Below, in pieces: positions 1-64,000 of a DNA stretch of 64,000 nucleotides (the stretch's first letter is position 1; the number at the start of each line of letters is the position of its first letter). The stretch covers positions 64,129,043 to 64,193,042 of the forward strand of contig CM077164.1 in NCBI GenBank assembly GCA_039583875.1, given 5' to 3'. Under the pieces are notes generated by a model that saw only the letters and a program-made list of their open reading frames with translations, had not been told where the DNA came from and did not search any database. The DNA is from Platanthera guangdongensis. Taxonomy: Eukaryota; Streptophyta; Magnoliopsida; Asparagales; Orchidaceae. The position numbers and the translations under genes are program-made.

Positions 1-2
1 GG

Positions 3-287
3 ATCAGAAACCAGTTAGCCGACTACGACCTTCAGTTCAAGGAAATTCCAATGTACTGTGAATCCTCCAGTGCAATTGCAATTACCAACAATCCGGTATC
101 GCACAGCAGAACGAAGCATATTGAAGTGCGCTACCACTTCATTCGGGAGCACGTGGAGAACAAGGACATCTCTCTCTGTTATGTCCCCACGGACAAGCAG
201 ATTGCAGATATATTCACAAAGCCCTTAGACGAGGCCAAGTTCAGTCTTTTCAAAACTGAATTGGGGATGCTAAACTATGAGGAATGA
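3..287 (+). CDS. Element C0: C-terminal end of copia pol (RNase H), partial
   Basis: This is the last ~94 codons of a Ty1/copia polyprotein whose start lies left of the window. RNase H removes the RNA strand of the RNA/DNA hybrid during reverse transcription. The frame is open from base 3 and ends at TGA 285-287. It shows the usual copia RNase H tail: CESSSAIAI, then [20 protein letters not shown], then the near-invariant ADIFTKPL block. The same blocks occur in the pol genes of elements A and B. Unlike A and B, no extra ORF lies between pol and the 3' LTR; only ~310 bp separate them. The visible part has no stop or frameshift. Confidence 0.93.
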   Translation: MRNQLADYDLQFKEIPMYCESSSAIAITNNPVSHSRTKHIEVRYHFIREHVENKDISLCYVPTDKQIADIFTKPLDEAKFSLFKTELGMLNYEE

Positions 288-596
288 AGACTACAGAAGC
301 TTCAGGCTCGTACAAGAACTGAGGGGGAGCAAGGTACTCAAGTGTGAGCACATATGCAAGAACTGAGGGGGAGCAAGGGGTCAAATGCTACAGACCCCGA
401 TTTGCAAAAGCCGAAAAGGGGGAGATTACCCTCTCGGCTACGGCTACGGCTAAGGTGGCTCCAAAGTTTGCTCTCAAGAAACCGGTACTGGTAATGAATA
501 TCTCTCTTAACTCAACTTCAAGGTTATGATTTTCATTCCCATACGCTTTATTCACCTTAGCTTGTAGGATTTAGGCTTCTTCAAATAGGGTGAGAT
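288..596 (+). promoter_or_regulatory. Element C0: 3' untranslated region with repeated polypurine tracts
   Basis: Three purine runs containing GGGGGAG lie at about 320-335, 363-380 and 411-424, and a degenerate copy (AAATAGGGTGAGA) directly abuts the 3' LTR. The polypurine tract primes plus-strand DNA synthesis. Several tracts upstream of the 3' LTR is a reported Sirevirus trait (known of the group); the tracts themselves are seen here. The tract next to the LTR is interrupted by a T compared with the D element (AAATAGGGGGAGAT). Confidence 0.7.
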
Positions 597-2234
597 TGTT
601 GGGTATTGTATCCACAACGTACCTGATTTGAAGAAGCCCCTGAACAAGCTAAGGTAAATAGGCAATGTTTTTGACAAAATATTTCAAGTTGTGCTTGCAG
701 TTATTCCACGCTAAGTGCACACCAATGTCAGGGTGCAGTAGGTCAATATACACGGGACTACACGACATAATCCCTCGTTGAGCAGATCAGTGTGTTGGCC
801 TACGTGTACTTTCTCTATTGTAGTGCACTTACTTTCAAGTACATGGCTGTGTTTATGCAAGAGCAGACAAGGAGCAAGGATGAGTCAAAGAGCAACTCAG
901 AGGCGTAAGATGAAAAAACATCTAAGTAAGAATCGACGAGAATCACCAAGTGATTCTCGCCGATTCGGCGAGAATCACTAGTGATTCTCGCCGAATTGTC
1001 AAGAATCACTGGCTGATTCTCGCCGGCTAAATCAAAGTGCTATCAAGTCAAATTCGACGAGAATCACGTTGTGATTCTCGACGGATCGACGAGAATCACT
1101 TTGTGATTCTCGACGGATCGACGAGAATCACTTTGTGATTCTCGACGGATCGTCGAGAATCACTTTGTGATTCTCGCCGAATCGTCGAGAATCACCCTTG
1201 ATTCTCGACGATTCGACGAGAATCACAGGTGATTCTCGCCGATTTTTCCTTGGGCAATTTCCTGGAAACCGCTGGACCGGATTCTGCCGCTGGCACTATT
1301 TTGAACCGGATTTTGGGATTCTTCTTGTGGGACCTACAACGGTCATCTTGAAGTTGTCTACAGTATAAATACAAGGTATTTTTGAACAGTAGCAAGACAC
1401 ACACAGAAAGAAGCCGAGCCGATCTTAACCTAAAATCGCGAAACTGCTCCGCCGCCGCCGTCGCCGCTCGCGCTAGTTGGTCGCCGCTTTTGATCGAGAT
1501 TTCTTCCTGATCTTCCGGCGACAGAAGCTTAGCCAAGCTTAGAGTCTCACGCGTCTATCCAGAGATCCCTTGTCTCTCGATTTGTTGATCGGGAAAAACT
1601 TCCCCGTCCGAATCGATCGAGACGACTGATCCTAGAGTGACAGTTGGTAGACCTAGCTTGCTTCGCTACGAAGTTTGGATCTCCAGAGTACAGCAGCCGC
1701 ACATCGTAGTCGCCGCCGATCCCGTGAACATAGCCGCCGCCCATCTTGCCGCCGCCGGTTCCGGGGAGATCCTCTCCAAGAGAGATCTAGGGTTGTGGAC
1801 TCTTTGTGGACTTCAAGAACACGTCGTCAACGAAGAGGGACACCTTATTCTCCAAACGTAGTTTGTATCTTTTGTACATTCTAGTTTTACTTTTGTTGTA
1901 AAGGAACGTAGGTTCCTAGTTGTAAGTGTTGGGTGCAACCCGTGTTGTGGGAGTGTTGACTCCTACGTGTGGAAGGGTTCCTTCCGATAGTGCAAGGATT
2001 GGATTTCAATCCTGTTGGTGAAGAGACCGAGTCGTCCCGTGTTGGGAGATAGGTCGAAGGGGGAAAGTGGATGTACCCAAATCGGGGAACCACTATAAAT
2101 AGTTTGTGTATTATGTGTGCTGTGCTGTTTATTTTTATTGTGCAGGTACAATTTTAAATTCCGCATAAACGCTGCACGTCACCTATTCCCCCCCCCCCCA
2201 TAGGTGAAGATAGTTGACACTAGGTGGACTTTCA
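597..2234 (+). mobile_element. Element C0: 3' LTR (Sirevirus-like copia)
   Basis: The LTR starts TGTTGGGTATTGTATCC and ends GGTGGACTTTCA. It is clearly related to the LTRs of element D (32622-34195 and 51768-53357) through its whole length, so C0 and D are sister families. U3 holds a palindrome array (928-1240) followed by a TATA box (TATAAATA, 1364-1371). A run of 12 C sits near the 3' end between CACCTAT and ATAGGTG, which can pair as a small hairpin. Short ORFs inside it (for example 1192-1536) look like chance. The 5' LTR is outside the window, so target duplication cannot be checked; the right flank is GCAAC. Confidence 0.9.
928..1240. repeat. Palindrome array in the U3 of C0
   Basis: About nine copies of a ~30 bp inverted unit: TCGACGAGAATCAC, a 2-5 base centre, then GTGATTCTCGACGA or GTGATTCTCGCCGA. 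The copy at 963-996 is a perfect 34 bp palindrome centred on CACTAGTG. The array stops ~124 bp before the TATA box. The same unit builds the arrays in both LTRs of D. Confidence 0.9.
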
Positions 2235-2974
2235 GCAACAGGACAGCAACCAAACCGCAGGTGAGAAACCACCAGGCCTCCCGGACTGTAACCCGCCAGA
2301 GACAGACCGCCAGACCTCCCTGTCTCTAATCTACAACAGGGTCTAATGCCCAGAACAGCCGCCTTGCGGTAACATTATCACACGGGCTAACCTGTACCAC
2401 AAGAGGCCTATCATGCCGGCTATAGTCAATATCAACCAAATGACAACCCAACCAAAGTATAATATAGAAGCCAATCCATAAATAAGCATAATAAGTCCAA
2501 AAGTACATCAAGACAAGAAGCTACAACAAACTTCTAAAGTATCAGAGTCCAACAAAACATGCCCAAAGGGGCTACATCAAAACCTCTCAAAACTCGCATC
2601 GGTGACTGACGGTAACGACGACACCGTCCCTTCAGGCCCTATCGTCCTGGCCTGGCTGTCATGCTGCGTAGTCTGCGACTGCTCTACGTACGAGGTTTCC
2701 TCCTAAAAAGAAAGACGTAACAATCGTTAGTCAAAAAGACTAAGTGGTTTTCACATCCACTCCCCCGGCGACTCCTCGGCACCGGGCGGAGAAAGTAATC
2801 AAGGTACAATATATAATAAGTAATATAAGTAGGTACAAGTACGTGGATTAAGTGCACATATCGGGAGAAGTAATAGAAGGAATATATAACATGATTAATA
2901 GTAGTCTACTCTAGCAATTCTACACAAGCTATATCAATCCATCAAATATATAAATCTAAAAACAGGAAGGTAAC

Positions 2975-3074
2975 TTAACTTATAAGGATGCTCATACAAG
3001 CTTATAAGTTAAAGATCGGTTTAACATAAAGTAACTCATCGTATAGGAGTGTCCATACAAACTTATACGATGAG
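2975..3074. repeat. Twin stem-loops in the G1 LTR
   Basis: The first hairpin pairs TTAACTTATAAG (2975-2986) with CTTATAAGTTAA (3001-3012). The second pairs CTCATCGTATA (3035-3045) with TATACGATGAG (3064-3074). Both loops end in CATACAA. Degenerate versions are in the other LTR at about 23050-23155, where the second stem has lost some pairing. Confidence 0.75.
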
Positions 3075-4768
3075 GATCTTGTTATGTAATGTATTGTAAT
3101 GGTATGTATACAATGCAATGACTCACCCATGATCATGCACATGCAATCGCTATGTCGACACATACTTGAAGTTCTCACTTTTCGAGCAGGTAGCTAACCT
3201 CTCAAGCGTCAACCGTCGTGGCCAGGCGGTGATAGTAGAGCGGGATTCTCTACTACTAAGCGGGGATCCACACTACCTCCCTTAGGCCTCCGTACATCTC
3301 AATGCTAAGAACATAACAGCGGAGCTCACATGCGTACTATGACTCAGTGGGAGTCTTGGGTAGATGTGTACCGAGAACCAAGCCCCAATCTGGCCTATAT
3401 TGTGACCCGGAAGGAGCCTAGGAAAAAGCACGAGTACCAAGCCCAACCGTTTACTTGGCACAGATGGAGCCTCGGGAAATGAGAATCGAGGACCAAGCCC
3501 AACTGCCCAAGGTCTAACTGTCAGCTCCTGTCAGTGTGACGAATGGCGAGCCTGTAGACCTGCCACACTATCCTTAACCCAGGTTTACGACACCGCGTGT
3601 CGACTCACACTGCATTCAATTTCACATTATCGTGGCACGAAAGGAGCCTCGTGAATGAACACCGAGGACCAAGCCCAACTGTCCATTTATATCACTTCTC
3701 AACACTATCTAAACCAGTGCGATCAACACCCGCACTTACATCCTTTCACAATGCAACCCGTAGGGAGACACCACTCTAAGCATTGGACTACTAAATTCAT
3801 TTTGTTAAACAATTATTTACATGGCCATAGATTAGCATCCTACATTTTATTTCCAAATGATTTCAACACATTATTAATCATGATACGCATTTCTTTTTGT
3901 TCACCAATTTCTACCAAATCGTTTCGTTTAAGTACGCTTCACATCACAGGTCATTTACGTGGGAAAACATTCCTCAAACTTCGTCATGCATTGAACTATG
4001 ATGGTTGACATAACAGAATTCACCCAACCTCAATGTCAATTTGTTCTATTGTCTCTACCGAGTCCAAATCCGATTCTACACCAACCCCAGAATTTTAGGT
4101 GGAGAACACCTTTTGGACAACGACTTCGACCAGAGATTTTCGAGGCTAAAGGAATCCGGTGAAGGCGTGTAACTCGTTGGAAAGTCTTTCCATGAGTTAC
4201 AACTTTCATGTTCAGACCATAACCCAGATCCGAGAATAACACACTTGAAATCAGCTTTAAAGTTCGCTGCGTACAGAACACAATTTCTGCACGCTTATTT
4301 TGTCAGCCGTCAACTTTCGTTCAGACTTTCCTGTGGATACAGACTTCGCTTGAAGTCGTGCAACACTTGTTGGAAAGGTATTTTCAAGGACTTCGACTTT
4401 CATGTTTTGTCAAAAGCCCAGTTCTGGTCATATCACACTTGAAAATGGCCAAGAAGATCATTGCGTGCAGAACACAGATTCTGCATGCATCTTAAGGCGG
4501 AATGAACTACAATGGTTCATCTTCCTCCTCAAGCCAATTTCCCCAAATCACATCCAGACTTCCTCCTCCCTTATTCACCCTTAAAAGGCCACTTTTCTTC
4601 ACGAAACCATCCTCCATCATCACATAGAAAGAGGGAGAGGTTGAAGACTTCTAAATCCTAGAACACAAGTCCTAACATGGCCTTTCCTAGGAAACTTCTT
4701 ATCTCCAATATAGACTCTCTTGAGTCGATATCTCTCCTAGGAAATAACTAAAGATCTAGCACCAAGGG

Positions 4769-6184
4769 TGTTGGAACCCTTGTTTGGATTTGTGCTAGGT
4801 TCACTCTTACGATGTCTTGACCCCCATGTATAGCCTGGGTCCTTATCTACTCTTAGTTAGATCCTTTTAGGTCAGGATTGTGCATACCAGCATTACAGTG
4901 GACTCATACTTAGATTCAGAAAGATTTTATGGATTATCTATATCAATTCGACTATAGTCGAACCCAGCTCGACGATCCTCGATCTCCCATCGACAATCTC
5001 AGAGTCCTCTACTCTGAACTGAGCTCGACGATCTACGAGTTCAGGTCGATGATCTCGTGCTTCTCAGCAGTTATCTCAGATCTACGATAGTTATTCTTAG
5101 GTCGACGATCTCTTAACCCAGTTCGACGATCTCTGAGCCAAGCTATACGATTTTATGTTGCCTTCAGTTATCAGTTCTCTCAGATCGGTCATAAGTATTT
5201 ATTTTGGTTATGATAAATTATTTTAAGGCAAATATATTCTGATAATTAATGCTGACATTCTTAAGGTTGATAGCCATATTTCTTGAAGCATTAATTATGG
5301 TATTCACAGAATATTCTGTAAAGACTGTTATGGAAGTGCATTTATGATTGCCAAACATTCCAGCCGTTTGGGCTCCTAAATTCTTGCAGAGAATTAAGTA
5401 CTGTCTTGGGAATTCAAATTCATGCTGTTGGTCATTCCGATTAAATAAGAGAACTCAAAAAGAAAGAGACAACAAGAATCACTGAGACAGTCAGTCAGAA
5501 AACAATCTTTTTGCTCTCAAGGTCTCTTGCATTGCTAAAATAAGGAAGAAGAAGAACTTGTTCAACACACAATTCTCTCTAGTCTTCTTCTTTCTTCAGG
5601 CTTCAAAAATCTACAGAGAGATCAAATCAACATTAATCTGAAGACCTACACCCTGGACAAAGCTTCCATCTTCCTGAATCCACTCAATATCTCAGGGGGA
5701 GCTTTGACATCATCAAATCCACATAGTCTTCTCATTGTGTTTGAGAAAGAGAAGACTGTCATCTACTTTTCTTTAACCTCTCTTATACAGGGTTATTACT
5801 CCCTTCAAAAGTGAACTCCTTAGTGATAGGGCACCTGATCAAAAACCTATTGGTTTTTAGGCACCTGATCAAAAGCCTGAAGGGTTTCTAGATCTACCTG
5901 AAGCAGATCTTGTGGTGATAGGGCACCTGATCAAAAACCTAAGTAGATTACTACCAAAGTGGTAGAAGAGTGGATGTACCCAGATTTGGGGAACCACTAT
6001 AAAATTTCTTGTGTCGTCTGGTTGCCTTGTGTTTTCTTTTTGTATTGTGCTGTGATACTTTTATGTGTTTTTCCCTCTTTCATATAAGTATCAATATTTT
6101 AATTCCGCAATAAATCTAAAAAATATATTTTTTAAACTCTATTCACCCCCCTCTAGAGTAAATTCTATTTATCCCTCACTTTCA
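4769..6184 (+). repeat. Element A: 5' LTR
   Basis: A 1416 bp LTR starting TGTTGGAACCCTTG and ending CTCACTTTCA; the 3' copy is 15227-16641 (1415 bp). It contains TCGACGATC-type palindromic units at about 4965-5150 in U3. The end carries the copia-typical TTCACCCCCCTCTAG. Confidence 0.95.
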
Positions 6185-6186
6185 AT

Positions 6187-6197
6187 TGGTATCAGAG
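6187..6197 (+). promoter_or_regulatory. Element A: primer binding site
   Basis: TGGTATCAGAG lies two bases after the 5' LTR end. It matches the complement of the 3' end of plant initiator tRNA-Met, the usual minus-strand primer for copia elements. Confidence 0.85.
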
Positions 6198-6284
6198 GGC
6201 GTGTTTTTAAGGTTGTACAGGCTAACACCTGAACCTAAGATCTTTGATAGATATCTGTTTACTCTACTGTTTTTTTGTTATACC

Positions 6285-8383
6285 ATGACACAGTACAAGG
6301 ATTTTGCAAGCACCAGACCTCCAGTTTGCAACTTGCAAAAGTTTGGAATCTGGAAGGCAAGAATCAGGCTTTATATGAATTCTATTGATGAAGACATTTT
6401 TGGTTCTATCTTAACAGGAGTACCTTCACCACTAGCTGTCCTTCCAAGTACTTCCACAAACATGACTGCAGTACCTCCTCCAGACTACAATGATGCATAC
6501 AAGAAAGCAAAGATTGCTGATGCAAAAGCCATCAACATACTGGCACAAACAATGTCTGATGATATATTTCAGAAAGAAGCTGAATGTGAATCAGCTAAGG
6601 CCATCTGGGATTCCTTAAACCAGATGGTTACAAGATCAACAGATGAAAGGAAGGACAGGAAAGCTCATCTCATCTCCAGTATGAGAATTTTAATAAGGAA
6701 GAAACTGAGCAAGTTTCTGAGATGTACAATAGACTCAGTATCATTGTTAATGAGCTGAAAAATCTTGACAAAGACATCTCAGTCACAGAAATAAATGACA
6801 AGATTCTCATGTGCTTCCCCGGCTCATGGGACACTAGAATCTGGCCTATCAGAGAGACCAGAAACACACATGAGATGACTACAGAATCAGTCTTAGGAAA
6901 GATGAAATCCTATGAACAGCTGCTGAAGACAAGAGAAGCTGAGCAACAAAAGATTGCTACACCAACTAGGAAGGAGCAGAATATAGCCTTCAAAGCTTCA
7001 AAAGAATCAGAAACTTCTCCATCAAATGAAGAGTTGATGAGTCTCTTTGCAAAGAGATTCTTCAAGATGGGGAGAAAAGAATTCAGAAGGAAATCATCAA
7101 GGAGTGATGATAAACCAAGGTATGACAAAACCCCTTCTAAAGAGATTATCTATTTTGGTTGCAGGAAACCTGGACATATTCTTCCAGAATGTCCAGAAAA
7201 CAAGCATAAGGAAAGAAGAAAGGAGAAAGACTCCAAGAAGCACTCCAGCAAACCATCCTCCTACAAGCACAAGAAGAAGGAGAGAGGGTTTGTTGCAGAA
7301 ATATGGAGTGACACTGAAGAATCGTCTTCCTCTAGTTCTAGTGAAGATGAAGAAGAAGCAAAGGCCAAAGAAATTTTCTTAATGGCCATCAATGCTTCAG
7401 GGCATGTCTCAGAAGAAGGAGAATCTGAAGAATGTTCAGATTGTGATCAGTTATTGGAAGACTTTGACTTTACCTTTGAAGATTTTAAAAATGACTTTAA
7501 ATCTATGTGTAGTGATCTGATTAGATCTGAGAAGGAAATCAAACTTATCAGAGATAAACAATTTAATGATGATAGCTTAGTATCAGAAAACATTAAATTG
7601 AAAAATTAAATAGACATGTATAGTGAACAAATCACTTTTCTGAAAGTTAAATTAAGTAAAGCAAAACAGGTAGAGGAATCACTGAATGGAAGAAGCAAAC
7701 TGCTAGTAGAAATTACCAGCACACTTAATGCTAGACTTAATAGAAGTAAGTTAGGATTAGGTGCATCATCCAGTGAACCACCAATTATTCAGAAAAATCA
7801 CCTTTCACAACCTATAAAGTTTATTTCAAATAAGGGTAAGAAGAATACAAAACAAATTAAAACAGTTAATAATGTTTTAAAACAAGTTGAGATAAATAAA
7901 GAAAAACAAAAAGCTAAGTTTGAACAAAAATCGTCGAACCAAGATCGACGATCTCAGTATTATACGTCGAACGACGATCGACGGTCTCAGAACCTAGAGC
8001 TTGAGCCTAAACACTCTGCAAACGGGGATGGACGATATCATTATGTATCGTCAAACAGAGAGCGACGATCGTGGAACCCAGATAATAACCACTATTATTC
8101 TGAGAACCAAGATCGACGATATCAATGCTGGTCGTCGAACGCAGATCGACGATCTCAACTAAAATCATCGAACTCAAAACAATTTCATCAAAACTATAAT
8201 TTCAACAAAAATTTCAATAAGAATTCTAACTCTAAATCTTTTCATCCCTTAACTTACTGGATAATACCACCTAGGAGATTTCATCCCTTAGGTTATAAAA
8301 GTCAACCTAAATACTCTTATATTTCAAGTTTTAAGTATGAAAAGAAGCCAGGACCCAAGGTTACCTGGGTCCAAAATAGATAA
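6285..8383 (+). pseudogene. Element A: gag (capsid-nucleocapsid), broken
   Basis: Start chosen at 6285 (MTQYKDFASTRPP), which matches the gag start in element B. An N-terminal UBN2-type capsid region (WKARIRLYMNSIDEDIF ... AIWDSL) is followed by a nucleocapsid zinc knuckle near 7150, an acidic Ser-rich stretch, and a C-terminal run of DRRSQ/SSN repeats encoded by the palindromic motif (7925-8175). It ends in a short KVTWVQNR tail. Breaks: a one-base frameshift near 6680, a TAA at 7607-7609 in the continuing frame, and loss of the first Cys of the CCHC knuckle (YFGCRKPGHILPEC; B has Cys there), a TGT-to-TAT change. Gag would bind the RNA and form particles in the cytoplasm. Confidence 0.9.
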
Positions 8384-8400
8384 GTTATTTTTTCTTACAG

Positions 8401-11400
8401 ATAAAGACCTATCCTACCATACAGGATAAGTGGTATTTGGACAGTGGGTGTTCCAAGCACATGACATGAAACAAGGCCAATCTAAGTAACTATAAGGCAA
8501 AGCTAGGTCCAAAGGTTATATTTGGAGACTCAAGCTTTGGTCAGACAGAAGGCTATGGAGAATTTACACTTAGAGCTGTCACTTTCAGGAAAGTGGCATA
8601 TGTAAGTGGCCTGAAACATAACTTGATATCCATAGGTCAGCTATGTGATGCAGGTTATGAGGTATGTTTTACTGAATCTAAATGCAATATTTCTTTAAAC
8701 AACAATACTGTGTTATCAGGTATTAGGTTAGACAATATTTATTTAGTTGATTTTAATTCTGCTTGTTCAGAAATCTGTTTGTTTAACCAGGTTAGCAATA
8801 ATAATACATTATGACATAAAAAGCTAGGACATGTAAATCTTAGAAACAATGCTAGGTTATCTAGGGACAACCTTGTTAGAGGATTGCCCTCTTGCCCCTA
8901 CAAGAAGGAAAGCTTTTGCAAGGCTTGTCAAGAAGGCATGCAAACTAAAAATAGTTTTAAATCAGTTAATAAGAGTGATTCACCTAGGATTTTGTATCTG
9001 CTTCATTTGGACCTTTTTGGACCAATTGTTATACAAAGCCTGAGAGGGAAGTTCTATACTTTAGTTATTGTAGATGACTTCTCTAGGTTCTCTTGGGTTT
9101 TCTTCTTGAGAAACAAGTCTGACAATTTCAAAGTTCTTACAGACTTTCTAAAATGCATAAAGATTGAGTACTCTACTACAGTTGTATTGATCAGAAGTGA
9201 GCATGACACTGAGTTCGAATCTCTTCCTATGCAAGAATTCTGTGAGAAGGAAGGTATCAGGCACTGCTTCTCTGCTCCCAGAACTCCTCAACAAAATGGG
9301 GTAGTTGAAAGAAAAAATAGAACACTCATTGAAACTACAGGTACATTGCTTGTTGATGCTCACATGCCTCTATCCTACTGGGCAGAAGCTGTAAGCATAG
9401 CAAATTATGTCCTGAATAGAAGTTTGATACACAAACTTAAAGGCAAGACTTCCTATGAATTACTCAAAGGGAAGAAACCTAAAATAGAACACTTTAGAAT
9501 TTTTGGTTGTATCAGTTATATACATAATAACAACAAATATTATCTTAGAAAGTTTGAAGCCAAAGCTACAATGAGAATCTTTCTAGGATATTCCCAAGTT
9601 AGCAAGACATATAGGGTTCTCAATAAATCATCCTTGAAAATTGAAGAATCTATACATGTTACATTTGATGAAGCTAATATGTTTTACAAGGCGAAGGAAG
9701 CTTCTACCAGTAATTATTTGCAGGTACCAAGTCTATGTAAAAAGCTGGATGACTTAAATCTCACCCAGAAGGTGATATCTCATCCCTCACCACAAGCAAA
9801 TGAAGACAGTGAAAAAGTCACTATGGAAGAAACAGAACTTCCACCAACAGCAGAAGTAATTCCATAAGAGGAATTCACTCCAATTGATGTTGCTGAACCA
9901 ACTCCACCATCTGATTTTGTCACACTTAGGGATCACCCTAGATCCCAAGTAATAGGAGACATGTCAGCAGGTGTACAGACAAGGCATCAGCTCAACCATG
10001 ATGTGATGCATGCTTGTTTTCTCTCTCAAATTGAGCCTCAATCTATAACTGATGCTAAGCAAGATCCCCATTAGATCATTGCAATGCAAGAGGAACTAAA
10101 TCAATTCGAGAGATGTAGAGTTTGGGACTTGGTTCCAAGGCCTAAAGGCTATCCAGTAATTGGAACTAAGTGGATTTTCAGGAATAAGCTTGATGCCCAA
10201 GGTGTGATTGTGAGGAACAAGGCTAGGCTTGTTGCTCAAGGATATAAACAAGAGGAAGGAATTGACTATGATCAGACCTTTGCTCCAGTTGTCAGGATAG
10301 AAGCTATAAGGATTTTTCTGGCCTATGCTGCATTCAAAGAGTTCACAGTGTATCAGATGGATGTCAAAAGTGCATTCTTAAATGGAGAACTTAAAAAAGA
10401 AGTCTATGTTGAACAACCTCCAGGTTTTGTTTCTCCAACTCATCCCTCGTATGTTTTCAAACTGCATAAGGCTCTGTATGGTTTAAAGCAAGCTCCAAGA
10501 GCTTGGTATGAGACTTTAGCCAGCTTTCTTTTAGGGCATGGTTTTTCTAGAGGAATGGTAAATAAAACCCTTTTTATAAAATTGCATCATGATAAAATTT
10601 TATTAGTACAAATATATGTAGATGATATTATATTTAGTTCCACTGATCCCAAATTATGCAAGAGATTTTCTAATCTAATACATTCCAAATTTGAGATGAG
10701 CAGCATGGGAGAGTTATCTTATTTCCTTGGTCTCCAAGTGAAATAATCTCCTGATGGTATCTTCATTTCCCAATCTAAATATGTTAATGAGCTTATTAAG
10801 AAGTTTGGGATGGCTGATGCATCTTCTATGAAGATTCCCATGGCTGCCAATGTTGTATTAGACACTGATGAACATGGAAAACCTGTTGATCAGACCACGT
10901 ATAGGGCCATTGTTAGATCCCTACTATATCTAACAGCAAGCAGACCAGATATTATGTTTGCTACATGTTTATGTGCTAGGTTCCAGGTGAACCCTAAATA
11001 ATCCCATCTTATTTTTATAAAAAGGATTTTAAGATATATAAAGTGTTGTCCTAATCTAGTACTCTGGTATCCAACAGAGTCAGCATTTGAGTTGACTGGA
11101 TTTTCAGATGCTGACTATGCTGGATGTAGAGTGGACAGAAAAAGCACTTCAGGAACTTGCTAGTTCTTTGGTGATAGACTTGTGTCCTGGTTTTGCAAGA
11201 AGCAAACCTCTGTATCAACATCTACTGTTGAATCTGAATATATGGCTGCTGGCAGTTACTGTTCACAGATTTTGTGAATACAAAACCAACTCTTAGATTA
11301 TGGTTTCAATCTAAATAATTCAACCATCTTCTGTGATAATACTAGTGCTATATCTATAGCACATAATCCAGTGCATCATTCTAAAACAAAGCATATAGAT

Positions 11401-11556
11401 ATAAGGCATTATTTCATTAGAGATAATGTAGATAAAAAGAAAATTAATCTAGACTTTATCTCCACTGATTTTCAAAGAGCAGATATTTTCACCAAACCCC
11501 TTGATGAAAAGAAGCACCTGTTCTTCCTGAATCAGCTTGGAATGATCAATGGGTAG
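8401..11556 (+). pseudogene. Element A: pol (protease, integrase, RT, RNase H), eight stops
   Basis: One reading frame runs the whole length without a frameshift. Aspartic protease active site LDSGCSKHMT is at about 8434-8466. Integrase follows, with a GAG-pre-integrase region, DLFGPI, DDFSRF, and the core block SAPRTPQQNGVVERKNRT at ~9270-9325. RT has [34 protein letters not shown] and the catalytic YVDDIIF at ~10615-10635. RNase H has [17 protein letters not shown] and the end block [10 protein letters not shown]. In-frame stops are at 8467, 8812, 9865, 10072, 10744, 10999, 11161 and 11275. By comparison with B, five of the seven that can be judged come from TGG or CAG/CAA codons. The polyprotein would cut, copy and insert the element DNA. 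Confidence 0.93.
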
Positions 11557-11969
11557 GATTAATTTAATTTGTGTCTTCAGTTTTTGGATCTGTTCCTAAA
11601 TCGTCGAACGGAGATCGACGATCATCGAACAGCTCTTGAGCTAAATCGTCGACCTGAGTTTGACGACAGCTCTGTGTGAAGACAAAAATCGTCGATCAGA
11701 GATCGACGACTTTGCTTTAGTAAATTAATCGTCGAGCTATGCTCGACTATCAATTTTCGACTGAGATCAGAGACCAAGGATATTATTTGTTCATAAATTA
11801 ATCTTTGACCTAAGATCGACGTTTGGTTTGATTTTGTCGTCGGACAGAGATCGTCTTTTCATATTCCAAAAACTTATATGTAGGTTTCTCTTCGATCTCT
11901 GTCCCGCGCTTTCATATTCTATTTTCCCTTTGCCCTTGATCTCTTCTCTCTTGAGTCTATAGATCTTCC
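11557..11969 (+). promoter_or_regulatory. Element A: pol-ORF3 spacer with palindrome array and TATA-like box
   Basis: This spacer holds repeated ATCGTCGA / TCGACGAT units (about 11598-11870), the same motif as in the LTR U3 and in gag. It is followed by TTATATG (11873-11879) and ~90 bp of pyrimidine-rich, UTR-like sequence before the ORF3 ATG at 11970. Element B has the same order. An internal promoter for ORF3 is my inference. Confidence 0.55.
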
Positions 11970-14900
11970 ATGGCGATTTCTGCAGCGGCTCTTTCAGCGA
12001 TGAAGTTCGACACTGGTTTCGACATCGACTTCGAATCGATCAGTCACTGTGATCCTATTTTTCAAGAAATGTTACAGTTATTTGATGATCAGGGCCTGAA
12101 GAAGTTCATGTCTACAAGGATCAAACTATCTGTTGCTGAGATCAAAGAATGGGTTTACTCTTCTTCAGCAAATGACTCTTCAATGATCAGTTTTATTTCA
12201 GGACAGCAGGTGATTCTAAACCCTGCAATTCTTACTGAAATTTTTGAGTTGAAAAATGGAACAAACGAGATGGAACAGGATAGTTCTGAGTATAGCAGGA
12301 TGTTAATGGAGATGGGTCATGCTGAGGGCATCCCATCTAAGCTCTTAAAGAAGAATTTATCTGTTGGTTTTAAGTTCCTTACTGATATTGTGGGCAAGGT
12401 ACTGCTGGGTAAGCATTCAACCCATGACAACATCAATAGGCAACAGTTTGCCATTATGTCCGCTCTAGTTAATAGGAAGTACATAGATTGGGCTAGTTTG
12501 TTCTTTGATTTGATTAAGAGAAAGAACAGTAAGAAGGAAGTCTGCTTAGGAAGGATTGTAGGAATCTTCCTTCAGAAGAAAGCTCCAGAGCTACTGGTTT
12601 CCACAACCATAGCTATCAATGCAAGCAAGAGGTTGGACTCCTCTCTGTTTGGGAAGTGGTAGAGGATGATTCAAAAGCCCTCCAAGGCTGGAACTTCCTC
12701 TAGTATATCTGAGGACACAAGGGCTGTAACAGCCACTCCTCACCCCAATGAAGAAGTTCCTTCTCCTCCACCTCCAGCCACCCCCGTCAATGTTGTTCAA
12801 ACTCCTCCTTCATCCTCAGTCATCCCTCCTTCTCCACCTACTCAGTCACCATTTACCTGTCACACTGTTGAACCTCAAAACCTCCACACCATATCTTTTC
12901 CCAATTTTGACCTACTCTCACCTCACTCATCTCCTTCTCGTCAAAATGATTCACCCATCAACATTGAAGACTCAACACCACATTCTCCACAAAATTATTC
13001 AAGAAACTCCCCTATTCAGGATGACATCATGACTGATTTCACTCCTCCTCCCTCTCATCATTCTGTCTCAACTCAGACTCCAACTGAGTTTTTTCATGAT
13101 GATCCCTCTTTTCTGTTTCATCTTCTGGAACTCCTCAATCCAACTCTAAAATCCTTAATAGCAGAGGCTATTTCACCTCTTGCTTAATCTATCTCCTCTC
13201 TTTTTGCCTCTCTATCTGCTTCTTTTTCTGCTTCCTCTGTCCCTTCTTCATCTAGGGGCCTGATTCCAGTTCTTACTGAAACCAGGCAGGGGGAGATGTC
13301 CAATGAACATGCAGCAGGTTCAGCCTCAGCAGAACTTCAAGCTCAGTCTCCTCCAGCAGTACAGGAAGAAGAAGTTTTTCAGAAATTTTGTGTAGATATA
13401 GTTCCTTATTCAGATTTGCTTATGTCAGATTAGGACACTGATGTGTCAATCCCTGACATTTCTAGTGGTTACTGCTTTATAAATCCCTCCATTGATTTAC
13501 AATTCCTTTTGCATTCTTTCTCTATGTTTAGATCAGTTTGGACTTCAGTTGAGATACATTCTTCCAAGGCCATGGTCTGTTATACCAGACCCATGAGTCC
13601 TTTAGTTGTGAAACAACTCTTCCAGCTTCAGTCAGCTCCAATTGCTCAAATTTGTACAGTTATTCAGTCAGTTACAGTTTGTACAGATACGACATCCCCT
13701 ATGGCTGTTGAGCCTATGCCTGTTACAGAAGATAAGGATGAGCTTGATGCTCTCTTAATTGCTGATGCACTGCTTGATCTAGTGGCTTCAGGAAATCTGG
13801 CCTTAGCCATAGAGACTTGTTTAATAAATCTCTGTGAGCCTTGTGCTCCTCCTGCTGACATATATTCTATGGATATTGATCTAGTCCCAAGTCCCCTTGG
13901 ACCTTCCTATTCCATAGATGATAGTCCTCTTCCCTCTTTGGATGATCTTATTGCTCTTGACATTCAGGAAGAAGCTAAAGAAAAAGCTGCTAAAAAGATT
14001 TATGATAAACAACTGAAGGAAATAAATGACCTATATGACAATCCTCCTGATTCATCTGATGATGATGAGGATGATGATTCAGAGGATGATAATTCTAAGA
14101 AAAAGAAAGTGTCAAAGAAAAGAAAAGCTTCTCCCAAGGCAGCTCCCAAGCCAGACAATACTAATGATACTCCTTACTACATCTTGAAAGGGATTAATCC
14201 ATACCCTGGCATGGAAAGCTGGATGTGGTTGTCTAAAAATGAACAGAAAGCCAGGAAGAAGAGCAGGAGATACTCATCTTCTCCTCAGAAGTTCAGAAGA
14301 GATCCTCCTCCTCCTCCTCCTGCTGGTGCTTCAGGAGTTGTTCCTCAAGCTTCTAATGCATCTTCCAAGCCTTCCTCATTCTCTAGAACATATCAAAGGC
14401 AGGATAGATCTTCCAGATCTCATTCCCAAGGAAGCAGTCAGCAGCATAGAAATCAAAGTTCTACAGAGCAAGTAAAGGAAATTATTTATCGGAGCCCCTC
14501 CTTCTCTCCTCCTCAACAACAAGTTCTTCCCAAGGTTCAGAAGGCAGCTGCTTATTAGTCCAGAAGACATGATGAATCTCATAAGCCCAAAGGAAAGTAT
14601 AGTGTGGTTGCTCCTCCAAGATCTATCTATTCTCAAAGTGATAAACAACATAGCACAACAAACTTTCAGGCTCAATCCACTCAGTTCAAAGCAGTTACAA
14701 TGTTGCCTCCTCAAGATGATCAGCCACCTATTGAACAGGAAGTTGATCCTAACTTTAGGATGGCCAGGCTTCAAGAACTGATTGGTCTCTCTCAGATAAG
14801 AAAAGCTGTAGCAGAAGGAGAAGATCCATCTAGGTTTTCCACCATGTCATCCTACAGAGAAAAAGTGCTGGACAAACTCCAAGTTAGCAAGAAAGTCTTT

Positions 14901-15071
14901 AATCCAGCTGAATATATGACATTGCATCCAAAAGCAATTGTGCCCAGGACTAGTGCTCATACAACTCTTGGTGGACAAGACCTGATGACTTCTAAGAAGG
15001 ATATACCAGATCCACTCAGAAAGATAATCTTTTCTAAACCCTCCTCTGGTCCTTCATATGATAAGCTATAG
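11970..15071 (+). pseudogene. Element A: ORF3, large extra ORF downstream of pol, four stops
   Basis: A ~1034-codon frame in the position where some Sireviruses carry an envelope-like gene. Residues ~1-230 form a conserved N-terminal domain (MKFDTGFDID, RIKLSVAEIKEW, DIVGKVLLGKHSTHD, IVGIFLQKKAPELLVS, SLFGKW). It resembles plant 'putative transposon protein' domains (family match from memory, not tested). Then come a Pro/Ser-rich linker, an acidic patch (DSSDDDEDDDSEDD), a basic stretch, a PPPPPP-rich low-complexity region and a conserved C-terminal segment (KVFNPAEYMTLHPKA). I see no convincing signal peptide or transmembrane span, so a true envelope role is not supported. In-frame stops: 12660, 13185, 13432 and 14556. 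Homologues: B (39163-42213) and D (36904-51469). Confidence 0.8.
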
Positions 15072-15226
15072 TTTGTATTTCTTTTTAATGCTTAACTGAT
15101 TATGTACAATGCATTGCTATAACATATCTGCTGATGTTATTTCATCCATACAGATATTTATGGTCTTTGTATTTTTATTTCTTTTCAGTCTTGTTTTTGA
15201 GTGACCTCACACAAATAGGGGGAGAT
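15072..15226 (+). promoter_or_regulatory. Element A: 3' untranslated stretch and polypurine tract
   Basis: A short AT-rich stretch ends in AAATAGGGGGAGAT immediately before the 3' LTR start. This is the plus-strand primer site and matches that of D. Confidence 0.85.
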
Positions 15227-16641
15227 TGTTGGAACCCTTGTTTGGATTTGTGCTAGGTTCACTCTTAGGATGTCTTGACCCCCATGTATATCCTGGGTCC
15301 TTGTCTAGTCTTAGTTAGATCCTTTTAGGTCAGGATTGTGCAGACCAGCATTGCAGTGGACTCAGACTTAGATTCAGAAAGATTTTATGGATTATCTATA
15401 TCAGTTCGACTATAGTCGAACCCAGCTCGACGATCATCGATCTCCCATCGACGATCTCAGAGTCCTCTACTCTGAACTGAGCTCGGCGATCTACGAGCTC
15501 AGGTCGACGATCTCATGCTTCTCAGCAGTTATCTCAAATCTACGATAGTTGTTCTCAAGTCGACGATCTCTTAACCCTGTTCAACGATCTCTGAGTCAAG
15601 CTCTACGATTTTATGTTGCCTTCAGTTATCAGTTCTCTCAGATCGGTCAGAAGTATTTATTTTTGTTATGATAAATTATTTTAAGGAAAATATATTCTGA
15701 TAATTAATACTGACATTCTCAAGGCTGATAGCCGTATTTCTTGAAACATTAATTATGGTATTCACAGAATATTCTGTAAAGACTGTTATTGAAGTGCATT
15801 TATGATTGCCAGCCATTCTAGCCGTTTGGGCTCCTAAATTCTTGCAGAGAATTAAATACTGTCTTGGGAATTCAAATTCATGTCGTTGGTCATTCCGATT
15901 AAATGAGAGAACTCAAAAAGAAAGAGACAACAAGAATCACTGAGACAGTCAGTCAAAAAATAATCTTTTTGCTCTTAAGGTCTCTTGCATTGCCAAAATA
16001 AGGAAGAAGAAGAACTTGTTCAACACACAATTCTCTCTAGTCTTCTTCTTTCTTCAGACTTCAAAAATCTACAGAGAGCTCAAATCAAGATCAATCTGAA
16101 GACCTACACCCTGGACAAAGCTTCCATCTTCCTGAATCTACTCAATATCTCAGGGGGAGTTTTGGCATCATCAAATCCACATAGTCTTCTCATTGTGTTT
16201 GAGAAAGAGAAGACTGTCATCTAGTTTTCTTTAACCTCTCTTGTACAGGGTTATTACTCCCTTCAAAAGTGAACTCTTTGGTGATAGGGCACCTAATCAA
16301 AAACCTATTAGTTTTAGGCACCTGATCAAAAGCCTGAAGGGTTTCTAGATCTACCAGAAGCAGATCTTGTGGTGATAGGGCACCTGATCAAAAACCTAAG
16401 TGGATTCCTACCAGGGTGGTAGAAGAGTGGATGTACCCAGATTTGGGGAACCATTATAAAATTTCTTGTGTCGTCTGGTTGCCTTGTGTTTTCTTTTTGT
16501 ATTGTGCAGTGATAATTTTATATGCTTTTCCCTCTTTCATATAAGTATCAATATTTTAATTCCACAATAAATCTAAACAATATTTTTTTAATACTTTATT
16601 CACCCCCCTCTAGAGTAAATTCTATCTATCCCTCACTTTCA
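15227..16641 (+). repeat. Element A: 3' LTR
   Basis: Same boundaries as the 5' copy (TGTTGGAACCC ... CACTTTCA), 1415 bp. The palindromic units lie at about 15408-15610. An ORF at 15985-16224 inside it is not considered a gene. Confidence 0.95.
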
Positions 16642-16874
16642 AAGGGAGAGGGGAGGAAGCTCACATCATTTCCGGCACTTCCACCATTTCTATCCAAGGA
16701 TCTTGTCACTCTTCTCGGCGGCATCTTCTTCTCCTCGGCGGCGGCGGATCTTCACGGGATGAAGACTTTCTCCAGCACCTTCTTCCTCCTCTCCAGCAGT
16801 TTTTCTAGAGAAAGGGCTTGGAATGAAGAATGAAAATGGCTAGGGTTTCATTTCCCCCTTATATGTGGAAATGA

Positions 16875-17375
16875 TACGGGTAGGGACACGCCCGTGTCCT
16901 TACCCGTGTCCTGCTCGAGCTAAGCGTCGTCGACGGTTCGACTGCTGTTTCGATACACAAACACAGGTAGGGACACGCCCGTGTCTCTACCCATGTACAA
17001 GTGACACGCCCGTGTTTCTTTCCCATGTTCTGCTCAGGGAACACTTCGTAGGGTTCCACTTGACGCACACGGGTAGGGACACGCCCGTGTCTCTACCCGT
17101 GTCCTGCTCGAGACACACTTCGTCAAGCTCTGTTTGACACACACGGGTAGGGACACGCACGTGTATCTACCTGTGTCCTCCTCGGGACACATTTCATCGA
17201 GCCCTACTCGACACACACGGGTAGGGACACGCCGTGTCTCTACCGTGTCCTCATACACACGGGTAGTGATACGCCCGTGTCACTACCCGTGTCCTTCGCT
17301 GGAATAACTCGAGTCGTCGAGTCGAGTACTGGGTGGACACACACGGGTAGAGACACGCCCGTGTCTCTACTCGTG
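16875..17375. repeat. Palindrome array in the U3 of G1 (3' LTR)
   Basis: About seven units of ACACGGGTAGGGACACG paired with CGTGTCTCTACCCGTGT around a CC centre, separated by short CTGCTCGAGACACACTTCGTC-like links (given here only in outline). For example, both arms are intact at 17259-17291. The array lies close to the LTR start (17505, minus) and upstream, in the minus sense, of a TATA-like box at 16858-16865. The other LTR carries it at 25035-25540. Confidence 0.88.
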
Positions 17376-17663
17376 TCCTTCTCTGTCCTAACTTCACCTC
17401 CCCTACACAAGTGTAAGCCTAGCTTCCAGTACTTCCCTGAGCCCAAATCAGATCTTCTGACTCAAAAGCGCGCACAAGGGGCCTAGCGCGAATCGGGACG
17501 TTACAAATCCTATAAATAAAATAAAAGATTTCATCCCCGAAATCAGGTTAAGGCTATGGGGAGAGAAAAGTATAAAATAAAATAACATAAAATATGTTTT
17601 TAAAAAATACCTTGAGCGAACAACTCCGGGTAGCGCTTTTCATCAAATCCACGGCTCCCGTGT

Positions 17664-18983
17664 CTACTCCTCCTTCTCATGATTAGACCACAACACCTTT
17701 ACCAAAGGGACACTCTTGCGGCGCAAAATCCTCGTCTCGTTATCTACAATCCGCATTGGCTCTAATCGCACAGACCTATCAGTCGCTACTGCACCATCTG
17801 TGGTGGGGATATATTGATCGGGCCGCAACAATGCCTTTCGAAGTGACGACACATGGAACACGTCGTGAAGATTCTCTAGCTCTGGTGGTAACTCCAACCG
17901 ATAGGCCAAAGGGCCAATTCTTTCCAATATAGTGTAAGGCCCAATGTACCTTGGGCTAAGATTTTTCACACCTCGTACCCGTGACACTCCATGCATCGGC
18001 CGGATTTTCAAAAACACTTTATCACCCACTCGAAATTCCACCATCCGGTGCTTTGCATTATAATATTTCGCTTGCAGACATTGAGCCTCAAGCATGCAGT
18101 CCCGTATTAGTCTAACAGCCGCATCAGTATCACCAATGTACTCAATTCCCAAAGCCTTCAGGTCTTCATCTTGCACCCAAGACAAGGGGGTTCTACACCT
18201 TCTTCCGTAAAGGGCTTCATGGGGCGCCATACCGATGCTAGCTTGATGGCTGTTGTTGTAGAAGAATTCTACCAGGGGTAAGAGCCTTTCCCACGACTCT
18301 CCTCTATCCAACATACACAATCTTAACAGGTCCTCCAATGTTTTGATGGTCCTCTCAGACTGCCCGTCCGTCTGAGGATGGAATGCTGTGCTAAAGGTAA
18401 GGCACGAACCCAAGTACGCCTGTACAACTTTCCACTCCTTAGAGGTAAAATGATCATCCCGGTCAGAAATGATTATCTTTGGCACACCATGGTACCGCAC
18501 AAACTGCTCCATAAAGAGGTGTACCAAGACATCCACGTGAGACTCTTTCTTCATAGGGATGAACCTGGCTACTTTAATCTGGCGATCAATAATCACCCAC
18601 ACTGAATCATTCCCTGAGCGTGAGCGAGGTAACCTATGAACGAAGTCCATGGAGATATCCTTAAATTTCCACTCGGGTATGTGCAATGGTTGTAACAAAC
18701 CACCAGGGCTCTTTCACTCCGCCTTCACCCTTTGATAGGCCTCGCAATGTGTAACAAAGTACCTGCCGTCTTTATTCATTCCCGACCAACACATGGTCTT
18801 TCGCAAGTCAGCGTACATCTTAGCAATATCGGGATGCACTGAATACTGAGAGCAACGTGCCTCCCTCAAAATATCTTCTTGAATCTTACTACCCTTGTGA
18901 ATGTAGAGCCGTCCATGAAAATGAACGAGGCCATCTTTTAATGTATACTCCTTGGTGGATCCACCCTCAACTGACTTTATCAC
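17664..18983 (-). pseudogene. Element G1: integrase with remnant chromodomain
   Basis: Integrase joins the DNA copy into the host genome. An N-terminal zinc-binding region (18714-18983) shows the second His (SVHP) and the Cys pair, but the first His of the HHCC set looks replaced (REARCSQ; usually REAH). A stop separates it from the core (18698-17664), which keeps DFVHRLPRSRSGNDSVW, IISDRDDHF and HPQTDGQSERTIKTLEDLLR, giving the D, D, E residues. The C-terminal GPY region (LSPRYIGPYTILERIGPLAYRL) is clear. It ends in PMRIVDNETRILRRKSVPLV and VLWSNHEKEE, the start of a Tekay-type chromodomain, cut by a stop where ATWE is expected; remnants lie beyond in another frame. This frame differs from that of RNase H, so a frameshift lies near 18980. 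Confidence 0.9.
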
Positions 18984-20086
18984 GAGGGCAGCGTAGCATC
19001 TTTTCCTTGTTCCGCCCGGATTCGGTCCCGAATGTCACAAACTATGTTCATGCTCGCCAAGTACTCCGTATATTTTTCCAAAGGAACTTTATACACCAAG
19101 GTAATCTCCATTTCCTCGAGCATTCGAGCTAACTCCATACTCATAAACCGAGACTCTGAGCTCGAGTCCGGTACTTTTATGCTCAATGCATCAGCCACCG
19201 AGTTCGCTTTTCTTGGGTGGTAGTTCAAGGTGAACTCATAATCGCACAAAAACTCTAACCACCGCCGTTGTTTCAAGTTATGTTCCTTCTGAGTGTGAAC
19301 ATACTTTAAATTTTTGTGGTCCGAAAATATATCGCAATGAACTCCATATAGGTAGTGTATCCAGACTTTGAGGGAAAACACCACTGCCCCCAATTCTAAA
19401 TCATGAACCGGATAATTGAGTTCATGCTTCTTTAGTTTCCTTGAGGCATAGGCAATTACATGGTCGTGCTGCATCAGTACCGCTCCCATCCCTTGATAAG
19501 ATGCATCGGTGTAAACTTGAAATCCTTCCTTCCCAGACGGAAGTGCTAGGATGGGGGCGGAGGTAAGTCTATCTTTCAGCTCTTGGAACACAACTTCACA
19601 CTGGGGTGTCCACTCATATGGCACACCTTTCTTTGTCAAAGTAGTAAGAGGAAGGGCAATCTTTGAGAATCCTTGTACGAACTTGCGATAGTACCCGGCA
19701 AGTCCAAGGAAGCTCCGCACATCGGCCGCTGACTTCAAGGGTGACCACTCCTTCATGGCACGCACCTTGGCCGGATCCACAGCCAGTCCAGCCCCACTGA
19801 TAACATGGCCCAAGAAGGCAACCTCTTTAAGCTAGAATTCGCACTTGCTAAACTTGGCAAACAAAGCGTGCTCTTTTAGTTTCTTCAGTACCAAGGTCAG
19901 ATGTTCGGTATGCTCCTCCTCCGTCTTTGAGTAGACTAAAATGTCATCGATGAAGACGATGATGAAGATGTCTAGATAAGGCTCAAACACCTTGTTCATC
20001 AGACTCATGAAAGCCGAAGGGGCATTTGTGAGCTCAAACGGCATTACTGTAAACTCATACAAACCGTACCTTGAGCTGAAAGCCAT
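18980..20086 (-). pseudogene. Element G1: reverse transcriptase C-terminal part and RNase H
   Basis: RT motifs [16 protein letters not shown] and the catalytic FIDDILVYS (~19935-19955) are present, followed by the connection GYYRKFV. RNase H shows YTDASYQGMGAVL, a DLELGAVVFSLKVW block with the conserved Glu, FSDHKNLKY and ADALS. An in-frame stop occurs near 19832 (after FAKFSKCEF) between RT and the connection region. It is separated from the preceding RT half by a stop near 20105, in the same frame. The order RT-RNase H before integrase marks this as Ty3/gypsy. Confidence 0.92.
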
Positions 20087-20104
20087 TTTCTGGATGTCCT
20101 CCTC

Positions 20105-20964
20105 TCATATCCTCAACTGATAATACCCCGAGCGCAAATCCAACTTGGAAAACCAATACTCCCCTACCAGTTGATCGAACAGCTCGTCGATCCGGGGTAG
20201 CCGATAGGTGTTCCGCACCGTCAGTCGATTGAGCTCTCGATAGTCGATGCATAATAGCAAGGTTCCATCATTCTTCTTGACGAATAGAACATGGGCTCCC
20301 CAAAATGAAAAGCTGGGGCGAACAAACCCTGACTCCATCAGTTCTTGCAACTGAACTCTAAACTCTGCGAGTTCCTTCGGGGCCATCCGGTAAGGGGTCC
20401 TGGAGACGGGCTTGGCACCCGGTACTAGCTTAATTTGAAAATCTACCTCTCTATGCGGGGGTAATCCTGGCAATTTCTCAGGAAATACCTCAGGAAAATC
20501 TCGCACCACCCGCAAATTCTTGATATCCAACGTCAACTCCTTTAAATCTAAACAAATCATGAAGACTTCTTCACCCTTCATATGGGCTTTTACAGCCTGA
20601 ATCGAAGATAATAACAGACGAGGTGCAAATTTTTTACCTTGGAAGATAACATCAGTGTCCCCATGTCTTAAGTAAATTCGTTTCTCCGTGTAGTTAATTC
20701 TTGTGAAGTGCCAGTCCAACCACGCCATGCCCAGAATGAGATCAAATTCTGGCATCCTCGAGACTATGGCAGGGGTATCAAAGGTCTTTCCCCCAATGAA
20801 TATCTCTAACTCGCACTTAGTAGTTGCGGTCATCTCAGAGCCGTCTGGGAGGCGTACTCGTCGAGCAATACCAGTGAAGTATTTCACTTCTTATACATCT
20901 TTAATGAAGTCCTCAGACACAAAAGAGTGCGAGGCACCGGTATCGAATAACATATAGGCTGGTT
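20105..20964 (-). pseudogene. Element G1: aspartic protease and RT N-terminal half
   Basis: The protease active site FDTGASHSFV is read at about 20925-20946, just before a stop near 20889. The rest of the protease ([10 protein letters not shown]) and the linker [21 protein letters not shown] follow. RT begins with [15 protein letters not shown], then [33 protein letters not shown], and [14 protein letters not shown] with its catalytic Asp. The frame stops after LRI. Together with 18980-20086 this covers a full RT of ordinary length, interrupted only by stops. Confidence 0.9.
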
Positions 20965-21079
20965 TCCCGCCGACCACCGCGGTACCTAAGTACCAATAAC
21001 AATCCTCAGTGTTAAATATCTAGTACGTCTTAAATAACTTAATGTTTAACAATGAAAATATGATAATAACTGTAACATA

Positions 21080-22173
21080 CCTGCAATCACCTCCTGAGGG
21101 TTCCACTCTTGTGTCATTTCCAGAGCGAACACTTGATCCCCAGATGGTCCTGGGTTTCCTCCTCGTGGTCCTCGTCCTCGACCACGCATGCGTCCCCGCC
21201 CTCGAGGAGCTGCCGGAGGGAGAGCAAGAGGAGCATTCCCAAACAACTATGAGTAGTAACGTTGGATGTGGCCCGGTTAATTGCATTCGAAGCACACCCG
21301 CCCATAACGCCCCACTGGTTTCTGAAACTGTTGAGGCTGTGGAGGTGGAGGCAATGCTGGCGGCTGTGGAACCGGGTGCTCCACTCTAAAATTCCGGTGG
21401 AAACGTCCGCCACCTCTCTGATGTCCTATTCCTCCTCTCTACTTTTGTCTCCTATTGCTAGGGCCAACTTCCATCATGCCCTCATCAAGCCTCTTACCAC
21501 TTCCCAGGTGGTCTGCTTCTAGCCTCTTTGCCATGTCAATTATTTCCGCCAAGCTGGAGTCCGCTATAAACAAAAGGGCCTGCCTCAGTGGGTCCCGCAG
21601 CCCTTTGTAGAAGCGCTTAGCGTACCCTCTGTCATCCAATTCATATGAGTCCGCAAATCTCGCGAGATGTTGGAACTCTCGCTGATACTCCGTAACCAAC
21701 TTCGATCCTTGCTTCAGCAGTAGAAATCTCTCTTCGAGTTCATCTCGAGAGGACGAGGGAATGAAGTGCTCTAAGAAGACTCCTGAGAACTCGCTCCAGC
21801 TAATCTCCATATAAACTCGCCCTTGAAAGGTGGAGCCCATAAGGGACTTCCACCGCCTCTTGGCGTGCAGTTCCAGGACGGACACTGCCAATGTTACAAC
21901 CATGTTGGCTGGGCAACGGATTCCTATCAATAGCTCCTGCAGCGTATCAAGCCATTCTTCTGTGAGCAGGGCCGACTCTGTCCCGAGGTAGGCGGGAGGG
22001 GAGAGGGGCCAAAAAGTGCTCAACCAGTTTGATCCTGGAGCCTGTACCTGGACTAGGGTCTGCTGAGACCTAAAGGCATCCAGGATGGCCGTGAGCATCT
22101 GTCCCAATTCTGATTGTTGGAACTGAGTAGGTACGGAAGGGGCAGGAGTGCCCCCCACTAGCTCAACGTGCAC
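21080..22173 (-). pseudogene. Element G1: gag, broken in the zinc knuckle
   Basis: A 244-codon open part (22173-21439) carries the gypsy gag (Retrotrans_gag type) core: WSEFSGVFLEHFIP ... LEERFLLLKQGSKLVTEYQREFQHLARF. It continues in other frames and past stops through a Pro/Gln-rich linker to a zinc knuckle around 21250-21300. The knuckle reads CFECN-stop-PGHIQRYYS, so it has a stop and has lost its last Cys. A Gly/Arg-rich tail follows (21246-21150). The upstream region 22174-22356 is leader. Confidence 0.85.
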
Positions 22174-22356
22174 TGGAACCTATATGTAGTACAAACCTAT
22201 GGTAAGGTTGGCTAATCTTAAGGTCAAAGTTGGATATACTTAGTGTGAATTACATATGGGCACACCACTGCTTCCACTAAGTCAGTTTGCCCCCAAACTG
22301 ACTTATCGAACGGGGGTGGTACCATTTTTGAATGACTTCTTTAGTTCAGGATCGGA

Positions 22357-22370
22357 GCAAGCTGATACCA
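22357..22370 (-). promoter_or_regulatory. Element G1: primer binding site
   Basis: On the minus strand TGGTATCAGCTTGC begins two bases after the end of the 5' LTR. It matches the initiator tRNA-Met type primer site in its first ten bases. Confidence 0.75.
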
Positions 22371-22372
22371 TT

Positions 22373-25300
22373 TGTAAGACCCCCCCTACCGGAACACAAA
22401 ATACGGCACGAAGGGGGTATTATGCCCAGAACAGCCGCATTGCGGTAACATTAGCACACAGGCTAACCTGTACCACAAGACGCCTATCCTACCGGTTATA
22501 ACCAATATCAACCAATGTCAACCCAACCAAAGTATAATATAGAAGCCAATCCACATATAAGCATAATAAGTCCAAAAGTACATCAAGACAAGAAGCTACA
22601 AGAAGTTTCTAAAGTATCAGAGTACAGCAAAACATGCCCAAAGGGGATACATCAAAACCTCTCAAAACTCACATCGGTGACTGACGGTAACGACGACACA
22701 GTCCCTTCAGGCCCGATCATCCTGGCCTGGCTGTCCTGCTGCATAGTCTGCGGCTGCTCTACCTGCGGGGTTTCCTCCTAAAATGGAAGACGTAACGACC
22801 GTTAGTCAAAAAGACTAAGTGGATTTCACATCCGCTCCCCCGGCGACTCCGCGGCACCAGGCGGAGAAAGGAATCGGGGTATAATATATAATAAGTAATA
22901 TAAGCAGGTACAAGCAGGTGGATTAAGTACACATATCGGGAGCAGTAATAGAAGAAATGTATAACATGATCAATAGTAGTCTACTCTAGAAATTCTACAC
23001 AAGCTATATCAATCCATCAAATATATAAATCTAAAAACAGGAAGGTATCTTAACTTATAAGGATGTCCATACAAGGTTATAAGTTAAGGATCAGTTTAAC
23101 ATAAAGTAACTCATCGTGTAGGAGTGCCCATACAAACTTATATGATGAAGATCTTGTTATGCAATGTATTGTAATGGTATGTATGCAATGCAATGACTCA
23201 CCCATGATCACGCACATGCAATCGCTATGTCGACACAGACTTAATGTTCCCACTTTTCGAGCAGGTAGCTAACCTCTCAGGCGTCAACCGTCGTGGCCAG
23301 GTGGTGATAGTAGACCGGGCTTCTCTACTACTAAGCGGGCATCCACGCTAAGAACACAACAGAGCTCACATGCGTACTACGACTCAGTGGGAGTCTCGGG
23401 TAGATGTGCACCGAGAATCAAGCCCCGATCTGGCCTATATTGTGACCCAAAAGGAGCCTCAGAAAAAGTACGAGGACCAAGACCAACTGTTCACTAGGCA
23501 CGGATGGAGCCCCGGGAAATGAGCACCGGGGACCAAACCCAACTGCCCAAGGTCTAACTGTCAGCTACCGTCGGTGTGACGACTGGCGAGCCCGTAGACC
23601 TGCCACACTATCCTTAACCAAGGATTACGACACTGCATGTCGACTCACGCCGCATTCAATTTCACATTATCATGGCACGGAAGGAGCCTCGGGAATGAAC
23701 ACCGAGGACCAAGCTCAACTGTCCATTTATGTCACTTCTCAACACTATCCAAACCAGTGCGATCAACACCCGCACTTACATCCTTTCACAATGCAACCCG
23801 TAGGGAGACACCACTCTAAGCATTGGACTACTAAATTCATTCTGTTAAACAATTATTCACATGGTCATAGATTAGCATCCTACATTTCATTTTCAAATGA
23901 TTGCAACACATTATTAATCATGATGCGCATTTCTTCTGGTTCACCAATTTCTACCAAATCGTTTTGTTTAAGTACACTTCACATAACAAATCATTTACGT
24001 GGGAAAACATTCCTCAAACTTCGTCATGCATTGAACTATGATGGTTAACATAACATTGTTCACCCAACCTCAATGTCAATTTGCTATATTGTCTCTACCG
24101 AATCCAAATCTGTTTCTACATCAACCCCAGAATTTTAGGTGGAGAACACCTTCTGGACAATGACTTCAACCGGAGATTCCTGAGTCTATAGGAATCCGGT
24201 GAAGGCATGTAACCCCTCGTTGAAAAGGTCTTTCCATGGGTTACAACTTTCATGTTCAGACCACAATCCAGATCCGAAAGTAACACACTTGAAATCGGCA
24301 TTAAATTCCACTGCGTACAGAACACAATTTCTGCACGCTTAGTTTGTCAGCCGTCAACTTTCGTTCAAACTTTACTATAGCTACAGACTTCGCCTGAAGT
24401 CGTGCAGCCACTCGTTGGAAAGGTATTTTCAAGGACTTCGACTTTAGTGTTTAGTCGAAAGCCCAGTTCTGGACATATCACACTTTAAAATGGCCAAGAA
24501 GATTGCTGCATGCAGAACACAGATTCTGCGCGCATCTTAAGGCAGAATGAACGGCAACGGTTCATCTTCCTCCTCTAGCCGATTATCCCCAAATCACATC
24601 CAGACTTCCCCCTCCCTTATTCACCCTCAAAAGGCCACTTTTCTTCACGAAACCATCCTCCATCACCACATAGAAAGAGGGAGAGGTTGAGGACTTCTAA
24701 ATCCTAGAACACAAGTCCTAGCACGACATTTCCTAGGAAACTTCTTATCCCCAATCTTGACTCTCTTGAGTCGATATCTCTCCTAGGAAATAACTAAAGA
24801 TCTAGCACCAAAGGAGAGGGGAGGAAGCTCACATCATTTCCGGTGCTTCCACCATTTCTAGTCAAGGATCTTGTCACTCTTCTTGGCGACATCTTCTTCT
24901 CCTCGGCGGTGACAGTTCTTCACGGGATGAAGACTTGCTCCAGCACCTTCTTCCTCCTCTCCAGCAGTTTTTCTAGAGATAGGGCTTGGAATGAAGAATG
25001 AAAACGTCTAGGGTTTCATTTCCCCCTTATATGTGGAAATGACACGGGTAGGGACACGCCCGTGTCCTTACCCGTGTCCTTCTCGGGCAAAGCGTCGTTG
25101 ACGTTTTGACTGCCATTTCGATACACAAACACGGGTAGGAACACGCCCGTATTGCTACCCATGTCCAAGTGACACGGTCGTGTTTCTTGCTCGTGTACTG
25201 CTCGGGGCACACTTCGTCGGGTTCCACTTGACGCATACGGGTAGGGACACGCTCATGTCTCTACTCGTGTCCTGCTTGGGACACACTTCGTCGAGCTCTG

Positions 25301-25666
25301 CTCAACACACACGGTTGGGACATGCACGTATCGCTCCTCGTGCCCTCATCGGGACACATTTCGTCGAGACCTACTCGACACACACGGGTAGGGACATACC
25401 GTGTCTCTACCGCGTCCTCATACACACGGGTAGTGACACGCCCGTGTCACTACCCGTGTCCTTCTCTGGAATAACTCGAGTCATTGACTCGAGCACTGTG
25501 TGGACACACACGGGTAGAGACACGCCCGTGTCTCTACTCGTGTCCTTCTCTGGCCTAACTTCACCTCCCCTACACAAGTATAAGCCTAGCTGCCAGTACT
25601 TCCCTGAGCCCAAATCAGCTCTTCTGACTCAAAAGCGCGCACGAGGGGCCAAGCGCGAATCAGGAC
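22373..25666 (-). repeat. Element G1: 5' LTR, truncated at its outer end
   Basis: This matches the 3' LTR parts (2287-4768 and 16642-17505). It starts TGTAAGAC on plus beside the primer site and loses similarity after GAATCAGGAC at 25666, so the last ~6 bases and the target duplication are missing. The palindrome array is at 25035-25540. It gives the uninterrupted form of the LTR that element A split. Confidence 0.88.
25035..25540. repeat. Palindrome array in the U3 of G1 (5' LTR)
   Basis: The same ACACGGGTAG...CTACCCGTGT units as at 16875-17375, with more substitutions in the middle copies. The best-kept units are at about 25045-25080, 25424-25462 and 25503-25542. Confidence 0.88.
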
Positions 25667-26829
25667 CACTCCAGTCTCGAATCAGGACTAGCTATTTCAG
25701 CACCCCTACACAAGTGTAAGCCTAGCTGCCAGTACTTCCAAGAGTACATAAGGTTGTACGTTAGGGCCTGGGGTTGTGCGGTATGACCACCCCCAAAAGT
25801 GGCAGGACTGGACACTGTCACCGACGACCACATCGGTGAGGCCCGTGGGGCTCGCTACCCTGCTAGAACAGAAGCGGTCCAAACTATGTCGACATAGGGT
25901 TTGTGTGCGCGGCTATGAATGTCTGCGGTGTGTGCGCGGTTGTGAATGTCTACGATAGAATACAAGATGTGAAATCCTAATGTGCTGATGAGCTAGTGGA
26001 GTCTTGTTATAACTGATTTATATTGCTGCTGCTTTTTCCAGTTATACTATCATGCACTCTTTTATAGTTGCTCCTAGCTATACATATATGAAATGTTGTG
26101 TTAACCCTCTCTTGCTTCGGCTATTTACTTTTTTTGGGTGGGTGTGTGCTCGTCCCCGAGATATGGATCCGAGGAGGAGATTTGTTTCCACTTAGTTCTG
26201 TGACTAACAGTTATCTAAATAACCATTCACAGGAAATGGAGCACCGTAGTGACCCGCTGCCGCAGGAGATTACACCAGCGGCTAGTACTACTCGAGCAGA
26301 TGCACCCTCGCCGTCCTCGGAGTTTAGAGACGTTAGTACCGCCGAGCAGCATAGGGAGTGAGTGTGAGGGTTAAATGTAGTACATGTATAGCCCACGAGC
26401 TTATTTAAACGCTTAGGCTTCGACCCTAGAACCTCTGTATTATTATATGATGTGTTTTATATATCTACAGTGGTTTCCTGTTAATATTTCCGCTATATTC
26501 AGATGGGTTGTGAATGTTGTAATTCGAGCCGAGCAAGGCGGACATCTAGTGCTTAGATTGGGTGGATCGTTTCCCTTAAGGAGCACTGGGTGGATGTCTT
26601 GGGCCAGTAGTACCCCTCCGGCCCGACTCGGGTTAAAGGTTAGGGGGAGTTTACAGTGTCGGCCTAACTCAACCCTAACTCCATGGTGCTGCGACTGGCC
26701 TTCGCCTGCTACATGCTCATGGAAAGGATCAAATTCAACCTTTCCATCTCCCGCAAGTTATTCAACTTCTGCGCCAAAGGAGGGGTCGTCTTCTTCTCAG
26801 GCCAGATGGTGAAGACCAGCGGTCTCACC
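25667..26829. other. Unassigned repeat-like DNA between G1 and G2
   Basis: About 1.2 kb that I cannot place. Bases 25695-25738 repeat a piece of the adjacent G1 LTR (compare 25566-25604, CCCCTACACAAGT...), showing a rearranged edge. At 26236-26361 a short frame starts MEHRSDPLPQ, reminiscent of a gypsy gag start. Around 26640-26655 GGTTAGGGGGAGTTTACA looks like an LTR end on the plus strand. Decayed gypsy-type LTR DNA is the likeliest explanation, with low confidence. Confidence 0.4.
26683..26829 (+). other. Short unrecognised reading frame cut by the G2 LTR
   Basis: A clean, non-repetitive frame (MVLRLAFACYMLMERIKFNL ... GGVVFFSGQMVKTSG) runs into the LTR start at 26830 and has no counterpart elsewhere in the window. 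I do not recognise it. It may be a fragment of a retroelement-associated protein or of a host exon. Confidence 0.3.
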
Positions 26830-28077
26830 TGTAACGCCCCGAAACTCAAAAGAGCGACGGGTGGCGTTTTGAGCCAAGTTTGGAACTTGGTAGGGGTCAT
26901 ACGACCTGGGACACAGGCGTGCCCCAGGGGAGTGTCATGCTCGGGTTCGAAAATGGCCGTGTGGTCGACGAATTTCAGTCGACGATCGTCGAGCAGCGAA
27001 CACATCCTGAGGCACGGGCGTGTCCCAGGTCGTGTCCTCCTCGGGTGGTTGGCCGAGTTGTGTTGGGGGTGAAGCACGGCCTGGAGCCCAGGCGTGTTCA
27101 ACCTGTAACAACCCCATCCGTTTACATAGTATATACTAGAAGGTTCGGCCGGGACCCCACACCATATACCACAAAACAGACGGTGAAGTCACTGAGTGAT
27201 ACCAGAGTTGCGCATCCAACTCATTACATTCTAGCGGAAGCCTATAACACTACACTGAACTCTACACCTAAATGTCCACCATATAAAAGCTCCATATCTA
27301 TATATATATTATAGGAATGTTCCCCAAATACAAAACAGTTGGCCTTTTGGCCTTACAAGGCTTTGCACAACAGTGGCCTCAAACAATGCCGCGCAGGCCG
27401 ACCACGTATAAACAAACACAACATTTTTAAGCTTAGCCTTCGATGGCTAGCAGTAGCAATAGCAGCAGGGTCTTCAGCTTTTATGTGTCCCGCTTGGCTC
27501 TCCAACACCTGCACAGGGACAGCCCACCCAACGGTGGAAAACAGGCAACGGTCAACATTCAGCTGACCAAATTATAACGACCCTACCCCTTTCCTGGGGC
27601 AGTGGTATTCCTTCCCTGCAGGCATAGCATTTCACAGGCAAATATATATGTCATACAATATGCTCACACGCACATACATTCCATCACAACCGTCAGCCAC
27701 GCAGCCCGATGATCCGTGCACTCAGGGCACATTCTTGGCGTACCGGCGAACCAGTTGCCCACCACCGTATCAGGGTCGCAACCCAACGGTAAAACATTGA
27801 GCATTTACTCTATAGCGTGCAGCCGGAGATTTAGTCTTAGTGACCCGGGATTGGCCCGTATCCCCCCATAGTGTCATGGCGTGAAGGCCTAAGACTCTCG
27901 CTATGCGCTCCAACATACCGCACTTTCAGGTCTCACGTCGGACGGACATAACGCAGGTCGGATCATCCACCCCTCGTTGCTCAAATCGCCTTGCCATCAC
28001 CGAGTACGACGTACTCGCGGCTAAAGAAAAGATGCAGGTCGGTTTCACCTTACCTGTTTGGTATAAAGCCTGGGTAT

Positions 28078-28440
28078 TTTCCTGGGCACACCAGTACTTG
28101 CTGTTCCACCTATTGCGTATCACAACATCAGAGGGTCTTTCCTAAACGTCCAATCCAGTACTTCCTGCTACTCCCTTTCGCAGGTATAACCCCACAATTA
28201 TCACAAGTATCAAAGGTGTTTTCCTGGCTTACCACGCCAGTACTTCCTGCTACTCCCCTTTACGGGTACCACCCATGAACATCAAGCATTACAAAGGGTA
28301 TTTCCTAGACTTCCAATCCAGTACTTCCTGCTACTCCCCATCACAGGTATAACCCAATAACACAAGCATCGCAAATGGTATTTCCTGGACTACCACTCCA
28401 GTACTTCCTGCTACTCCCCTTCATAGGTATAACCCATCGA
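28078..28440. repeat. Tandem repeat of ~80 bp in solo LTR H
   Basis: Four good copies of a ~80 bp unit share CAGTACTTCCTGCTACTCC (starting about 28155, 28236, 28319 and 28399), and a degenerate fifth lies at ~28081. Confidence 0.85.
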
Positions 28441-29004
28441 CTCCTAACTACACGTTTATCACGGAGCCTTCTCCGGTGTGTATATGCAACATCACCAATC
28501 CAGACCAACCTGTCCAGATGGGCTTCACACAACATGCATATTCCGTACTCCATTTCCGGATCTATATGCCAACTTAATGGGGATCCCAAGAATCATCCCA
28601 AAGGACTCTCATAACAAGCCACCCTCTTGTAGGGGAATCACGTGCACATGCCAAAAAGGAAGCCTTCACATGGCTAGGAATAAAAGTCGTTACCCTTGAA
28701 GACCGCTTCGGAGCCATGGATTCCTCGCTGCCTGGAAAGAACCGCAACTACTTTTCCTCCACAATGCTGGCCTCGGATCTCTAGCCGGAACTCCGCAGCA
28801 CCACCGGTGGTCGGCTCTCCTTCCTCCTCCTCCTTCTTCCTCTCGTTCTCTCTCTCAAGGATTGTAGAAAGATGAAGACCAAGGCAAAATGAGAATTTTC
28901 CTTCTCATCCACGGCCTTAAGGAAGCAGGGAGGCACCTCAGCCCTTAGATCACAACTTAAGATTTGGACAGCCATGATTTTGCCAGAAAAGCATATTTTT
29001 TGCC

Positions 29005-29540
29005 TGACATGGCCTGTGACACGCCCGTGTCACAGGCCGTGTACCCCAAGCGGTGCTCAACCGACTTATACTGACCAGTACACGCCCATGTGACATGCCC
29101 GTGTCACGGGCCGTGTCACCTGACACGCCTTTAGACACGTCCGTATCTGTGGCCATGTACTTCAGGCTGCACAAAATTAAAATCAACCCAATCAGGATAC
29201 GGCCAGTGACACGCCCGTGTCACATGCCATGTACCCCAAGACACACCCGTATCATGTCCGTGTTCACCAGGCCTCAAATGTCTGGGCACATCCCGCAAAG
29301 GACACGACCTGTGATACGTCCGCGTCCCAGGCCGTGTGCCCACATACGGCAGCTGACACGCCCCAGCTCTACTTCGTCGAGCTGACTTCGTCAACTAGAG
29401 GAGGACACGGCCTCTGACACGCCCGTATCAGAGGGCGTGTGCCCTCATTCTTTCGCAGAACGGAAATTCATCGAACACTCGCCGACTGCTCACCCGAGCA
29501 AGACATGCCCTAGGACACGCCCGTGTCCTAGGCCGTGTCA
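29005..29540. repeat. Palindrome array in the U3 of solo LTR H
   Basis: Repeated GACACGCCCGTGTC cores, each followed by AGGCCGTGT or GGGCCGTGT (about 29010-29045, 29090-29125, 29205-29235, 29400-29440 and 29510-29540). The core ACACG/CGTGT is self-complementary around CC. Confidence 0.88.
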
Positions 29541-29580
29541 CCATTTTTCCCAACTCTGAAATTTAGGGTGTTATATAACC

Positions 29581-29820
29581 TGACACGGGCATGTCAAATC
29601 CGACACGGGCGTGTCAAATACCTGTGTTCTTCTCGGGTGGGTGTTGGTCCTGTGTCGAAGGAGGAACACGCCCATCTATACGGGCGTGTACTGGACGACA
29701 CGGGCGTGTCAAGCCTGACACGGGCGTGTCGAGAGCCCATGTACTTTTTGGGACACGATGGTTTCGACGGCGAATGGGACACACGACCTTGGACACGGGC
29801 GTGTCACTAGCCGTGTTCGG
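29581..29820. repeat. Palindrome array in the G2 LTR (right part)
   Basis: At least six GACACGGGCGTGTC-like units between 29581 and 29820. The left part of the array, before H, is at 26895-27103, where ACGGGCGTGTC and TCGACGATCGTCGA units occur together. So H landed within an array of the same type as its own. Confidence 0.85.
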
Positions 29821-31194
29821 CCCAGGTCTTGGTTTTCAGTGTGAATCGTGGTCGTCTGTTTCCTTATTTTGGGATCCAATGGTTCAGGGCTGTACTGGTT
29901 GGGTTATACCCGATAATAGGGTTTGAATGCCTTCATTTCTCTTGAGCCATCTCTTTCTAAAGTTCTAGAGAGAGGGGAGAGCAAGGAAGAAGAAGGAAGA
30001 TAGATCCGGCCGCCGGCGGAGCTTCGGAGCCCCAAATCGCAAGCCGACTTCGGATCTATAGAGGCGAGGACATTGCGGTGCTTTTCATCCGCATAGATTT
30101 TCATGGAACCGAAGAGGAATGCTAGGGTAATGATTCTCATCTTAGGACATGTGAAGTCCTCTTTTCCTTTGCATAGGAAGCCCGCTCTCGCGAGTTTTCG
30201 GTGAGTGTGAGGCGTTCCTTTGGGTAGGCATGAATATTCCTCGTTGTTTTGCATGAAAAGTCCGTATTCGAGAAGCGAACATAAGCATGATGTGTGAAGC
30301 CTACCCAGACAAGTTGGTCTGGATCGGTGATGTTGCATTGCATGAATGGCCGGAGAAGACTCCGTGCAGTTGTTTGTTTTTCGGGTTTTCTACGCGGTAG
30401 ATTGCAACAGGAAGCCTTGGGGACTAACTCCAAGGTGCACCCGAAAAACTGGGTAGATGCATGATTCTGCCATCTTGGTGGCCTGGGAGCCAACTTGCAC
30501 ATAACTGGGTTATGTGAAGTGTATGATCAAATTGGGACTCGAGAAAGATAACCTGCGCATTTGGCTTAAATTAACGTTGCGATGTGAGCAACGGGTTAGG
30601 CGGAACCGTACCCACTCTATGTCGTTCGGTACAGGCGACCTAAAGGTACGTGGGACTTGCCGTTGGTATAGATTGTAGGTCTCGGGCTGTTTATGGCTTA
30701 AATTGACGTGACATCGACCAGAAAGACCTATTTGCTCACGAGAATTTGTCGTCCAAGGGGAGGTGGTGAGATAACGGACTTTGACCGTTGTTAACCCAGA
30801 AATTGGCGATCCTTCCCAAGGCAACCAGCTGGCTAGTCGCGACCTTCAGATTCTCCCTGAAGTTCGCGACAAGTCCAAGTGTAGACGGACAGATTTCTCT
30901 GCCCGCCTGGTTCGCGTAGCAACCGCGTGCCCTGCGGGACTGCGAGTTGTTCCCATAGCTCACCCTCGCAGGCCGCGCTGTTAGGCCCACTAACTGCGCA
31001 GCATTTTTTCCTCGCAGGAAGCGATCTAAAGCAGCAGGAGGTGATCTGCGCGATCTATGTCTACAGTCCGCCAGGTCGCCCAATCGGCATCAACCCTAGA
31101 CCGACTCAACCGTCGCGAGCTCGGCGGACTCACCCTCCGGCTCGCCAGAAGAGATTCCATCTCTCATATAGGGAGGGCCTCCTGGCCCAGGCTT

Positions 31195-31445
31195 ACCACC
31201 AGGGGCGACCCCCATGTTCCAGGCCGCCCACCAGGGGCGGCCTCCCTGCTCCAGGCCGCCCACCAGGGGTGGCCTCCCTGCTTCAGGCCGCCCACCAGGG
31301 GTGGCCTCCCTGCTTCAGGCCGCCCACCAGGGTCAGCCTCCTGGTCCAGGCCACCCACCAGTGGTGGCCTCCTTGCCCAAGCTGCCCACCAGGGGCGGCC
31401 TCCTTGCCAGGCCGCCCACCAGGGGCGGCCTCCTGCTCCTCAGGC
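31195..31445. repeat. Palindrome array in the U3 of E (5' LTR)
   Basis: About eight units of ~32 bp: AGGCCGCCCACCAGGGGCGG then CCTCC plus a short link. Arms GGCCGCC and GGCGGCC are exact inverted repeats. It ends ~142 bp before the TATA box. The 3' LTR has it at 58450-58700 with a different number and order of units. Confidence 0.9.
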
Positions 31446-31586
31446 TGCCCCATATGCCTCAGCAGCCCAAAGGATGCGGCCTGCCTTCTCCCAGTCCACC
31501 CAGCCATGCAGCTTGCTCGCTGAGTCCGCACAAGTCTCCATGATGACGTTGTTGGACCCCGCTTCTAGAAGATCCTTCCCTGGGCA

Positions 31587-31594
31587 TATAAATA
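31587..31594 (+). promoter_or_regulatory. Element E: TATA box of the 5' LTR
   Basis: TATAAATA, with the equivalent at 58846-58853 in the 3' LTR. Both lie ~795 bp from the LTR start. Confidence 0.75.
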
Positions 31595-32039
31595 GCACCT
31601 GATACCTCTCATTGGGAGAGAACGCACAAGAGGAAAACTGCCGCTGCCAGCAAGACCTGCGGACTTAGTTTTCTAGTCCTACACAGCTTGTCAGCAAGAC
31701 CTGCGGACTCAGTTTTCCAGTGCTCCAGAGCTTGCCAGCAAGACATACGGACTCAGTTTTCCAGTCCACCACAGCTTCCCAGCAAGCCCTGCAAACTCAG
31801 TTTTCTAGTCCTCCACAGCTTTCCATCAAGCCACGCAGCCTGCCAGCAGCCTCTTTTCCTTAGCCTCTGGCAACTCCTTCTTTAACCGCCAGCTTCCCCC
31901 ATTGTACCCTTTATTTCTTTCTCATGTAAAGGTACTTTGAGCAAGATGTAATCTTGTTTCTTGAATAAAGGAAAGTCCTTCGCAAGAGTGGCATTTAAGC
32001 CACGACGGGCAAAGTTTGTTGTTGCCGCTGCTAGCGGCC

Positions 32040-32621
32040 CCTCGCTTCTTCTCTGCTCAGCAAGCTTCTCCTCTGCTCAGCAAGCTTCTCTGATCAACAC
32101 GTTTTTTCTCTGCTCAGCAAGCTTCTTCTCTGCTGAGCAAGCTTCTCTGCTCAGCAAGCTTTTTCTCTTCTCAGCAAGCTTCTTCTCTACTCAGCAAGTT
32201 TCTTCTCTGCTCAGCAAGCTTCTTCTCTACTGAGCAAACTTCTCTGCTCAGCAAGTTTTTTCTCTGCTCAACAAGCTTCTTCTCTGCTGAGCAAGCTTCT
32301 TCTCTGCTCAGCAAACTTTTCTGCTCAACAAGCTTTTTCTCTGCTCAGCAAGCTTCTTCTCTGCTCAGCAAGCTTCTTCTTTGCTGAGCAAGCTTCTCTG
32401 CTTAGCAAGTTTCTTCTTTGCTTGACAAGCTTCTTCTCTGCTGAGCAAGCTTCTCTGCTCAGCAAGTTTCATCTCTGCACAGCAAGCTTCTTCTCTGCTG
32501 AGCAAACTTCTCTGCTCAGCAAGCTTCTTCTCTGCTCAACAAGCTTCTTCTCTGATCAGCAAGCTTCTCTGCTCAGCAAGCTTCTTCTCTGCTCAACAAG
32601 TTTCTTCTCTGCTCAGCAAGC
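32040..32621. repeat. Element E: AAGCTT-rich tandem repeat in the leader (part 1)
   Basis: Some 25-30 copies of a 14-20 bp unit of the form TTCTTCTCTGCTCAGCAAGC. It continues at 53358-53440 after element D. Each unit contains the HindIII palindrome AAGCTT and a pyrimidine-rich run ending in CAG, which looks like a splice acceptor. The 12-mer GCAAGCTTCTTC is shared with the mini-exons at 56867-57585. Confidence 0.9.
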
Positions 32622-34195
32622 TGTTGGGTAATGTATCCACAATTACCTGGATTTAAGAAAGCCACCTGTCAAGCTAAGATGAATACACAATATATTTGAT
32701 AAAATCCTTCAAGTTGTGCTTGCAGTTATTCCACGCTAAGTACACACCAATGTCAGGGTGCAGTAGGTCAATATACACGGGTCTGCGCTACGTAATCCCT
32801 CGTTGAGCAGATCAATGTGTTGGCCTACATGTACTCTCTCTATTGGAGTGTACTTATTTTCAAGTACAGGGCTGTGATAAAGCAAGAGCAGACAAGGAGC
32901 AAGGATGGGTCCAAGAGCAGCTCATGGGTGGAAAGACGAAAAATCGTCTAAGTAACAATCGACGAGAATCACTAAGTGATTCTCGCCGAATCGTCGAGAA
33001 TCACTGGCTGATTCTCGCCGTCTCTATCCGGCTACATCAAAGCGTGCAAATCTGGCGCCAAGTCATAATCGTCGAGAATCATCAAGTGATTTGGCGAGAA
33101 TCACCAGTGATTCGGCGAGAATCACTAGTGATTCTCGCCGAATCGTCGAGAATCACTGGCTGATTCTCGCCGACTCGTCGAGAATCACCTTCGATTCTCG
33201 CCGATTTTGACTTGGGCGATTTTCTGGATCCCGCTGGACCGGATCAAATGTTAAGGCGCTGTTTTGAACCGGTATTAGAGTTTCTTCTGGTGGGACCCAC
33301 AACGGTCATAAAGAGGTATACTACTGTATAAATACTCGCGTATTTTTGAATAATACAGTGAGCAATTTGAAAAACAAAAGGCGAGCCGCCGACCTGACCT
33401 AGATCGCGAAATTCGCTCCGCCGCCGTCGCCGCTCGTGCCAGTAGATCGCCAGCTTTGATCGTGGTTGCTTTCAGATCTCCCGGCGAGAGAAGCTCAGCC
33501 AAGCACAGCGTCTCACGCGTCTAACCAGAGATCCCTTATCTCTTGATTCGTTGATCGGGAAAACCTTCCCCTTCCGAATCGATCGAGACGATCGATCCTA
33601 GTGTGACCGTTGGAAGACCTTGCTAGCTTTGCTACGAAGATTGAATCTCCAAAGTACAGCAGCCGCACACCGTTGTCGCCGCCGATCCCGAGAACCAAGC
33701 CGCCGCCCTTCTTACCGCCGCCGGTTTCGGGGAGATTCTCTCCAAGAGAGATCTAGGGTTGTGGACTCTTCGTTGACTTCAAGAACACGTCAACGAACGA
33801 AGAGGGACACCTTAGTCTCCAAAAGTTGTTTGTATTTCTTGTACATTATATTTTCATTTTTGTTGTAAAGGAACGTTGGTTCCTAGTTGTAAGGGTTGGG
33901 TGCAACCCGTGTTGTGGGAGTGTTGTCTCCTACGTGTGGAAGGGTTCCTTCCGTTAGTGCAAGGATTGGATTTCAATCCTGTTGGTGAAGTGACCGAGTC
34001 GTCCCTGGTTGGGAGATAGGTCGAAGGGGGAAAGTGGATGTATCCAAATCGGGGAACTACTATAATTTGCTTGTGTCCTTTCTGTGCTATGCTGTTTTGT
34101 TTTCTTGTGCAGGTACAATTTTAATTCCGCAAAAACGCTGCACGTCACCTATTCCCCCCCATAGGTGAAGGTAGTTGACACTAGGTGGACTTTCA
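32622..34195 (+). repeat. Element D: 5' LTR
   Basis: 1574 bp, starts TGTTGGGTAATG and ends GGTGGACTTTCA. Palindrome array at 32948-33200, TATA box TATAAATA at 33327-33334, and seven C near the end between CACCTAT and ATAGGTG. The 3' copy has 13 C at that place. Confidence 0.95.
32948..33200. repeat. Palindrome array in the U3 of D (5' LTR)
   Basis: Units of TCGACGAGAATCAC / GTGATTCTCGCCGA as in C0. Compared with the 3' LTR (52103-52350), this copy lacks one unit near 32980 and has an extra GGCGAGAATCACCAGTGAT near 33095. Confidence 0.9.
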
Positions 34196-34197
34196 AG

Positions 34198-34209
34198 TGG
34201 TATCAAAGC
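34198..34209 (+). promoter_or_regulatory. Element D: primer binding site
   Basis: TGGTATCAAAGC directly after the 5' LTR, matching the initiator tRNA-Met type primer site with one change. Confidence 0.85.
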
Positions 34210-34269
34210 GAGGTTACTCATCAAATAGGTTAACACCTTGAGTAGAATCCCGCCACCAGTGTCAAAAGC

Positions 34270-35847
34270 ATGGAGCTGGATCATGGGATCTCTCCACTAA
34301 GACTTCCCACGTGCACTAAGGAGTATTATCCCGTCTGGAAGATGAGAGTGTCCTATCACCTGGAGGCTATCGATCCTCGAGCATCTCTCATCTTAGAAGA
34401 GGGTCCATTCATTCCTATGAAGACCTCCGGCTCTGGAAAGGATATCCAAATCCCCAAGTGTATTACTGAGATGTCGGAGACTGAACTCTCATTGTTTAAT
34501 CTGGACAAGATGATTCGTCAGATCATCATGGATGTCTGGTCTGAACCTTCTCGATCTAGATTGGAAAAGTGTGGGACGGCCAAATCTATGTGGGTAACCA
34601 TCTCAGATCTCATGGGGGGATCAAAGAAAGCAGGGATCTGCTGTCAGCAAGAGGATGAAGCCTATGTGGGGGTCGTCGCCTCTAAAGATGAAGGCAAGGA
34701 TCAATCGGATAGCATCAGGGCTCCGGTGTCCTTGTTAGAGACTGAAGAAGAAATTGAGGAAAGCAGTTCTGATGAAGCTGACACAATGGTCTCTGGCACT
34801 AGTGACAATAACTCTGAAGAGCAGGTAACTTCTTCATCTTGCCCCTTCTCTCTTGAAGTTCCTGAAGACAGGAATTGTCACCCTTCAGAATATCCTGATT
34901 CCCTGAAGAGAGCCCTTCAGAAAAGCAACCTACTTGTTGAGGAGCAAGCTTAGGAGATTGCTCGGCTGAAGATCTTGTTGGTTCTCCAATTGGCATCCAA
35001 CAAGGTCAAGGACTCTAAAATCTCAGATCTAGAGAGTAGTCTAGAGAATGAGAAAAGGATAGTATCCAACTTTTCCAAGGTTGATGCTATAAAGAGAAAG
35101 GAAGAAAATGGGTGGATCTCCCGAATTATCAATTCATGGAGAAATGGGGAAACGGTATTCAGACCCCCCACTCTAGGCAGGAAGGATAATCATCATGCCT
35201 TCAGGTATGATCACAGGAACAATCGTGGTCACTGCAAGGGTGATCTATCCTCATGTGGAGACACCCAAAGTGCAAGGGCTGTCATGGCCACCCATGAGAG
35301 AATACCTAAGGCTCATTCTAAGCCCTTTGTATTCTCGGCCACTGCCCCAACTCGGCATGAATCTGCTGATATCAGCTCTCAGAACGCTTCTCACGACCCT
35401 AGGACACAGAAAAGGGAGGTTAGAAGTCATGCAGTAAGTTCTCATGGGGCCTCTGGAAGGGTGCTGACTGAAAGGAAGGCACCACCTCCCAGGCCTCATG
35501 ACGCTCGCTACATGCATTCCTTCCACCCTTCCAAGTGTCACGGTGGAAGAGGAAATTTTGGGAGCAGATCCGGATCTATCCCGTTTGGACCTAGGACCAT
35601 GACTACCTCAGTCACTGGATCAGGTCAGAAACGGAGGTACAACATTCACACGTGTTGGTGCTGTGGCAAGGTGGGACACTTTGCCATAGACTGTTGGCAC
35701 AACCCCTCTGTGTCAAGGGCAAGGGCCTATCCACATCTTCTGGGCAGAGGTAGTTTTCCTGACAGGATTTCTGAGGGAAGGCATTCGAGTTTTTATGCTA
35801 ACAAGAACCTAGGACCCAATACGTATTGGGTTCCTAAGGTAAGGTAA
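34270..35847 (+). pseudogene. Element D: gag, shortened, one stop
   Basis: ATG at 34270 (MELDHGISPLRLP). The N-terminal part, YYPVWKMRVSYHLEAIDPRA ... MWVTISDLM, is the UBN2-type capsid start and resembles gag of F (63409 on). The middle of the capsid domain is missing: after LMGGSKKAGICCQQEDEA the text jumps to an acidic Ser-rich linker. A coiled-coil-like stretch (LESSLENEKRIVSNF) and an intact zinc knuckle CWCCGKVGHFAIDC (CX2CX4HX4C, ~35656-35697) follow, ending NTYWVPKVR. A TAG at 34951-34953 (probably from CAG) interrupts an otherwise open frame. Confidence 0.87.
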
Positions 35848-36903
35848 CTCTCTTTTGCAGGGTAGTCTAGGTTCCCGTAAATATGATGGGAACTAGACAG
35901 AAGATGTTTCAAGACTGAATTGTAACAAGTATCTGGAATAACAGAAGTACTATCTACAATGGTATACTCATATTGAACACCTGGTATGCTTTAACCCGAG
36001 GGGCTAAATGATAAATCTCATAATCCCAGGTATTTTTGATCAGCTCCAATACTTGAGTCATATTGTGTCGACATTTACATATATATATATATATATTTAT
36101 ATATATACACATATATGTGTGTACACCTAAGGAAAGGTCAACACTGTAAAAATAACCCTTAGATACATTATTAAAGATTTATCTGTAAATTCACTGGTAG
36201 ATTCGAGAATAAACATCTACAGGCACAAATCAGTTCACTGAAAATTAAAGAAGATACGTCATTGGAAATCACTAAAACTTACAATTGACATCAAGCAATG
36301 TATGGAAAAACCCAGTTCAAACCCTAAATAGATTGGTATTAAGAAATATATATATTTAAAAGATTTTTAAACCGTCTTAATATCAGAAGATTTCGAGAAT
36401 CCGGCATGCCTCTTAACCCGTAGATTCCTATTGAAGAATCCCTCCGATTTCGACTTAGAAAAACTCCCGTCGATCCCTCGTATTTCGCTTTTCGCACGAA
36501 AACCCGTCGATATCGCGCAGGAATCCCGCCGACCCTTCATATTCCTCATTTCTGTCGAAGTTCCTCATTTCCGTCGATATCCCGCAGGAATCCCGCCTCC
36601 TCTTCCGTCGATATCCCGCAGGAATCCCGCCGCTTCTTCCGTCGATATCCCGCAGGAAACTCGCCGATTCTTCCTTCCGTAGATCACTCCTCTCGCATCT
36701 AGGGTGCTCGTCAAGGGATTTCTCCGCGGTTTCGATCAAACAAAGTCGCGAGCGCCTCCCGGTTTTCCGTCGTCTCCGTCGATTCTCACCTTCTACGCTT
36801 TTGGGTAACCACATCCTCACCCTTACAGTGACTTACTGTTAGTGTAGCTTCCCTCTTGATTTCTGATTAGGCGTAGTTTTGGGATTCCCTCCCTAGGTTT
36901 GCA
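35848..36903 (+). other. Element D: spacer between gag and ORF3, pol missing
   Basis: About 1 kb where copia elements carry pol; I find no pol motif in any frame. It contains an AT run (36079-36100), a TATA-like stretch (ATATATATATTTAAAAG, ~36344-36361) and a repeat CGTCGATATCCCGCAGGAAT at 36503, 36571, 36605 and 36638. This may serve as an ORF3 leader or promoter (inference). Confidence 0.6.
36503..36665. repeat. Short tandem repeat upstream of ORF3 in D
   Basis: Four copies of CGTCGATATC(C/G)CGCAGGAA at spacings of 68, 34 and 33 bp. They occupy the place where A and B have TCGACGAT arrays ahead of ORF3, and share the TCGA core. Confidence 0.8.
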
Positions 36904-37392
36904 ATGGCTCCAAGGACAACCGCCGGTCTGGTCACTGGATGTGAGTTGGTTCGAACCGGGTTCTCACATGCCTCGAATGAGTTTAGAAACATCATCATCA
37001 TGCTTGAAGAGGCTGGCCTCTCTTTTATACTGGAGCACTCCTGCAAAATTTTGGACAAGGAAGTGATGGAGTTCTTCGCAACCGCCAAACTTCGGAATGA
37101 AGACTCTATTATCAAGAGTAAGGTTGCAGGTGCCAGGATCAAGATGTCTGCAAGCAAACTGACCCAATACTTGCAGCTCACTAGTTCTGAGCACGAGGAT
37201 TATCTGGAGGAACATGATAAAGCCAGGGCATTATTATTCTGTGGACTAGCTAGAGGAACCAGATCGATAAAGCGAAAGGAAATGAATGAGGAGGGGAAAC
37301 TTTTGTCAGACATCATTGGGAAAGTACTGATATGCAAACCAGGCTCACATGACCACATCTCAGCTGACATGTTCAAGATCCTTGTGGCGATT

Positions 37393-38925
37393 TGAAAGTG
37401 CAGCTAGATCTGATATACTCTAGAGGGGGGTGAATAGAGTATATGGTGCTTTAGCAGTTTTTACAACAATTGTTGTAATATAAGTGAGCAGGGAAGCAAT
37501 AATAAATCTAATCACAGAACTAAACTAATCAAAAGCTAATCACAGAATAATCAAGGCCAGAAACAAAAATAAAGACAAGCAAAACCAGAAGACACGAGGA
37601 AATATAGTGGTTCCCCTAAACTTGGGTACATCCACTCTTCTACCACCCTAGGTAGGAATCCACTGCAGGATGAGTTGATCAGGTGTCCTGGGCACTAATG
37701 AACTTTTGATAAGTTGCTCAAAAACCAAAGCAGATTTTTTGGTCAGGTGTCTTGCCACCAATGAGCTTTTGACAAGGTGCTCAAAAACCAAACTCAAACT
37801 TTTGAAGGGAGTTTGAGAAACCCTTTACAGAGAGGGGGTGAGAGATTGATGGAAGTCTTCTCTTTCTCAGATCAGCTGAGAAGACTATGTGGATTGATGG
37901 TGTCAAAGCTCCCCCTGAGTCCTTGAGATCTTTAGGAAGAGAAGCTTTGTTGTAGGGTGATAGGCCTTCAAACGTTGAGCTCCAGCAAAAGATGATTTCA
38001 GCAACAGCTGAAATGTTGAATGTCTGGAGTCTTGAAATATGTTGGCCTTGAACACTTGAAAACTAGAGAGATCTGAAGATTTCAGAAAAAGTTGATCTCC
38101 TTAGATGAGTGTTCTTGAGAATTCTTTGAGACAGTATATTTTGTTCTTGTTCTGAAGAATACTGATATCTGTCTATGTATCTTTGTAATCTGTGTGTCTC
38201 ACAGAGATTCAAAAATTCTTGTCTTTTATTCTCTGGTACTGAATGGAAAGACATTCTCTGAGAAGAATAGCCGTTGGTCTGCATTAATGGCATCCTTAAT
38301 TGCAAAATCTCTTCTGGAGGAAAGTCCATAGAAATATTCCTTGACAATCCCTTGAAACTTGGTCCAGAAATGAATGAAAACGGCTAGGAAATCTTCAGAA
38401 TTAATTGCAGAATAACTCCTTAACTGATTTGAATTTGAATCTAGAAACATCCTTGAAGTTATCTGAAAACGTCGAACTGAGCTCTGCTATCGTCGGACTG
38501 AGCTCAGCGATATGGACTTATACAGCAGCAAAATATCGTCGATCTGAGCTCAAAGATCGTCGAACTGAGCTCAGAGATAGAAATCCAAAGCTGAGTCAAG
38601 ATCGTCTACCTGAGCTCACCGATCGTCGAATGGAGTTCGACGATATGATGAAGTTGAGCTCAGCGATCGTCGAATGGAGTTCGACGATCTGTCGAAGTTG
38701 AGCTAGACGATCGTCGATCGGAGTTCGACGAATCGTCGTGCTGAGCTCGACGATATGACTTGGTCTCCAAACAGAAAATCCTAGTCTTGAGGGCAGCTTC
38801 CAAACCTAGACTTCTAACCCTTAGACTCAATTCTAATTGACCTTTTGATCTATACAGGAGGTCAAACATTTGTTTCCTAGAGATATAGTGATCCTGACCC
38901 AAATTAGTAATAGAGTGTTTCAACA
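37393..38925 (-). repeat. Element B: 3' LTR
   Basis: On plus it runs from TGAAAGTGCAGC to GTGTTTCAACA. The polypurine tract (minus AAATAGGGGGAGAT) adjoins it at 38926-38939. The TCGACGAT palindrome array lies at 38465-38760 in U3. Confidence 0.95.
38465..38760. repeat. Palindrome array in the U3 of B (3' LTR)
   Basis: About twelve units mixing ATCGTCGAA and GTTCGACGAT with linking GAGCTCAG. The other LTR carries it at 49125-49420. The motif recurs in B at 42355-42620 (before ORF3) and 46080-46290 (inside gag). Confidence 0.9.
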
Positions 38926-39162
38926 ATCTCCCCCTATTTGGGTTAGGATTACTATTTACAGACTTTGGAAAAATTTAATTAACAACATACAAGCAGCAAT
39001 ATAGAAAGACAAAAAGAAAAGCTGGACATGCAGAACCACAAAGATATATATATATATATATCATCCCAGATAATAAACAGAATTCACAGAGATTGTCACC
39101 TTACATTGTCATTTCTTTTCCTTGCCCTTAACAAGTTTGATTTCTCTGTTGGGATTGAGGGC

Positions 39163-42100
39163 TTATTTCTTTGATCTGGTATCATCTGTTGCACCAAAAG
39201 ATGTTTGCTGTTTAGGCCTGGGAACTACAGCTTCAGGATGCAGTTCCATATACCTGTCAGAATCAAAAAATTTGCTTGATGCATATCTTTCTAGCTCTTT
39301 TTGTCTCTGTTCAGACATTGTAGAGATATTAGAGGAATCTCTTCCTTGCTCTTTAGCCTTTTTGATCTGATCCAGTGCAGCAAGTTCTTTCATCCTTGCA
39401 GCCCAAGCAGCTGGATTGTTCTCAGGATCCTCAAAAGGTACTGGTGGCTCATATCTGTTAGAAGGATTGTCATGAGGAGGCCCGGAAGATACAGTTTCCC
39501 TTAATTTATAGGGAAATGGACCAGATGTGGTATCAGTAGAAACTTGTCCTCCCCTGGAGTATGGGTGTTGCCTTGAGTATCCTTTGGAGTAGACCTGGAA
39601 ATCTCTTTGGTTGCCTCTGTATCCTCCTCTCCTAGATTGAGAATCCCTGGATTGGCTTCCCCTATGGTAAGATCTAGCATGAAGCTGATAGGGGGCCTGA
39701 CTTCTGGCAGGGGGTTGAGCTGCAGAACTTCCACCTGCACCTGCATCAGGAGGAGGTGGAGGAGGAGGATGAGAGTGTTGGAATTGTGAGGAACCCTTTT
39801 CATATTTCCTCTTCTTTTTCATTGCTTTCAGTTGGTTCTTAGAGTACTACATCCAGTGCTCAGTGATAGGGCAATCATGAAGAATGTAGTATGGAATATC
39901 ATTGTTATCTTTGACCTTGGCAGGAGGTACTCTCTTCATGGCTTTGCTCCTTGCCTTTCTTTTCCTGGCAATGGTAGCAGAAGAGTCATCAGAGTCTGTT
40001 CTGTACTCATCACTTTCAGAACTCTGGTCATCATACAGGGCATCAATTTTCTTCATCAAATCCTTCTTGAGCTGTACAGAAGCAGATGAGGCAACAGAGG
40101 GTGTAGCAGCAGATGTTGAAGCAGTAACAGCAGCAGCAGATATTGCAGGTTCAGTAACAACAGCAGCAACAACAGATTCTGGAGAAGTGACAACAGCAGA
40201 AACAACAGTTTCTGGAGAAGTAACAGCAGCAGCAATAGTTTCACTCACAGTAACATCAACAGTAGAAATATCATCAGAAAATGCAGGAGGCTCAAACTCA
40301 GGTGCCTCTGTCATAAGGATTTCCTTGGAAATTGGTTCATCAGCAGTAACAGAAATATCAGCAGCAGTATCAAAATTTTCAGCAGCAGTAGAGGCAACAA
40401 CATCAGAAGCAGCAACAATGCTTTCATCAGAAGAAGCAGCAGCATATACTGAGTGAACAAAAGAGGTGATGATACTGGGGTCACAGCAAGAGAATGGAAC
40501 AAGGGCCTTGGACAGATCCTCTGGGGGCTGGACAGCAGCTGGCTCTGGTAGAAATCTGAAATATAACTGATCAAAGTTTGAAAGCAAAGACTTGAGGTCT
40601 ATTGCAAAGACTGCAGCAGGAGGAATTTGTTCTTGAGACACAGCAGCAGCAGCAAGAGCAGGAGCTGAAGAAACAGCAGTAGCAGCAGCAGCAGACAGGC
40701 TCACAGAAACAGCAGCAACAACAGCAACAGGAAGACTCACTTCATAGGGCATCTCCACCTACCTAGATTCAGACAAGGCTGGATCAAGGCACATTGCTGT
40801 AGGGGCTACCTGAGGGAATAGAGATGAGAGCCTGGCAGAGAGAGCTGCCACTGATAGGTGTAATGGAGCCAAGGAGGTCTCCAAAAGAAGAGAGAGCCTG
40901 GGGGCTAGCAATTCATACAACCTGTCAGCAAGGGCTGGAATGTCTACTTGCTCAAGGGTGACTGGAGCAGAGGTAGAAGAAAGAGGAGCAGCTGTAGGTG
41001 ATGGTATTGGAGAGCTGGTGAATGGGGGAAGAGATGGCTGAGGTGTGGGTAAGGTGGATATGGAGGATAGTGGGATGGAGATGGATGGGTTGAATGTGGG
41101 TTGGTCAATGATTTGTTGTAGAAGATCATGATAGGAAGTTGAGGATGAGGGTAGCTCAGGAGGAGAGGATGGTGAATCATCCATAAAGGAATCATCAATG
41201 AGGGTGAAGGATGGAATGGAGGGTGATGAAGTAGCATCTGGTTGGGGGTAGGAGAATAATGGATGAAACTGGTCTTCTGTTGTTGGTAGAATAGGTACTG
41301 GAGATGGTGTAGATGTTGGAGAGGGGCTGGAGATGATGATGGTGGATGGAGTTGGAATGGTAGATGGTATGGGAAGAGAGGGAATTGGAGGAAGAGGAGG
41401 AGCAACAACAGCAGGCAGGTCATCTGCAGGGGCAGAGACCTGTGGGGAAGTGACTCTGAGAGTCCTTGTGCCTGAAGGAGTGCTGGAGGAGGGCCTGCTG
41501 GGCTTGCTGATTTGTCTGTCCCATTTTCCAAAGAGGGCACAAGACAGTCTCTTGGATGCATTGATATGGATTCCAGAAGAGACCAGCAAAGCAGGGCACC
41601 TGTGCTGCAGAAACACCCCTATGATTCTACCAAAGTTTACAAAACCTTTGTTTATCTTCTTCTTGATAAGGTCAAAGAATACTTCTCCCCAATTCAAATT
41701 CTTCCTGTCTACCAGGGCTCCCATTAGGCAGAGCTGATACCTTGAGATTGTATCATGAGCAGAGTGCTTAGCCAGTAGCACTTTTCCGACAACATCTGCC
41801 ATGAATCTGTATTCCATAGACAGGTTCCTTTTCAAGAGCTTGCTAGGGTTAGCCTCTGAATGACCCATTCTGGCAAGCAGGTCAGTATACTCTTCTCCAG
41901 ACAAGTCAGCAGAATCTCCACCATTTCTCAACTCAAAAACTTCTGTTAAAATTGCTGGGGTTAAGGGTACCTGAGTGCCAGATATAGACCCAACAATGGT
42001 GGAGTTGTCTTGATTGTGGGCAGTGTAGACCCATTCCTTAATCTCATCAGATGCAAGCTTGATCCTTGTGGTCATGATTGCTGTAAGGTTCTGCTCTTTG

Positions 42101-42213
42101 AATAACCCCAAGATATCCTGAAAGACCTGGTCAGTTGTGCTGAAGGATTCCATGTCGATGTCGAAGCCAGCATCAAACTTCATGGCGGCGAGAACAGCAA
42201 CAGACACAGCCAT
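39163..42213 (-). pseudogene. Element B: ORF3, extra ORF downstream of pol, two stops
   Basis: Start taken at 42213 (MAVSVAVLAAMKFD), the counterpart of the A start. An upstream open stretch to 42507 only translates palindromes. The N-terminal domain (residues ~1-240) is close to that of A: KFDAGFDIDMES, RIKLASDEIKEWVY, DVVGKVLLAKHSAHD, FGKWDRQ. Next are a Pro/Ser/Thr-rich region, an Ala/Val-rich low-complexity part (GCA repeats), an acidic/basic patch (DDQSSESDEYRTDSDD, ARKRKARSKAMKR), a PPPPPPP run and the C-terminal segment SDRYMELHPEAVVPR shared with A. Stops at 40759 (from CAG) and 39847 (from TGG). The role is unknown. The position is that of Sirevirus envelope-like genes, but I see no membrane features. 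Confidence 0.85.
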
Positions 42214-42725
42214 GGGTACCTGAAAAAATTCAACAAACAAAACGACCAAGTGCAGAACTGTTTGGAGGGAAAGAAAGTTCTTGCAGAGAAATCGAAAGCG
42301 CAAAGGAGAACGACGGCGAAAAATGAATTTTATATTAGGGTTCGACGCAGAATTGGAAAGATCGTTGAACTCAGTTCGACGATCGAGGCTTCTAAAGGAA
42401 TCTGAAGAGTCTTCAACATCGTCGATCTCCGTTCGACGATATTGGAGAGCGTCGAGCTCTATTCGACGATCGTTCAAAGCACAAAATCGTCGAGCGTCGT
42501 TCGGCAATCGTTGACCGGAAGAGATAGTTCATACTATCTGAGAAGCGCTGAACTCAGGTCGACGATTTCAGATATCGTCGATCTCCGTTCGATGATCTGG
42601 GGGAAAATCGTCGAGCGCAGTTCAGAGACCAGAAAAATTCTAGAAACTAAGAAAAATCAAGATGTTTGCCTAGTCTTGGTCAATTTTTAAGCTTTCAAAA
42701 TCTTGGAGATTATTTAAGACTTGCT
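42214..42725 (-). promoter_or_regulatory. Element B: pol-ORF3 spacer with palindrome array and TATA box
   Basis: On minus, the end of pol is followed by TCGTCGA / TCGACGAT units (42355-42620). Then come TATAAAATT (42326-42334) and ~110 bp of UTR-like sequence up to the ORF3 ATG at 42213. The order array, TATA, leader, ATG repeats that of A (11557-11969). Internal promoter activity is inferred. Confidence 0.55.
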
Positions 42726-45700
42726 TCATCTAACATTCCTAACTGATTTAGGAAGAAGGTGTGTTTTATTTTCATCCAAGGGCTTGGTGAAAATATCTCC
42801 CCTTTGTAAATTAGTTGGGATATATTGTAGTTCAATTTTATTCTTTTCAACATTATCCTTTAAGAAATGATGCCTAATCTCTATGTGTTTTGTCCTACTA
42901 TGGAGGACTGGATTTTGAGCTATAGAAATAGCACTGGTGTTATCACAAAAGATTTTAGACTTCTCTAAGTTGTAGCCATAGTATAGGAGTTGGTTTTGAA
43001 TCCACAAGATTTGTGAACAACAACTGCCTGCAGCCATATATTCAGCTTCAGCAGTTGAAGTTGACACAGAAGTTTGTTTCTTACAAAACCAATAGACAAG
43101 TCTGTCACCAAGGAACTGACAAGTTCCACTGGTGCTTTTCCTGTCAATTCTGCATCCAGCATAATCAGCATCAGAAAATCCAGTTAAGTCAAATGCTGAA
43201 TCTTTTGGATACCAGAGACCTAGATTTGGACAACTTTTAACATACCTGAGAATCCTCTTTACTAGTGTTAGGTGTGACTCTCTAGGGCTTACTTGGAACC
43301 TAGCACATATACATGTAGCAAACATTATATCTGGTCTACTAGCTGTAAGATACAGTAAAGAGCCAATCATTGCTCTATATGTTGTCTGATCAACAGGTTT
43401 CCCATGTTCATCAACATCCAATACAGCATTAGTAGGCATGGGTGTTTTCATACAAGATGCTTCAGACATGCCAAATTTCTTAACCAGTTCATTTGCATAT
43501 TTGGTTTGAGAAATAAAGATGCCTTCAGCATGTTGCTTGACTTGCAATCCTAGGAAAAAGGATAGCTCACCCATGCTACTCATCTCAAATTTAGAATGCA
43601 TTAGGTTGGAAAACCTTCTGCACAATTTGGAGTCAGTAGAACCAAAAATAATATCGTCTACATAAATCTGTACTAGTAGGGTATGAGACTTATGGGTTCT
43701 AATGAAAAGAGTTTGGTCTACTCTACCCCTTATAAAACCATTTTCCAAGAGAAAGCATGCTAGAGTCTCATACCATGCTCTAGGAGCTTGCTTGAGACCA
43801 TATAATGCTTTATTCAATCTAAAAACATAATCAGGATAAGTTAGAGAGATAAAACCTGGAGGTTGTCTGACATATACTTCCTCTTTGATATCTCCATTTA
43901 GAAATGCACTTTTTACATCCATCTGATATACCTTGAAGCCTTTATGTGCTGCATAAGCTAAAAATATTCTGATGGCTTCCAATCTTGCAACTGGTGCAAA
44001 AGTCTGGTCGTAGTCTATTCCTTCTTCTTGAGAGTATCCCTGAGCAACTAGCCTTGCCTTGTTTCTTACAATTACTCCTTGATCATCCAATTTATTTCTG
44101 AATACCCACTTTGTTCCAACAATGGAGTGATTCTTAGGCTTTGGCACTAGTTCACATACTTTGTTCCTCTCAAATTGATGCAACTCTTCTTGCATTGTAA
44201 TGATCCAGTGTGGATCTTGCTCTGCATCTTGAATGGACTGAGGTTCAATTTGAGATAGGAAGCTGGTGTGCAACAGGTTTTGGTTGACCTGATTTCTGGT
44301 TTGCACACCAGCTGAGATGTCTCCAATTATTTGGGAAATTGGATGGTCTCTTGATGTTACTAAATCAACAGGGGGTGTTGATTGTTCACCAACCTGTGTT
44401 GTTGTTTCCTCTTGTGGTACAACAACTGGCTCTTCAAGTTGTTATTCAATATGTTGAGCACTTTCTTCATCTTCACTGCTTTCATCCCTTTGGGTAACCT
44501 ACAACTTGTTCAAGTCTTCAACTAGAGAATGTTCCTGCAAGGGTTCTATGGTAGAAGGGATCTTCTCCTTGAAAGACATGTTAGATTCATCAAATGAAAT
44601 GTGAACAGATTCCTCAATTTTTAGAGATGATTTATTATAAACCCTATAAGACTTGCTGATTATGGAGTATCCCAGAAACACTCCTTCATCAGCTTTAGCT
44701 TGAAATTTTGCTAAATATTTCTTATCATTATTATGTATATAGCAAATACAACCAAAGACTCTAAAATAATCAACTTTAGGTTTCTTCCCTTTGAGTAATT
44801 CATAGGGAGTCTTTCCCTTTAGTTTATGTATCAAACTTCTATTCAGCACATAGTTGGAGGTGTTCACTGCCTCTGCCCAAAAGGATAGAGGTAGATGAGC
44901 ATCTGACAACAATGTAGTGGCAGATTCAATAAGGGTTCTATTTTTCCTTTCAGCTACCCCATTTTGTTGAGGAGTTCTAGGAGCTGAGAAAGTATGCATG
45001 ATTCCTTCACTCTGACAGAACTCTTACATAAGAAGAGAATCAAACTCTGTCTCATGATCACTTCTGATCAGGGCAATGTGAGTATTGAACTCAATCTGTA
45101 TACATTTGAGAAACTCTGTCAGACACTTAAAGTTATCAGACTTCTTCCTTAGAAAGAACACCCAAGTGAATCTAGAGAAGTCATCTACAACTACTAAAGT
45201 GTAAGATTTCCCTCCTAGGCTTTGTACTGTGATGGGTCCAAAAAGATCCATGTGTAACAGATACAATATCCTAGGTGAATCACTCTTATTAAGTGACTTA
45301 AAGCTGTTTTTAGTTTGCTTGCCTAATTGACAAGCCCTGCAGAGTCCTTCCTTCTTGTAGGGGCCAGAAGGTAGTCCTCTAACAAGGTTGTCCTTGGATA
45401 GCCTAGCAATAGTTCTAAGGTTTAGGTGTCCTAGTCTCTTATGCCATAAAATATTTGGTCTACAGACAGAATTAAACAAGCAAATATCTACATCAGTTGA
45501 AATAAAATCTACTAGATAGATGTTACCTTTCCTTTTACCTGTCAGCATAATTGTGTTGTCCTCTGACTTGATTTTGCATAAGACTTTACTGAAGGTCACC
45601 TGGTAGCCTTCATCACATAGCTGACTGATGCTTATTAAGTTGTGTTTCAGTCCTTCCACATAAGCTACCTTCTTGAAAGTTACTGATCCAATCTGGACTG

Positions 45701-45839
45701 CACCATATCCTTTAGTCTGTCCAAAGTTTGAATCACCAAAGATAACTTTGGGTCCAAGCTTGGCTCTAAAGGATGTGAGGTTGTCCTTGTTCCCTGTCAT
45801 GTGCTTAGAGCACCCACTATCTAAGTATCATTGTTGGTT
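42726..45839 (-). pseudogene. Element B: pol (protease, integrase, RT, RNase H), four stops
   Basis: Protease active site YLDSGCSKHMTGN near 45800-45827, with a TGA directly before it (45828-45830; TGG in A). Integrase has HKRLGHLN, CRACQLGKQ, MDLFGPI and SAPRTPQQNGVAERKNRT. Stops are at 45024 (CAA in A), 44499 and 44443. RT and RNase H are continuous from 44306 to 42726: [43 protein letters not shown], then [16 protein letters not shown] and [10 protein letters not shown]... ([11 protein letters not shown]). The last ~12 residues are frame-shifted by one base. It has the best-preserved copia RT in the window (526 codons without a stop). Confidence 0.93.
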
Positions 45840-45876
45840 AGATGTTGGATAGATCTTCACCTGCACATAACACAAT

Positions 45877-47919
45877 TCATTTGTTTTTGACCCAGTTTAC
45901 CTTGGGCCTAAGTTGATAGCCTTTAAATTCTGAAATAAAAGACATCCCAGGTTGGCTCTTATATCCTTCAAGATGATATCTCCTTGGAGGTATAATCCAT
46001 TCAGTATAAGGGTTAAAGATTTGGGATGAAGGACCCTTAGGATTGAATTTTGATTTGCCTTTGAAAACATTTCCAGAGCTCTGACCTCTGTTCGATGATC
46101 TTGGAGCTGCGTTCGACGATCTTGGGTCAGATCGTCGAGCTCCGTTCGACGGTCGACTATGGCTGAGTTCAGGACCTTGAGATCGTCGACCTGAGTTCGA
46201 CGATTTTGGCTGAGATCGTCGATCTGCGTTCGGCGATCGTCGATCTCCGTTTGGCGATCGTCGATCTTCGTTCGACGATTTCTGCTGGGACTTGGATTTC
46301 TTGGGCAGATCAGAATTTTTCCTAGCAACCTCTACAACTCCCTTTCCTTTGTCAGAAATGAATTTGATTGGAGTTGTTAGAACTATGGGTTGGCTGGATG
46401 AAGCACCCAAGCCCAGTGTACTGTTAAATCTGGAGTTTACTGTGCTTGTGATGTCCATCAGCTTGATGCTTCTCCCATTAAGGGATTCTTCAAGCTTCTT
46501 GGCCTCAGACAGCTCACTTTTCAGTGAAGCTATCTTCTCCCTACAACATTCCAACTCCTGAGAGAGTTTGAGGTTTTCTGATTTTAAAGTATTATATTCA
46601 GATAATTGATTTCTGAGAGAGATAATTTCTTTCTCAGATTTTAGCAGGTCTAAACATAAAGCTTTAAATTCAGATTTAAAGTCTTCTGAATTGAAATCAA
46701 AAGAACTGATTACCTGATCTTCTTCAGGTTGAGTCTCTGAATCTGACTCTGACTCCTCTTCTTCTGAATTGTGCTGTGAGGCATTGATTGCCATCATGCA
46801 GAAGTCTTTCTCTTCTGCATCATCCTCATCATCACTGGAGCTGGATGAGGCTTCTGACTCTTCTTCAGTCTCACTCCAGGATTCAGCAACAAACCCCTTT
46901 CTTGTATGTTTGTTTTTGCTTGATGAGGGTTTGCCATTGCCATTCCTTTTGGAGTCTTTCTCCTTTCTTCTTTCTTTCCTGTCCCTTCTGTCCTTGTTTT
47001 TGTTCTCTGGACAGTCAGGAACTATGTGCCCTGGTTTTCTGCAACCAAAGCAAACAATTTCTTCATTATTATTAATGGACATGTCATACCTTGGCTTATC
47101 ATGCTCCATGTATGATCTTCTTCTGAAGTCCTTTCTGGCCATCTTGTAAAATCTTTTGGCCAACAGACTGAGCAGTTCATCATTGTCTGTGGCTTTGTCT
47201 TCAGGCAGATCTTCAGTTGCCTTGAAGGCTATGGTCTTCTCTTTTCTTGTGGCTGGTGAGGCAGCCTTCTGTTCTTCCTCTCTATTTTTGATGAGTAGCT
47301 CATAAGATTTGAGCTTACCCAATAGAGCTTCAGTAGTGATCTCATTCAGACTTCTGGCATCCTTAATTGGCCAGATTCTTGAATCCTAAGTGCTGGGGAA
47401 GCACATTAGAATTTTGTCATTGAGTTCAGTTAGTGAGATCTCCTTATCCAATGTCCTGAGTTCACTGACAATTAGACTGAGCCTGTTGTACATATCTCCC
47501 ACTGACTCAGTTTCTCCCTTCTTGAAATTCTCATATTGAGATATGAGGTGGGATCTCCTATCCTTTCTCTCATCAGCTGAGCCTGAGACTATTTCAGAGA
47601 GTTTATCCCAAATTTCCTTTGCTGAATTGCATTCAGCCACCTTTTGAAATATGTCATCAGACATTGTCTGGGCTAAGATGTTCATAGCATTGGTATCAGC
47701 TAACTTCCATCTCTTGATGTCAGCATCTGTTCCTGATGGAGGTGGAACATCATTTGAACTGGAGTTCTCTGGAGGTCTTGGACATACTATCAAAACAGAG
47801 TTAAAAATATCTTCGTCAATAGAATTCATATACAGTCTGATCCTTGCTTTCCAAAGTGCAAACTTGGATAGATTGCACACTAGAGGTCTGGTGCTAGCAT
47901 AATCTTTGTTTTGGGCCAT
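45877..47919 (-). pseudogene. Element B: gag, one stop
   Basis: Start at 47919 (MAQNKDYASTRPL). The UBN2-type capsid part (LWKARIRLYMNSIDEDIF, KEIWDKL, NRLSLIVSELRTLDKEI) is followed by a TAG at 47386-47388 where A has TGG. The intact zinc knuckle CFGCRKPGHIVPDC is at ~47015-47060. Acidic Ser-rich segments, a coiled-coil-like stretch (~46450-46650) and the repeat region 46080-46290, read as DRRSPNGDRRSPNADRRSQ, complete it. The last block is KVNWVKNK. It differs from A mainly in having the frame otherwise undamaged. Confidence 0.92.
46080..46290. repeat. Palindromic TCGACGAT units inside gag of B
   Basis: About eleven TCGTCGA/TCGACGA-type units in the coding sequence encode SSN-x-DRRS repeats. 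The counterpart in A is 7925-8175. These are the same units as in the LTRs of these elements. Confidence 0.88.
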
Positions 47920-48051
47920 GATTTGTGAAAACAAAATCTAATAATAAACTACAAAAGAAAAAAGATCTAACTATGGATCTTTGGGTTCAGGTGTTAGCCT
48001 GTGCAACCACCAAGGTGTGGTATGTTTAACCAACATGGCTTTGATACCAAT

Positions 48052-49583
48052 TGAAAGTGCAGCTAGATCTGATATACTCTAGAGGGGGTGAATAGAGTAT
48101 ATGGTGATTTAGCAGTTTTTACAACAATTGTTGTAATATGAGTGAGCAGGGAAGCAATAATAAATCTAATCACAGAACTAAACTAATCAAAAGCTAATCA
48201 CAGAATAATCAAGGCCAGAAACAAAAATAAAGACAAGCAAAACCAGAAGACACAAGGAAATATAGTGGTTCCCCTAAACTTGGGTACATCCACTCTTCTA
48301 CCACCCTAGGTAGGAATCCACTGCAGGATGAGTTGATCAGGTGTCCTGGGCACCAATGAGCTTTTGATAAGGTGCTCAAAAACCAAAGCAGATTTTTTGG
48401 TCAGGTGTCTTGCCATCAATGAGCTTTTGACAAGGTGCTCAAAAACCAAACTCAAACTTTTGAAGGGAGTTTGAGAAACCCTTTACAGAGATGGGGTGAG
48501 AGATTAATGGAAGTCTTCACTTTCTCAGATCAGCTGAGAAGACTATGTGGATTGATGGTGTCAAAGCTCCCCCTGAGTCCTTGAGATCTTCAGGAAGAGA
48601 AGCTTTGTTGTAGGGTGATAGGCCTTCAAAAGTTGAGCTCCAGCAAAATATGATTTCAGCAACAGCTGAAATGTTGAATGTCTGGAGTCTTGAAATATGT
48701 TGGCCTTGAACACTTGAAAACTAGAGAGATCTGAAGATTTCAGAAAAAGTTGATCTCCTTGGATGAGTGTTCTTGAGAATTATTTGAGACAGTATATTTT
48801 ATTCTTGTTCTGAAGAATACTGATGTCTGTCTATGTATCTCTGTAATCTGTGTGTCTCACAGAGATTCAAAAATTCTTGTCTTTTATTCTCTGGTACTGA
48901 ATGGAAAGACATTCTCTGAGAAGAATAGCTGTTGGTCTGCATTAATGGCATCCTTAATTGCAAAATCTCTTCTGGAGGAAAGTCCATAGAAATATTCCTT
49001 GAAAATCCCTTGAAACTTGGTCCAGAAATGAATGAAAACGGCTAGGAAATCTTCAGAATTAATTACAGAATAACTCCTTAACTGATTTGAATTTGAATCT
49101 AGAAACATCCTTGAAGTTATCTGAAAATGTCGAACTGAGCTCTGCTATCGTCGGACTGAGCTCAGCGATATGGACTTATACAGCAGCAAAATATCGTCGA
49201 TCTGAGCTCAAAGATCGTTGAACTGAGCTCAGAGATAGAAATCCAAAGCTGAGTCAAGATCATCGACCTGAGCTCACCGATCATCGAATGGAGTTCGACG
49301 ATATGATGAAGTTGAGCTCAGCGATCGTCGAATGGAGTTCGACGATCTGTCGAAGTTGAGCTAGACGATCGTCGATCGGAGTTCGACGAATCGTCGTGCT
49401 GAGCTCGACGATATGACTTGGTCCCCAAATAGAAAATCCTGGTCTTGAGGGCAGCTTCCAAACCTAGACTTCTAACCCTTAGACTCAATTCTAATTGACC
49501 TTTTGATCTATACAGGAGGTCAAACATTTGTTTCCTAGAGACATAGTGATCCTGACCCAAATTAGTAATAGGGTGTTCCAACA
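48052..49583 (-). repeat. Element B: 5' LTR and adjoining primer site
   Basis: 1532 bp, nearly identical to the 3' copy. The primer site (minus TGGTATCAAAGCC) lies at about 48037-48049, directly beside the LTR. The palindrome array is at 49125-49420. Confidence 0.95.
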
Positions 49584-51541
49584 CGATTGTCTGCAGAAAG
49601 AGATTCAACTGGGGAGCTATGCTTTTTGAGAAGATTAAGGACACTCTCAGATCTCCAAGTTTTGGAAGAATCATCAGCCTATATCTCAATCAGCTAAACG
49701 GAGATAGGTTCGACATGAGTAAAGGAGTTCCATTGCATTATTTGAAGAAAATGGACTCCAGCGTATTTGACAGATGGGAGCGACGCATCGGGCAGGCTGC
49801 CATGGTAGTAGAACAAGAAGAATCTCCTGCCGAGGACAGAACCGTAGCAGATTCTGTGGATATTCCCAGTGAAATTCCTGATGCACTGACTGCAGGAATT
49901 GAGGGGGAGCCTCTACCCGCTTCTGCTAATATCATATCTGACATCTCTCAGATAGCTAGAGATGTAGTTGCGGATCTGCAAGAAGAAAGTGAAGATGTGA
50001 TGGAAAATGAGGCGGCCCTGAACGTGAATGATCTAGGAGCCGGAGGTAATGTAGAGGAGAATGATGAGGGAGGTTTGGAAGATGATGCAGCTGAGAATGA
50101 GTTCATGGATGATGAGGATGAGGAAGAAGGAAATGAGAGACAGGAAGTAATGGAGCCTCAGGACAACACTGAAGTTCCATCTGAACAGCAAGCTCCTGAG
50201 ATAGTTCCTGAGAAAATTAGTGCAACAGTGGAGGGGGAGTGCTCTCAGCAGAGGCTGTTAAGTACTTCCGAGAAATCTACTGAGGCTGCAAGTATTCCGC
50301 CTTTAGAGACTGTGCTAGTGTCCAGCTCTACAAGTGAATCTGCTGAAGAGCAAGACCAAGGAATGCCTCAGGATCATCCACTACGAGCTGATCTAGCTAA
50401 TCACACGGTGAATGTTATTCAAGGTATCGTGGATGAGCTCAAAGCGTCTTTTGAGCAAGCTCAAAATAAAATGTTAAAAAGAATTAAGAAATCTGAGAAT
50501 CTAATGCTCAAGAACGTTGTGGAAATCAATCACAAACTGGATTTGATGGAAAAGAAGTTTGAAGACAAGTATACAGCAGCCGTCAAAGCTGTAACTCTTC
50601 TTATGGACGGATTGAAAAAGAACACAGATACACTCGTAGTCGTTAATCATAATGCTCATGTCGTGGCAAATAACATCCAAAAATTTGATGCCAACATGGT
50701 GACTCTTAACAACAATCAACAAGCCTTGATTACCGAGTTCTCCAAGACTACAAAGCACATTGATGAGTCACTGTATTCTTATGCAAACTTCATTGCCGTC
50801 GAAGCCAAAAAGGGGGAGAAAGACTATACAGCTAAGATGGCCGAGCTTCAGGAAATCATAATCAAAAATTTTGAACATTCAAACATATATGTTTATGACA
50901 GTTGCTGGTGGATGCTCAAACAAGCGTTAGGCGCCAATATCCCTGAAAATCCTGAGGGTAATCCTGCTCCTGAAAATAATACTGCGGCTGATGAGGGAGC
51001 AAGTGCTGAAGAAGTTCCTTTATGTAAAACTGATGCTCAAAGGGCTGCTAGGGCCACCTCCAAAGCAAAACTGATGGCCATGTTTGACCAAGGAGCCTTA
51101 GCAAAAGCTAGGGACAAGAGAAAATCTCAAGAAGGGACATCTAAGGAAACGCAAGCTGAAAAGAAAATCAGTTTGAAGGAGGATGAAGTGAGGAACGAAA
51201 GGTGGAGTCCGGTATCAAAGAGTATTATATTGGACACGTTCTGGCTGCAAGAAAAAGGGGAAATCAATCGGAACGACGTATACAGCCAGCATGAGTGGGA
51301 GCTGCACAAGACATATGAAGCTAAACGGAACATCTTCTTCAGGACCAACACTGCGGCAGATAAAGCTCCTCCTCCCAGATACTATCCAAAGCCCAAGGAG
51401 TACGTTGAGAGGCAAAGAAAGAAGTTCCTGGCTCAAAAACACAAGGATGACCTAGCCAAAGAGAAATAGACAGAAGTTTATAGCTTGTCATTTTCTCAAG
51501 AACACATTTATCTTTTCTTATTGTTATATGAACAATCTTGG

Positions 51542-51543
<2 letters not shown>

Positions 51544-51617
<74 letters not shown>
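51544..51617. repeat. AT microsatellite in D
   Basis: 37 uninterrupted AT dinucleotides between the end of ORF3 and the 3' LTR of D. Confidence 0.97.
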
Positions 51618-51623
<6 letters not shown>

Positions 51624-51767
51624 GAATTTATGATTGACTCAAGCTTTGATCTGTTTGCCTCTATTTCCTTGTGCCGTATCTTTAAATTCTATATGCTGTA
51701 TATATTATCTGGATGGTGGTATTCATCTTAGCTAGTAGGATTTTGGCTTCGTCAAATAGGGGGAGAT

Positions 51768-53357
51768 TGTTGGGTAATGTATCCACAATTACCTGGATTT
51801 GAGGAAGCCACCTGTCAAGCTAAGATGAATACACAATGTATTTTATAAAATCCTTCAAGTTGTGCTTGCAGTTATTCCATGCTAAGTACACATCAATGTC
51901 AGGGTGCAGTAGGTCAATATACACGGGTCTGCGCGACGTAATCCCTCGTTGAGCAGATCAATGTGTTGGCCTACGTGTACTCTCTCTATTGGAGTGTACT
52001 TATTTTCAAGTACAGGGCTGTGACAAAGCAAGAGCAGACAAGGAGCAAGGATGGGTCCAAGAGCAGCTCATGGGTGGAAAGATGAAAAATCGTCTAAGTA
52101 ACAATCGACGAGAATCACTAAGTGATTCTCGCCGATTCGGCGAGAATCACTAGTGATTCTCGCCGAATCGTCGAGAATCACTGGCTGATTCTCGCCGTCT
52201 CTATCCGGCTACATCAAAGCGTGCAAATCTGGCGCCAAGTCATAATCGTCGAGAATCATCAAGTGATTCGGCGAGAATCACTAGTGATTCTCGCCGAATC
52301 GTCGAGAATCACTGGCTGATTCTCGCGGACTCGTCGAGAATCACCTTCGATTCTCGCCGATTTTGACTTGGGCGATTTTCTGGATCCCGCTGGACCGGAT
52401 CAAATGTTAAGGTGTTGTTTTGAACCGGTATTAGGGTTTCTTCTGCTGGGACCCACAACGGTCATAAAGAGGTATACTACTGTATAAATACTCGCGTATT
52501 TTTGAACAGTACAGTGAGCAATTTGAAAAACAAAAGCCGAGCCGCCGACGTGACCTAGATCGCGAAATCCGCTCCGCCGCCGTCGCCGCTCATGCCAGTA
52601 GATCGCCGGCTTTGATCGTGGTTGCTTCCAGATCTCCCGGTGATAGAAGCTCAAGCAAGCACAACGTCTCACGCATCTAACCAGAGATCCCTTGTCTCTT
52701 GATTCGTTGATCGGGAAAACCTTCCCCTTCCGAATCGATCGAGACGATTGATACTAGTGTGACCGTTGGAAGACCTTACTAGCTTTGCTACGAAGATTGA
52801 ATATCCAAAGTACAGCAGCCGCACACCGTTGTCGCCGCCGATCCTGAGAACCAAGCCGCCGTCCTTCTTACCGCCGCCGGTTTCGGGGAGATTTTCTCCA
52901 AGAGAGATCTAGGGTTGTGGACTCTTCGTTGACTTCAAGAACACGTCAACGAACGAAGAGGGACACCTTAGTCTCCAAAAGTTGTTTGTATTTCTTGTAC
53001 ATTCTATTTTCATTTTTGTTGTAAAGGAATGTTGGTTCCTAGTTGTAAGGGTTGGGTGCAACCCGTGTTGTGGGAGTGTTGTCTCCTACGTGTGGAAGGG
53101 TTCCTTCCGTTAGTGCAAGGATTGGATTTCAATCCTGTTGGTGAAGTGACCGAGTCGTCCCTGGTTGGGAGATAGGTCGAAGGGGGAAAGTGGATGTACC
53201 CAAATCGGGGAACCACTATAATTTGCTTGTGTCCTTTCTGTGCTGTGCTGTTTTGTTTTCTTGTGCAGGTACAATTTTAATTCCGCAAAAACGTTGCACG
53301 TCACCTATTCCCCCCCCCCCCCATAGGTGAAGGTAGTTGACACTAGGTGGACTTTCA
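51768..53357 (+). repeat. Element D: 3' LTR with polypurine tract before it
   Basis: 1590 bp, TGTTGGGTAATG to GGACTTTCA, preceded by AAATAGGGGGAGAT (51754-51767). Palindrome array at 52103-52350 with a perfect 38 bp palindrome at 52133-52170. TATA box at 52483-52490. 13 C between CACCTAT and ATAGGTG near the end. Confidence 0.95.
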
Positions 53358-53440
53358 CAAGCTTCTCCTATGCTCAGCAAGCTTCTCCTCTGCTCAGCAA
53401 GCTTCTCCTCTGCTCAGCAAGCTTCTCCTCTGCTCATTAG
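53358..53440. repeat. Element E: AAGCTT-rich leader repeat (part 2)
   Basis: Continuation, after D, of the repeat at 32040-32621: CAAGCTTCTCCTCTGCTCAG units. Bases 53441-53749 after it are leader of gag with no clear feature. Confidence 0.9.
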
Positions 53441-53749
53441 CCTTTTCCGCTGATCAACCGTCTACTCGACAGCTCCTAATCAACCTTCCCAACCATCACA
53501 CTCGAATCAACGCCCTTCTCCCCTCTATCCCTGCAACCCTTGAACAAGCATTTGCTCCACTCTCGAGCACTCAGAAGCTTCCTTCTCCCCTCTATCCCCG
53601 CAACTTTCCTCAATCACATTGCCCGTGAGATCGAACACACCCCGTTAGCTGCTGGTGCCTGCGACAACCTACCCCCTTATGTTTCCGAGCATCAACAGTT
53701 AACACACGACCTTCAGATCTCGAACAAACAGTGAAATCAGCAGTTACTC

Positions 53750-55399
53750 ATGTCATACCATCAACCAGCCGAGAACCTTGCTCCAAGTCCCGGTGAAGAT
53801 CCTCTTTGGGAGGCATTCGAGCAATCGCGTCGTGAGAATGCTGAGCAGTTCTAAGCGATCAACCAAATTCTTGCTGCAATCACACAACGATTATACACTC
53901 ATCCTGCAGCAGCTCCAATTACTCCAGCTGCTCCGATCAATCCAGCATCTGAGACTCCTCAAGCTTATCCTCCGGCTTGCCCACCGTTCTATCCTCCTTA
54001 CACTCTAACCTTTTCGCAAGGGCTTGAAACCCCTTTGCAACCTCAGGATGAAGAGTTTGCAGCTCATCAAAACGTCTTCCGGGAAGCAGCCCGGGGAAGT
54101 CCTGCAAGGTTTCTCAACTTTCAAGGAAGTCATCCTTACCTATCAGCCCATGTCTTTGCTCCTCCTGCAGCAGCTGCTCCCTTCTATCCTTCTGCTTCTT
54201 TTGCAGCCACAACCTATGCCCCCTTCTATCCTTATGCTGTAGGAGAGCAGGAAGAGCCTTCACCGTTTTCAGAAAATGTTCTGCATAAAGCTACTCCTGC
54301 AAACTTCAGAGAGCCTCGACTACCAATCTACACTAGAGAGACTGATCCAGTGAAACATCTTCAAGCTTTTGAGTCCACCGTTGCTCTCAAAACTCTCTCA
54401 GATGCAACAAAGTGCAAGCTCCTTGTAACAACCTTTGATGGGCAAGTGAGGGATTGGTTCTACGGTCTTCGACCTCACTCCATCACTTCCTTTGCTGATC
54501 TGCAAAGGGAGTTCTTGCTCAGATTCTCTACTTCAACTAAGAGAAAGGGCGGTCCAGAAGCCCTCTTTGAGATCAAGCAGCGAGAGAATGAAACTTGGTC
54601 TCAATTTGTTGATCGATTCTAGAGAGAAATCTTAGACACCAAAATTGTTGGTCAAGAGATGTATCGAGTGGCTCTTATCCACGGTCTCCGTAAAGGGCCT
54701 CTCAAGTTTGAAGCCAATGTCTGAGCGCCAAGAACATATCAAGAATTGATTGCCTTGGCCAACTCATACATTCGAGGCGAAAAGAGCAACCCCGGCTTCG
54801 TCTCCAGGCTGGTATCAGAGAAAGATCCTCCTCATAAGCAGCCTCCGAGGACTCCTCGCAGAGACTTCCCACCTCATTCATGGAGGGAAAGAATGTTTCA
54901 ACGCCATCGACACTCCTTCCCAAGCCGTGATCGTCCTCAAGATCCATTACTGCCACTAGTTCCATCTTCGCAAATAGCTGCAGTTCATCAGCAGCAAGAC
55001 GATGACTTGCATGAGTCGGAGCTAGATGAAGCCATGCAAGAAGTAAGCCAAATTATGAAGGATAGGTCTAACTACAAGAGGCCTTATCGAACAGCCGATC
55101 AAAGAAATAGAAATTCAGACCCGTACTGCGAATTCCATAAAGAGCCAGGCCACCTAACAGAAGATTGTCGAGCACTCCGCCAACTAGTGCAAAAGATGCT
55201 GCGGCAGGGTAAGATGCGTGACCTGCTTCCCAAATATGATCGCCCTGATCCAACCACCTCAAAGGGAAAAGAAGTTGCAGACATCCCTTGCAGCTCAAGA
55301 GGAGTGAGCCTAGTCGAAGAACCCCCTCTCCTCGTTGTTCGCAAACTCATTGAAACCTTCGATGTCGATGATGAGGGCGCGCTTGGAAGACTATTCTAA
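53750..55399 (+). pseudogene. Element E: gag, three stops
   Basis: A single frame from ATG 53750 (MSYHQPAENLAPSPGEDP) to TAA 55397-55399, ~550 codons. Stops: 53852, 54620 (TAG) and 54722 (TGA). The N-terminal region is Pro/Ala-rich. The middle is a Retrotrans_gag-type capsid domain (AFESTVALKTLSD, WFYGLRPHSI, LQREFLLRFST, FEIKQRENETWSQFVDRF, FEANV). A C-terminal nucleocapsid part has an H/C-rich motif YCEFHKEPGHLTEDCRAL near 55125. This knuckle has CX2HX4HX4C form. No protease or RT follows, which defines E as gag-only. Loss of only three codons suggests moderate age. Confidence 0.88.
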
Positions 55400-56702
55400 G
55401 TCATAAAAGGACTTCATAGTTCTTCAAATTTTTTCACAACCATGGTTGGTTATCTCTACTCTTACTTTTCAAACATTCTCCTTGCAAAATGCTTCTAAGT
55501 GTTCATTATTGCTTTTCAATAAAGTTTTCATTAGGGATCTTGTACTGACACAGTTCCCTTCTTGTAATGCTTCTTCCTCCATTTTTCTCTTTGCCAAAGA
55601 GATCACTGAACCACTGAGATATCTCCTTGTCTTGCTATAGGCGCCCTCGAGATTGGATTCCGGCGTAAGGCCACAATGACCACATATTGCGTGGAGTGTT
55701 CGCATATGTGTAGTGGGAGCTATCCAAATCTCATGCTGTGGAATACGGGACTTCGGATCCTATACAGTATCTAACACAAAGTGTGCGCCAGGGAGGCCCC
55801 ATGTGTTAGCTCTGCTGTGCTCAGTGAAGGATACATTATAGTTACGGTGATCTTTGCGTGACAAGCAATGACGACCAAGCGTAGCATTGTCTCTTCGATC
55901 ATCTCATGACTGTGATGGCCGAACACTCTATGTTACTCTCAATCTGTGCCTTCCCGGGATCCACAACTCCACTAATCAACCTACAGACAAGCAATAGGCC
56001 ACTTAGCGCAACTAGTCTCATTGATCAGTGATGATGTAACCCGAGGCATGAGATCAGTGTATCTAACGATCCTTCTCAGGATTTCCCGTGCTTTTCTCTT
56101 TTGTGCCCTTCTAAAGGATGTGCGGCCAACTCGCTTTTAGTATGACTATACTCGTGACGACCTTTCTCAGGCAAGCGATGCATAAGTCCCTCGGGGAACA
56201 CCTGTGGCAGCATCCAGCCTCCTTTGGTCCCTTCCGAGTATAGACCTCTTTGTTATCAACTGCCTCTTTCGCAGGTGAACAGGTTAATCCGACCTACCAA
56301 AAGGATTGGCGAACATTCATTCTACTTATTCTCATCTTTTATGCACTGCTTGCTCAAAGCTCTATCAGATGGTCACTTATAAGCTTCACTACTCTTTTTT
56401 GTCGCAAATGACCTCAAACATTGATCAAAGAGTCTAACTCTCCGTGATCATTAAGCCTTGCTATTGGAATCTAATTCAGATTGGCAGAATGCATCAGACA
56501 TTTCCTCTGCTATGTGATCATATACACCCTATTAAATCAACAGTCAGCACTCGACTCATTGATCTTGGCTACATATTAGAGACGTCATCTCTAATGTAGC
56601 AAGAAGATAACTACTCTGGTTTAATCTTCATTCAAATTATTAGCAGAGTGCATCAGACATTTCTTCTGCTGTTTGCCCCTATCTATTTTATCTTATCAAC
56701 AG
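55400..56702 (+). other. Element E: non-coding stretch after gag
   Basis: About 1.3 kb with no long frame and no retroelement enzyme motif. A few acceptor-like sites (TTGCTATAG at ~55640, CTCTTTCGCAG ending at ~56274) and one donor-like AGGTGAAC at ~56272 could connect gag to the mini-exon array that follows. This is speculative. Confidence 0.5.
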
Positions 56703-57905
56703 TTAGCTTTCGCAAGTTCCATTCAGGTACTTGCAGTTCAGCTCACTATATTATTTCTTCTGCTCACTCTTCTCTTTGCAGTGATTAGCAGACACCTGCA
56801 AGTTATATCCAGGTACTTGCAGCGTAATGTTTTCATCATGTCTGCTCCTAACTCTTCTTTTTGTAGAGATCAGCAGACACTTGCAAGCTTCTTCACTGGT
56901 ACTTGTAAACTACTTTCACATATTATGCCTGCTACTCACTCTTCTCTTTGCAGTGATTAGCAGGCACCTGCAAGTCATATCCAGGTACTTGCAGCGTAAT
57001 GTTTTCATCATGTCTGCTCCTAACTCTTCTTTTTGCAGAGATCAGCAAACACTTGCAAGCTTCTTCACTGGTACTTGCAAGCTACTTTCACATATTATGT
57101 CTGCTGCTCACTCTTCTCTTTGTAGTGATTAGCAGGCACCTGCAAGTCATATCCAGGTACTTGCAGCGTAATTTTTTCATCATGTCTGCTCCTAACTCTT
57201 CTTTTTGCAGAGATTAGCAGACACTTGCAAGCTTCTTCACTGGTACTTGCAAGCTACTTTCACATATTATATCTGTTGCTCACTCTTCTCTTTGCAGTGA
57301 TTAGCAGGCACCTGCAAGTTATATCCAGGTACTTGCAGCGTAATGTTTTCATCATGTCTGCTCCTAACTCTTCTTTTTGCAGAGATCAGCAGACACTTGC
57401 AAGCTTCTTCACTAGTACTTGCAAGCTACTTTCACATATTATGTCTGCTGCTCACACTTCTCTTTGCAGTGATTAGCAGGCACCTGCAAGTTATATCCAG
57501 GTACATGCAGCATAATTTTTTCATCATGACTGCTTCTAACTCTCATTTTGCAGAGATCAGTAGATGCTTGCAAGCTTCTTCACAGGTACTTGCAAGCTAC
57601 CGTCATATCTCATATTTGCTTCTAACATCTCTTTTGCAGAAAGCAGCAAACACTTTCAAGCCCCCTTCAGGTACTTGCAACGTGTTTTACTCTTCACGAA
57701 TGCTGCTTACTCTTCTTTTTTGCAGAGAATAATAGGTGCTTGCAAGCCTCTATCAGGTACTTACAAGTTATTATGCATCCATTTTTTCTCCTCACCTTCA
57801 TTTTGCAGAACTCAGTAGAAGACATATCTTCGTTTTGCAAAGGCAAACTCAGGTACGCATGAAGTGTACCTTCCATACATGCCTACACTAACTTTTCCTT
57901 CACAG
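56703..57905 (+). repeat. Element E: array of 14 mini-exon/mini-intron units
   Basis: Fourteen segments, each preceded by a pyrimidine-rich run ending in AG and followed by GTAC. Mini-exons: 56703-56726, 56782-56812, 56867-56898, 56954-56984, 57039-57070, 57126-57156, 57211-57242, 57298-57328, 57383-57414, 57470-57500, 57554-57585, 57640-57670, 57726-57756 and 57809-57852. The intervening 'introns' are 52-55 nt, most with CTAAC or CTCAC (branch-site-like) 12-16 nt before the AG. Exons alternate 31 and 32 nt in a ~172 bp dimeric repeat; a pair totals 63 nt and joins in one open frame starting ISRHLQVISRDQQ. The last four units have diverged in sequence but keep AG and GT. Splicing is not shown. 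Confidence 0.75.
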
Positions 57906-58052
57906 GAAAAAGACGGGCAGGAGAAACCATGTTAGGAGAGAAATCAGGTTCTATCTCCCCTTATCTCCTCTTCCTTTGGGGTGGATCATGATTTTCATGG
58001 GACTCTAACTTTTTCGAAGTTCCCTTCAGAACTTGAAAAAGTGCGGGGATTA

Positions 58053-58858
58053 TGTTAACCCAGAAATCGGCGAACCTTCCCAAGGCAGCCAGCTGGCTAG
58101 TCACGACCTTCAGATTCTCCTTGAAGTTCGCGATAAGTCCAAGTGTAGGTAGACAGATTTCTCTGCCCTCCCAGGTCGCATAGCAACCGCGTGCCCTGCG
58201 GGACTGCGGGCTGTTCCCATAACTCGCCCTCGCAGGCCGCGCTGTTAGGACTGCTAACTGCGCATCATTTTTTCCTCGCAGGAAGCGATCTAAAGCAGCA
58301 GGAGGTGATCTGCGCGATCTATGTCTTCAGTCCGCCAGGTTGCCCAGTCGGCGTCAACCATAGACCGACTCAACCGTCGCGGGCTCGGCGGACTCACCCT
58401 CCGGCTCGCCAGAAGAGATTCCATCTCCCATATAGGGAGGGCCTCCTGGCCCAGGCCACCCACCAGGGGCGGCCTCCCTGCTCCAGGCCGCCTACCAGGG
58501 GCGGCCTCCTTGTCAGGTCGCCCACCCGGGGCGGTCTCCCTACTCCAGGCCGCCCACCAGGGGCGGCCTCCTGGTCCAGGCTGCCCACCAGGGGCAACCT
58601 CCTTGCCCAGGCCGCCCATCAGGGCGGCCTCCTTGCCCAGGCCGCCCATCAGGGCGGCCTCCTTACCAGGCCGCCCACCAGGGGCGGCCTCCTGCTCTTC
58701 AGGCCGCTCCATATGCCTCAGCAGCCTAAAGGGCGCGACCTGCCTTCTCCCAGTCTGCCCAGCTAGGCAGCTTGCTCGCTGAGTCCACATAAGTCTCCAT
58801 GATGACGTCGCTGGGCCCTGCTTCTAGAAGATCCTTCCTGAGGCCTATAAATAGCCCC
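58053..58858 (+). repeat. Element E: 3' LTR, cut by F
   Basis: It starts TGTTAACCCAGAAATCGG, preceded by a purine-rich AAAAAGTGCGGGGATTA. The palindrome array is at 58450-58700 and TATAAATA at 58846-58853. F begins at 58859, right after GCCCC, its presumed target duplication. The rest lies beyond the window. Confidence 0.88.
58450..58700. repeat. Palindrome array in the U3 of E (3' LTR)
   Basis: Eight GGCCGCC / GGCGGCC units as in the 5' LTR. Two neighbouring units (58610-58665) have the shortened centre CATCA and are near-exact copies of each other. Confidence 0.88.
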
Positions 58859-59650
58859 TGTTGGGACCTATGTCCACATTAACCTAGATTTAATGAAGTC
58901 ATCCTGGAACTAAGATGAATTAGGTTGTATTTGATGCTTTGTTTGAGTTATGTGGTTGCAGGATTCTAATGGGAAGTGTAGACCAATTTCAGTCTACAAT
59001 GGGTCACCAAACACATGACCATACAATGTAATCCCTCATTATATGACCCAAGGTGTTGACTCATGTGTAGCCTCTCTATTGGGATACACTTCATATTTAA
59101 GCACTTGGACTATGTGAATAGAGTTGGATGCTGATTTCTCCAAAGAAGAAAGAATTTCCGCCTTGAAAAATTTTCTAAGTATTCTACTCGTGTAGGTCAT
59201 TAACTAATCGAGTGAAATACTTGCTTCATACTCGAGTAGACTGTCACTTACTCGAGTAGCTTACTTGACTACTCGAGTAGATACTTCTTCTTACTCGAGT
59301 TGCACAAATTTCCATCTCCAAGTTTTTCTAAGTAAACACTCGAGTAAGTATCTATATACTCGATTAGTTATAATTTCTGACTCGTGTAACTGTCTTCTAT
59401 CTCAAGAGTAAATTTTATATACTCGAGTAGTATAAGTTATCTACTCGAGTAGTTCACTTACTACTCGAGTAGTTCATGCTTCATACTCAAGATAACTAAA
59501 TTTATCTTCTTCTAAATATATTCCAAGTCATTTACTCGAGTAAGTCTTTTCATATACTCGAGTAGACTATATCCTCTCGAGTAGTTCAGTCTGACTACTC
59601 GAGTAACTCATTTTCCAGTGTTCAGAAATTTTTCTAAGTCCTATCACTCG

Positions 59651-62181
59651 TGTAACACCTCCCCTGTAGTGGACGTATAATATGGGTCCGGCTGGGGCCC
59701 CACAACATACGAACGCCACAGCTTTAGTATTATAAGTTGATATAGCTACCCAAACTCAAAACACTTGCACAACACAGCGGAAAACCAAGCACAACCAGAA
59801 GTTATCCACTAACCAAAAGAGTACAACTAAGGCCTTAAGGCCTACCACAAATGTCCAAAAGTAAATAGTACAATCAAACATGAATGTGCTCAGCAGTCCT
59901 AGTCTACCTCGGCATGCAAGCCGGACAAAATAGTCTCAAACAACATCATCATAACTGTAGTGCTACAAAAGAGGGAAAAACACTTCATGGGGCTTAGGCC
60001 TTCTTGGCCGGCGTGCTAGCTCCTGCGTGCGATCCTTGCCCTGTAAAAATTATTAGTAACGTGGGTCAGCAAAGGCTGACCTCAAACTGTGTAACAACAC
60101 ATCTCCTCCCGGCCGCCCCTAACGGACCCCGGGGAACCCTCCAACCTGCAAGTCAGCACTTCATATGCAAATAAACATCTATAATTAGAAAAGCGTTAAA
60201 ACAGGCTTGGATGTCTCAATCATCAAACATGTTCTCTATTGGTTGAGCATATAAAGAAAAGGGCCTACTATGCAACATGAATGCAACACCCGGGATTCAC
60301 CCAAGGTACCCTACAACGTATGCATCTAGCACAACATCACATCATTTGGGTACTCACATTTCCCCAATTGGCATAAAGCCGCAAACATTGAGGGAGACAC
60401 AACTCCCTCACACGGCGCACAAGCCGCCACATGGAATTCTTGCCAAGGCCCCACCCGCTCGTGGGCTTGGCCCCGAGCTTGCCTGCAAGCTCTGACGTCT
60501 CATGTCAGGATTCCAACAACCACAGACTGACCGATTCTAAGAAGCCTTGCTGGACCCCACCCGCTCATGGCCTCTTTGCCCGGGCTTGCCCCAAGCTTGG
60601 CATTCTCGTCAGTCTCACAGAAGGGGACTAGTCTCGCCGGGACACTCTCCACACATGACGCACATGTCACGGGATAGCCAGCCGACCACGGAGATATAGC
60701 CACGCCTTGGCACAACACAAACCAAGACTAAATACATCGCAATCCCTCTTTGTACCGCAGCGTTCCCGCGCACCAAGGAAAACATCTCCAACTCGTGCGG
60801 AGCTAACCTTGTCCACCAAGGAAACCATCTCCATTCTCATACGGATCTAACCTTGTCCCTCAAGGAAACCATCTACCGCCACGAGGAGCTAACCTTGTCC
60901 GGGTTCGACTACACGTACCTTTTCAAGCAAACGGGACAATCACCACCACAACACAAACGACATCTTGCCGCAACGGAAATCTCTACGAATCCCTAAGTTC
61001 GTATGCAACATCACCGGGCCGGACTAACGGTCGCGACCACGGCTTCACCCACCATGCCTAATCCACTAGCGAAGCGGATCTCTAATGCAAAATATGCCGG
61101 GGACGGACTCAATCAACCCGGAAGTTCCTCTTGAAACTTGGCAAACCAAAACCCCTCTCATTTGAGAGTTCGGTGCCCAGAAATTAGGGAGAAAGAAAAC
61201 TAAATGATGCTAATACATGCATCCTAAGGACCGAGAGGAGAGATGTCGTTACCTTCCGACTCCTCTTCCTTGCCATGGCAAAAATGGTCGGTTGGAAATC
61301 TTCGCAGCGGTCTAAGCTTCACGGATCCGGACTCGGTTCGCGATTTGGAGCTCCGAAACCCTTCCTACAGCCCAAACCTTCTTCTTCTTCCTCCTTGCTC
61401 TAGCTTTTCTCAAGATCTTAGAAAGAGAAAACTTGGAAAACTATGAGGGTTTCCAACCCTGAATTCGGTCTTAACTCCCCAGGAGATGGCCTGAACTGTT
61501 AGATCCTAAAACCAGAAAAAGAATGGCCGCGATTCGCCTGGAAAATAGAAGACCTGGGCCGAACACGGCCTGGCACACGCCCGTGTCCAGGGCCGTGTGC
61601 CTCATTCGCCGTCTCAAATCGACGCGCCTGGAATCAGACACGGGAATTCGACACGCCCGTGTTCAATCCGACACGCCCGTGTCCCCAGTGACACGGCCAT
61701 GTGGCCTGCCGTGTGTCTCCAACGACACGGCCCCAACACCAACCCGAGAGGTGACACGGCCTGGGACACGCCCGTGTCCCAAGCCGTGTGCCAAGTCTCG
61801 ACACCAGTCGACAGGCTTTGTGTCGACACCGCGGAAAAAACGTCGAGCGAAGATCGTCGACCAAGCGGGACACGCCCTGTGACACGCCCGTGTCACAGGC
61901 CGTGTGCCCAAGTCTCGACACATTGTCGAGCGAGAGTGTCGAAACTTGGGCCGAGTGTCGACACGGCCTCGACACGCCCTGCGACACGCCCGTGTCGCAG
62001 GCCGTGTGCCCCCCTCTCGACACTTTGTCGAGCGAAAGTGTCGACACTTTGGTCGAGTGTCGACACGGCCTCGACACGCCCTGCGACACGCCCGTGTCGC
62101 AGGCCGTGTGCCTCCTGCCAGAAACCCAAAAAATTTCCAGAACTGCAGACTGAACCTCTTGCCAAAATCTGGGGTGTTACA
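59651..62181 (-). mobile_element. Solo LTR S2, inserted in the F palindrome array
   Basis: 2531 bp gypsy-type LTR, on plus TGTAACACCTCCC to GGGGTGTTACA, i.e. minus-strand orientation. Exact duplication ACTCG (59646-59650 and 62182-62186), so it landed inside one ACTCGAGT unit. It shares its start form and general layout with solo LTR H but is a different family. Contains three ~44 bp repeats (60773-60900, CCAAGGAAACCATCT ... CTAACCTTGTCC) and its own palindrome array (61560-62115). Long overlapping frames at 61597-62367 translate that array and are not genes. Confidence 0.92.
61560..62115. repeat. Palindrome array in the U3 of S2
   Basis: Units GACACGCCCGTGTC followed by AGGCCGTGTGCC, mixed with TGTCGA/TCGACA units. 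A ~105 bp higher-order repeat (about 61880-61995 and 61970-62115) contains both types. Confidence 0.88.
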
Positions 62182-63408
62182 ACTCGAGTATTTCATCAAA
62201 TCACTCGAGTAGTTTTTCTCACCTACTCGAGTAGTACAACTTGTACTCGAGTAGTTCAACTCCACTTCCCGTGAAATTTTCTTTATACTCGAGTAGATCT
62301 TTCTAGTACTCGAGTAGTTGATTATATGCACTCGAGTAGTTGTCTTCAAACCTACTCGAGTAATCATGAATTATATTCCCGAGTATTTTCCTTCACTTAC
62401 TCGAGTAGTCCTTTACCTACTCGAGTAGTTATATTCCCACTCGTGTATATCTCTTCCTTTTCTTCGAAATTTCTTCTAAGTCCAGATTTGACAGATTTTC
62501 AAATTCCGCGACATGATTGGTCCACGTGTACGTCATTAAAACCAATTATGACTGTTATTAGTGTTCTTATATAAAGGCCTGTCTAATCGACAAACCCTAA
62601 TAATAAGACGAATACAAGCTTTCAAGATTATTATTGGAAAAAGTTCTGCAGCCGTATCTCTCTCTAAGTCGTTGTTTCCTCTCTCTCTCTCTTCATGGAA
62701 CGAAAGCCGCCGCCGCCGCTATTCTTCTCTGGCAAGGGCTTCGATTTTCAGAGGAAATAGACTGAAGAAGTTTTACAGATCGAGATCATTTCTCAACTGC
62801 TCATCCTTTTTCCTGATCGTGTAAGACATGGAAGATTCCAGATCTGTTGCCGAGATTTTCTTCATCTTTTCTGAAAGTGCCGCAAAGCTTACAAGAAGAA
62901 GATCCTGGTTGTTGTTTGCAGATCTGACAGAAAAAACATTGTTTGTATTTTCGTAAACAATTTTTCATTCTTGTAGGAGAAGTTTTCTCCGAGTGTAGGA
63001 GTTTTCAACTCCGAGTTTGTAGGAAGTTTTTCCTTCTGAGTTGTAGATCCAGTTGGTTGGATTGAGTTTGTAGGAACTTTGTTCCGAGGGTAGGATTGAT
63101 TTTCAATCCGAGATAGTGGAGTAGGCGAGTATAGTATATTGCTAGATCGGTGAGGGAAAGTGGATGTACCCAAAATCGGGGAACCACTATAAATCTTGTC
63201 TCGTCTGTGATAATTTGGTAGATAGATCTGTGCTGTGTTCTGAGATTTTTTATTCCGCAAAACAAGCACAACTCACATATTCACCCCCATCTAGGTATTT
63301 TAGGTTGACAATTATTATCTTTCAATTGGTATCAGAGGGAGGTTGATCGTTAAAAAGTTAACACCTTGATCAGTTCCTGCAATAGTTGTCATTTGAGATC
63401 TACCTATC

Positions 63409-64000
63409 ATGGACAAGGCAAAGGATTTTGCCAAGCTTCCTCTATGCAACAAGAACAACTTTCCCATGTGGAAAGAAAGGATTAAATTCTTTATGGAAGC
63501 TGTGGATCCGAGGATATTCATGATAGTTGAAGAAGATCCTTATATCCCTATGACTGTCTCCACTATAGATCCTACCAAGAAGGTTCCAAATAAGCTGATG
63601 GATTTAGACAAGGATGAGATTGCACTTGTCTCACTAGACAAGAAATCCTAAAACATTATAGCAAGTGCAGTTGATGACTCAATGCTGCAGAATTTAATCC
63701 ACTGCCAATCTACAAAGGAGATGTGGCAGTCCTTGGTTACCTTGATGGAAGGTACAGAAGAAGTAAGGGATGATCGGAGATCCCTCCTCAATCAGAAAGA
63801 TGAAGCCTTCCGATAGGGAAGCAAAGAGACCATTGCTGATATATTTGATAACTTTTTCAAGATAGTGAATGGCCTAAGAGTCTATGGCAGAGTATTCACT
63901 AATGGAGAACTGAATGACAAGTTCCTGAGATCCCTGACCAAAGAATGGGACAACAAGGTCTGTGTCATCAGGGAGTTTGGGAAGCTGGCCGAGACAGACC
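63409..64000 (+). pseudogene. Element F: gag, partial, two stops
   Basis: Starts MDKAKDFAKLPLCNKNNF at 63409. UBN2-type capsid: FPMWKERIKFFMEAVDPRIF, then EMWQSLVTLMEGTEEVRDDR, DIFDNFFKIVNGLRVYG, FLRSLTKEWD. Stops at 63649-63651 and 63814-63816 (the latter very likely from CAG) in one continuing frame. It is closest in this window to gag of D, which lacks the middle of this domain. It runs off the right end. Confidence 0.88.

Follow-up and report, generated by a model that had tools for sequence, protein, structure and literature searches.

LTR retrotransposons nested in one stretch of the genome of Platanthera guangdongensis carry arrays of palindromic units in U3 that stand well above chance expectation. 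We analysed one window of 64,000 nt (GCA_039583875.1, CM077164.1, 64,129,043 to 64,193,042). On balance, the arrays are probably clusters of sites for dimeric, two-fold-symmetric proteins and act as enhancers of the LTR promoters; the best candidates for these proteins are transcription factors of the host. The basic phenomenon is already known, so this is no new system. What looks new is that one such dyad, shared by the elements A and H, also lies within the gag frame, and that the CpGs of these elements are concentrated in islands.

The arrays fall into five motif classes: A/H, C0/D, E/F, B/S0/S1/S2 and G. The first-pass annotation had counted eight LTR types with unrelated unit sequences. 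The units do differ between the five classes, but A and H have the motif TCGTCGA-N7-TCGACGA in common, CACGGGCGTG/CACGCCCGTG is common to B, S0, S1 and S2, and E and F together form a single Sirevirus-type LTR (58859-59650 and 62187-63325, PBS at 63327). This LTR is interrupted by the solo LTR S2 (59651-62181; TSD ACTCG), whose insertion point lies within one ACTCGAGT site of E/F. Palindrome-targeted insertion was rejected as the cause of the arrays; the preference described in the excerpted text of PMC6911290 is slight. The E/F array runs from 59186 to 59650 (plus strand; TACTCGAGTA dyads at a spacing of about 21 bp) and, past S2, from 62182 to 62446 (plus), with TATATAAA at 62568. The C0 dyad array (930..1242, plus; units TCGACGAGAATCAC..GTGATTCTCG) is located in the U3 of a Sirevirus-type 3' LTR (~597-2234), and the U3 dyad arrays of D at 32957..33204 (plus; 5' LTR 32622-34194) and 52103..52360 (plus; 3' LTR ~51768-53357). 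In A, the U3 arrays occupy 4951..5151 (plus; 5' LTR 4769-6184; half-sites TCGTCGA/TCGACGA) and 15409..15609 (plus; 3' LTR 15227-16641); in H, 49117..49412 (minus; 5' LTR 48052-49583) and 38459..38755 (minus; 3' LTR 37393-38925). The gypsy-type B carries arrays in its 3' LTR (16885..17380, minus; ACACGGGTAGGGACACGCCCGTGTC.. units) and its 5' LTR (25041..25545, minus). The solo LTR S1 (27104-29575, flanks CAACC/TAACC) has an array at 29018..29540 (minus), the older LTR S0, which is split by S1, at 29582..29806 (plus), and S2 at 61560..62110 (minus; GACACGCCCGTGTC units with a 102-bp period). The U3 arrays of G, built on GGCCGCC-N7-GGCGGCC, lie at 31170..31450 (plus; 5' LTR from 30789; TATAAATA at 31587) and 58434..58707 (plus; 3' LTR 58053-58858).

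D and E/F were assigned to Sirevirus through their PBS, PPT or LTR ends; no pol ORF was seen among the D ORFs of at least 200 aa, and the E/F sequence in the window extends only into gag. In Sireviruses the polypurine tract AGGGGGAG is repeated, its last copy lying about 10 bp from the 3' LTR; this junction copy is present in A, H and D, internal copies number four in D, two in A and one in H, and A and H have one more per LTR. The PBS junction reads CTTTCAATTGGTATCA in A, H and E/F and CTTTCAAGTGGTATCAAAGC in D. The polyC-rich integrase signal CACCCCCC is present in one LTR of H and in the two of A, and D has C-runs. The A gag matches PF14223, and PF07727 (RVT_2 reverse transcriptase) was matched in both A and H. 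A search of viral contigs for relatives found none.

Inverted-repeat coverage in the U3 or first parts of the LTRs was 0.216, compared with 0.041 in shuffled sequence (5.3-fold). All 16 such stretches of this window exceeded their shuffles, which confirms that the arrays are real; in 14 of them, 0 of 100 shuffles was as high as observed, and in A5 and H5, 2 of 100 were. The four gag and pre-env arrays, pooled, reached 4.7 times the shuffled coverage. We also scanned 250-bp windows against 30 dinucleotide shuffles each, flagging those that lay above all shuffles with z of at least 4. Of 256 such windows, 25 were flagged: 20 in U3/first-part arrays, two in the A gag array (7751-8250) and three in downstream LTR parts (starting at 2501, 33751 and 53001). 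At this threshold, no window was flagged in the A U3 arrays, the G 5' LTR array, the H gag array or either pre-env array. A smaller excess of inverted repeats was also present in several of the LTR remainders and of the internal stretches: coverage was 2.4-fold in the LTR remainder and 1.7-fold in internal DNA, and the remainders of D5 (z 6.1), B5 (6.0), H5 (5.1) and H3 (4.3) were above shuffles.

The distance from the end of the array to the TATA box is 121 bp in C0, 122 bp in D5 and D3, 121 bp in E/F, 136 bp in G5 and 138 bp in G3. A near-constant TATA distance, proposed earlier as frequent, describes C0, D, E/F and G (121-138 bp). In A, H, B, S1 and S2, a pattern search found no TATA box just downstream of the array; looser patterns in A gave TATTTA and TATATT. 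Similarly, the placement in U3 stood, but A and H have arrays in gag and before env as well, and the GC-richness attributed to the units applies to B, S0, S1, S2 and G (56-75% GC) but not to C0/D, A/H and E/F (36-50%). TCGA was rejected as a core common to every family: its excess over shuffles is highest in E/F, B, S2 and S0, modest in A/H and nil in C0, D and S1, and the G array contains no TCGA. Place and symmetry are alike in all five classes and the sequences differ, but the convergent selection for symmetry that had been suggested was overstated, because four families are Sirevirus-type and may share arrays of this sort by common inheritance.

That selection acts on the dyad is supported by E/F, where dyads are conserved while spacers have diverged, and by A/H, where a 7-nt spacer is preferred. 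E/F contains 28 matches to ACTCGAGT at no more than one mismatch, among them, at 59646, the left half of the site severed by S2. The dyad columns hold 1.4-2.0 bits, the base directly after the dyad 1.6 and the other columns 0.1-0.8, a comparison that favours the dyad columns since the matches were picked by motif. The spacing is about 21 bp, or two helical turns: of 26 spacings, 20 fall between 19 and 24 bp, against an average of 4.3 under the null (p=0.0002), and no spacing is shorter than 19 bp. A phase test did not single out 10.5 bp; periods of 8-13 score as well. Leftover similarity between the spacers suggests that the E/F arrays originated by tandem duplication.

In A and H, one dyad recurs at three kinds of site: in U3, in frame within gag and before env. 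The gag arrays lie at 7931..8152 (plus) in A, where they code for DRRS-type repeats with mostly CGN arginine codons, and at 46113..46278 (minus) in H, with the same dyad as the H U3. The pre-env arrays are found at 11601..11750 (plus) in A and 42376..42614 (minus) in H, upstream of env-like ORFs with their ATG at 11970 and 42213, respectively. Across the gag, U3 and pre-env clusters, all half-sites are TCGWCGA (19/19 in A, 32/32 in H). The 14-bp offset corresponding to the 7-nt spacer occurs 28 times over eight regions, two to four times in each (at most one mismatch per half-site), and is the most frequent offset in six of the eight; the two exceptions, the U3 of A5 and of A3, favour an offset of 21. 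At up to three mismatches, 45 units yield a near-perfect 23-bp dyad, ATCGTCGAAC..G.TCGACGAT, a consensus that is biased to the motif and counts both LTR copies of each element; at the same threshold, H has 7-8 copies per U3 and 7 before env, and A 3-4 per U3 and 5 before env. In the ORFs examined, 22 of 26 arginine codons within the gag arrays are CGN, compared with 0 of 121 outside. As stand-alone proof of dyad selection this codon bias is weakened, since CpG is avoided element-wide in A and H. The gag copies offer a clean test of whether the palindromes serve DNA-binding proteins or RNA structure, because any function must override codon use there.

The interior of gag is an unusual location for an enhancer. 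A simple promoter for pol was rejected as the role of the gag array, because in neither A nor H does pol have an in-frame ATG in the stretch from the gag stop to the protease motif. D has an env-like ORF, yet no copies of its array before it. The env-like ORF of A matched PF20167 in Pfam only weakly (23.1 bits against a cut-off of 45), and the predicted model of the N-terminus of its H counterpart was unusable (pLDDT 37). Foamy viruses have an internal promoter in addition to the LTR. A and H resemble them in that regulatory logic is shared between the LTR and a region before a downstream gene; no relationship is claimed.

CpGs in A and H are largely confined to the arrays, which hold 126 of 140 CpGs within 1,410 of 12,191 bp in H and 77 of 117 within 1,030 of 11,873 bp in A. 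CpG o/e is 1.40-1.88 in these arrays and 0.00-0.19 in the remainder. This concentration, like the gag and pre-env copies, had escaped the first-pass annotation. Array values exceed the LTR remainder in 9 of 10 LTR families, including C0 (1.97 vs 1.06) and, barely, S0 (1.06 vs 1.01); G is reversed (0.32 vs 0.45). Decay after insertion was rejected as the source of the CpG desert, because divergence within LTR pairs is low, about 2% in H and 5% in A, and the bodies of D, B and G in the same window have a CpG o/e of 0.50-0.71. The excess of TpG+CpA in A/H, mostly 1.1-1.36, fits some deamination. As the sole cause, deamination is doubtful, since the change from CGN to AGR is a transversion and CWG is undepleted (o/e 0.95-2.34 in non-array segments). 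CpG to TG/CA changes after insertion, array versus outside, amount to 4/19 vs 3/8 in A, 4/32 vs 2/4 in H, 0/28 vs 11/73 in D and 14/55 vs 5/14 in B; G alone shows greater loss inside the array (7/16 vs 10/42). Comparison of LTR pairs gave no consistent sign that changes after insertion concentrate in the arrays or spare them: array and rest do not differ in A and H, and the array has fewer substitutions in D (p=0.01), more substitutions in B (p=0.06) and more indels in G (p=0.01). Better preservation between LTR pairs is thus not seen for the A, H, G and B arrays; D alone has fewer substitutions. The strong concentration of CpG in the A/H arrays points to methylation either as a force that shaped these two elements or as one that they evaded. 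Tentatively, A and H may be CpG-purged elements in which the 23-bp CpG dyad is an element-wide code read by a dimeric, possibly methylation-sensitive factor. The purged body would then give the CG-methylation machinery or an RNA CpG sensor almost no target, and the gag island would be regulatory DNA that costs codon choice.

Several other explanations were weighed. An RNA-level role, in which transcript hairpins in the 3' UTR, gag and env leader serve packaging, stability or translation, or feed Dicer siRNAs, is unlikely, even though most arrays fold better than shuffles on both strands. Of the 15 arrays folded (20 are listed), 14 had a z no higher than -2.1 for sense and antisense alike, with the A5 U3 (-2.4 sense, -1.6 antisense) near the five controls (-1.7 to +1.1), and the palindrome region of maize Sireviruses is a small-RNA hotspot according to Bousios 2016, as cited in the excerpted texts of PMC10760457 and PMC5311732. 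In imperfect dyads, however, mismatches that could still pair as G.U are not in excess on the sense strand: among 127 mismatches there are 15 G.T and 36 A.C, which departs in the opposite direction (p=0.005; 15 of these 51 come from B). Moreover, the antisense strand folds about equally well, and a single E/F site, having zero spacer, should fold poorly as a hairpin while forming a good dyad as duplex DNA. We attach a similarly low probability to the arrays being CG-methylation devices, that is, CpG-rich palindromes acting as a methylation-sensitive switch or as a target of host silencing. The high CpG content of most arrays agrees with this, and CpG loss in the A and H arrays above the LTR divergence would be expected if dead copies are methylated. 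On the other hand, CpG richness requires neither dyad symmetry nor set spacing nor spacer divergence, the G array is CpG-poor, and arrays are not favoured for CpG loss in A, H, D and B, with G the only exception.

It is less likely still that the arrays are a by-product of tandem duplication, with slippage tolerated in U3 and palindromic units spreading neutrally. Many arrays are tandem, D and G carry indel differences within them, and a 20-bp tandem array of G outside U3 (32044-32622) contains inverted repeats with arms of at least 7 and contributes to the z of 3.1 for that LTR remainder. Neutral spread does not account for E/F spacers diverging while the dyads stay conserved, or for the recurrence of one A/H dyad in U3, gag and pre-env with uniform half-sites, and neither the 20-bp nor the 172-bp tandem array of G contained a 250-bp window flagged at z of at least 4. 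VANC proteins counter the silencing of VANDAL transposons. A comparable element-encoded protein that recognises the dyads, counters silencing and leaves the motif to evolve per family would suit the family-specific motifs with shared symmetry and the dispersal of the A/H motif over three parts; pre-env motifs are also tied to the presence of env in Bousios 2010 (PMC2829016, excerpt). We consider this very improbable: no DNA-binding candidate was found in the env-like ORFs, given the weak PF20167 match in A and the low-confidence model in H, and B carries arrays although only gag- and pol-type ORFs were seen among its ORFs of at least 200 aa.

Binding sites for dimeric factors, an option already named in the first-pass annotation, therefore remain our preferred reading. 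From the enrichment over shuffles, the position in U3, the conserved E/F dyads and the spacing, recurrence and CpG retention in A/H, we infer protein binding, a host origin of the factors, transcriptional activation and a reason for the CpG retention. The factors would most likely be host transcription factors that differ per family. The arrays would enhance LTR promoter activity and, in the env-bearing A and H, act through the pre-env region as well. The CpGs would be retained as part of the recognised site and/or be shielded from methylation in source copies. Against this reading, the excerpted text of Bousios 2010 reports that no single binding factor in common was found (PMC2829016).

Contrary to the earlier remark that no named system was known, such arrays were published in 2010 as the RM boxes of Sireviruses. 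The text available from PMC2829016 describes these as palindromic and element-specific motifs that precede the TATA box, form CpG islands and have extra copies in front of env; a regulatory role was suggested there. RMs number 8 or more per element and lie in the upper LTR half, and 12 of 13 had a CGG-CCG core, which Tnd-1 lacks in that excerpt. The C0/D, A, H and E/F arrays resemble RM boxes in being palindromic and in the upper LTR half. C0/D and E/F share the position upstream of the TATA box, which was not found for A or H, and A/H share the CpG islands and the copies before env, which the env-like ORF of D lacks. In contrast, the A, H, C0/D and E/F arrays have no CGG-CCG core (TCG..CGA in A/H, CTCGAG in E/F, TCGACGAGAATCAC in C0/D), and arrays here also occur in gypsy-type families. 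Copies within gag, as in A/H, are not mentioned in the part of PMC2829016 covered by 12 of 22 listed matches.

More generally, cis-regulatory regions of transposable elements are often arrays of repeats, sometimes palindromic (PMC10760457, excerpt). The BII boxes of Tnt1 are likewise in U3 and are said to bind defence-induced factors (PMC3316501, excerpt). ERV9/LTR12 has U3 tandem units (5-17) with transcription-factor sites, but is an animal element whose units are not described as palindromic in the excerpted text of PMC11853044. ONSEN is, like A and H, a copia element without CG where methylation would matter; its promoter lacks CG and CHG sites (PMC3907296, excerpt), whereas A and H are CG-poor mostly in the body and retain CG in the promoter arrays. 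The findings sharpen the question whether LTR palindromes serve DNA-binding proteins or RNA structure. Maize Sirevirus palindromes (Bousios 2016, as cited in the excerpts of PMC10760457 and PMC5311732) similarly combine an LTR cis-regulatory region with hairpin potential. Maize Ty3 elements generally lack an obvious structure peak according to the excerpt of PMC10760457, whereas B, S1, S2 and G have arrays here.

The palindrome arrays in the LTRs of the window are real and mostly of a kind described before, with a striking variant in two copia elements, A and H. The 64 kb (44% GC) consist of plant LTR retrotransposons nested in one another, mapped by self-comparison, LTR ends and primer sites, and direct reading of the sequence. 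A (4769-16641, plus strand, TSD AAGGG) sits in the 3' LTR of B, a minus-strand element that is gypsy-type by its domains. H (37393-49583, minus strand, TSD CGATT) sits in D (32622-53357, plus strand, TSD CAAGC), which has Sirevirus-type LTRs and lies in turn within G, whose LTRs start at 30789 and 58053 and whose gag domain is the sole ground for calling it gypsy-type. The D family also includes C0, a 3' LTR. E/F, a copia-type LTR, starts at 58859 within the 3' LTR of G and is cut at position 59650, the insert being the solo LTR S2 (59651-62181); another solo LTR, S1 (27104-29575), is inserted in the LTR S0. The window holds no coding part of S0, S1 or S2, and their TGTAAC ends and common motif suggest that they are gypsy-type. 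S2 entered a ACTCGAGT dyad of the E/F LTR (59646-59650 / 62182-62186) with a 5-bp target duplication, ACTCG; our calculations placed the E end at 59655 and the S2 start at 59656, 5 bases off, which we judged immaterial. The best named protein relatives are from Platanthera zijinensis (gag, 47% identity; env-like N-terminus, 71-72%), which makes an orchid the probable host. An ORF search over 32622-53357 found no pol ORF of at least 200 aa in D, which retains gag-like ORFs and, at 49556-51469, a long env-like ORF without a Pfam match, so that D is possibly a non-autonomous element that kept its env.

Inverted repeats were scored as perfect arms of at least 6 bp with a spacer of at most 12. When 256 windows of 250 bp were compared with 30 dinucleotide shuffles, 25 lay above all 30 with z>=4; the arrays of the A U3, the G 5' LTR, the H gag and the pre-env regions were not among these flagged windows. 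With 100 shuffles per region, the arrays claimed by the first-pass annotation were borne out, as 16 U3 or first-part stretches had an inverted-repeat coverage of 0.216 against 0.041 in shuffles (5.3x). Here U3 extends to the TATA box if present and otherwise covers the first 700 bp, is only approximate for A, H, B, S1 and S2, and is represented by pieces in S0 and F. Coverage was 2.4x shuffled in 14 LTR remainders, with D5, B5, H5 and H3 (5' and 3' LTRs of the named elements) strongly above shuffles (z 4.3-6.1), and 1.7x in 13 internal stretches; the excess is thus concentrated in U3, not exclusive to it. Taken together, the four gag and pre-env arrays of A and H reached 4.7x, their observed values being attained by 0, 5, 1 and 0 of 100 shuffles. 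Secondary peaks lie further downstream in the LTRs of D and B (33751-34000, 53001-53250 and 2501-2750).

Eight LTR types with differing units had been proposed; we count five motif classes, which do differ from one another. These are TCGTCGA-N7-TCGACGA in A and H, TCGACGAGAATCAC..GTGATTCTCG in C0 and D, TACTCGAGTA in E/F, CACGGGCGTG surrounded by longer dyads in B, S0, S1 and S2, and GGCCGCC-N7-GGCGGCC in G. Comparable palindromes, CACGG..CCGTG, are known from the LTRs of other plants. The proposed fixed distance to the TATA box holds in C0, D and E/F, where 121-122 bp separate the array end from TATA, and in G, with 136-138 bp.

The suggestion that no named system exists does not stand. Bousios et al. 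2010 (PMC2829016) report palindromic repeated motifs (RMs) in 13 Sireviruses, their LTR copies mostly in the upper half, upstream of TATA and forming CpG islands, with further copies before env, for which regulation and an internal env promoter were suggested; RMs were reported absent from classic copia elements. Palindromes are also cited as Sirevirus cis-regions in PMC10760457, according to which TE cis-regions are often arrays of repeats, sometimes palindromic. The copia U3 arrays are therefore of a known kind. RMs lie before env as in A and H, which further have copies in gag, and gypsy-type families here carry arrays, whereas no obvious structure peak was found in maize Ty3 elements (PMC10760457). 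In the portions of the open-licence literature covered, we found no earlier description of gypsy-type arrays, gag-internal copies or a CpG desert; the gag-embedded dyads and the concentration of CpG in arrays, in A and H of this one window, look new.

The A/H dyad is confined to U3, gag and the stretch before env, these clusters holding 19/19 TCGWCGA half-sites in A and 32/32 in H. Every half-site also falls within CpG-rich segments, a confinement that is partly circular since the half-site comprises two CpGs. Within gag the site, ~240 nt ahead of the stop codon, is translated in frame as SSNxDRRS. CGN makes up 22/26 Arg codons of both gag arrays together and 0/121 of those outside in the ORFs examined; for Ser, TCG accounts for 18/33 codons inside and 2/221 outside. 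Similar SN..RR repeats occur at the same place in the Platanthera gag P0002 and the ENA proteins P0001 and P0003, and P0008 includes a translated pre-env stretch resembling that of H; from these proteins we infer that the underlying DNA would hold the dyad. D lacks its dyad both in gag and before its env-like ORF.

This difference in codons belongs to a broader CpG scarcity of A and H outside the arrays. In H, 126/140 CpGs lie in four arrays (1,410 bp), leaving 14 in the other 10,781 bp where ~440 are expected; in A, 77/117 lie in arrays (1,030 bp), leaving 40 in 10,843 bp against ~386 (expected totals summed over segment rows). Fourteen of these 40 lie at 11838-12037, around the env start, and the A CpG island reaches across the env ATG (11970). 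In the bodies of A and H no other dinucleotide is nearly as extreme as CpG (0.05 and 0.01, respectively), TpA coming next (0.70 and 0.65); CpG o/e is 0.50-0.71 in the bodies of D, B and G, and 0.17 in the 675 bp of E/F gag within reach. Depletion hits all codon positions (1-2, 2-3 and 3-1), with observed/expected counts of 0/20, 3/30.5 and 3/39.9 in A and 0/32.4, 0/41.8 and 2/62.7 in H. Because the LTR pairs differ by just about 5% (A) and 2% (H), the desert is older than the insertions. Post-insertion change of CpG to TG/CA affected 8/51 array sites and 5/12 sites outside in A and H together, both rates above that of the average site, so the dead copies were probably methylated throughout. 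If so, array CpGs must be kept in source copies by selection or protection, which would argue for function. The array was spared in D (0/28 vs 11/73 outside), not clearly in B (14/55 vs 5/14) and not in G (7/16 vs 10/42).

Whether the arrays act as DNA sites or as RNA hairpins can be weighed from their structure. The 8-bp E/F dyad has 28 matches, one cut by S2; its columns carry 1.4-2.0 bits and others 0.1-0.8, except the next base at 1.6, in matches picked by the motif itself. Spacings are 19-24 bp in 20/26 cases and below 19 bp in none, where sites placed at random give 4.3 and 10.0 on average (p=0.0002 for both). The spacing fits two helical turns; periods of 8-13 score as well in a phase test, and 10.5 bp is not singled out. 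Half-sites of A and H are preferentially offset by 14 bp, in U3 as well as in gag and pre-env (28 pairs across 8 regions), the two A U3 arrays being looser, with 2 such pairs each and a 21-bp offset commoner. The arrays are able to form hairpins, which may be a source of small RNAs: 14 of 15 arrays folded as RNA at z -2.1 or lower on both strands, with no clear strand preference, while the A5 U3 array folded near control level. The 127 mismatches of imperfect dyads did not show the G.T excess expected if a sense-strand RNA stem were selected (G.T 15, A.C 36; 13 and 23 without the 2 and 13 of B). Hairpins are thus possible, and nothing in the analysis shows their selection in sense RNA.

Other repeats accompany the arrays. 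The D interior has a 34-bp tandem repeat (TTCCGTCGATATCCCGC..) with a CGTCGA core at 36569-36674. Downstream of its TATA box, G carries a 20-bp CTTCTCTGCTCAG tandem array (32044-32622 and 53358-53436) that contains some inverted repeats and into which D inserted. The 3' internal part of G (56743-57600) holds a 172-bp tandem repeat in five copies, built of diverged 85-bp halves.
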